Below are positions 1 through 36,388 of a stretch of 36,388 nucleotides of DNA, piece after piece; position 1 is the stretch's first letter; every line of letters starts with the position of its first letter. The notes under the pieces were generated by a model. That model did not search any database, had not been told where the DNA came from, and saw only the letters and a program-made list of their open reading frames with translations. Source of the DNA: Bacteroidaceae bacterium (GTDB lineage: Bacteria > Bacteroidota > Bacteroidia > Bacteroidales > Bacteroidaceae); contig JAFYAT010000007.1 of the NCBI GenBank assembly GCA_017540585.1, forward strand, positions 1 to 36,388, written 5' to 3'. Both the position numbers and the translations under genes were made by a program.

Positions 1-107
1 AGTAGTTATGACTCGTTCAAAGATAATGAAATAATCAAGTTTTAATATATAAGTAAACATCATTAATCAATACAATCATTATAAAAATAATTCTACCTGT
101 ACGGTTG

Positions 108-115
108 TATTTTTG
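108..115 (+). promoter_or_regulatory. Candidate -7 box, distal promoter of the ABC operon
   Basis: TATTTTTG matches the Bacteroidota -7 consensus TAnnTTTG. It is followed at once by a small inverted repeat (TGCAC at 114-118, GTGCA at 123-127) that would lie at the start of the transcript. No convincing TTG -33 box is seen at the usual distance. The rest of 1-287 holds no supportable gene, only AT-rich sequence with short A and T runs. Confidence 0.4.
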
Positions 116-241
116 CACAAAGGTGCATATTAGAAAAACAGCATGGAAACAGAACAAAAACAAGAAAAAACATGTTTTCTTTTGTTTTTACCATGTTTTT
201 ATAACTGGCCGCACTGCGGAAAAAAAGCATACAATTTCAAC

Positions 242-263
242 CGTACAGTACGAAATAATTTTG
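242..263 (+). promoter_or_regulatory. Proximal promoter with palindromic candidate operator
   Basis: TAATTTTG at 256-263 fits the Bacteroidota -7 element and lies 24 bp before the ATPase start. Just upstream, inside the expected spacer, is the perfect odd palindrome CGTAC-A-GTACG (242-252). A site there would be covered by RNA polymerase, so repression is possible, but that is inference. There is no clear -33 TTG. Confidence 0.45.
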
Positions 264-287
264 CACACCTACTTAATAATAAAAATC

Positions 288-965
288 ATGATACGTATAG
301 AGAACCTTATGAAAATCTTCCGTACGGAGGAGATTGAAACAACAGCACTCAATGGTGTTAGTCTTGAAGTGAATGATGGCGAATTTGTTGCCATCATGGG
401 ACCATCAGGTTGTGGTAAATCCACACTACTTAGTATCCTCGGATTGCTTGACAATCCTACAGAAGGAAAGATATACTTTGACGATGTGGAGGTAGGACAT
501 CTAAAGGAGAAGGAACGTAACCGTTACCGTAGGGGACGTATTGGTTTCGTATTCCAGAGCTTTAATCTTATTGATGAACTTACGGTAGAGGAAAACGTAG
601 AGCTTCAGCTCAAGTATCTTGATGTGCCAAAGCCAGAGCGTAAGGAGAGAGTACAGAACATACTCCGTAAGGTTAGTCTCAGTCAGCGTGCCAAGCATTA
701 TCCACAGCAGTTGTCTGGAGGTCAGCAACAGCGTGTTGCCATAGCTCGTGCCGTAGTAGGTAAGCCAAGTATCATCCTTGCCGATGAACCAACAGGTAAC
801 CTCGATTCAAAGAACGGACTTGAGGTGATGGAGCTCCTGAGCAAGCTTAATGCAGAGGGAACAACCATCATCATGGTTACTCACTCACATCGTGATGCGA
901 GATATGCTAACCGTATCATCAATCTTTTTGATGGTCAAGTGGTGGAAGGGGAGGAGCTTATATAA
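288..965 (+). CDS. ABC transporter ATP-binding protein (LolD/MacB type)
   Basis: This 225-residue protein is the ATPase of a lipoprotein-release or MacB-type exporter, which powers FtsX-like permeases from the cytoplasmic face. The full signature set is present: Walker [10 protein letters not shown] (38-46), Q-loop Q90, signature LSGGQ (142-146), Walker B ILADEP (163-168) and the switch histidine H199. Its length is typical of stand-alone LolD-like subunits. The open frame extends upstream to 105, but those extra residues are low-complexity and overlap the promoter elements. The ATG at 288 gives the normal family start, [11 protein letters not shown]. Three permeases follow on the same strand, so it most likely heads their operon. 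The substrate cannot be read from sequence. Antimicrobial peptide or lipoprotein export is the usual guess for such clusters. Confidence 0.93.
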
Positions 966-966
966 G

Positions 967-1021
967 CGGACCTTCCCCCGACCCCTTCCTAAAGGACGGG
1001 GAGTAGTTACCATACTCATTC
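967..1021 (+). repeat. Intergenic GC-rich hairpin repeat, copy 1
   Basis: This 55-bp element lies between the ATPase and the first permease. It matches 3397-3450 at nearly every position, differing by a few substitutions and one C. Its core is an imperfect hairpin (CCCCTTCCT then AGGACGGGG), and it is followed by AT-rich CTAATT/CTCATT repeats up to the permease start. Two CT/GA-rich hairpins elsewhere in the window (10533-10560 and 32209-32242) look like looser relatives. Confidence 0.75.
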
Positions 1022-1059
1022 CTAATTAATCATTACTCATTGCTCATTGTTATAAGAAC

Positions 1060-3387
1060 ATGACAGGCTTTATATACACTATCCGTCGCTTCAAATCTGC
1101 GACAGCGCTTAACTTCATTGGACTCGTTATAGCTATGTTTGCCTATTACGTCCTGATGACTCAGATAAACTACACCTGTGGATACAATAAGGGACTCCCA
1201 GATTATGAAAATCTGTACAGGGTGGAGATGAGCGGACCGTTCGAGGCTGGAAAATGGAACACTTACCTGAGCCCTGCGTATATCGAACGGGCATCGACTG
1301 ATGTCCCGGACGTGGAGGAGGTGGCTTTGTTTGAGTGCAGCGGTTACCAGAGAAGCTACGATATAAACGGGAACAAGGCGGAGCTTGTTACGATGAAGTA
1401 CAGGAAGGGTTCACTCAAGATGTTCGGGCTGAAGGTGCTTGACGGTTCGGCTGATAATGTCAGGGTGGGCGAGGATGTGTTGATTCCTGCTTCCGTGGCT
1501 AAGACGTACTTCGGTCGGGTGAATGTTGCCGGTGAGCGCCTATACTATAAGGCATGGGACAAGTGGCTCACCATTGCAGCCGTCTATGAGGACTTCCCTG
1601 ACAACTGCCTTGTGCATAATGCTGTCTTTCTCGATATGAGTAACAAGCTCAAAACCGAATGGGGTAACTGGAGCTTTACTGGATATGTACGTCTGAAGGC
1701 TGGGGCTGACCCGGTAGCCGTTGCCCGTATCTATAATAAGGCACTTCCCGAGAGTAAGGTGCAATTCAGGTTCTCGCCTGTGGCTGACACTTACATGTCG
1801 AAGGTGAGTACGAAAACGGACAAGGGCAGCCCTGGAATGCTGATTGTGTTGGAGCTTTCGTGCCTGATTATCATGCTTGTCGCTGCGATAAACTTTGCCA
1901 ACTTCTCCCTTGCCGAGGCACCGTCACGTGTGAAGAGCGTCACGACACATCGTATGCTTGGAGGTAATGTGTGGTTACTGCGTCTCAAGCTCGTGGGTGA
2001 GGGCGTCATCACGTCGGTGACAGCCATGCTGTTTGCCTTCGTTCTCCTTGCAGCCATGCAGCAGTTCCCTGATTTCACTGGCTTGTTCAACGGGTCGCTT
2101 GCACTCATGGACAACTGTGACATCATCCTGCAACTCTCGGGCCTGTCGGTCTTGATTGGCGTTGTGGCTACGGTCTATCCTTCGTGGTATCTTACATCGT
2201 TCCCTATGGTGACGGTGATGAGGAGTTCCTTTGCTACCAGCCCGAAGGGGCTCGGACTTCGCAAGTGCCTTGTATGGGTTCAGCTGCTCGTATCAACCCT
2301 GCTTGTCTGCCTGTTTGGCATAGTTAATATGCAGAAGTACTACGTGTCTTACTGTGATTTCGGCTACGACAAGGATGAGGTGATGTATATCGAGTTCAGC
2401 TATGGCGAGTTCGGGCTTGGCAATAAGCTAAGCATGAAGAACGAGGTGCTGAAGATACCCGGAGTTGAGGCTGCATCTGTCTGTGGTGTTACGCTTGGCA
2501 GTTCCGATGACTTTAACCAGTGCGCAGCTGTAGCAAAGGATGATGCAAGCAATATTATCTCATTCCGTTATATTCCTGTCGATAAGGACTTCTTCAAGGT
2601 GTATGGCATCAGTATCATTGTGGGACGTGAGTTCAAGGATGAGGAAGCAGGCGTGACAATTGTCAACGAGGCATTCATCAGGAAGAACCCGTTTGTTAAG
2701 CTTAATGACTGCGTGTTTAGGGGCGACTCGACTATGATTGTGGGTATTTGCCCTGACGTGCGTCTTGGCACTGCCCATACGGATAATGCCAACTTCCCTG
2801 CACTCTTCGATTTGTGTGATTACAGCATGGAGGATTGGACTGACCGTTTGCCTTACCTTTGCCTGAGGGTTTCGGCTAATGTTGATAAGGTAAAGGTGAA
2901 GCATGAGGTTGAGGCTCTCCTGTCGAAGTACTGGAAGGATGGGGTGCCTGAGTGTCACTTCCTTGAGCAGGACTTGGATGACATATACCGTGAGGACTTC
3001 ATATTCATCTCGCAGGTGACGATGTTCTCGGCTTTGGCTCTGGCGATTACTCTTATCGGTGTGTTCTGCCTGACGATGTTCGAGACGGAATACAGGCGTA
3101 AGGAGATTGCGATACGCAAGGTGCTGGGATGCAGCGAGTCGGGCATACTCGCTATGCTGGTGAAGCATTACCTGATTATCCTGCTGGCGGCTTTCGCCAT
3201 TGCTGCTCCGCTTGCCCTGTACCTCGGTACGGAATGGCTCCAGAGCTTTGAGGAACGTACACGGATATACTGGTGGCTCTTCCCTGTGGCTCTTCTGGTC
3301 GTCGGTCTCGTACTGACAGGCACGGTAGTTGCGCAGAGCTGGAGGGTGGCAAACGAGAACCCTGTGGGGAATCTGAAGGAGGCATAA
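1060..3387 (+). CDS. ABC transporter permease, FtsX/MacB type (paralogue 1)
   Basis: This 775-residue permease should pair with the upstream ATPase in the inner membrane. It has the tandem MacB-like layout common in Bacteroidota. A first membrane segment at about 16-34 is followed by a periplasmic domain and three membrane segments at about 260-380. A central membrane segment at about 400-425 leads to a second periplasmic domain and three final segments from about 652. The FtsX signature RRKEIAIRKVLGCS follows the first C-terminal segment, and the protein ends with WRVANENPVGNLKEA. It is a clear paralogue of the 5857-8184 product, with an almost identical N-terminus and C-terminal third but divergent periplasmic domains. 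By eye its codons are clearly more GC-rich than those of either other permease, and it sits between two repeat copies, which hints at separate acquisition. Confidence 0.92.
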   Translation: MTGFIYTIRRFKSATALNFIGLVIAMFAYYVLMTQINYTCGYNKGLPDYENLYRVEMSGPFEAGKWNTYLSPAYIERASTDVPDVEEVALFECSGYQRSYDINGNKAELVTMKYRKGSLKMFGLKVLDGSADNVRVGEDVLIPASVAKTYFGRVNVAGERLYYKAWDKWLTIAAVYEDFPDNCLVHNAVFLDMSNKLKTEWGNWSFTGYVRLKAGADPVAVARIYNKALPESKVQFRFSPVADTYMSKVSTKTDKGSPGMLIVLELSCLIIMLVAAINFANFSLAEAPSRVKSVTTHRMLGGNVWLLRLKLVGEGVITSVTAMLFAFVLLAAMQQFPDFTGLFNGSLALMDNCDIILQLSGLSVLIGVVATVYPSWYLTSFPMVTVMRSSFATSPKGLGLRKCLVWVQLLVSTLLVCLFGIVNMQKYYVSYCDFGYDKDEVMYIEFSYGEFGLGNKLSMKNEVLKIPGVEAASVCGVTLGSSDDFNQCAAVAKDDASNIISFRYIPVDKDFFKVYGISIIVGREFKDEEAGVTIVNEAFIRKNPFVKLNDCVFRGDSTMIVGICPDVRLGTAHTDNANFPALFDLCDYSMEDWTDRLPYLCLRVSANVDKVKVKHEVEALLSKYWKDGVPECHFLEQDLDDIYREDFIFISQVTMFSALALAITLIGVFCLTMFETEYRRKEIAIRKVLGCSESGILAMLVKHYLIILLAAFAIAAPLALYLGTEWLQSFEERTRIYWWLFPVALLVVGLVLTGTVVAQSWRVANENPVGNLKEA

Positions 3388-3396
3388 GGCCCCCGA

Positions 3397-3450
3397 CGGA
3401 CCTTCCCCGGCCCCTTCCTGAAGGACGGGGAGTAGTTACCACACTCATTC
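3397..3450 (+). repeat. Intergenic GC-rich hairpin repeat, copy 2
   Basis: This is the second copy of the 967-1021 element, in the same orientation. With copy 1 it brackets the 1060-3387 permease as a direct repeat. The pair could allow recombination that deletes or amplifies that gene. Confidence 0.75.
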
Positions 3451-3465
3451 ATCATTACTCATTAC

Positions 3466-3491
3466 TAATTCCTAATTCCTAATTCCTAATT
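3466..3491 (+). repeat. Heptanucleotide tandem repeat before a start codon
   Basis: TAATTCC is repeated about 3.7 times in a row and ends only 6 bp before the ATG at 3498. A change in copy number would alter the spacing upstream of the permease start. Confidence 0.7.
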
Positions 3492-3497
3492 GTCACT

Positions 3498-5831
3498 ATG
3501 GGTAAAGGTTCATTCATAAAGATATTGTCACTCACAATAGGTCTTACCATCGGCTTGGTTCTCCTTGCCCGTGTAAGATTGGAGTTGAATTATAACAGTT
3601 GCGTAAAGGATATTGACAACGTATATAAGTTGTCTGAATACATCGTGACCAAAACGCAAGGAGAATTTAATCATGGACAAACATCGGGCGGTACGGCACC
3701 AAAGCTACGAGAGTATGTTCCAGAGATTGTGGAATGTTCTCGAAATACTTTTTTCACAGCTGAAGCAAAGCTTGTGTTTGAGGATGGGCGAAAGGTTAAA
3801 ATCCGTCAGATGAGATTTGCAGACAGTTGTCATTTCCAGTTTTTTGATACCAAAGTTACTGGTGACGTGCGCAAAGCCCTCTCTGTCAAAGGTCAATGTA
3901 TGGTAAGCAAAAGTCTTGCAGATAAGATTGGTGGCGATGTCATAGGCAAATATTTCTACGTCTATCCTTATGATAGCATACCACTTACTATAGGTGGCAT
4001 ATATGAGGATTATGCTGACAACTCGTCGTACTCTGATGTTGATGTGTTTGTATCACTTCCATCAATAGGTTATTATTCGTATGATGGATCAAGCAACTTG
4101 ATGGGTAACGACCGCTATAATTCGTATGTACGCCTCGTGCCAAATGCAAACCTTGAGAAAGTGCAACACGAGAGCGACAAAATGATTGAAAAGGAACTTG
4201 CATCGGAAATGAAATACCTTGCAGAATCTGGTCACAAGGGTTTTCATTATATTTTCAATAATCTCGCTGAGGAGCGAATAAATAATGCAATGGAATCAGG
4301 CTTTTGCATAATCCTTGCCATAGTTGCTATAGTGATACTCTTCACAGCCATCATGAACTACATACTTGTTGTCATAGGTACTCTTGCTGGTAAGGCAAAG
4401 CAGGTAGCCGTACAGAAGAGTATGGGTGCTCATGATTCTGAGTTCTATAAGGAAACATTCAAGGATGCTGCCATTCATCTTTGCATTGCGCTCGCATTTA
4501 TGACATTCATCATCCTCGTTGGACAGGACTTGATAAAGACGCTTCTTGGTGTTTCTTTAGGTACATTGTTCTCCAGTCAGACTTTGTTCGTAGTATTGTG
4601 TGTGTGTGTTATTGTTTTGCTTACTTGTGCTCTTCTTCCTGGCTACATTTATTCACACATATCCGTAACATTTGCATTCCGCCACTTTAGCGAAAGTAAG
4701 AGGATATGGAAGTTGTCACTTCTCGCCTTTCAGTTTGCTCTTAGTGCATTACTGTTCGTCGTACTCACAACAGTCTATCGTCAGTATGATTATATGCTAA
4801 ACAAAGACCTTGGTTATGACTACAAGAATGTTGTGTACACGCATTATCTTGTTAGTGCAAAAAAAGCAAAGGTGCTTATGGATGAGGCAAACAAGCTGTC
4901 ATTTGTGGAAAGTTCCTATCTATCATACTCTTTGTTCTTTGACTCACAAAGTGGAGACAATATATCAATAGTTGGTCATCAAAATGACTTATTTAATGCT
5001 GCTAACATGTTCTTTGCCACTTCAGGCATCATAAGGACTATGGGACTTACCATCGTGAAAGGAAGAGGTTTTTCTGAGCGTCCAGATTCTGCTACGAATG
5101 AGGTGTTAGTGGATGAGAATTTTGCCCGAAGGGTTAAGAAACAAGAGGGAATAGATAACGTAATAGGATTGCAGGTGACAAATTCAAGTTTCGGAGACAT
5201 CCCATTCACCATTGTTGGTGTAGTAAAGGACTTTACCATTTGTGATCTCAACCAAAGGGATGAACGTCCTTTGTTTATCATCAATGGTTCCAGATGGACA
5301 AAATTTGCAGTGTTTAAGTTGCAATCACTTACGGCTGAAAACATTATAGAACTTCAAAGACTTTGTGACCGACTTTATCCAGACGATGAGATGACTATTG
5401 TGCCTTACTCAGATTTGGTACATAATGGTTATGACGAGACACAGCATATGCGCGACCTTATCATTATTGGATGTATAGCCACGTTCCTTATCACATTGAT
5501 TGGATTGATAGGTTACATAAGTGATGAGGTACAACGTCGCAGTCGTGAGCTTGCCATTCGCAAAGTACTTGGTGCAAGTGTACTCGAACTACAGATGCTA
5601 TGGATTAGAAGTATAGCCGTAATCGCTTTACCTTCCACCATCTTTGGTGCAATGGTAGGTTTCTACTGCAATAATCTTATCATGGAACAGTTCCCAGACA
5701 AGGTTGACATGCCAGTATGGACATACATCGGACCACTCCTCTTTGCTATTATCGTCACGATGATAGTCATTTGTTGCAAGACATACAAGGTAGCAACGTT
5801 GAATCCAGTTGAGAGTATCAAGACAGAATAA
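3498..5831 (+). CDS. ABC transporter permease, FtsX/MacB type (second permease)
   Basis: This 777-residue inner-membrane permease has the same two-half architecture as its neighbours but is only distantly related to them. A short N-terminal membrane segment (about 8-26) precedes a periplasmic domain. Membrane segments follow at about 270-300, 325-350 and 365-390, with a central one at about 405-425. Near the C-terminus it has RRSRELAIRKVLGAS, the FtsX motif, and ends with the typical LNPVESIKTE. Its codons are more AT-rich than those of the preceding permease and close to those of the next one. The start at 3498 follows the repeat region directly. Only 25 bp separate it from the third permease, so the two are co-transcribed and probably form a heteromeric pair with the ATPase. 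Confidence 0.9.
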   Translation: MGKGSFIKILSLTIGLTIGLVLLARVRLELNYNSCVKDIDNVYKLSEYIVTKTQGEFNHGQTSGGTAPKLREYVPEIVECSRNTFFTAEAKLVFEDGRKVKIRQMRFADSCHFQFFDTKVTGDVRKALSVKGQCMVSKSLADKIGGDVIGKYFYVYPYDSIPLTIGGIYEDYADNSSYSDVDVFVSLPSIGYYSYDGSSNLMGNDRYNSYVRLVPNANLEKVQHESDKMIEKELASEMKYLAESGHKGFHYIFNNLAEERINNAMESGFCIILAIVAIVILFTAIMNYILVVIGTLAGKAKQVAVQKSMGAHDSEFYKETFKDAAIHLCIALAFMTFIILVGQDLIKTLLGVSLGTLFSSQTLFVVLCVCVIVLLTCALLPGYIYSHISVTFAFRHFSESKRIWKLSLLAFQFALSALLFVVLTTVYRQYDYMLNKDLGYDYKNVVYTHYLVSAKKAKVLMDEANKLSFVESSYLSYSLFFDSQSGDNISIVGHQNDLFNAANMFFATSGIIRTMGLTIVKGRGFSERPDSATNEVLVDENFARRVKKQEGIDNVIGLQVTNSSFGDIPFTIVGVVKDFTICDLNQRDERPLFIINGSRWTKFAVFKLQSLTAENIIELQRLCDRLYPDDEMTIVPYSDLVHNGYDETQHMRDLIIIGCIATFLITLIGLIGYISDEVQRRSRELAIRKVLGASVLELQMLWIRSIAVIALPSTIFGAMVGFYCNNLIMEQFPDKVDMPVWTYIGPLLFAIIVTMIVICCKTYKVATLNPVESIKTE

Positions 5832-5856
5832 AATTCATTGGTTTTGAAAAAGGAAT

Positions 5857-8184
5857 ATGACAGGTTTTATATATACCATACGTCGCTTCAAGTCGGCGAC
5901 TGCGCTTAACTTTATCGGTCTCGTTATAGCCATGTTTGCTTATTACGTCCTGATGACACAGATAAACTATACCTGTGGATATAATAAGGGACTGCTGGAC
6001 TATGAGAATCTGTATAGGGTGGAGAATTGTGGTGAGAACTCGTGGGGAACATACGTCAATCGTCCATCCATGGAAAAATTGGCGACTGATATTCCACAGG
6101 TTGAGAGCATTGCCTTATTTGGTAGCATGGGTATGTCTATGGAATATACGTACGATATCAATGGGTATAAGGTTAAATTAACTACTATGAGTTATCGTAC
6201 AGGTTCTTTGGAAACCTTTGGTATTAAACTTGTGGATGGTTCGCTTGATGACGCTTTAAGTGGTAACGCTGCTGTTATTCCTGCATCTGTAGCAAAGACA
6301 TACTTTGGTAAAACAGATGTCGCAGGTGAAACGTTTTATTTTCCTTTGAAATCACAGAAGATAACAATTGCTGCTGTATATGAGGATTTCCCAGAAAACT
6401 GTTCGGTTAAGAATGTGATATACTTTGACATGAAAGACCGTGGAAAAGAAGACTACACATTGTGGTCATTCAATGCTTTCGTACGTCTAAAAGCAGGAAC
6501 GGACCCTGTAAAAGCCGCAAAGACTTTTGAAAAGCTCGTTGTCGATAATGAAGAAAAGGGAACTTTCATGCGTTTCACACCTGTTGCAGATACGTATATG
6601 TCGGGGTTTGATACCGACGTAGATAAGGGAAGCCCGGGGATGCTTATGGTGTTACAACTTTCGTGCCTGATGATTCTACTGGTCGCAGTTATAAACTTTG
6701 CCAACTTCACTCTTGCCGAGGCACCATCACGTGTAAAGAGTATTACGACTCATAGGATGCTTGGCGGCAATGTATGGCTTATTCGTTTGAAACTTGTATT
6801 TGAGGGAATCATAACTTCTGTTATGGCGATGTTGGTCGCATTAGTCGGGATTGCAGCTTTTGGGCAGTTCCATGATGCACAAGAACTCTTTCTTGGTTCA
6901 ACTGCCATTATGAACAATCTTGATATAGTGGCTCAACTTGTAGGAATATCTGTGGTTATTGGACTTGTTGCAACTGTTTATCCTTCATGGTATCTTACTT
7001 CGTTCCCTATGGTGACGGTAATGAGAAGTTCCTTTGCCACAACTCCTAAGGGAATTAGGTTCAAAAGGGTTCTTGTTGGTGTTCAGTTGTTGGTATCAAC
7101 CATTCTTGTATGTTTCTATGGCATTACCAATTTGCAGAAGTATTACGTGTCAAATAGTGACTTTGGATATGATAAGGACGAAGTTCTTTATGTAGAATTC
7201 GATTTGTCTATACCGCAGAAGAATAAATACACCATGAAAGAAGAGGTTCAAAAGATATCTGGTGTAGAATCAGCCTCGCTTTCACAAACTGTTTTGGGCT
7301 TGTCTGACTTGATGATGTCTTGGGGACGTCCGGGAAAGAAAGAAGATGAAACAATGTACTTCCGATGTTTGCCAGTTGATGCTGATTACTTACGAGTGTA
7401 TGGGATGAAGGTTTTGGAAGGACGTGACTTCCGTAAAGGTGAAAGGGACGTTGCTATTGTTAATGATGCTCTTGTTAGGAAATATCCTTATGTGAAGGTG
7501 AATGAACAATTTAGTCCACAAGAGTCTGCAACGGTTGTTGGTATATGTAATAGTCCTCGTGTTGGTACTGCGCATTCGGATAATGCAAATTCACCTACCA
7601 TATTCCTTGTCTTTGGCCCTTCTTATGATGGTTGGGGAGACCGATGGGAATATATGAGCATAAGAGTCTCTGCTAATGTTGATAAAGTGAAGGTGAAACA
7701 TGAGGTTGAGGCTCTCCTGTCGAAGTACTGGGTAGAAGGGGAACCTGAGTGTCATTTCCTTGATCAGGACTTGGATGATATATACCGTGAGGACTTTGTG
7801 TTTATTTCGCAGGTGACTATGTTCTCAGCTATGGCTCTGGCGATTACGCTTATCGGTGTGTTCTGCCTGACGATGTTCGAGACGGAATATCGTCGCAAAG
7901 AGATAGCCATCCGCAAAGTTCTCGGATGTAGCGAGACAGGCATAATATCCATGTTAGTGAGTCAATATATCATCATACTTTTCATTGCCTTTGCCATTGC
8001 CTCTCCGATAGCATGGATACTTGGCAACGAATGGCTCCATAGCTTTGAAGAACGTACCGTTATATATTGGTGGCTCTTCCCTCTTGCTTTTATGATTATC
8101 GCTCTCGTACTTACCGCTACGATAGTTATTCAGAGCTGGAGAGTTGCGAACGAGAATCCTGTGGGTAATCTGAAGGAAGGGTGA
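5857..8184 (+). CDS. ABC transporter permease, FtsX/MacB type (paralogue 2)
   Basis: This 775-residue permease is the paralogue of the 1060-3387 product and has the same length. The first 45 residues are identical to those of paralogue 1. The C-terminal FtsX half is also nearly the same (RRKEIAIRKVLGCSETG and the terminal WRVANENPVGNLKEG), while the periplasmic domains differ. A stretch of near-identical DNA is shared around 2901-2934 and 7697-7730, although third codon positions differ widely elsewhere. That fits an old duplication with patches of gene conversion or strong local constraint. It is the last gene of the operon and is followed by a strong hairpin at 8203-8237. Confidence 0.92.
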   Translation: MTGFIYTIRRFKSATALNFIGLVIAMFAYYVLMTQINYTCGYNKGLLDYENLYRVENCGENSWGTYVNRPSMEKLATDIPQVESIALFGSMGMSMEYTYDINGYKVKLTTMSYRTGSLETFGIKLVDGSLDDALSGNAAVIPASVAKTYFGKTDVAGETFYFPLKSQKITIAAVYEDFPENCSVKNVIYFDMKDRGKEDYTLWSFNAFVRLKAGTDPVKAAKTFEKLVVDNEEKGTFMRFTPVADTYMSGFDTDVDKGSPGMLMVLQLSCLMILLVAVINFANFTLAEAPSRVKSITTHRMLGGNVWLIRLKLVFEGIITSVMAMLVALVGIAAFGQFHDAQELFLGSTAIMNNLDIVAQLVGISVVIGLVATVYPSWYLTSFPMVTVMRSSFATTPKGIRFKRVLVGVQLLVSTILVCFYGITNLQKYYVSNSDFGYDKDEVLYVEFDLSIPQKNKYTMKEEVQKISGVESASLSQTVLGLSDLMMSWGRPGKKEDETMYFRCLPVDADYLRVYGMKVLEGRDFRKGERDVAIVNDALVRKYPYVKVNEQFSPQESATVVGICNSPRVGTAHSDNANSPTIFLVFGPSYDGWGDRWEYMSIRVSANVDKVKVKHEVEALLSKYWVEGEPECHFLDQDLDDIYREDFVFISQVTMFSAMALAITLIGVFCLTMFETEYRRKEIAIRKVLGCSETGIISMLVSQYIIILFIAFAIASPIAWILGNEWLHSFEERTVIYWWLFPLAFMIIALVLTATIVIQSWRVANENPVGNLKEG

Positions 8185-8202
8185 TGCCCCAGGCCCAAAA
8201 AG

Positions 8203-8237
8203 AAAGTCCCCATCCCTGGAATGGGGGTGGGGACTTT
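8203..8237 (-). terminator. Terminator hairpin between convergent genes
   Basis: A 14-bp stem (8203-8216 with 8224-8237, one G-U wobble) and a 7-nt loop lie between the last permease and the symporter, which converge here. On the minus strand the stem is followed by CTTTTTGGG, so it suits the symporter transcript best. It may also stop the plus-strand operon. Confidence 0.8.
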
Positions 8238-8251
8238 CGCTTGGTAGTTGT

Positions 8252-9490
8252 TTAGGGTTTTGTGTTCTTGTTAACAATGGCACATACACAGGAGTCGCTC
8301 CATACATTTTCGGCTGTCTCTATCATGTCGATGATAGTGAAGATAGGAAGGATGATTCCCATGATACCTACTGGTGCACCAATACCTGCCATAAGGGAGA
8401 GGGTGAGGAAATAGCAACCCATAGGTACGCCTGCATTACCTATTGCAGATATGACCGCTATAAGCAGCCACAGAAGCATGGTAGGAAGGTCGAGCGTCGT
8501 TCCTCCATTCTGCATCACAAAGAGGGAGGTGACAAGTATGAAGGCAGCGCATCCATTCATATTGATAGTGGTACATATAGGAAGTACGAAACGTGCCACC
8601 TGAGGCTTGACATTCAGGCGTTCCTCAGCCGACTGCATGGTTACAGGAAGCGTTGCCGCAGAACTCTTGGTAAAGAGAGCCATAAGAACGGCAGGCGACA
8701 TTGCCTTGAGCACCTTGAGTGGATTAAGTCTGTTTGCTATAAGGAACAAAGGCAACACAATGAAGAATTGTATGAGGTTACCTCCAAGTATTACGGCTAC
8801 ATACTTACCCAATGAGCCAACTATGACTCCTGCCTCTACTTGTGCTGATAGTTGTGCGGCAAATGCTATAATACCAAGTGGCAATGCCCAGATAAGAGCC
8901 TTAATAAGTGTGAACAATACCTCCTGCAAACCGAAGATTACTTTGGTAAGTGCGTGTATGTTCTCACTCTTAGGAATGAAAGCCAACGTAAGTCCTATGG
9001 CAGCAGCAACAAGAAGAATGCTGAGTACATTACCCTTGACAAATGGTTCGATGACATTGTTAGGTATTACTCCGAGTATATGGTCATAATACGTTATCGT
9101 TCCAAGATTATCAGGCACATCCACCTGACTACTTGTGATGGTTTCAACTGGTAGATTATCTGGGCGAATGGCAATGTAAAGGATAAGTCCTACCATTGCG
9201 GCTGCAACAGTTGTAAGTAGTGTCCATGTTAGTGTGCGGAGGAATATCTTGCCTGTTTCTTTCTGGTCACCCAATGATGCGAGAGTCGTGATGACTGCCA
9301 AAGCTATAGTTGGTACCGCTACGAACTGGAACAGTCTTGTGTATGCTGATGCAAGAAATAGGAACAAACCATTCAACCAGTCAATATTCAACCATCCCAA
9401 TAGTCCACCTACAACAAGAGCGGCGACCCATATTATGAGTTGACGCCCCTGAAATGATTTTTTGTTTTCTGTTGTTTTATCCATAATCAT
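8252..9490 (-). CDS. Dicarboxylate/amino acid:cation symporter (DAACS family)
   Basis: This 412-residue inner-membrane protein belongs to the glutamate/aspartate/C4-dicarboxylate symporter family (GltP, DctA, SstT relatives), which couples uptake to Na+ or H+. It keeps the family core: a serine-rich reentrant-loop motif (TKSSAATLPVT), then LPICTTINMNGCAAF, which corresponds to the NMDGT segment that binds cation and substrate in GltPh. Here the segment reads NMNGC. There are many hydrophobic helices throughout. NMNGC rather than NMDGT is seen in serine/threonine and related branches, so the substrate is uncertain. The start is either the ATG at 9490 or the one two codons later. It is separated from the upstream gene by a terminator, so it probably has its own promoter, which I could not identify. 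Confidence 0.9.
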   Translation of the reverse strand: MIMDKTTENKKSFQGRQLIIWVAALVVGGLLGWLNIDWLNGLFLFLASAYTRLFQFVAVPTIALAVITTLASLGDQKETGKIFLRTLTWTLLTTVAAAMVGLILYIAIRPDNLPVETITSSQVDVPDNLGTITYYDHILGVIPNNVIEPFVKGNVLSILLVAAAIGLTLAFIPKSENIHALTKVIFGLQEVLFTLIKALIWALPLGIIAFAAQLSAQVEAGVIVGSLGKYVAVILGGNLIQFFIVLPLFLIANRLNPLKVLKAMSPAVLMALFTKSSAATLPVTMQSAEERLNVKPQVARFVLPICTTINMNGCAAFILVTSLFVMQNGGTTLDLPTMLLWLLIAVISAIGNAGVPMGCYFLTLSLMAGIGAPVGIMGIILPIFTIIDMIETAENVWSDSCVCAIVNKNTKP

Positions 9491-9505
9491 TATAAATATA
9501 AAAGA

Positions 9506-9525
9506 GCGAGCCTAAGAAGGCTCGC
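9506..9525 (-). terminator. Rho-independent terminator of the PstS-like gene
   Basis: A perfect 7-bp stem, GCGAGCC with GGCTCGC, has a 6-nt loop. On the minus strand it is followed by TCTTTTATATTT. It lies 12 bp beyond the stop codon of the binding-protein gene. Confidence 0.85.
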
Positions 9526-9537
9526 ATGAGAAATTAG

Positions 9538-10431
9538 TTATTTATTTGCCAATAGTTTTATCTGTTGCTTAACATCTCTTTCCTCCAACTGAAGGAATCC
9601 CTGTTCGTGGTTATACTGCTGTCCATCGTTAAGAACCCATTCAAGGAACTGGTCGATGTCTGTATCAAGATTTGCATAAGTAAAGCCAATATGCTCAACA
9701 GGAATGGCATCAAAATGATGATGCTCAAGAATATCAAGAGTAGCATCAAGATTGTTGAGAGCCTCACCCTGCTCCTTCTTTACATTGAGAGGCAATACAG
9801 AGTAGTTCTTGCGAATATTGCGTGAATTAAGGTCATAGAGGAATGTGAGTGAAGAGAAAGTGACTGACGCAGGTTCTTCCTCAATAGCGTTAAGAAGATA
9901 ATAGTCATCGCCTGCTACCTTGTTGCCCTTAACGTCATCCTTTGTACGTCCGAAATAAGCTGCGAGGGCTGGTGTCCAGCTTGTGCTGTGGCTACCTGTG
10001 AATACAGTAAGCTTGTCTGCCAACTTCTCCTTCTTGCTCTTGTATCCATCAATCTCGTCGTCATCGAATTCCTCATCAACGAAGAAGAGACGCTTCAAGT
10101 CCTTTGCAGACCATGTCTTGCGCTCGATGTCTGCCTTCAATGGATTAGCAGAAGAAGTGACTGGAAGCAAAGCATAACGTCCAACGAAAGTAACGTCTGT
10201 ACCTTCTGCCTGAACATTAGTAAGCACGAGGTCTGCATCCTTAGCCTTACCAGATACAATCTGAATCTGTACATTTGGACGAACAGCCTTGTATGCCTCT
10301 ACCCATTTCTCAACCAACGCACGACCTGCCTTGTTAGTCTTAACTGTGATAACTCCGTCGTTCTGTGCTGTGAATGCTGAAGCAACTACCGTGCTCAATG
10401 CAAGTGCTATAGTGAATATTATTTTCTTCAT
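9538..10431 (-). CDS. PstS-like periplasmic substrate-binding protein (orphan)
   Basis: This is a 297-residue secreted protein with a clean signal peptide (MKKIIFTIALALSTVVASA). The mature part begins with a PstS-like segment, ITVKTNKAGRALVEKWVEAY, and resembles type II periplasmic binding domains of the phosphate-binding superfamily. I do not see the usual phosphate-binding glycine/serine loop, and no permease or ATPase of a Pst system is nearby, so phosphate binding is not supported. A histidine cluster (EHHHFDAIPVEHIG) lies at about two thirds of the length. The frame extends to 10482, but the ATG at 10431 begins the signal peptide. The next in-frame ATG upstream, at 10440, is an alternative. 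The gene is driven by one of four shared-architecture promoters (10458-10514), which ties it to the copper-type receptor and the SusCD genes. Confidence 0.8.
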   Translation of the reverse strand: MKKIIFTIALALSTVVASAFTAQNDGVITVKTNKAGRALVEKWVEAYKAVRPNVQIQIVSGKAKDADLVLTNVQAEGTDVTFVGRYALLPVTSSANPLKADIERKTWSAKDLKRLFFVDEEFDDDEIDGYKSKKEKLADKLTVFTGSHSTSWTPALAAYFGRTKDDVKGNKVAGDDYYLLNAIEEEPASVTFSSLTFLYDLNSRNIRKNYSVLPLNVKKEQGEALNNLDATLDILEHHHFDAIPVEHIGFTYANLDTDIDQFLEWVLNDGQQYNHEQGFLQLEERDVKQQIKLLANK

Positions 10432-10457
10432 AATTGTCATGTTTAATTTTTCTGCTG

Positions 10458-10514
10458 CAAAGGTACGGAGTATTCTGCACATACGAAATCCCTAATGTGG
10501 GGTATTCTTATACC
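10458..10514 (-). promoter_or_regulatory. Shared-regulon promoter A (PstS-like gene)
   Basis: Read on the minus strand, there is a perfect dyad GGTAT-N4-ATACC (10501-10514), then GGGATTTC (10485-10492), then the -7 box TACCTTTG (10458-10465). The dyad edge is 36 bp, and the GGGATTTC edge 20 bp, from the start of the -7 box. TTTC lies 19 bp from the -7 box, where a Bacteroidota -33 TTTG would be, so the basal promoter looks weak and activator-dependent (inference). The ATG lies 27 bp downstream. Confidence 0.85.
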
Positions 10515-10532
10515 ATGAATATGGTAGAGCAA

Positions 10533-10560
10533 GCCTCCCAGCCCCCGAAGGGGGAGAGGG
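10533..10560. repeat. GC-rich hairpin repeat plus AT-rich tail
   Basis: A hairpin CCCCC-GAA-GGGGG (10542-10554) is flanked by further pairing CTCCC and GAGGG runs. It is followed up to about 10590 by AATTAAC repeats. A weak hairpin (GCTAT with ATAGC, 10594-10617) and AT-rich sequence then lead to the 3' end of the receptor gene, and may serve as its terminator. Confidence 0.5.
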
Positions 10561-10659
10561 CAATTAACAATTAATAATTAACAATTAACATTTGCTATCC
10601 AGAACAGATGGCATAGCTACAATTAACTTTGAATTTTGAATTATTAATTTTTAATTAAA

Positions 10660-12639
10660 TTAAAGTCCCACACTCACATTCACATAGACATTACGACCTT
10701 TTTGTGGAATGTTACACCAGTCGGAATAAGTAGAATAACGATGGTCAAAGAGGTTCTCCACTCCAGCACGGAGAGAAAGCGAAGACTTACGGACAGAAAG
10801 AGTGTATTGAGCGTTGAGGTTAACAATAGTATAAGCCGCAGTCTCCGTCTCTCCATACTTTGGAGCATAATCTACTTGTCGTGAATTGCCTTTCACCTCC
10901 ACCCTTGTCTGCAACTTGCCCCATAATGTGAAGTCAAGGCTTGAAGCGTATGCAAATGGTGAAATGAGTGGCAATGGGTCCTTGTCTGCATCACGTCCGA
11001 CGGCATAGCTTGCCTTGCCGTACCATGAGAGCCAAGGGAGAACCTTCCACTGAGCAGAGAGTGAAGTGTTCACTATTGTTGCATGGTCAATGTTGCCATA
11101 CACCTTTACACCTTCGGCGCCAACTGTCATGGCACTCAGACGATTCTCAAACTGACCGATGATGTAGTTGTAGAAGAAGAAAGCATTGGCATCAAGGTTG
11201 AGGGTGAAGCTTGTTGACGGATGCCAGTCAATGTTGCCATTCACCTCAATGGCACTCTCGTTCTTCAATCGTGGATTGCCTATATAGTCATACTGGTCGA
11301 ACGTGTTGTTGAGATAATAGCCGTATGCTTCTGTGACTGTAGGAGCACGACTACCCCATCCTGCACCAATGTTGAATGTGTAATGGTTGATGGCTTTCTG
11401 ATAACTGGCTGCAACCCTACCAATGGTCTGGTAATAGCTGTCCTTCATTCCCGGAAAGAACACTCTCAAAGCATGATAGCCCTCCTCGCTGTTCAACTTC
11501 TGCCATTGCTGTGCTATCTTGGCTGTAAATTTCAACGTCTGTGAATGAGGAAGTGACAGCGCATCGCTCAAGGCAACACCTGTGTTCAACGTACCTACAT
11601 CTGGCCATGTGAGCATATACATAGGAGCAGCTCCTCCAGGGTACATGGTCATGTCGGCAAACAGACGGTTGTAGTAGAGGTCATAGTTGAACTGTATATC
11701 GTGAATACCCTTTGATGCTGAAATCAGACTGTACAATCCGCTTGTCCAACTTTTGCCAGGCATGTCCATGTGTATCTCTACGTCAGGACGTGTAGTGTCG
11801 TCCATGATGTGGGTGATATGATTGTAATAAACCTTTGTCTCCCATGAGTTGAGAACTGGATGCTGAAACAGTCGCTTGTACGAGAGAGAGGTGATGAAAG
11901 CCTCTGCCTTGCTTACGTCCATGTTGAGTGCAGGATAGCCCACATCCGATGCACGATCATAGATGAATGTTCCTTCTATTATATTGTTCTCCGAAAGACG
12001 AGTGCCAAGATTGGCAAAGGCATTTACCTTACTGAACTGAGAGAAGTCAACCTCCCTTCCTCCACCTTCCTTATAGTTGTCTGCGTGACGGTAGAATGCT
12101 CCTCCATTGATATAGAATTTATCAGATGAGTATGCAGCATCAGCACCATATACCTGTAAGTGGCCGTTAGCCTCATAGCCAGCAGAAGCATTGCCAGAGA
12201 AACGGTCGGCATCGAATCCCACCTTCCTTAGGCGGAGGTCAAGGCTACCACCTATGTTACCTGTTGATTGAGGATTACCGCTCAGTCCTGAGTTAAGACT
12301 TATGCTCTGGAGATTACCACTCTCCACGTACGAAGTAACAGGGTCCATCTTATCTGTACAAGCATAGAATATCTTCATGCCGTCGATGGTTGTGGAGACA
12401 CGCTCCGTTGCCATGTTATTCACTACTGGCTCCCAAGCATACGAGCCACGACGCACAAGGTTCACGTGCGACAACTCTCCTATGTGCTCGTCGATGCTTG
12501 CCACCTGCCCCTTGATGGACCTCTTACGCCCCTCTGTACGACCAGACACGACCACCACCTCGTCAATAGCATGAGTCTGGTTAGCAATCGTGTCTGCAGG
12601 TAGATATGATAATAATGGTATTAATAGCAAGTTTGTCAT
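10660..12639 (-). CDS. TonB-dependent receptor, copper type (OprC/NosA-like)
   Basis: This 659-residue outer-membrane receptor has a short signal sequence, a TonB-box-like segment (EVVVVSG), a plug (about 40-140) and a beta-barrel ending in an aromatic-rich strand, VYVNVSVGL. In P. aeruginosa OprC, copper is held by a CxxxM pair in the plug and an HxM pair in the barrel. Both are present here: C94 and M98 within ACTDKMDPVTSY, and H277 and M279 within THIMDD. The plug context MDPxTxY is itself typical of OprC/NosA. Further methionines (MDMPGKSW, MTMYPGGAAPMYM) fit the same role. It lies 28 bp downstream of a lipoprotein gene with Met/His motifs and is co-transcribed with it from promoter B. 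Copper uptake is therefore the best hypothesis; it rests on motif conservation only. Confidence 0.88.
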   Translation of the reverse strand: MTNLLLIPLLSYLPADTIANQTHAIDEVVVVSGRTEGRKRSIKGQVASIDEHIGELSHVNLVRRGSYAWEPVVNNMATERVSTTIDGMKIFYACTDKMDPVTSYVESGNLQSISLNSGLSGNPQSTGNIGGSLDLRLRKVGFDADRFSGNASAGYEANGHLQVYGADAAYSSDKFYINGGAFYRHADNYKEGGGREVDFSQFSKVNAFANLGTRLSENNIIEGTFIYDRASDVGYPALNMDVSKAEAFITSLSYKRLFQHPVLNSWETKVYYNHITHIMDDTTRPDVEIHMDMPGKSWTSGLYSLISASKGIHDIQFNYDLYYNRLFADMTMYPGGAAPMYMLTWPDVGTLNTGVALSDALSLPHSQTLKFTAKIAQQWQKLNSEEGYHALRVFFPGMKDSYYQTIGRVAASYQKAINHYTFNIGAGWGSRAPTVTEAYGYYLNNTFDQYDYIGNPRLKNESAIEVNGNIDWHPSTSFTLNLDANAFFFYNYIIGQFENRLSAMTVGAEGVKVYGNIDHATIVNTSLSAQWKVLPWLSWYGKASYAVGRDADKDPLPLISPFAYASSLDFTLWGKLQTRVEVKGNSRQVDYAPKYGETETAAYTIVNLNAQYTLSVRKSSLSLRAGVENLFDHRYSTYSDWCNIPQKGRNVYVNVSVGL

Positions 12640-12667
12640 AAGCGTTTAAGTGTAAACTTGTCACATA

Positions 12668-13675
12668 CTACAACGTTACGTCCCAATAAAGTGAACTGAG
12701 ACCATCCTTGAGGTCATCGCCACCGCCTACTACGTTGCCGTTTGCATCCTTTACCGTGAGGTGTATGCGCCACAAGCCCGTCATAGTGAGATTTATGATT
12801 CCCTTGTATGAACCATCTGGCTGACGTGTGAGCTTCACGTTGTCAGGTGATGTATGGTTTCCCATATCTGGCATACGTGGGTCAATCTCTACAGTGAATG
12901 TTTCAGCAGCAAGTGAGTAAGGAGTCGTTGCAGGAGTATTCTTCTTTGAGATGTATGCACTAATCTCGTTAGTGCCTGTTGCGAAGTCGATAGGATTTAC
13001 GAGGCTGAGATAGTAAGTGTCGCTACCGATCTTGAAACTCTTGAGCCATTCCTGACCCTGTGGAAGTGCATCTACAGTAATGTCCTTGCTCTTTATACCA
13101 CCTTCGCTGCCAAGTACACTTATGTCGTATGATATTGTCCATGAACCATTCTCGCTTGAATCCATGAGGTAAGAAACCCATCCGTGCTTAAGAGCGAGAG
13201 GTAAGTTTTCCAACTGACTTACAACGCCACCCACTGGTGTACTGTGGCTCATGTTCATCTTAGTCATGAACATAAGTGGAGTGATGTTACTTATCTCATA
13301 GTTCTTTACATAGTTACCAGTAGATTTCTTAGTAACAACGAAATAGACATCGTTATAACCCTTATGAAATGTACCAGTCTTAGTGTATGCAAACACGTTA
13401 TACTTGTTATCTATCGTTGTAGAGAGTTCTGGTACAATCTTTACTGTCTGGAGGAACTTATACACCTGTAATGCCTCCTCTGCAGAACAGCAGTCAATAT
13501 CTGCCCTCAAATCTATACCATCAATCTCTATTGTTCCGTTCTCATCATCGTTGCTATTACAAGAGACGAGACCGAATGTTGCTACAAACATGAACAAGCC
13601 TACGATAAGGCGAACAATCTTTTCAATCGAAGCATTCAAAATGCTTACCTCATTAAACAATAATACCTTTTCCAT
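12668..13675 (-). CDS. Lipoprotein with Met/His copper-type motifs and C-terminal Ig-like domain
   Basis: This 335-residue predicted lipoprotein has its lipobox at LVSC (C39). Two motifs suggest Cu(I) or Cu(II) binding. One is Met-rich, MFMTKMNMSHSTP (M135, M137, M140, M142, H144). The other is MPDMGNHTSP (M268, M271, H274), the hallmark of YtkA/FixH/CopC-like beta-sandwich domains; the following GLWRIHLTVKD matches that fold. A CC pair (62-63) lies near the N-terminus. It is the first gene of an operon with the OprC-like receptor, so it may pass metal to or from that receptor at the outer membrane. The start at 13675 gives a longer n-region than usual, but no better ATG precedes the hydrophobic segment. 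Expression is from promoter B, about 55 bp upstream. Confidence 0.8.
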   Translation of the reverse strand: MEKVLLFNEVSILNASIEKIVRLIVGLFMFVATFGLVSCNSNDDENGTIEIDGIDLRADIDCCSAEEALQVYKFLQTVKIVPELSTTIDNKYNVFAYTKTGTFHKGYNDVYFVVTKKSTGNYVKNYEISNITPLMFMTKMNMSHSTPVGGVVSQLENLPLALKHGWVSYLMDSSENGSWTISYDISVLGSEGGIKSKDITVDALPQGQEWLKSFKIGSDTYYLSLVNPIDFATGTNEISAYISKKNTPATTPYSLAAETFTVEIDPRMPDMGNHTSPDNVKLTRQPDGSYKGIINLTMTGLWRIHLTVKDANGNVVGGGDDLKDGLSSLYWDVTL

Positions 13676-13729
13676 AACTAAGTAATTTTAAGTTTATACT
13701 GTTTTTTAATCCCTTTTTGATTTCGAGTG

Positions 13730-13786
13730 CAAAGGTACGGTGTTTATCTCTCGTACGAAATCCCCTTTGTGGGGTATTCTTATACC
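13730..13786 (-). promoter_or_regulatory. Shared-regulon promoter B (copper-receptor operon)
   Basis: The geometry is the same as in promoters A, C and D: dyad GGTAT-N4-ATACC (13773-13786), GGGATTTC (13757-13764) and -7 box TACCTTTG (13730-13737). Between the first two blocks runs CCCC-ACAAA-GGGG, a second possible dyad. The DNA just after the -7 box (GCACTCGAAATC) is the same as in promoter C. The rest of 13787-13923 holds no gene I can support. Confidence 0.85.
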
Positions 13787-13923
13787 ATGTTTATGTGGTT
13801 TAGTCTCTCTCATAGCCATCATTCACTTTTATGAATGGAGTGTTACACTATTAGTTCACAGGTATAAGCAACAAGTTGTAAATGACGGAACACAATTATT
13901 TCGGTGGTATAGTAATAATACGT

Positions 13924-13958
13924 AACGAACGAGTCAACACAATGCTGGCTCGTTCGTT
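13924..13958 (-). terminator. Hairpin downstream of the thioredoxin gene
   Basis: A 10-bp perfect stem, AACGAACGAG with CTCGTTCGTT, has a 15-nt loop. It lies about 60 bp past the stop of the last gene in the five-gene operon. The U-tract is poor, so termination is likely rather than certain. Confidence 0.55.
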
Positions 13959-14020
13959 TCATTAATAATGTAGAGAGTTGAACGTAAATAGTCTAAACTC
14001 TTTAAAACAGTTCTGACTTC

Positions 14021-15211
14021 TTACTTCAGTTTGTCAATAATCTTCTGGAAGTTGTTTGAGAGGAACTCAGACGCTGTCATCTTCACACCGCCTACGGTTA
14101 CCTGACGCTGTGGCTCCTTGCTGTTGACGTCCATCTTCTTCAAAAGATCAATGCGGAACTTGGCAGCTCGAGTAACTACCTTACGCATCTTCTTGTCTTG
14201 TCCACAATTGTCTGCCATACCCTGAAGCAATGGGAGCATGTCGCGGGTGTTTGTCCATACTGCTCCGCCTGTTTTGATATCCTTCTCAAGATACTTGGCA
14301 AGGGTAGCATAGTCCTTACGATAGTTGGCAACAGCCACAAGTGTTACATCCTCAATATGGTCAATACCAACCACATTGTACTCTTTCATTTTCTTCTTGT
14401 ATGCTTGGAACTTGTCCATGTCGAAGCTTTTGAATTCACGTCCCTCAAACTCGATGCTCTCACGTGCACCACGTCTCCACGCATCATCAAGGGCTGTGGC
14501 ACTCTTCTCATCATAGTTGCTGAGTACAGTGGAACGAAGACGATAGACATCAAGGAACAACTGGTCGTCTGGGGTGAAGTCAGTACCAAGGAACAAGCGG
14601 TAGCTTTCCTCGTCAGCCACAATCTGTGCAGCAGTCTTACCTTCAAAGAGCGTCTCAACAACACGCTTCTTTTCGTTGCGCAAATATTTGTTATCCATCA
14701 GCTCAATATATTCATTGAGAAACGCCTTATCACGATTACCTTCCTTAAATTGCTTCTGATACCATGGCAATCCCTTCTCATCGTTGAGTAATTTATCTAT
14801 TGCAGGAATAAACTTATTGAGTGGAGCCGAACCTACGTGAGTGGCACGAAGTGAACCATCACTATTCAGGATAAGGAATGTTGGATAGGCTGCAACATCA
14901 TACTTCTTAGCAAGGTCAGGACCTTCTCCCTTCTCCATGTCCACCTTCCAGCATACGAACTTTGTGTTGAAATACTCGCCGGCTTCCTTCTGTGGGAATA
15001 CGTCACGTGCCATAGCCTTACAAGGTCCACACCATGAGGTATAACAGTCAATGAACACAGGCTTTCCTTGCTCGGCAGACATGCTCAGAATCTCCTTGAA
15101 AGACTTGCCATCATTGAAATCTGTCTGTGCTGTGGCGTTCACACAACATAGTAGCGCACATACAGCCATGCACAACACACTATGCCAACGTTTATATAAT
15201 GTATTATTCAT
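14021..15211 (-). CDS. Secreted thioredoxin-fold protein
   Basis: This 396-residue exported protein has a signal peptide ending near ATAQ (about 26-29) and a thioredoxin domain at about 35-140. The active site is WCGPCK (C61, C64), and the cis-proline loop AYPTF follows. This part resembles periplasmic thiol-disulfide proteins of the thioredoxin/DsbD-gamma type. The remaining 250 residues are helical-looking, charged and lack a recognisable motif. It is the last gene of the SusC/SusD operon, 23 bp after the PKD-like lipoprotein gene. It probably acts on disulfides of imported or surface-bound protein substrates, or keeps operon partners reduced; that is inference from context. Confidence 0.85.
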   Translation of the reverse strand: MNNTLYKRWHSVLCMAVCALLCCVNATAQTDFNDGKSFKEILSMSAEQGKPVFIDCYTSWCGPCKAMARDVFPQKEAGEYFNTKFVCWKVDMEKGEGPDLAKKYDVAAYPTFLILNSDGSLRATHVGSAPLNKFIPAIDKLLNDEKGLPWYQKQFKEGNRDKAFLNEYIELMDNKYLRNEKKRVVETLFEGKTAAQIVADEESYRLFLGTDFTPDDQLFLDVYRLRSTVLSNYDEKSATALDDAWRRGARESIEFEGREFKSFDMDKFQAYKKKMKEYNVVGIDHIEDVTLVAVANYRKDYATLAKYLEKDIKTGGAVWTNTRDMLPLLQGMADNCGQDKKMRKVVTRAAKFRIDLLKKMDVNSKEPQRQVTVGGVKMTASEFLSNNFQKIIDKLK

Positions 15212-15234
15212 AATTGTTTTGTTTTGAAAGATTA

Positions 15235-16809
15235 TTATTCACTTGTTGGGAAGATAGGCATAGGTGAACGAGGTCCCATACCAATGACGAGGTTGCTAAT
15301 GATACTTGGTGTACAACGACGTATGAAACCTATCTTGCCACTACCTGTTACGGTGCGGTAAGCCTCAACTGTAGGTATTCCTCCAACAAGATCATCAAAG
15401 AACCACAACTTGTATGTGTCACCCTCCTGACTACCCACGATAAGGTTATCGTAATTAAGTTGCTTGTCTCCAAACATAAGTGACAACCACTGGTTAGTTA
15501 CGAAGTCAACAGGCTCGTTTACCCCTGGAAGTTGTACCTCAACTTCAGCATCAGAATCTATACCATAAGCATAGAGTTTGCGTCCATCAATGGCATAGAT
15601 ATATGATGCGCTACCACCGCATGCACTCACAATGGTAGCCTTGGAAATGTGAAGACCAGCATCAAGCTTGCGAATCTCATTCAAACTTGCCATCTTACCA
15701 TTAATGATATGCAAGTATCTATTGCCTTCATTGTCCTGAGTAAGAAACCATACAGTTTCAACCGTACCCTTACGTGTGATACCACTGGCAATGCAATCCT
15801 GTGTGGCAGTAGAATCACATGAGAGATCAGTCACGTTCACCACACTCTTGTCAATGTTACGCACGCCATGAAGGGTATTACTCCAGAATGCCATGCCACG
15901 CTGTCCACCAGACAACATCTGTATGTGCTTAGTAACATTATCCTCAACAACAGGCAGGCGGAACTTACCTGTAGAGAGAGATGTCGCACCAGTCATAGCT
16001 ATTGCACTTACACCATTCCTTGACATAAGGAATCCGTAGCCATTACCATTGCACATATTGTAATATTTGTCATCGTTTTCCTCACCAGCATAACAAATGC
16101 TCCTTGTATCGAATATTTGCTTCATATCCTCTGTACGGAATGCACGATAGTCTGCAGAAGTGAATATGTTGAGCATATTAGTCATCTCCATCTCGTTGTT
16201 ATCTGGATTGACATAGTTTTGCTGATACACCATGGCAAGTGACACTGGTGTACCCTTTAAAGGAGCACCAAGAATCTTAGTTAGCAGATTAGACGAAAGA
16301 CCGTTTGTTGTCACAAGGTCGAGGTCAGTATTGCCATCAACAGTCTCCTTAAGTACATAGAATCCATCGGAGAACTCAGTTGACACATTGAGGTTTGTAC
16401 GTGCATACTGAGCAAGTCCTGTTGATTTAACCTTAACCTCAAGAGCCACTACATATACACCAGATGAAAGGTTTACCTCGTAGTTGAGGTTACGCTCTCT
16501 ACCTATCACAGTCTGACGGAATCCGCCTTCTGAATGACTCTTGTCAACATACAGATACCATGTGTATTGCAAATCAGAATCATCATATCCTGACTTGATT
16601 TCAGGTGTTATCGTAAGAATGTTACCTGCATACGATACAACAGATTGCTCTTCCATATTGCCAATGGTAATTGCAGGAACACTGTCAGGATTACCCAAAG
16701 AGCTTTTGTCATCGTAGCAGCATGCAAGAAACAGAGGAGCAAGTACGACGGTAAACAACTTTGCCATCCTTCTTGCCAGTTCTTTATGTTTATTTATAAT
16801 GATATTCAT
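15235..16809 (-). CDS. PKD-like family lipoprotein
   Basis: This 524-residue surface or periplasmic lipoprotein has a signal peptide ending in FLACC (C30 or C31). After it comes a beta-rich region (about 40-130) resembling the PKD-like domain that often accompanies SusD and DUF4843 genes in Bacteroidota. The rest looks like a beta-propeller or repeat-containing domain (for example YIYAIDGRKLYAYGID), but I cannot assign it firmly. It lies 33 bp after the DUF4843-like gene and 23 bp before the thioredoxin gene. It is probably an accessory binding protein of the transporter. The start at 16809 is preceded by GGTAAG, a weak ribosome-binding match; the ATG at 16767 is an alternative. Confidence 0.75.
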   Translation of the reverse strand: MNIIINKHKELARRMAKLFTVVLAPLFLACCYDDKSSLGNPDSVPAITIGNMEEQSVVSYAGNILTITPEIKSGYDDSDLQYTWYLYVDKSHSEGGFRQTVIGRERNLNYEVNLSSGVYVVALEVKVKSTGLAQYARTNLNVSTEFSDGFYVLKETVDGNTDLDLVTTNGLSSNLLTKILGAPLKGTPVSLAMVYQQNYVNPDNNEMEMTNMLNIFTSADYRAFRTEDMKQIFDTRSICYAGEENDDKYYNMCNGNGYGFLMSRNGVSAIAMTGATSLSTGKFRLPVVEDNVTKHIQMLSGGQRGMAFWSNTLHGVRNIDKSVVNVTDLSCDSTATQDCIASGITRKGTVETVWFLTQDNEGNRYLHIINGKMASLNEIRKLDAGLHISKATIVSACGGSASYIYAIDGRKLYAYGIDSDAEVEVQLPGVNEPVDFVTNQWLSLMFGDKQLNYDNLIVGSQEGDTYKLWFFDDLVGGIPTVEAYRTVTGSGKIGFIRRCTPSIISNLVIGMGPRSPMPIFPTSE

Positions 16810-16842
16810 ATCTTACCGTTTAATAGTTATACACTCGGCGAA

Positions 16843-17667
16843 TCATAATTCAGGACGACTTGGTGTGAAACTAACAACCGTGCTATCCTCTTCACGCCAT
16901 ACATCCTCACCCTTTGCTTGACGTGCAGCATTTTCCTCTGCAAGACGTTTGGTAAATATCTGAGCCATATATGACAGATAGTCCTTGTCCTGACTATATT
17001 TCTCCTGAATGAATTCATCGCTCCATGGCTTACCACTCCAGTCTATCATTAACTGATATTTCGTGTTGCCATAGTTGCCAAATATTGTATTAAGTCCACA
17101 GGCATCCCATACAGAAGGCTTAGACAAGCGGTCTGTAAAAGAGATAGTGCGTGTCTGCATCATCGTGAATCCATTCTTAAAGTTATGGTTCTCTTTGAAA
17201 CGAATCTTCAGTACAACGTTCTTTGCCTGAAGATTAGTACTACGAAGCAATACAACAGGTACAAGGAATGTGCTTTCGCCAGCCTTCACTACCTGTATGC
17301 GCTGTGCCTCCTGAGAGTCAAAAGCAACATAATCAACACCTGCGACGGCATTGTCAGCATCCTTAACCTCTACTTGTTCGAGTGCATACTCACGATCGTA
17401 ATCCATAACGAAGCCTACTGTCTTTGCTTGAATCCATACCGTGTCACCCTGTATAGAACCATGTGTCTTGAAGTTATAGAGCAAAGGTGTCTCAACAATA
17501 GTTGGTGTCTTTTCCAAACTCTCGTTCTGATAGTCTGTGCCTTTACTATCGACAAAACGGAAGTTCAGGTAACAGTCCGCATTTGAATATGGCTCCAGTT
17601 CCTTCTCACATGAGGTGGCACCAGCAAGAGTTATGACTGCCAATGCCATATATTTTATTGTATTCAT
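16843..17667 (-). CDS. DUF4843-like lipoprotein
   Basis: This 274-residue lipoprotein has a short signal peptide with lipobox ATSC (C20). The mature sequence begins CEKELEPYSNADCYLNF and is rich in beta-strand patterns. Its size, position and content fit the DUF4843 family, which is usually found directly after SusC/SusD genes and before PKD-like proteins. Its molecular role is unknown. It starts 27 bp after the SusD-like gene, and co-transcription is nearly certain. It is probably an outer-membrane accessory that helps bind the imported ligand. Confidence 0.75.
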   Translation of the reverse strand: MNTIKYMALAVITLAGATSCEKELEPYSNADCYLNFRFVDSKGTDYQNESLEKTPTIVETPLLYNFKTHGSIQGDTVWIQAKTVGFVMDYDREYALEQVEVKDADNAVAGVDYVAFDSQEAQRIQVVKAGESTFLVPVVLLRSTNLQAKNVVLKIRFKENHNFKNGFTMMQTRTISFTDRLSKPSVWDACGLNTIFGNYGNTKYQLMIDWSGKPWSDEFIQEKYSQDKDYLSYMAQIFTKRLAEENAARQAKGEDVWREEDSTVVSFTPSRPEL

Positions 17668-17693
17668 GTCACTACCTTCTATTAAATGTTACA

Positions 17694-19220
17694 TTAAAGT
17701 GATGGGTCGTACTCGGTCTCTGGGAGAGGTATGATGTACGTATTCTCATCAGCGGGTGTTTTGAACCACTTGATTGATTTCTCACCAAGACGCTTGTATG
17801 TATAGAACATCTGACCCTCACCATAGAACTCACGACGATACTCATTCTCTATCCATGTATGCACTTCATCAAGACTCTTGAATGGAACTATGGTAGCCAC
17901 ATTGTGTGATATCATGTATTCTGTATAGAGACGGTTTATCTCTTTAAGGTCTGTTGATGTCTCCATTGCAACAAGATACATCTCTGATGTACGAAGCATT
18001 GGTATCAACTGATAGTACAATTCAAGATTAGGCAGCTTTTCATCATAGCAATAACGGAGGAATCCACACCAGAAATAGCCTGACTCATCTTTCAAACGCT
18101 GATTCCACAAGTTGGCATAGCGGTTGTGACTCTCGATATTTTCGCCTTCAAAGAGTTCAGAAAGCATTTCATTGCTGATAGCTAATTTATTTTCATCATA
18201 CGAAGCAACAACGTTATCCGCATTATCCGTAAAGTAAGCAACAGCATAAGTCTTGATTTCGTACTCACTAATTGAGAAATAACACTCGTTAGGACATGTT
18301 GTATAACCTAACTTATAGTCATTTTGACCACTTAGTGGACACACAGCTGTGCCATTAGGCAGTTTTGCCTCAATAAGGCTACGTGCTATAGTGAGCGCTG
18401 TCTCTGCGTCACCTGTGTAGAGTGACATACGAGCATGAAGCGCACGTACTGCCCAGTAATTAAGACGCATCTGACGATACATAAGGAAATCATTCTTCTC
18501 ATATTCTTCATCAGTTGCGTATGTACGCTTAAATGGATATATAGTCGCTGGGTCGCTGTCTTTCAATAGTTCCTCCGCACGAGCAATATCATTCTTGAGT
18601 TTTTCCGCATATTCACTAAATGTGTAGTAACGTGGAATCTCATTAATGCTGGTAGCTTCAGAATATGGCAATTTAACCTGCTTTTGACCGCCATTTGGCA
18701 TCTGTCCAAACAGACGAAGAATGTCGAGTTGACAATATGCACGTATAGCATAGGCTTCACCAAGTACGACATCATGCACTCGTTGTTCCCTGAAAACACC
18801 TGTATTACCCTCACCGTTCTTGATAATCAAGTTGGCTTGAGATATTGTCTTGAAGAGTGATGTATATATGCTATTGATTGTAGATTTAGCATTGTCAGTA
18901 GTGTAGTCGTGACGACTCAGATCACGCTCACCATAACGTGTGGTATTTGGATTGATGCGCCATAGGTTTGCGAGATTCTCCACACTTGTCAATGTGAGAC
19001 GCAATCCATAGGCATCTTGTCCTGCCATCTGCATATAGCAGCCTATGAGTGCATCCTTAAAGCCTTTCTCTGTTGAGAATTGGTCTTTCTCCTTTTGTTC
19101 AGTATCAGGACGCACATCGAGCCAGTCATTGCATGAAGCAAGGAACATAGGCGTAAGAAGCAATGTCACACAAGCCACCCGACTTACAGCCTTTATATGT
19201 ATTCTTATATTGATATTCAT
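17694..19220 (-). CDS. SusD/RagB-like nutrient-binding lipoprotein
   Basis: This 508-residue lipoprotein has its lipobox at LASC (C30), directly followed by NDWLDVRPDTEQ, the standard SusD/RagB N-terminus. Its tetratricopeptide-rich fold caps the SusC barrel at the cell surface and captures ligand. Characteristic segments include EAYAIRAYCQLDILRLFG and, near the C-terminus, EYRREFYGEGQMFYTYKR. It lies 22 bp after the SusC-like gene. No glycoside hydrolase or peptidase is encoded in the operon, so the ligand is open. The RagAB-like set with DUF4843, PKD-like and thioredoxin proteins argues for peptide or protein-derived ligands rather than glycan, but weakly. Confidence 0.92.
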   Translation of the reverse strand: MNINIRIHIKAVSRVACVTLLLTPMFLASCNDWLDVRPDTEQKEKDQFSTEKGFKDALIGCYMQMAGQDAYGLRLTLTSVENLANLWRINPNTTRYGERDLSRHDYTTDNAKSTINSIYTSLFKTISQANLIIKNGEGNTGVFREQRVHDVVLGEAYAIRAYCQLDILRLFGQMPNGGQKQVKLPYSEATSINEIPRYYTFSEYAEKLKNDIARAEELLKDSDPATIYPFKRTYATDEEYEKNDFLMYRQMRLNYWAVRALHARMSLYTGDAETALTIARSLIEAKLPNGTAVCPLSGQNDYKLGYTTCPNECYFSISEYEIKTYAVAYFTDNADNVVASYDENKLAISNEMLSELFEGENIESHNRYANLWNQRLKDESGYFWCGFLRYCYDEKLPNLELYYQLIPMLRTSEMYLVAMETSTDLKEINRLYTEYMISHNVATIVPFKSLDEVHTWIENEYRREFYGEGQMFYTYKRLGEKSIKWFKTPADENTYIIPLPETEYDPSL

Positions 19221-19242
19221 AATGATTTATAATTATCGTTTG

Positions 19243-22200
19243 TTAAAACAATAGTTTCATGCTACACTGTATATTACGTGAATAAGGATAGTTGATACCT
19301 CTTTCCTGTTTAATGCTTCCCCAATGAATAAGGTCACTGGCATTGAGCGCAAATGTAGCAGACTGCATACCCGTAGTACGTCTTAGCCATTCACTGTCCC
19401 AACGATACTGAAGGCTTGCAGATGAGAGTTCAAGTACATTGTCTTTCATCACAAAACGTGAAGTAGCACGTGTTGCATTTTCTTCATATCCCTTAAAGAA
19501 AGTTACATCACCTGGTTTCATCCAACGGTCTGTGAGGGCACGACGGTCAACATTCTGGCTCTTGAGAGCATTGATTGACACTTCGACCTTGTCACGAAGC
19601 GTGCTATTGTATGTATAGCCACCCCAATAATAAGAGAAGGTAAAGTTGAGTGTCCAGTTCTTGTAACGTATAACATTACCTATATTTCCACGATACTTAG
19701 GATCTGCTTGTCCACAGAACACTTTGTCGCTTGGACGCCAAGAATCTGTGACATTACCATTGCGGTCAACGTAGATTTCCTTTCCTGATGATGGGTCAAT
19801 GCCAAGTGACTTTACAGCATACAAAGCATTTACTGGCATTCCCTCATAGAAGAGGTTTGCAACTTCAACGTTCTGCTCAAGATAAGCATCTGTCTGTGCC
19901 TTTACTGCATCTGACAGTTTAGTAATCCAGTTGCGGTTATAAACAATCTGACCTGTCATCATCCATGTAAATCCTTTGTTGACATCTCGTATAGGATAAC
20001 CACTGAGTGACATTTCCCATCCTCTGTTCTTTACCTCACCCACGTTGGCAATGTAACTATTGATACCCATGCTCGCTGGGAGATCCATGGTAGATAGCAG
20101 ATTAGACGTTTTCTTGTCGTAGTAGTTGAACTCTCCCTTAAGACGACCATTGAGCATTGCAAACTCAAGTCCTAAGTTTGTTTCACGAGTTGTCTGCCAT
20201 GTAAGCTTTGAATTACCCCATGCTGTAAGGGTTGAACCAGTCCAGTTCATATACTTGTTACTTGTGACAGACTTATACACCGTACTTGCACCAGAGCCAC
20301 TACCAGCCTGTGTACCAACTTCACCAATAGAAGCCTTAAGACGCAAAACGCTAAGAACCGGGTTTTCCTTGAACCAGTTATTGTTATGTACGTTCCATCC
20401 AATACCTGTTGACCAGAATGGTGCCCATTTCTTATCGCTTCCAAATGTAGAGCTGCCATCCACACGATATGAAAGGTCAACATAGTAGCGAGTGTTGTAT
20501 GTATAGTTTACATTGGTTGTAAGACCTATACGACGAGTCTTACTCTTCGTACCTGAAGGACTGCCATTCTTATAGTACTGACGTGCATTGCCGAGGAACG
20601 GATTATCGCTATCAGAAATACCTTCACCCGTAAATGAATATGAAAGGTTGTCACGTGAAGATATGTTATAGTCAGCACCTACGTACAACTGGTGCTTGTC
20701 AGCAAAGACATGACTATATGCCAACGTTGCATTGCCATCATAGCTGTAGCCTTTACCTGTTCCATATCTGTATAGTCCACGACGCAAGAAGCCTTCGTCA
20801 TCCTGATACTCATTGTAATGACCATAACTGTTAGTAGTGAAATATGAATGTTCGGCAGGAAGGAAGTAGTCACTACTGTTACTGAGTTTGCTAATACCGA
20901 ACTGTCCACGTAAAGTGAGGTCAGGTATTATGTGCCACTCAATGGCAAAGTTGTTTGTCAAGGTTTCATGTTCAGCCTTGTCCCTTGTGTTGAGTTCAGC
21001 ATCATATAGAGGATTTGCACGACCTGAACCCTGTGAAGAACCAAGGAAATGTTCAAACTGCTGACGTATGTTGCCATCCTCGTCATAAGGAATGTCATAA
21101 GGCTGAAGTGAAACATACTGGCTGTAGCTACCATAGTTACTCTCTTGTGAGTTGACAAGTCCGAGAGTGGTGTAATTCTTGAACGTAATGTTCTTCAGCA
21201 TATAAACGAGCTGAATACTACCGTTAAACGAACGGCGGTATGAATTCTTCATAGCACCCTCAGTATCTTTGTAATTAGCACTTGCAGCCCAACGGAATTG
21301 GTCACTACCACCTTCAAGACGTATGTTATAGTGTGAACCTACGCCTGTGCGCACAGGCTGCTTGAGCCAGTCGGTAGTTGCACCGCTGAGCACATTGCGA
21401 AGTTTCGTATTATAATGTTCTTGGAAGTTGAAATCGTTTGGTACGTAATCATCGGAATAGAGTCCAAGAGAGTTTTCAAGTTCAAGCTTTTCCTTAGCAT
21501 TCAAGTAATCATAGCTTGTAAGGTCTGGAGCTTCTATGTCAAGACCCACCTCTGCTTGTATACGAAGTTTACCAGCTTCAGGCTGACGTGTGGTAATAAC
21601 GATGACACCGTTTGAACCACGCGAACCATATATGGCAGTAGCAGATGCATCCTTGAGTATGTTTATGCTCTCAATCTCCTCATCATTGTAGTCCATGAGT
21701 TTTTCGAGCGACATCTCGAACCCATCAATAATAATTAGCGGAGTATTAACGGAGTTACCTGTTGAACTATTGAATTCAGCCACGCTCATTGGAAGACTCG
21801 AATTACCACGTATATTAATTTGTGGAAGGTTGTTAGGGTTACTTCCTGCAAGATTGTTCACTTGGAAATTAAGCGAAGCATCGATTGTCTTGATTGTTTG
21901 AAGGAGGTTCTGTCCACGGTGAAGCTCAAGATCTACCTTGTCAATGGTCGTCACAGAACCTGTATAGCTTTCCTTGGCTTTCTTGAAGATACCGGTAACC
22001 ACAACATCATTGAGTTGCACGTTACCACTCATCGTGATATCACGCTTAACATCTGATGTGCCATTTGCAAGTGTGAACTGTTGGCTTTCCATGCCGACAT
22101 AGCTGAGTTTGATGACACACTGTGACGTAGGAATGTTCAATGTGTAGAAACCGTTTGCATCAGTCACTGTACCTGCACTACCATCAATGATACCGACAGG

Positions 22201-22392
22201 TACTCCAATGAGCGGTTCACCATGTTCATCACGTACATAACCACTTAGTTTACGGGTATTTGTACCGTCCTGCAGGTCATGTACAGTAGCATGATTCGTC
22301 CGCAGTGGTACTCCTACGGCACTTACGTTTGTCGTCATACTGACTAACGCAACAGGTAGGAGTAATTTCAGTACTGTAGTTCGTTTACTCAT
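19243..22392 (-). CDS. SusC/RagA-like TonB-linked outer-membrane transporter
   Basis: This 1049-residue outer-membrane transporter has a signal peptide (about 1-25). A carboxypeptidase-regulatory-like domain follows (about 45-125, KLSGYVRDEHGEPLIGVPV). The plug carries the SusC hallmark DASATAIYGSRGSNGVIVITT, and a 22-strand-type barrel ends in NIQCSMKLLF. It imports the ligand captured by the SusD partner, using energy from TonB. It is the first gene of a five-gene operon and is preceded by a -7 box (22445-22452). It does not have the dyad promoter found at the second SusC gene, so the two systems appear to be under different control. Confidence 0.93.
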   Translation of the reverse strand: MSKRTTVLKLLLPVALVSMTTNVSAVGVPLRTNHATVHDLQDGTNTRKLSGYVRDEHGEPLIGVPVGIIDGSAGTVTDANGFYTLNIPTSQCVIKLSYVGMESQQFTLANGTSDVKRDITMSGNVQLNDVVVTGIFKKAKESYTGSVTTIDKVDLELHRGQNLLQTIKTIDASLNFQVNNLAGSNPNNLPQINIRGNSSLPMSVAEFNSSTGNSVNTPLIIIDGFEMSLEKLMDYNDEEIESINILKDASATAIYGSRGSNGVIVITTRQPEAGKLRIQAEVGLDIEAPDLTSYDYLNAKEKLELENSLGLYSDDYVPNDFNFQEHYNTKLRNVLSGATTDWLKQPVRTGVGSHYNIRLEGGSDQFRWAASANYKDTEGAMKNSYRRSFNGSIQLVYMLKNITFKNYTTLGLVNSQESNYGSYSQYVSLQPYDIPYDEDGNIRQQFEHFLGSSQGSGRANPLYDAELNTRDKAEHETLTNNFAIEWHIIPDLTLRGQFGISKLSNSSDYFLPAEHSYFTTNSYGHYNEYQDDEGFLRRGLYRYGTGKGYSYDGNATLAYSHVFADKHQLYVGADYNISSRDNLSYSFTGEGISDSDNPFLGNARQYYKNGSPSGTKSKTRRIGLTTNVNYTYNTRYYVDLSYRVDGSSTFGSDKKWAPFWSTGIGWNVHNNNWFKENPVLSVLRLKASIGEVGTQAGSGSGASTVYKSVTSNKYMNWTGSTLTAWGNSKLTWQTTRETNLGLEFAMLNGRLKGEFNYYDKKTSNLLSTMDLPASMGINSYIANVGEVKNRGWEMSLSGYPIRDVNKGFTWMMTGQIVYNRNWITKLSDAVKAQTDAYLEQNVEVANLFYEGMPVNALYAVKSLGIDPSSGKEIYVDRNGNVTDSWRPSDKVFCGQADPKYRGNIGNVIRYKNWTLNFTFSYYWGGYTYNSTLRDKVEVSINALKSQNVDRRALTDRWMKPGDVTFFKGYEENATRATSRFVMKDNVLELSSASLQYRWDSEWLRRTTGMQSATFALNASDLIHWGSIKQERGINYPYSRNIQCSMKLLF

Positions 22393-22444
22393 ACTTTTTC
22401 TTTTAAGTTCATAAAAATATTCTTTCGCGTTTTATTTTTCGGTG

Positions 22445-22452
22445 CAAATATA
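22445..22452 (-). promoter_or_regulatory. -7 box of the five-gene SusCD operon
   Basis: TATATTTG on the minus strand fits TAnnTTTG and is 53 bp from the SusC start. There is no good -33 match at 19-21 bp. The stretch 22453-22687 is AT-rich (including a run of nine T at 22528-22536) and holds no gene I can support. Confidence 0.55.
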
Positions 22453-22687
22453 ACAAGCGTATAACAAATCACTTTAATTATTACGGCAAAATATATTAAA
22501 TTGCTATAAAACGTACCATTTTTGTATTTTTTTTTAATATTCTCCCTTATTTATTTACCATTCAACATCACATAGACACAAAGAATTCATCATATTTCCG
22601 TTCTGCATTAGTTCTGCCACAGACGATTTTCTATTTCGCCCTTTATTCTATTTTCCCCATGTGTTACGTTGGTTTACAATGGATTTC

Positions 22688-23965
22688 CTAACCACGTTTG
22701 TTCTTCATTATATCCACTATCACGCCTTCTGTATGTACCATGCCAGGAGAAGCGATAAGTCCCATGTGGCGCATGGTGTCTTCTGGCGTTCTGCCATTTA
22801 TTCCATGTTTGCTTTCTATGGTTATGCCATCGAGTGCAAAGGCTACGGAGCGATAGGCAGCATCAACAGCAACGACACCCTTCATGGTACAACCATGATT
22901 GCCACCATCACATATCATGCCTGTTATACTTGATGCCATATTCTGAATGGTCAATGTCAATGCCTTGTACGTACCGCCTTTCAGATAAGCCAGTCCGCAT
23001 GCCATGCCCGTACCTGCTGCTATGGCGCATCCGCAAAAAGCAGATAGTCTGCCTGAGTATTCCTTAATGTACATACACACCAAGTAACTGAGGGCTGTGG
23101 CACGCAACAACTGTTCTTCCGTATATCCATTCACCTGCTGTGATGCATATAGTGGTAAAGTTGCAATTAAACCGTGTGCTCCACTACCCGTTATGCTCAT
23201 CGCTGGATGTGAAAGTCCCAGGACTCTTGCCTCTATTGCACCATTGCAGAGAAGTGAAGCCGACTGTTGCTCGTCGTCGGATATCATGCGCTCACCATTT
23301 CTCTCGTAAAGATAATGGGCAAATGTTGTGCGTCGGTTCTTGATACCCTGCTCAAAGAGTCCAAGATTGACGCTGTATGCCTGACTGATGAATCGGATTT
23401 CTTCTATCGGTACGCTTTGTACATAGCGAAGAAGCTGACGCAGAGTGTATCGGTGTATGATAGGAATATGGGCATCATCAGTTGAATCGTCCTCTGACAC
23501 CTTATCAAGAATAGTCACGCCGTTCTTTATTATTTGCGTGACATTAGTGTGAGTATCTTGTATGGTGACACTTGCCGTACCTTCTGTTGTGGCAATCTCT
23601 ACCCTTATATATATACGACTGCTGACCTCACCGAGTTCTACCTTTACCTTTCTCGAACCAATCAATGCCTTTGCCTCACGGTTATGCCGAAACCTGACAC
23701 CGTCCAGGCTTTCAAGTCCCTTACTTGCATCTGCAACTATATATCCAAGGGCGGCAGCATGTTCATTGCCCACCTCCTGGCTGTTAGGAATGCCACAGGT
23801 GAAAGCGTTCTTGTACATCCCGCTGTTGAGCACAACTCTCAATGACTTCAGTTCACCACTCACATATTCCTTGGCAGTAGCAACCGCAAAGGCTATTGCC
23901 CCAGGTTCCGTCACTCCAAGTGCGGGACGCATATCATCATATATCAGTCTTGTTAATTCTCTCAT
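22688..23965 (-). CDS. cyuA: CyuA/YhaM-family L-cysteine desulfidase (UPF0597)
   Basis: This 425-residue cytoplasmic enzyme belongs to the serine-dehydratase-alpha-like UPF0597 family. Its characterised members (CyuA/YhaM, archaeal CdsA) split L-cysteine into H2S, ammonia and pyruvate using an Fe-S cluster. Family features include GVTEPGAIAFAVATAKE near the N-terminus, IPNSQEVGNEHAAALG (60-74), SGAHGLIATLP, and a cysteine-rich C-terminal half. There, CGC (311-313), C323, C352 and C359 supply candidate cluster ligands. Its length is typical of the family. The ATG at 23965 overlaps the 3' end of the NhaC-family transporter gene by 29 bp, which indicates translational coupling and a shared substrate. 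Some family members may act on serine, so cysteine is the favoured but unproven substrate. Confidence 0.87.
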   Translation of the reverse strand: MRELTRLIYDDMRPALGVTEPGAIAFAVATAKEYVSGELKSLRVVLNSGMYKNAFTCGIPNSQEVGNEHAAALGYIVADASKGLESLDGVRFRHNREAKALIGSRKVKVELGEVSSRIYIRVEIATTEGTASVTIQDTHTNVTQIIKNGVTILDKVSEDDSTDDAHIPIIHRYTLRQLLRYVQSVPIEEIRFISQAYSVNLGLFEQGIKNRRTTFAHYLYERNGERMISDDEQQSASLLCNGAIEARVLGLSHPAMSITGSGAHGLIATLPLYASQQVNGYTEEQLLRATALSYLVCMYIKEYSGRLSAFCGCAIAAGTGMACGLAYLKGGTYKALTLTIQNMASSITGMICDGGNHGCTMKGVVAVDAAYRSVAFALDGITIESKHGINGRTPEDTMRHMGLIASPGMVHTEGVIVDIMKNKRG

Positions 23966-25316
23966 AATTCTGTTTTTTTATCATTATAAACATTACCACG
24001 AACAGTACCCACGGATAGAAAGCTGTAAGAAACACATCCGTAGCTTGAATGTTCACTCCACAAGCCGATGCCTCTATTCCTTTACGCAGCAGAAGGACAC
24101 ATCCCCCATAAGGCAATATGAACGGAAACGTACAGATGATGGTTGCAAGCAATGTGGCACGTCTATACGGATGTAGATGATGCTGTCTGCCTATACTGTT
24201 TACAAATGGTGCAATACATATATTAGCTATGGTATTGACGGCAGCAATAAGTATTCCTGCCAATGACACAAGAGTGAAGATAGCCAGTTCTGCACTTTGT
24301 GCCGAATGAATAAACTTGACATTCATCCACTCTATGATACGTTCCATACATCCGCTTCGGATTATCACTCCAGACAGCGACACGACGACCATCAAAAGTA
24401 TGCAGATACTTGCCATACCTGAGATTCCGTCTGCCACACTACCACTTATGCCATCGTTGTTTATGCTGACAATGTCATCCAAAGTGAACAAATCAAGTAT
24501 ATAACCTATGACCACTGCCAATATAATGCCTGCAAAAATGGAAATAAATATATTAACATGGCGTAAAGAAAGTAGTATGACGACGAAAGTAGGTATGAGT
24601 AATGCAAGTCCCTGCGGATATGTATCTTTAGTATTGATATCCGTTGCCGTTGTAGTGTTGTCTGCTATTGAGCCAACAATGATGAATGCCAATATGGTTA
24701 TGAATACTGCAACGAGTACGAATGGAAGCCTGTCCTTCACCGTTCCTCCCACATCTGCCACCTTGCCGGCATCTTCGTATTCCTGTGTCGAGGCAGCAAT
24801 GACTGCGGTATCGGAAACTGGTGCTATACTGTCGCCAAGAGATGCACCTGAAAGTATTGCTCCACCTAACAATGCAGGATGTGCACCAAGTGCTATGCCT
24901 GCAGGGAAGAGCGTCAGACTCATCGCACTTATTGTTCCGAAGCCTGAGCCTGTACTTATGGCAAACAAGCCCGAGAACAGAAACACCACCACCGTGAATG
25001 CTGTTGAACCCATGTTAATCTTTCCTGCTGCCCACACAAGTCCTTCGACTATGTGCCCTTCTTTCAGGATACAGCCATACACTCCCACCATAAGCCATAG
25101 GAGTGTGGCTGTGGTAGCTGTCTTGCTACCGAAAAACTCAAAAATGACATTCCAATATTCGTCCTTATCCTCTGCCAGGATGGCACCTATGATAATGGCT
25201 ATGATGCCAACACCAATCAGTAGATTGATATCAACGGCTTCAACCAAGGACAGACCGATGGCAGCAACGACAAAGATGCCGAACGGCACGAGAGACAGGA
25301 ATGTATTATTCTTCAT
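23937..25316 (-). CDS. NhaC-family transporter (possible cysteine or amino acid carrier)
   Basis: This 459-residue inner-membrane protein has about 11-12 hydrophobic segments and NhaC-family motifs: FSGLFAISTGSGFGTISAM, ALLGGAILSGASLGDSIAPVSDT and PFVNSIGRQHHLHPYRRATL. The family was named for Na+/H+ antiport, but many members exchange or import amino and organic acids. Here the 3' end overlaps a cysteine desulfidase gene by 29 bp. E. coli pairs its CyuA with the unrelated carrier CyuP. By analogy, this protein may supply cysteine or another substrate to the enzyme; that is inference. It starts 122 bp after the SusD gene, beyond a strong hairpin. No clear -7 box of its own was found. Confidence 0.85.
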   Translation of the reverse strand: MKNNTFLSLVPFGIFVVAAIGLSLVEAVDINLLIGVGIIAIIIGAILAEDKDEYWNVIFEFFGSKTATTATLLWLMVGVYGCILKEGHIVEGLVWAAGKINMGSTAFTVVVFLFSGLFAISTGSGFGTISAMSLTLFPAGIALGAHPALLGGAILSGASLGDSIAPVSDTAVIAASTQEYEDAGKVADVGGTVKDRLPFVLVAVFITILAFIIVGSIADNTTTATDINTKDTYPQGLALLIPTFVVILLSLRHVNIFISIFAGIILAVVIGYILDLFTLDDIVSINNDGISGSVADGISGMASICILLMVVVSLSGVIIRSGCMERIIEWMNVKFIHSAQSAELAIFTLVSLAGILIAAVNTIANICIAPFVNSIGRQHHLHPYRRATLLATIICTFPFILPYGGCVLLLRKGIEASACGVNIQATDVFLTAFYPWVLFVVMFIMIKKQNYERINKTDI

Positions 25317-25348
25317 TTTTATGTGCGTTATGAATTATACATTAAATT

Positions 25349-25381
25349 GAGGGCTGGCATCTTGCGCAGATACCAACCCTC
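25349..25381 (-). terminator. Hairpin between SusD and NhaC genes
   Basis: A 14-bp stem (25349-25362 with 25368-25381; two G-U wobbles in the minus-strand RNA) has a 5-nt loop. It lies 57 bp past the SusD stop and 32 bp before the NhaC start. The following AATTTAATG is a weak U-tract, so it could be the SusD terminator or a leader structure of the nhaC-cyuA transcript. Confidence 0.65.
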
Positions 25382-25438
25382 GCATGGATAAAAAACAGAA
25401 TGTGTGTTTACGAACAATTAATATTTACTATAATCCAA

Positions 25439-27094
25439 TTAATATCCAGGGTTCTGAGCGATACCGAGATCCTCGCCTGAGAGACCAGTTGGTATTGGCT
25501 GACGATAGTGCTTACCACGAACATTGTTGTACTTAGCACGGAGGTGGTTGTGTACCTTTGTGAAGTATGCAGCCTGATCGTCTGTGTATGTCTGTCCTAG
25601 ACTTGTCTGCCAGTCGTCAGCAAAGTGCTTGTATGATGATACCTTCTTTACTGATGAGATGAGGTCTTTCCAACGATATGAGTTGAAGACAGAGAACTGC
25701 TCGTATGTGAACTCATAATCCCATTCACGCTTGATATCATTGAGTGTTGGAGAGCTTACGCTTGCGATGCCTGCACGCTGACGGAGCTTATTGAATGGTT
25801 CTGCAGCCTCGCTGTTGCGACCCAACTGAACGAGTGCCTCAGCCTTGATGAGGAGTACCTCTGCATAGCGGATCTCGATACGGTCAACTGAGTTCTGAGT
25901 AATCTCAAGGTTCTCAGAGTTCTCGTAGCTCTGGTCAACACCCTTACCATTCACTGGAGTATATACTGGTGAGTAGTAGTGATATGTGAGACCGTCCTCT
26001 GGATTCTTGACTTCAGTTAAGTATGTCTCAGCAAGACGCTTGTCGTTTGGCTGCTCAGCCTTCCAGTCATCGTAGAGGTTATCGTCAGCCACCTCAGTGT
26101 GGTTCTGCTTATAGCCTCTGCCGTTCTCACCATTGAGGAATGGGAATGTCCATGAGCAGTGTGTCTGGTGGTTACCTTGAGCATCTGACTTATCACCGTC
26201 ATGAGCGATAGTGAAGAGGTGCTCGTTTGTGCCGCGCTTGTTGCTCTCGTAATCACGTCCATAGAGCTTGCTGAAATCAGAGTCGAGTGCAAGCTTGCCG
26301 CTGTTGATTACCTTATTGGCATACTCGATAGCCTTCTCAAGACGTGATGGGGTTGTAGTAAATGCAGGGTCTGTCTGTGTTGTAGCAATTGCAGCAACCT
26401 CTGACTCTGAGAGTGGGTTGTCACCCCATACGAGGTATGCACGTGCGAGGATACCCTGTGCTGCCTGCTTTGATGGTACGCGTGGGTCACCATTATAGTC
26501 CTTGAGAAGTGACTCTGCATCTGTGAGGTCGCTCACGATCTGTGCAAATACTTCATCGATAGACTTACGCTCTGTTGTGCTTCCACCAGCCTCTGTGAAT
26601 ACTGGCACTTCGCCCCAAAGCTGTACGAGCTTGAGATATGCAAGACCACGGAGGAACTTAGCTTTACCAACAGCTGCATCGTAACCGCTCTGGCTAACCT
26701 TGCCAAGTGCACGTGAGTTAGTGATTGTTGTAATTGCATTATTTGCCTGTGCTATACCGAGGAAGAGGTGATTGAATATCTTAACCTGATACCATGTTGT
26801 TGGTTCCTGCTCAAAACGGCTGTTTACAGGGCCAGGCTCACCTTCTTCTCCCTCAAAGGAAATAAGCTTGTTTGAGTTCAACTCTATGATGAATGAGAAT
26901 GATGAACTGAGTGGCTGCCAATGGCTGTAAACACCATTTACGAGTGCTACCGCACTTGCATCGTCCTCTACTACGTTTGTCTCGTCAATTACATTTGTAC
27001 TGTCATTTTCGTTATTGTCATCGCTGGAGCATGAGCTGAGTCCACCGAGAATAGTTGAAGCAGCGATTGCTGCGATAAATAGATTCTTTTTCAT
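25439..27094 (-). CDS. SusD/RagB-like nutrient-binding lipoprotein (split from its SusC)
   Basis: This 551-residue surface lipoprotein has its lipobox at LSSC (C22), followed by an acidic Asp/Asn/Glu-rich linker and a SusD fold. Typical segments are AKFLRGLAYLKLVQLWGEVP, ARAYLVWGD, RYAEVLLIKAEALVQLGR and FNKLRQRAG. It probably partners the SusC at 29108-32161, the only other unpaired SusC-type gene here, although SusD normally follows SusC directly. About 2 kb with MNT, repeats and a toxin-antitoxin pair separates them. SusD has its own copy of the shared-architecture promoter (27176-27232), so the pair can still be co-regulated. The ligand is unknown. Confidence 0.92.
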   Translation of the reverse strand: MKKNLFIAAIAASTILGGLSSCSSDDNNENDSTNVIDETNVVEDDASAVALVNGVYSHWQPLSSSFSFIIELNSNKLISFEGEEGEPGPVNSRFEQEPTTWYQVKIFNHLFLGIAQANNAITTITNSRALGKVSQSGYDAAVGKAKFLRGLAYLKLVQLWGEVPVFTEAGGSTTERKSIDEVFAQIVSDLTDAESLLKDYNGDPRVPSKQAAQGILARAYLVWGDNPLSESEVAAIATTQTDPAFTTTPSRLEKAIEYANKVINSGKLALDSDFSKLYGRDYESNKRGTNEHLFTIAHDGDKSDAQGNHQTHCSWTFPFLNGENGRGYKQNHTEVADDNLYDDWKAEQPNDKRLAETYLTEVKNPEDGLTYHYYSPVYTPVNGKGVDQSYENSENLEITQNSVDRIEIRYAEVLLIKAEALVQLGRNSEAAEPFNKLRQRAGIASVSSPTLNDIKREWDYEFTYEQFSVFNSYRWKDLISSVKKVSSYKHFADDWQTSLGQTYTDDQAAYFTKVHNHLRAKYNNVRGKHYRQPIPTGLSGEDLGIAQNPGY

Positions 27095-27175
27095 AATCCG
27101 TTCCTTTCTTTAAGTTAGCATAAATAATATGCCGTGTTATTATTTATTAGTTGTGTTGTCTCTTGATTTCGAGTG

Positions 27176-27232
27176 CAAAGGTACAGGGTTTCATGCTCCC
27201 ATGAAATCCCTATGATTTGGTATATTGATACC
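27176..27232 (-). promoter_or_regulatory. Shared-regulon promoter C (SusD gene)
   Basis: Dyad GGTAT-N4-ATACC (27219-27232), GGGATTTC (27203-27210) and -7 box TACCTTTG (27176-27183) have the same 36-bp and 20-bp spacings as the other three. Here the bases after the dyad are AAATCA rather than CCACA, so only the dyad, GGGATTTC and the -7 box are invariant across the set. The start codon is about 81 bp downstream. Confidence 0.85.
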
Positions 27233-27372
27233 ATGTTTGTGTGATAATGGATTACGCGCCGTCAGACGAAGCATCCAAACCCGACAGCCTTCATCTATTA
27301 TGTAACAATGAGTTAAGCCACCGTTTCATTCATAAATATTAATACCAATCTTTGCAAAAAAGTATTTGATAT

Positions 27373-27403
27373 TTTGTAGTTAAATACATTATTCGTACAT
27401 TTG
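27373..27403 (+). promoter_or_regulatory. Canonical Bacteroidota promoter of the MNT gene
   Basis: TTTG (27373-27376), a 19-bp spacer and TACATTTG (27396-27403) form a textbook -33/-7 pair. The ATG at 27428 lies 24 bp downstream. This rules out the earlier TTG at 27401 as a start, because it is part of the -7 box. Confidence 0.75.
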
Positions 27404-27427
27404 CCACGTAAACAAACGATTAATGAA

Positions 27428-27748
27428 ATGAATAAGTACAATGAAGTCATAGACAATATCCGTAAGGTAGCAAAACAGACTTTGCCACCAAAGGGACATG
27501 TGTACTTGTATGGTTCAAGAGCAAGAGGAGATGCCAACAAGGATTCCGATTGGGATCTTCTGGTGATACTTGACAAGTCACGAATCGAACAAGACGACTA
27601 TGACAATGTGACTTATCCACTTACAGCACTTGGCTGGACTATGGGTGAAATGATAATACCTGTTATTTACACAAAAAAGGAATGGGACGACAATTCTTTC
27701 ACTCCTTTTTATAAGAATGTTGAACAAGACGGAATACTATTAGTTTGA
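27428..27748 (+). CDS. MNT-type nucleotidyltransferase domain protein (orphan)
   Basis: This 106-residue protein has the minimal nucleotidyltransferase signature GSRARG (29-34), followed by DSDWD (D41 and D43 as metal-binding DxD). Members of this family often pair with a HEPN protein, and the MNT part then acts as antitoxin by modifying the HEPN RNase. No HEPN gene is recognisable next to it. Downstream there is only a short frame ending TFLEKTKDILKE and then repeats. It has its own strong promoter and points against its SusCD neighbours. Together with the PIN pair it forms the mobile-looking island that splits susC from susD. Its target is unknown. Confidence 0.85.
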   Translation: MNKYNEVIDNIRKVAKQTLPPKGHVYLYGSRARGDANKDSDWDLLVILDKSRIEQDDYDNVTYPLTALGWTMGEMIIPVIYTKKEWDDNSFTPFYKNVEQDGILLV

Positions 27749-27841
27749 TATTACTCCTATATTACCACTTGCAAAGACATTCCTCGAAAAAACTAAAGAT
27801 ATTCTTAAGGAATAACTATGACCTTCTGAAGTCTGCCAGCA

Positions 27842-27929
27842 GATATATATCTGAATTACGTAGGATATATATCTTACGCTCGTCTGATATATATCCTAAT
27901 GCTGTCAGATATATATCTTTTTCAATACA
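27842..27929 (+). repeat. Four GATATATATC palindromes at an exact 22-bp period
   Basis: The perfect 10-bp palindrome GATATATATC starts at 27842, 27864, 27886 and 27908. The intervals are exactly 22 bp and the 12-bp sequences between copies are unrelated to one another. Because 22 is not a multiple of three, this is not caused by coding. The pattern places all four sites on the same helical face, as in iterons or a cooperative operator array. Confidence 0.9.
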
Positions 27930-27987
27930 AATATTATAGTTGATTTTCAGACATTTCTAATCCACACTTACTTTATCCGTTTATCAC

Positions 27988-28042
27988 CTGTTTAACGTCT
28001 GTTAAACGGTTGTTAAACGGTTGTTAAACGGTTGTTAAACGC
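27988..28042 (+). repeat. Five-copy 11-bp tandem repeat (TTGTTAAACGG)
   Basis: Five contiguous 11-bp units occur: CTGTTTAACGT, CTGTTAAACGG, TTGTTAAACGG twice, and TTGTTAAACGC. The first and last units are the most divergent. The array is 70 bp after the GATATATATC array and has exactly half its period. Confidence 0.88.
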
Positions 28043-28128
28043 CTCGGATGACAGTCCTGCCTACAGAAAAAATAATGTTTGCCCAACGTAAATTCTCTGT
28101 TTGTTCTGCGTGAATTCTATAAATTGCC

Positions 28129-28192
28129 CCGTGGTACAGTCGTACCGCCCCGTGGTACGGTAATACCACGGCGTGGTACGACTGTACCACGG
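28129..28192. repeat. 64-nt near-perfect palindrome
   Basis: Two 29-nt arms (28129-28157 and 28164-28192) pair at 27 of 29 positions around a 6-nt loop. The arm begins CCGTGGTACAGTCGTACC, and CCCCGTGGTAC also occurs as a direct repeat within it. It would form a very stable hairpin or cruciform. With the two arrays it fills the gene-free region 27749-28303, where I find no supportable CDS. Confidence 0.88.
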
Positions 28193-28303
28193 CGTGATTT
28201 CAAGAATTGTTGCACGTCGATCATAGAATTATCGTGCTTGATGTAAAGAATTGTTCCGCAATAACGAAATAAATGTTCAGAAACTTCATGGATTTTATCC
28301 TTA

Positions 28304-28351
28304 AAAACAATAATGCGGATTATGATGGTTCATAATCCGCATTATTGTTTT
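28304..28351 (-). terminator. Terminator of the PIN toxin-antitoxin operon
   Basis: A perfect 22-bp stem (28304-28325 with 28330-28351) has a TGGT loop and AAAAC/GTTTT flanks on both strands. It starts 7 bp past the PIN stop codon and could stop transcription in both directions. Confidence 0.85.
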
Positions 28352-28358
28352 ATACTTT

Positions 28359-28772
28359 TTATCTCTTGTGCGATAATATGTCAAGTAGCTCGGAATATTT
28401 CAGAATTGGTATTCCTTCATGCTGTTTTAAGTCGGTAAGGTCACGGTCGCCACTGACAATGTAATCGACAGGAACACTTTCTGCCATTGAAAGAAGGTAA
28501 AGGTCTTTTGGATCACGAATGTCAGATTTTGCATCAACGGTTATTTCCGTAAACAAGCAGATATCATAGATCATTTCGAAGAAGTAGTAACGGGTTTCAT
28601 TAGAAATGAGTTTGTCAAACTTCTTACGTGCTATGACTCCTTTGATTTCGTCTATTAGCTGTTCGCAGACATATATCTGAATGTCATTTCGACACAAAAC
28701 ATCAGCAAGTGACGAAAGTCGCTTGCCAATCATGAATGAAATCCATAGATTTGTGTCAAATAAAACTTTCAT
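28359..28772 (-). CDS. PIN-domain toxin of a type II toxin-antitoxin pair
   Basis: This 137-residue protein is a putative RNase of the PIN family. The acidic residues expected around its Mg2+ site are present: D6 in LFDTN, E42 in DEIKG, D87 and D90 in DPKD, and D109/D111 in SGDRDL. The layout, with MKVLFDTNLW at the start and PILKYSELLDIL at the end, matches the subfamily often annotated as toxin component, PIN family. Its ATG overlaps the antitoxin stop (ATGA at 28769-28772), showing translational coupling. A 22-bp terminator follows. Its RNA target is not predictable. Confidence 0.9.
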   Translation of the reverse strand: MKVLFDTNLWISFMIGKRLSSLADVLCRNDIQIYVCEQLIDEIKGVIARKKFDKLISNETRYYFFEMIYDICLFTEITVDAKSDIRDPKDLYLLSMAESVPVDYIVSGDRDLTDLKQHEGIPILKYSELLDILSHKR

Positions 28773-28960
28773 AGCCCATTCCTATATGCATTGATTTCAG
28801 CCTGAATTTCTTCGTCTGTCATCTGTGATGTAGATTGGCATGAATTGATGAATCGCTCAACTGATGTTTGACGACGACGCATAGTCCAACCCATGCGCTG
28901 AGCAAGTGTCTCAATGAGAGCGGCATCCTGTGTAGGAATTGATAGTACGAGTTCCTCCAT
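28769..28960 (-). CDS. Antitoxin of the PIN pair
   Basis: This 63-residue protein, MEELVLSIP near the start, is an antitoxin-like protein placed directly before the PIN gene with a 4-bp overlap. It has an N-terminal beta-strand segment (LVLSIP), a helix carrying QRMGW and RRRQTSVERF, and an acidic C-terminus (TDEEIQAEINAYRNG) typical of antitoxin tails that wrap the toxin. I cannot place it in a named antitoxin family with confidence. Such proteins usually neutralise the toxin and repress their own promoter. A -7 box lies 29 bp upstream. Confidence 0.85.
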   Translation of the reverse strand: MEELVLSIPTQDAALIETLAQRMGWTMRRRQTSVERFINSCQSTSQMTDEEIQAEINAYRNGL

Positions 28961-28988
28961 AATTCTATATTTTTGATTGTTACGTTGG

Positions 28989-28996
28989 CAAAGATA
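28989..28996 (-). promoter_or_regulatory. -7 box of the toxin-antitoxin operon
   Basis: TATCTTTG on the minus strand fits TAnnTTTG. A -33 TTG at the normal spacing is not evident. Confidence 0.55.
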
Positions 28997-29061
28997 AGCA
29001 TAATACTGCTAATACGAATAACAATCCTCAAAAATTATACATTTGAATATAATTATCAGCA

Positions 29062-29098
29062 CACTGCTGTCCAAAGAAATTTTCTTTGGACAGCAGTG
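29062..29098 (-). terminator. Terminator of the second SusC gene
   Basis: A perfect 18-bp inverted repeat (29062-29079 with 29081-29098) lies 10 bp past the SusC stop. The core pairs CTGCTGTCCAAAG with CTTTGGACAGCAG. It would largely end the SusC transcript before the toxin-antitoxin genes, so SusD further on needs its own promoter, which it has. Confidence 0.8.
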
Positions 29099-29107
29099 AA
29101 TTATAAG

Positions 29108-32100
29108 CTATAATGTGAGGTTGACACCGAATGTGAATGTGCGTGCCGATGGATAGGCTCCGCTGTCTGTTCCACTGCTCACCTCTGGGTCGTATCCCTT
29201 GTAAGGCGAGATTGTGAAGAGGTTGGAAGCCGTGGCATACACCCTGATGCCGAATGGTACTGACTTAGGCAGACGTGGACGATAGCCGATGGTCACGTTG
29301 CGCAGTTTGAGATAAGACGCTGACTGCACATAGCGGTCATCAATATATGAGAACGGACGTGTGTTAGTGGCAAGTGCAAGTGTGTTGCCACCATTCTCAG
29401 GAGTCCAGCTGTTGAGTACAGTCGTAAGCACATTGTACGAATCGCCAGTAAGTTCAAGTCGGCGTCCGAGCGCATTGTATAGTTCCGCTCCATGGCTACC
29501 AGCAAATGAGAGTGAGAAGTCGAAGTCGCATACCTGCAACTGAGTTGAGAATCCGTAAGTAAAGTCTGGCTGTATGCTTCCGAGTACAACACGGTCGTTG
29601 CCGTCAATCTTGCCGTCGCCATTGACATCCACATACTTCAAGTCACCAGCCTTAGATGTCTGTCCGTTGACAAGAGGAAGCTTGCTAACGTCCTCACCGC
29701 TCTGCACAATACCATCGAACTTCAGTCCGTAGAAAGAACCGAGTGACTCTCCCTTGCGAAGTATAGTCTGATTGTCTGAGCCCATAAGCACATTGTCCGT
29801 CTTACCCATATCCGTGATGGTGTTCTTGTTGTATGCTATATTGGCAGAAGCCGTCCACGTCAAGCGACGACGCTTGAGTAACGTACCGTTGACAGCAAAC
29901 TCCACTCCCTTGTTCTCTACATTACCCACATTCTGATATTGAGTTGTAACACCAGAAGCGAATCCCATTGGTACCTCAAGCAGAAGGTCGTAAGTCTTCT
30001 TGTAATATGCATCCAACACAAAGTCAAGACGACCGTGGAAAAGACCGAGGTCAATGCCAAGATTGTATGATGCCGTCTTCTCCCATTTCAACTGGTCGTT
30101 ACTTGTGGTCTTCTTGGAATAAGATGATGAGCCTGCGTATGAGCCTGTGGCATAAGCTGTCTTATACACATAATCAGGAATGTTTTGATTACCTACTACA
30201 CCACCAGTAAGACGAACCTTCAGATAGTCTATTTTATTCACCTTGGCAAGGAAAGCTTCCCTGTCAACGTTCCATGAGATACCGAGCGAAGGAAAGTATT
30301 CCCAACGATGATTCTCTGCCAATCGAGTAGAATGATCAGCACGGAAAGTAGCAGTAGCATTGTAGCGGTTGAGCAGAGAGTAGTTCACACGTGCAATGAC
30401 ACTATTCAGTTCATAATCTGTTCTACCTGTCTGAGGTACATGAATTTCTTTACCATCACCGAGGTTGTTATGCTTTAGGGACTCGTTAGTAAAACTGTTT
30501 GTCTTGATGCTACTAAACGTTGATGTCGTATTTTCCTTTGTGTAACCCACCATAGCATCCACATGGTGATTGTCGTTTATATCCTTATTATATGTAAGCG
30601 TATATTCCTGTTGCCAAGAATCACTTTGACGGTTACCTACGCCTCCAATACCTTTAACAAGAAGACCAATAGACGTATATGCACCAGAGAAGTAGTTCTG
30701 CGTAAGCTTCTCGCTATTGAGACCGACAGCAGCCTTGAAAGTGAAGTCACCAATCTTGTACGTTGTCCAGATGTTGGAAAGAAGGTAGTTGTTGATATTC
30801 TCAGCCACACTCTCCTCTACATCATACACAGGGTTGGACGAGTGGTCGCTTATGGCAAGGTAACCATACTCGTATGGATTATTGAAGTTGTATGAACCAT
30901 CAGCATTATACACAGATACTACAGGTGGCATAAGCAACGCATACACAAAACTATTGGTAATGCCTTCAGAGAAAGGTGATGAGTTGAACACCTGCTCCTC
31001 AGTAGTGGTGAGACCTTCCTGCTTGCTCCTGCCGTATGTGGCATTGACTCCGAATTTCAGTCCCTTCTGCAGTTCCCACTCAAGGTTGGTGTGGAAGTTG
31101 TAACGCTGAAAATTAGAATTGAGAATGATACCGTCTTGGTCAGTATAGTTGGCAGAGAAGGCATAGCGGCTTTTGTCCGTGCCGCCATTGATGGATAACT
31201 CATGACTTTGCTGTATGGCTGTACGCAACATTGCATCCTGCCAGTCCGTACCTTTGCCAAGCGAAGCAATCTGTTCATCCGTGTATCCACCCTTATTATT
31301 GAAATAATCCTTCTGGAACTGTGCCCACTGCGAAGCATTGAGCAAGTCAAGCTTCTTGGTAATCGTGCTTGCACCAATATTGTAGCCATAGCTGACGTGC
31401 GCCTTCTTATCGCCTTGTGTACCCTTCTTTGTAGTGATAAGCACAACACCATTTGCACCACGTGAACCATAGATGGCAGTTGCACTCACATCTTTCAGTA
31501 TCTCGATGCTCTCGATGTCGTTAGGGTTGATTGTTGCCAAAGGATTGAGATTACTCTCAATTGCACCAAGCCCAGTACCATTCAACGATTCATCCTTGAA
31601 ATAGATGAAGCCATCCACCACGTACAAAGGCTCGTTACTTGCATTCACGGAGTTACCTCCACGTATGCGGATGCTACTCTCTGCACCAGGCTGACCGCTT
31701 GCTGCCGTGACGTTAAGACCAGCCACCTGTCCGCTCAATGCACCATCAAGAGTAGCGGACGTGCTGTTCTCAAACACGTCAGCCTTGATAGACACGACCG
31801 AACCCGTCAACTGTGTACGGCTCTGAGTTCCATAACCCACAACCACAACATCGTTCATCAAGTTACGGTTCTCCGTCAGCTTAACCTCTATCTCTTCCTC
31901 GTCATCATACACAGTAACGTCCTGCTTCTTATATCCAGTGAACGTGATGCTCAACTTGACTGGCAGTTTGTTCACATTAATTGAGAACTCGCCATCGAAG
32001 TTAGTCACCACGCCCTTGGCATCACCGTACTTTACGGTTGCACCTATAATAGTTTCACCTGTTGCAGCGTCTTTCACCACACCATTTATTGTCTGCCCGA

Positions 32101-32161
32101 CAGCTGTCAGGAATGATATGGCACTCAGTGCCACCGTTGTAATAAATCTGTTTCTTTCCAT
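29108..32161 (-). CDS. SusC/RagA-like TonB-linked outer-membrane transporter (shared regulon)
   Basis: From the ATG at 32161 this is a 1017-residue transporter. A signal peptide (MERNRFITTVALSAISFLTA) is followed by a carboxypeptidase-regulatory-like domain (INGVVKDAATGETIIGATV). The plug has SusC motifs (DVVVVGYGTQSRTQLTGSV and DVSATAIYGSRGANGVVLITT), and the barrel ends in TFGVNLTL. The frame stays open to 32218, but those 19 extra residues are polar and precede a good signal peptide. Its SusD partner lies 2 kb away at 25439-27094. It is expressed from promoter D, which faces the response regulator gene. The ligand is unknown; shared control with a copper-type receptor makes a metal complex one option among others. 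Confidence 0.93.
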   Translation of the reverse strand: MERNRFITTVALSAISFLTAVGQTINGVVKDAATGETIIGATVKYGDAKGVVTNFDGEFSINVNKLPVKLSITFTGYKKQDVTVYDDEEEIEVKLTENRNLMNDVVVVGYGTQSRTQLTGSVVSIKADVFENSTSATLDGALSGQVAGLNVTAASGQPGAESSIRIRGGNSVNASNEPLYVVDGFIYFKDESLNGTGLGAIESNLNPLATINPNDIESIEILKDVSATAIYGSRGANGVVLITTKKGTQGDKKAHVSYGYNIGASTITKKLDLLNASQWAQFQKDYFNNKGGYTDEQIASLGKGTDWQDAMLRTAIQQSHELSINGGTDKSRYAFSANYTDQDGIILNSNFQRYNFHTNLEWELQKGLKFGVNATYGRSKQEGLTTTEEQVFNSSPFSEGITNSFVYALLMPPVVSVYNADGSYNFNNPYEYGYLAISDHSSNPVYDVEESVAENINNYLLSNIWTTYKIGDFTFKAAVGLNSEKLTQNYFSGAYTSIGLLVKGIGGVGNRQSDSWQQEYTLTYNKDINDNHHVDAMVGYTKENTTSTFSSIKTNSFTNESLKHNNLGDGKEIHVPQTGRTDYELNSVIARVNYSLLNRYNATATFRADHSTRLAENHRWEYFPSLGISWNVDREAFLAKVNKIDYLKVRLTGGVVGNQNIPDYVYKTAYATGSYAGSSSYSKKTTSNDQLKWEKTASYNLGIDLGLFHGRLDFVLDAYYKKTYDLLLEVPMGFASGVTTQYQNVGNVENKGVEFAVNGTLLKRRRLTWTASANIAYNKNTITDMGKTDNVLMGSDNQTILRKGESLGSFYGLKFDGIVQSGEDVSKLPLVNGQTSKAGDLKYVDVNGDGKIDGNDRVVLGSIQPDFTYGFSTQLQVCDFDFSLSFAGSHGAELYNALGRRLELTGDSYNVLTTVLNSWTPENGGNTLALATNTRPFSYIDDRYVQSASYLKLRNVTIGYRPRLPKSVPFGIRVYATASNLFTISPYKGYDPEVSSGTDSGAYPSARTFTFGVNLTL

Positions 32162-32208
32162 GTCTTCGTACTTGTTTTGTTTATCATCATTCCTCTCTTC
32201 ATTAGTCA

Positions 32209-32242
32209 CCCTCCCCATAGAGGGGGAGGGATGGGGAGAGGG
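32209..32242. repeat. CT/GA-rich hairpin in the SusC leader
   Basis: CCCTCCCC (32209-32216) pairs with GGGGAGGG (32223-32230), and more G-rich sequence follows. It lies in the untranslated leader between promoter D and the SusC start, and resembles the hairpin repeats at 967, 3397 and 10533. Confidence 0.5.
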
Positions 32243-32262
32243 TCTTCTTTTCTTTTTGGCTG

Positions 32263-32319
32263 CAAAGGTACTGCCTTTTCTTCTTCTCCGAAATCCCTTT
32301 TGTGGGGTATATACATACC
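32263..32319 (-). promoter_or_regulatory. Shared-regulon promoter D (SusC gene, next to regulator)
   Basis: Dyad GGTAT-N4-ATACC (32306-32319), GGGATTTC (32290-32297) and -7 box TACCTTTG (32263-32270) have the same spacing as at A, B and C. The dyad is 78 bp from the -33 box of the divergent response regulator gene, so one bound protein could influence both directions. Confidence 0.85.
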
Positions 32320-32397
32320 ATAAACATGGGATTAAGAGACAAAACGCACTGTTACACCATGTATAGTAGAAATATTTTCTAAAAATATGTGATATTA

Positions 32398-32428
32398 TTG
32401 GGAGAAAATGCTGATAACACTAACTTTG
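32398..32428 (+). promoter_or_regulatory. Canonical promoter of the response regulator gene
   Basis: TTG (32398-32400), a 20-bp spacer and TAACTTTG (32421-32428) make a good -33/-7 pair, 32 bp before the start codon. Unlike the four regulon promoters it has an intact TTG, consistent with constitutive expression (inference). Confidence 0.75.
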
Positions 32429-32460
32429 CACCCGAAATAACAACACAAAGTATAAAGAAT

Positions 32461-33108
32461 ATGGCAGAAAGACAGATTATATTAGCAGACAACCAAGATA
32501 TCACAAGGATTGGTATCAGAAGCATCGTCCGCAACGCTATGCCAGAAGTGAAGGTGGTTGAGGTAGCAAAGCGTTCCGAACTCATCAGCGCACTGAAGGA
32601 AATACCAGAGTCTGTAGTCGTGATTGACTACACATGCTTTGACCTTGGCAGTAGTGACGAACTGCTCAACCTGAGCCAGCGTTTCTCTTCATCTATATGG
32701 GTACTGTTCTCCGATGAACTGACAGAGCAACTCATCCGTCGCCTCAGCGTCGAGCAGCAGTTCTGTATGATATTGAAGGACGACTCTGCACAGGAGATTA
32801 TCACGGCTCTCAAATGTGCCGTCACTGGTGTCCGCTTCCTCTGCCATCAAGTAACAAACCTCCTGCTTACTCCATCAGCACAAACAGAGAAGGACGACCC
32901 GCTCACATCTACCGAGCGTGAAGTGTTGCGTCTCATTGCCTTCGGTCGCTCAGTCAAGGAGATAGCAGCAGAACGTAACTCAAGCATACACACCATCACA
33001 ACACATAAGAAGAATATCTTCCGCAAGATTCATGTCAATACGGTGTATGAAGCTACCAAGTACGCACTCCGTGCAGGACTTGTGGAAATGGTAGAATACT
33101 ATATTTAG
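32461..33108 (+). CDS. LuxR/NarL-type response regulator (candidate regulon controller)
   Basis: This 215-residue regulator has a receiver-like domain (about 5-120) and a LuxR-type helix-turn-helix (about 148-213: LTSTEREVLRLIAFGRSVKEIAAERNSS in outline, then HTITTHKKNIFRKI). The receiver keeps an acidic D10 with D13 nearby, the phospho-acceptor position D56 (VVVIDYT), S84 and the switch lysine K106, though spacing and flanks are divergent. No histidine kinase is adjacent, so it is an orphan, and phosphorylation is uncertain. The frame is open from 32389, but the ATG at 32461 follows a clean promoter and starts the domain. Its position, divergent from promoter D, makes it the best candidate to bind the dyad at the four shared promoters; LuxR-type domains bind as dimers to dyads. 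Confidence 0.9.
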   Translation: MAERQIILADNQDITRIGIRSIVRNAMPEVKVVEVAKRSELISALKEIPESVVVIDYTCFDLGSSDELLNLSQRFSSSIWVLFSDELTEQLIRRLSVEQQFCMILKDDSAQEIITALKCAVTGVRFLCHQVTNLLLTPSAQTEKDDPLTSTEREVLRLIAFGRSVKEIAAERNSSIHTITTHKKNIFRKIHVNTVYEATKYALRAGLVEMVEYYI

Positions 33109-33134
33109 GTTTTGCAATCTTTTGTAATAAAAGG

Positions 33135-33264
33135 TAGTTAAAGGAAGTAAAAAGACGATAGCATAACGTCAGATTTACACCTTTGATTCAGGACGGAATA
33201 CACAGATTACATACAACAATCGTCTCTTTACTTCATTTTACTTCTCTTTACTCCTTTTTACTTC
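33135..33264 (+). repeat. Inverted arrays of 10-bp repeats before the first PLP gene
   Basis: Four contiguous 10-bp units (TCTTTACTTC, ATTTTACTTC, TCTTTACTCC, TTTTTACTTC; 33225-33264) form the right arm. The left arm (33135-33159) carries the complementary units, and ATCGTCT-TTTACTTC pairs across with one mismatch. About 60 nt separate the arms. The structure ends 25 bp before the PLP gene start and would form a long hairpin in its leader. Confidence 0.75.
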
Positions 33265-33289
33265 ATAAAGTTTAATCTCAGGATAAAAA

Positions 33290-34459
33290 ATGGATAAATC
33301 AACAATAGCAATAGACACGAAACTGCCAAGGCAGGATGCATACGGATCGATAGCAATGCCTGTGTATCACACTGCTGCCTACGAGTTTGAGACTGCCAAG
33401 GATATGGCTGATGCCTTCTGTGGAAGGGTACTCGCACCTGACTATTCACGAGTGATGAACCCAACAGTCATGCACTTTGAAGATCAGGTGAAGGCTCTGA
33501 CTGGTGCCGACAACGTGTTTGCATTTTGTTCTGGCATGGCAGCCATCACCAACGCATTCCTCACAGTCATCGAGTCTGGCAAGAATATCGTAACATCACG
33601 TCACTTGTTTGGCAACACCGTGGCTCTTATCACCAAGACATTTGCACGCTTTGGCGTAGAGACACGTCAGGTCGATTTACTCGACCTTGATGCTGTACGC
33701 AAGTCAATAGACAAGAACACGGCGTGCATATATCTTGAGATTGTGACTAATCCTCAGTTAGAGGTTGCCGACATACCAGCATTGGCTAAGATTGCACATG
33801 AGAATGGTATTCCTCTCATTGCAGATACCACAGTCATACCTTTTACACAGTTCAGCGCAAAGGCACTTGGCGTAGATATCGAAGTGTTGTCATCCACTAA
33901 ATACATATCTGGTGGTGCAACATCACTCGGCGGACTTGTCATCGACTATGGCACATTCCCAGAGGTGAATAAGCGCATCCGTTTTGAACTGCTTTTCAAC
34001 ATCGGCAGTTACATGTCACCTCATGCAGCATATATGCAGTCACTCGGACTTGAGACACTTGAGGCACGATACAAGATGCAGTCGGACAATGCTCTTGAAC
34101 TTGCAAGGAAGTTGCAGACAGTAAAGGGCATACGTGTCAATTACATCGGACTTGAGGACAATTCTTTCCACGCCCTCGCACAACGTCAGTTTGGCAAGAT
34201 GGCAGGTGCAATGCTCACCATTGACCTTGCCGACCAAGAGGCTTGTTTCCGATTCATCGACAACCTGAAGCTTATCCGTCGTGCCACAAATCTCTTCGAC
34301 AACAAGACACTTGCCATCCATCCGTACAGCACCATATTCGGTAACTTTACTGATGATGAGAAACGAGAGATGGATGTTAAGGACACGACTATCCGCATAT
34401 CCGTAGGACTGGAAAATGTTGATGATATCTTCGAGGATATTGTACAGGCAGCTAACTAA
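33290..34459 (+). CDS. Cys/Met-metabolism PLP enzyme (methionine gamma-lyase / OAH sulfhydrylase group)
   Basis: This 389-residue cytoplasmic enzyme belongs to the trans-sulfuration family. The PLP lysine is K204 in SSTKYISGG. D179 in ADTT contacts the pyridine nitrogen, YSR (52-54) contributes to the phosphate site of the neighbouring subunit, and SGMAA (81-85) is the standard phosphate-binding turn. The family includes cystathionine gamma-synthase, O-acetylhomoserine sulfhydrylase and methionine gamma-lyase. Motifs alone do not separate them here. Its length and the start TIAIDTKLPRQDAYGSIAMP resemble the gamma-lyase/sulfhydrylase branch. The MalY-type gene follows 169 bp on. Together they could interconvert or degrade methionine, homocysteine and cystathionine. 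Its leader contains an inverted repeat array. Confidence 0.9.
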   Translation: MDKSTIAIDTKLPRQDAYGSIAMPVYHTAAYEFETAKDMADAFCGRVLAPDYSRVMNPTVMHFEDQVKALTGADNVFAFCSGMAAITNAFLTVIESGKNIVTSRHLFGNTVALITKTFARFGVETRQVDLLDLDAVRKSIDKNTACIYLEIVTNPQLEVADIPALAKIAHENGIPLIADTTVIPFTQFSAKALGVDIEVLSSTKYISGGATSLGGLVIDYGTFPEVNKRIRFELLFNIGSYMSPHAAYMQSLGLETLEARYKMQSDNALELARKLQTVKGIRVNYIGLEDNSFHALAQRQFGKMAGAMLTIDLADQEACFRFIDNLKLIRRATNLFDNKTLAIHPYSTIFGNFTDDEKREMDVKDTTIRISVGLENVDDIFEDIVQAAN

Positions 34460-34470
34460 TTATACAGTTT

Positions 34471-34601
34471 GGTAGTTAACGGAAGTTAGCAGGTAGTTAA
34501 TAAGAAGTTAACGGACGACACTCTGTATAGTATCAGTTTCGTCTAAGTAAAAAGCGAACAATCATTCGTCCGTTAACTCCCGTTTACTCCAATTAACTCC
34601 C
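34471..34601 (+). repeat. Inverted arrays of 10-bp repeats before the second PLP gene
   Basis: The left arm has GGTAGTTAAC, GGAAGTTAGC, AGGTAGTTAA (34471-34500) and then AGTTAACGGACGA (34506-34518). The right arm has TCGTCCGTTAACT (34566-34578), a perfect 13-bp complement, within units GTTAACTCCC, GTTTACTCCA, ATTAACTCCC. The build is the same as at 33135-33264, but the sequence differs. It ends shortly before the MalY-type gene. Confidence 0.75.
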
Positions 34602-34628
34602 ATAAACATAAAAATGAGATTACGAGCT

Positions 34629-35798
34629 ATGACATACGACTTTGACAAACCTATAGAGCGTAGAGGCACAGGTGCACTCAAGACTGACGCTCTTCAAGAA
34701 AGATATGGACGTGCAGACCTTTTGCCACTTTGGGTAGCTGATATGGACTGGGAGACACCTCAATTCATTACGGATGCATTGAAGGCACGTCTCGAACACT
34801 CACTGTTTGGATATACCATCGAACCAGAGGACTATTGGCCAACGGTGCAGGAGTGGATATGGAATCATCATCAGTGGCGTGTGGAACGTGAGTGGCTATC
34901 TTACATACCGGGCGTGATGAAGGGAGTGGGTATGGTCATCAACTTCTTCCTCAAACCCGATGAGAAGGTCATTGTCATGCCTCCTATATATCATCCGTTC
35001 TATCTGACTCCGCAGGGCAATAAGCGTGAAGTGGTATGGAGCCCATTAAAGGGTGACAAGATTGACTTTGACAATCTCGAAAAGGTGTGTGACGACAAGT
35101 GCCGCCTGCTCATGCTTGCCAACCCTCACAATCCTATGGGTATCGTGTGGGACAGAGAGACACTTCAGCGTGTTGCACACTTTGCCAAGGAGCATAACCT
35201 CATTGTCATAAGCGACGAGATACACTGCGACCTTGCTCTCTATGGCAACAAGCACATACCATTTGTCACGGTAAGCGATGAGGCTGCCGAGGTAGGCATC
35301 ACGTTCAGTGCACCAACCAAGACATTCAACCTTGCAGGCATAGTAAGCTCATGGTGCATCATTCCAAACGACAAGCTCCGAAAACCTTTCTATGAATGGA
35401 TGGCAGCGAATGAATTCAATGAGCCAAATATGTTTGCACCTATCGCAACCATTGCAGCGTTGAAGAATGGTGAGGAATGGAGACAGCAGATGCTACGCTA
35501 CATCGAAGGCAATGTCGATTTCCTCATTGACTACTGTGAGGCGCACATTCCGCAAATCAAGCCGCGTCGTCCACAGGCTTCTTACCTCGTATGGCTCGAT
35601 TGCCGTGCATTGGAACTTGACCACAGTGCACTCGTTGACCTCTTTGTCAACAAGGCACATCTTGCTCTCAATGATGGTGAGATATTCGGCAAAGAAGGTG
35701 CGGGCTATATGCGTCTCAACGTAGGTACACAGCGTGCCGTTCTTGCGCAAGCACTCGAACAGCTTGCTACTGCTGTGAAAGAATTGCTAAATTCATAA
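34629..35798 (+). CDS. MalY/PatB-type PLP enzyme (putative cystathionine beta-lyase)
   Basis: This 389-residue fold-type I aminotransferase-like enzyme belongs to the MalY/PatB group, which releases homocysteine from cystathionine or H2S from cysteine. The N-terminus TYDFDKPIERRGTGALKTD is the MalY/PatB hallmark. NPHNP (165-169), SDEIH (195-199) and the PLP lysine K231 in SAPTKTFNLAG are all present. The frame starts at 34614, but the ATG at 34629 gives the usual family start. It probably follows the upstream PLP gene in one transcript, unless the inverted repeat array between them stops transcription. A role in methionine biosynthesis or thiol degradation is likely. Confidence 0.9.
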   Translation: MTYDFDKPIERRGTGALKTDALQERYGRADLLPLWVADMDWETPQFITDALKARLEHSLFGYTIEPEDYWPTVQEWIWNHHQWRVEREWLSYIPGVMKGVGMVINFFLKPDEKVIVMPPIYHPFYLTPQGNKREVVWSPLKGDKIDFDNLEKVCDDKCRLLMLANPHNPMGIVWDRETLQRVAHFAKEHNLIVISDEIHCDLALYGNKHIPFVTVSDEAAEVGITFSAPTKTFNLAGIVSSWCIIPNDKLRKPFYEWMAANEFNEPNMFAPIATIAALKNGEEWRQQMLRYIEGNVDFLIDYCEAHIPQIKPRRPQASYLVWLDCRALELDHSALVDLFVNKAHLALNDGEIFGKEGAGYMRLNVGTQRAVLAQALEQLATAVKELLNS

Positions 35799-36150
35799 TG
35801 ATAAGTTGGAAATTACAAGTTGCGTCAGTAACTCTTCGTTGAGTGACTATCACTACTCGCTTCCGACACTTGTGTCACATACAATCATCTTGTAACTTAC
35901 ATTATGTTCTATCGGGAATGCTTCGGGAATACTTCGGGAATTGTTCGCTTTTCTATCGGTACGTGTTTTTTGACATAATGACACTTGTGTGTTCACTTCG
36001 TTGTGTCATATTGCTGTTTTATGTAACGAATTTTTAATTTTTTTTGTATTGTTACCTTCTGTAATATGAAGGTGGGGATTATTTTATCAATGGGTAAAAA
36101 GTGGGCATCACAATAAACGTGTTTTCACTTTTTTGTCCTTTTTTCGAGTG
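35799..36150. other. Gene-free region after the MalY-type gene
   Basis: No supportable CDS is present. The region contains an imperfect hairpin (CAGTAACTC with GAGTGACT, near 35825-35850) that may end the PLP transcript. It also holds a three-copy 11-bp repeat (35912-35944), a small stem ACCTTC/GAAGGT (36054-36073) and an inverted repeat AAAAAGTG/CACTTTTT (36096-36133) followed by T-runs. Confidence 0.6.
35912..35944 (+). repeat. Three-copy 11-bp tandem repeat (TCGGGAATNNT)
   Basis: TCGGGAATGCT, TCGGGAATACT and TCGGGAATTGT follow each other without gaps, and a fourth TCG begins after them. The spacing equals about one helical turn. Confidence 0.85.
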
Positions 36151-36158
36151 CAAAATTA
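36151..36158 (-). promoter_or_regulatory. -7 box without a visible gene
   Basis: TAATTTTG on the minus strand is followed by GCACTCGAAA, the same initial sequence as in promoters B and C. It points left into the gene-free region. No dyad and no GGGATTTC are present at the regulon spacing. Confidence 0.45.
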
Positions 36159-36257
36159 CATTTTTTTCAATACCTACGCAACAAATAGAATTATTTTTTG
36201 TTACAAAAAAGTCAAATCCACCAGACTTGGGGGGGGTGGTTACTATTTAGTAGTCCC

Positions 36258-36388
36258 TTAAAAAGTATATTTCATCGAGATGCTGTTACAAAATAGCATC
36301 TCGATCATTTTTTTGAGTGTATCCAAAATCGGAGCCAAAAGAACTTTCATCGCTCTTTTGAAGTTATATGCGGCAGCCGCCAGCAATA
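36258..36388 (-). CDS. IS transposase, C-terminal end (partial; continues past the window)
   Basis: The last 42 codons of a minus-strand frame run in from the right edge and stop at 36258-36260. They begin LLAAAAYNFKRAMKVLLAP, which resembles the conserved C-terminus of DDE transposases of the IS5/IS1182 type (AAAYNFKRAM). The final part overlaps a strong hairpin (36274-36305). The catalytic region lies outside the window, so completeness and activity cannot be judged. The left IS boundary is probably in 36190-36257, near a G-run (36230-36237), but I could not define its terminal repeat. Confidence 0.7.
   Translation of the reverse strand, partial: LLAAAAYNFKRAMKVLLAPILDTLKKMIEMLFCNSISMKYTF
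36274..36305 (-). terminator. Hairpin at the 3' end of the transposase gene
   Basis: ATCGAGATGCT (36274-36284) and AGCATCTCGAT (36295-36305) form a perfect 11-bp stem with a 10-nt loop. On the minus strand it is followed by an A/T-rich tract with five T. It overlaps the last codons of the transposase. Confidence 0.65.

Follow-up and report, generated by a model that had tools for sequence, protein, structure and literature searches.

In other phyla, cysK, sulfur transport and sulfite reduction are controlled together by CysB, CymR and CysR/McbR, which belong to the LysR, Rrf2 and TetR families, respectively. The locus described here, in a 36,388-nucleotide stretch of contig JAFYAT010000007.1 from a Bacteroidaceae bacterium (the window), would share this role, but through a NarL-type response regulator and other sites. 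Regulators of the NarL, VraR and RcsB type likewise combine a receiver domain with a GerE helix-turn-helix (HTH) and carry an invariant phospho-acceptor Asp. NarL sites are TACYYMT heptamers in a 7-2-7 arrangement, and the 16-bp inverted heptamers of the window, TACCNYA-N2-TRNGGTA, are close to them. The differences are that the proposed regulon concerns sulfur and cysteine acquisition and that no cognate histidine kinase was found among the 18 window proteins scanned.

Other SusCD loci are controlled by HTCS, SusR or ECF/anti-sigma pairs. The window likewise includes a SusC/SusD pair under a putative local regulator, but this is of the NarL type, SusC and SusD have separate promoter copies and the other predicted targets are sulfur genes. 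According to PMC7366714, sigma-ABfr promoters of Bacteroides have a -7 box TAnnTTTG and a -33 element TTTG. All four window sites have the same -7 box, with GGGATTTC at a distance of 19 bp, where the -33 element is expected; they differ in that GGGATTTC begins with the last operator half-site, which together with TTTC replaces that element. The first-pass annotation knew of no described regulon with this composition, and no description of the regulator or regulon was found in the literature searched, mostly outside subscription papers; the composition itself does appear to have a theme, namely sulfur and cysteine acquisition.

Four promoters and an adjoining regulator gene

The three blocks read earlier on the minus strand at 10458-10514, 13730-13786, 27176-27232 and 32263-32319 were confirmed letter for letter. 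At every site the distance to the -7 box is also as stated, 36 bp for the GGTAT-N4-ATACC dyad and 20 bp for GGGATTTC. Within the window both blocks occur at these four places only, and an exact search for GGTATN4ATACC-N8-GGGATTTC in the whole genome (3.62 Mb, 86% complete, 149 contigs) gave four matches, every one in the window. Allowing up to two mismatches added one match, site 4 on the opposite strand, against none for the reversed-pattern control. A boxes-only pattern with up to three mismatches gave 13 matches versus 14 for its control, and its weak matches are thus meaningless. In the genus, a longer pattern including the -7 box (up to three mismatches) detected 92 sites spread over 30 of 45 genomes, a count that includes the four of the window, versus one control match. 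The element is thus conserved among relatives and, as had been claimed, far beyond chance; the match between the four promoters is real, and they are part of a gene-control network. The sites cluster locally, as copies from a recent duplication without regulatory meaning would, but the spacers vary and only the regulatory columns are conserved among them, and the pattern is kept outside the genus and across the order, so that this origin has next to no probability.

The dyad is not itself the binding unit; it marks where two NarL-like boxes of 16 bp, TACC-N8-GGTA and TACC-N8-GGGA, meet in tandem, with centres 22 bp apart; this reading is favoured because the distal TACC half-site is conserved although it was not used to pick sites. 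The distal half of box 1 is one base off in promoter 4, differs at two of four bases in promoter 3 and is degenerate in promoter 2 (three of four). The poor half-sites of promoters 2 and 3 are a point against the regulon model. The fixed promoter geometry and the activator-type position over a poor -33 element, both proposed before, are supported: at each of the four sites 31 bp separate the centre of the proximal box from the T that opens TAnnTTTG, which places the box near -41.5 relative to the inferred transcript start and overlapping -33/-35, as for class II activators. The idea that spacer length strictly covaries with regulator identity was given up, since seams of 7 bases are also found with regulators at 75-78%.

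Table 1 Promoters, their proposed target genes and neighbouring genes in the window.
Feature	Coordinates	Strand	Remarks
SDF-family symporter	8252..9490	minus	downstream of PstS-like gene
PstS-like protein	9538..10440	minus	proposed target of promoter 1; downstream of 17/66 genus sites
Promoter 1 (PstS-like/SDF genes)	10458..10526	minus	box 1 10511-10526 (TACCATATTCATGGTA); box 2 10489-10504 (TACCCCACATTAGGGA); -7 box 10458-10465
TonB receptor resembling OprC-type copper receptors	10660..12639	minus	TIGR01778
YtkA-domain protein	12668..13675	minus	proposed target of promoter 2; downstream of 15/66 genus sites
Promoter 2 (YtkA-like/TonB receptor genes)	13730..13798	minus	box 1 13783-13798; box 2 13761-13776; -7 box 13730-13737
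SDH_alpha protein, L-cysteine desulfidase-like (presumed)	22688..23965	minus	Pfam: serine dehydratase alpha chain
NhaC-family transporter	23937..25316	minus	downstream of SusD
SusD-type lipoprotein	25439..27094	minus	proposed target of promoter 3; downstream of 18/66 genus sites
Promoter 3 (SusD, NhaC-like, SDH_alpha)	27176..27244	minus	box 1 27229-27244; box 2 27207-27222; -7 box 27176-27183
SusC-type TonB receptor	29108..32218	minus	proposed target of promoter 4; SusC1 family downstream of 5/66 genus sites
Promoter 4 (SusC; divergent from regulator gene)	32263..32331	minus	box 1 32316-32331; box 2 32294-32309; -7 box 32263-32270
Orphan NarL/VraR-type response regulator (P0001)	32461..33108	plus	proposed box binder; GerE HTH and nearest solved chains
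Cys/Met PLP enzyme	33290..34459	plus	several lyase/synthase models, none above its cut-off
PatB-family C-S lyase	34614..35798	plus	TIGR04350, above its cut-off

The label PstS-like is that of the first-pass annotation, the protein having no Pfam match. The TonB receptor at 10660-12639 scores 105 bits against the OprC equivalog TIGR01778 (cut-off 472), and inspection by eye shows a Met/His-rich stretch in the YtkA-domain protein. For a copper receptor a tie to sulfur is not obvious, and a cysteine desulfidase is an awkward fit with sulfur shortage. No box of its own was seen in the window for the Cys/Met PLP enzyme, which adjoins the regulator in many relatives too.

The candidate regulator, divergent from the SusC promoter, had not been named in the earlier reading. 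Its C-terminal GerE/LuxR HTH (PF00196) scores 52.5 bits (cut-off 23.5), and its closest solved chains are VraR, NarL and RcsB, with near full-length phmmer alignment. D10, the phospho-acceptor D56 and K106 are invariant in 81 of 81 aligned sequences, as is the stretch H182-K189 of the recognition helix; the protein thus has the HTH and the receiver with phospho-acceptor Asp and Lys of the NarL/FixJ type, while the Pfam receiver model gave no match in the profile scan. The NarL equivalog (nitrate/nitrite) scores 56.7 bits against a cut-off of 250, and the 25 NCBIfam matches listed all stay below their cut-offs. This orphan regulator adjoining site 4 is probably the binder of the boxes.

Distribution of the boxes in the genus and the order

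The element was found in 30 of 32 congeneric genomes with the regulator versus none of 13 without it (Fisher 1.4e-9), a co-occurrence that is partly plain linkage, most sites sharing the regulator's contig. Sites in the two exceptions, G016 and G003, were found later. With a sequence-only model built from 25 sites having the conserved element, regulator-positive genomes had best E values of 1.6e-7 or lower, except G003 (4.6e-7), and the 13 regulator-negative genomes 1.5e-6 or higher.

An exact box also precedes the unlinked cysK in 19 of 23 regulator-positive versus two of 12 regulator-negative genomes examined (p 2.6e-4; 0.6% in shuffles), the window's own genome among those with the box; there, 270 bp separate the -7 box from the start of cysK. 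Regulator-positive genomes lacking the cysK box are G006, G009, G011 and G035, and a box at cysK occurs without the regulator in G008 and G044 of the genus and in G491 and G508 of the family scan described below. Genus cysK boxes are 57-59 bp from the -7 box rather than 31 bp, outside the class II geometry, and often lie inside a longer inverted repeat, which may be the terminator of the upstream gene.

Fifty further Bacteroidales regulator loci, all outside the 45 genus genomes, gave 14 matches to the full tandem pattern (up to three mismatches) versus none to its mirror image. Of these loci 28 contain cysK, in 25 cases 32-301 bp from the regulator, and 27 of the 28 have an exact box upstream of it; in 24 of these 27 the distance from box centre to TAnnTTTG is exactly 31 bp, as in the window. 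What had been called a local regulon hence stands as a regulon and not as a local one, given the box at unlinked cysK and cysK being the commonest gene behind the box in other genera.

Many sulfur systems, CymR for example, are repressed by cysteine, and the proximal box overlaps the -33 element, where a bound regulator could block RNA polymerase until sulfur is short. Repression is nevertheless unlikely: GGGATTTC is a poor -33 element, the 31-bp position is kept in the distant cysK promoters, so that contact with RNA polymerase would be expected rather than simple blocking, and NarL/LuxR proteins at -41.5 usually act as activators. The argument is weaker at distant cysK genes, because their boxes mostly read GGTATTG and retain TTG at -33.

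A family scan of 201 genomes, with a pattern tied to no gene and one geometry allowed, gave 22 sites in 18 genomes (control 0). The regulator is present in 16 of these 18 versus 69 of 201 overall (p 8.5e-7), and 53 of the 69 have no match to this single-geometry pattern. Behind the sites stand cysK (nine, a share that is not independent because the pattern letters were chosen after viewing cysK boxes), TonB/SusC (four), a cysteine-rich protein (three), and a Cys/Met enzyme, a sulfatase and an MnmA-type tRNA thiolase (two each); single genomes add sulfite reductase and a siroheme synthase fusion. This spectrum, made up mainly of sulfur genes and with cysK most frequent, speaks against a regulon for metal (copper) or redox homeostasis that includes cysK since thiols buffer metals, a purpose which the OprC-like receptor and the YtkA, HYC_CC_PP and DsrE-type genes among or beside the targets would suit, and which we consider quite unlikely.

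A first relaxed order-wide pattern retrieved mostly another site class, at feoAB fusions and a hemerythrin gene (30 loci looked at), and was replaced by one specific for inner bases. These sites share across the order the outer TACC...GGTA, as TACC-N8-GGTATTG, and the 31-bp geometry, and contig C91 of the window's own genome encodes a protein with hemerythrin and GerE domains whose HTH stretch is similar by eye. Such a LuxR-type paralogue could bind some boxes. That it is the actual binder and the neighbouring regulator a bystander is improbable, as both halves carry a pyrimidine at inner base 6 in 24 of 27 distant cysK boxes and 21 of 21 of the genus, versus two of 30 in the other class, the element tracks the presence of the neighbouring regulator, and the latter adjoins cysK.

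Two candidates were set aside. A two-mismatch site on C91 has no -7 box at the right spacing, and its pattern's control matches equal its matches. A conserved small RNA of about 150-180 nt is present in 36 of 45 genomes, and searches of eight of its loci matched no Rfam 15 family; it was not accepted as a clear regulon member because its promoter element, TCAC-N8-(G/A)GTATTG or a near form, also occurs in regulator-negative genomes.

A proposed sulfur and cysteine regulon

The four promoters are best explained, with a probability of about 0.85, as a sulfur/cysteine regulon under the orphan NarL-type response regulator at 32461-33108, acting by class II activation. From the sequence comparisons we infer that the regulator binds as a dimer to the 16-bp boxes TACC(N)YA-NN-TR(N)GGTA and activates rather than represses. 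In the window promoters two dimers would bind in tandem at a distance of 22 bp, roughly on one face of the DNA. The proximal one, with its centre at about -41.5, 31 bp before the first T of TAnnTTTG, would overlap -33, where GGGATTTC replaces TTTG, so that RNA polymerase would need the bound activator; the distal one (about -63.5) would add cooperativity. The signal would most likely be a shortage of sulfur or cysteine, passed to the receiver domain by phosphorylation. Predicted targets are outer-membrane uptake functions (SusC, SusD, the OprC-like receptor with the YtkA protein, the PstS-like protein, and the SDF and NhaC transporters) and the cysteine desulfidase-like enzyme. In other members of the genus and order the predicted targets are chiefly cysK and further sulfur genes.

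It is rather more probable than not that the NarL-type regulator is a general sulfur/cysteine regulator of Bacteroidales, a counterpart of CysB or CymR, and that the tandem-box loci go back to an ancestral circuit at cysK with a single box at -41.5. In some lineages a compact locus for sulfur acquisition, with boxes in tandem, would then have arisen, holding SusCD, copper-receptor-like uptake and C-S lyases and, in many congeners, also CysK2-ThiF-DsrE-JAB-encapsulin-desulfurase. The regulator would have escaped notice partly because Bacteroides is routinely grown with about 1 g/L cysteine, a content given for the media of PMC7366714.

Bacteroidales are major gut and rumen bacteria, and no account of how they control cysteine synthesis or sulfur scavenging was found in the literature searched. 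The analysis names a candidate regulator, defines an operator precisely and lists targets that can be tested, and sulfur compounds may now be guessed for SusCD pairs and transporters of unassigned substrate. The regulator appears to control sulfur-acquisition and cysteine-synthesis genes in many related gut bacteria, which would bear on gut hydrogen sulfide and the cysteine economy.

Tandem boxes at the window promoters

Inspection of the window sequence bore out the four minus-strand promoters of the first-pass annotation as described, and a genome scan found their exact core four times in 3.62 Mb, always inside the window (the entire contig C27, 36388 bases), with 0 matches to the reversed-pattern control. 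Alignment of the window with 26 fetched regions of congeneric genomes gave 77 sites at ≤4 mismatches, and an element profile was built from 50 deduplicated sites at ≤3 mismatches. In this profile, a TACC lying 12 to 9 bases ahead of GGTA was conserved (T.85, A.69, C.85, C.89), outside the blocks first noted and without having played any part in site selection, so the element reads TACC-N8-GGTA-N6-TACC-N8-GG(G/T)A, a pair of tandem 16-bp palindromes with centres 22 bp apart. The dyad GGTATN4ATACC, initially described as a block of its own, is present but is the seam between the two palindromes, and the GGGATTTC block is likewise present, its first bases being the last half-site of the element.

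The distal half-site is perfect in site 1 (PstS-like target) and has 1 mismatch in site 4 (SusC), 2 in site 3 (SusD) and 3 in site 2 (YtkA/TonB receptor); outside the window, some sites have a 7-base seam instead of 6. The first T of TAnnTTTG (the -7 box) lies 31 bp downstream from the centre of the proximal box, and with the -7/-33 promoter consensus of Bacteroides (PMC7366714) taken as position reference, the proximal and distal boxes would be centred at about -41.5 and -63.5, respectively. As the boxes-only pattern at ≤3 mismatches gave 13 matches in the own genome versus 14 for the control, weight was given only to low-mismatch matches.

At ≤3 mismatches 66 sites were counted in the genus, window included, and the genes behind them were SusD (18), PstS-like (17), YtkA (15), SusC (5), the regulator (1) and 7 others, six of CysK size (310-336 aa), with 3 sites lacking a gene call within 700 bp. 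In G010 the CysK-size gene is the first of a gene series that also holds ThiF, DsrE, JAB, an SrpI-like encapsulin shell with cNMP domain and a class-V aminotransferase of cysteine desulfurase type; comparable series occur in many of the congener loci among those listed. Because a PIN-like gene and its partner separate SusC from SusD in the window, SusD depends on its own promoter copy. No element copy was found in the second SusC/SusD operon of the cluster, which in G020 is absent between the YtkA gene and SusD.

Coordinates of the regulator gene and of neighbouring features (window positions unless a locus is named)
Feature	Position	Strand	Remarks
Regulator gene	32461-33108	+	NarL/VraR-type response regulator, divergent from site 4
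PIN-like gene	28359-28960		Label by eye; small upstream partner; between SusC and SusD; protein matches G020 at 100% identity across 136 residues
SusC-SusD gap	27830-28200		Short repeats: CGTTTAACAAC units, ATATATATCTGA inverted repeats, CCGTGGTAC-type repeats
Second SusC/SusD operon	14021-22392		Inside the cluster; with DUF4843, PKD_2 and thioredoxin proteins
Permease genes	1060-8184		Three in a row, MacB/FtsX-sized, following an ABC ATPase (the first one tested)
Genes adjoining regulon cysK	L094:5309-10431		SrpI-like encapsulin (cNMP domain), class-V aminotransferase (cysteine desulfurase type), JAB, DsrE, ThiF

A small RNA, conserved and about 150-180 nt long, was also observed, at loci L213, L214, L217, L220, L223, L224, L228 and L230 and in 36 of the 45 genus genomes; it has an intrinsic terminator. 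Its blocks ATCTTTACTCATAATAATA and GTAAACCATAAAATGTTAGAGAC are unpaired, it has its own conserved promoter element, TCAC-N8-GGTATTG, and Rfam 15 gave no match in the eight loci searched.

The response regulator and cysK

Strong matches to the regulator (>150 bits) were found in 32 of 45 congeneric genomes, one of them (G003) partial and at a contig edge, and no match in the remaining 13 exceeded about 40 bits. The proposed regulon is upheld as a true one. The full element (≤3 mismatches) occurred in 30 of the 32 regulator-positive and in 0 of the 13 regulator-negative genomes (92 sites, 1 control match), and its pattern is kept beyond the genus. The two exceptions have sites as well: in G016 (locus L273) a site with a 7-base seam precedes the PstS-like gene, and G003 has one at a YtkA gene. 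This co-occurrence is partly explained by linkage, because most sites share the contig of the regulator.

An unlinked test was offered by cysK, which in the own genome is on a different contig, with an exact TACC-N8-GGTA box 336 bp upstream of its start and a -7 box 270 bp from the start codon. Of the 23 regulator-positive genomes examined, 19 had an exact box no more than 450 bp from cysK (not G006, G009, G011 and G035; of the 32, G020 and G024 lacked a full cysK match and seven were left out), as did 2 of 12 negative ones (G008 and G044; G033 of the 13 had no cysK match), at a shuffled-sequence rate of 0.6%. In 19/19 single-box cases, the two negatives included, 57-59 bp separated the box centre from the -7 box, versus 31 bp elsewhere; the boxes often lie within a longer inverted repeat and, taken alone, would be weak support.

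Regulator relatives beyond the genus

Of 144 regulator relatives among genome contigs, the best 80 were taken; among these are Parabacteroides massiliensis, Bacteroides reticulotermitis, Bacteroides neonati, Phocaeicola barnesiae, Xylanibacter caecicola, Muribaculaceae and Dysgonomonadaceae; D10, D56, K106 and H182-K189 were invariant in 81/81 aligned sequences. Fifty loci (L293-L342, regulator identity about 44-59%) were taken as the outside-genus set; none of their contigs had turned up in the 45 genus genomes, but two are labelled Prevotella. cysK was found at 28, in 25 cases 32-301 bp from the regulator, and an exact box preceded it in 27 of the 28 (missing only in L324; shuffled rate 0.6%). 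The box centre was exactly 31 bp from TAnnTTTG in 24/27, the others being L311 (no visible -7 box), L328 (54 bp) and L338 (63 bp). The full tandem pattern (≤3 mismatches, seam 5-8) gave 14 sites versus 0 mirrored, preceding cysK (6), SusC (2) and, once each, PstS-like, ThiF, M20 peptidase, a HemC-SUMT-HemD fusion, the regulator itself and no gene.

A family-wide scan used an inner-base-specific single-box pattern tied to no gene, its letters picked after the cysK boxes were seen, and disclosed 22 sites in 18 of 201 genomes (control 0). The regulator (E up to 1e-35) was found in 69 genomes of the 201, among them 16 of the 18 with sites (all but G491 and G508). Behind the sites were cysK (9), TonB/SusC N-termini (4, three tested), a cysteine-rich HYC_CC_PP-like protein (3), and a Cys/Met PLP enzyme, a sulfatase and an MnmA-type tRNA thiolase (2 each), with one tested in each of the last four groups and the remaining labels given by similarity or by eye. 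A sulfite reductase gene followed a weaker model match (E 4.5e-7) in G041. The gene at 32461-33108 is the probable regulator of the regulon, and its probable operator, the TACC-N8-GGTA box, and probable theme, sulfur/cysteine acquisition, can be named as well.

A related box class

The outer pattern TACC-N8-GGTATTG was found with the same geometry at other genes across the order (74/393 genomes, control 1). Nine of 30 loci looked at lead into FeoA-FeoB fusions (L350, L356, L359-L362, L365, L371 and L372; 4 of 9 tested) and one, L352, into a hemerythrin protein. Boxes at the FeoA-FeoB loci read TACC(N)A...T(N)GGTATTG, most with TACCTA/TAGGTA-like ends, in the 31-bp geometry, and together with the hemerythrin box they probably form a further regulon within this promoter class. 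Base 6 tells the cysK-type boxes from this class, being a pyrimidine in both halves in 24/27 distant and 21/21 genus cysK boxes and in 2/30 of the other class. With the outer box and geometry recurring at other genes, and the classes split by base 6, promoters with TACC-N8-GGTA boxes at -41.5, whether tandem or single, may make up a general class that several LuxR-type proteins serve.
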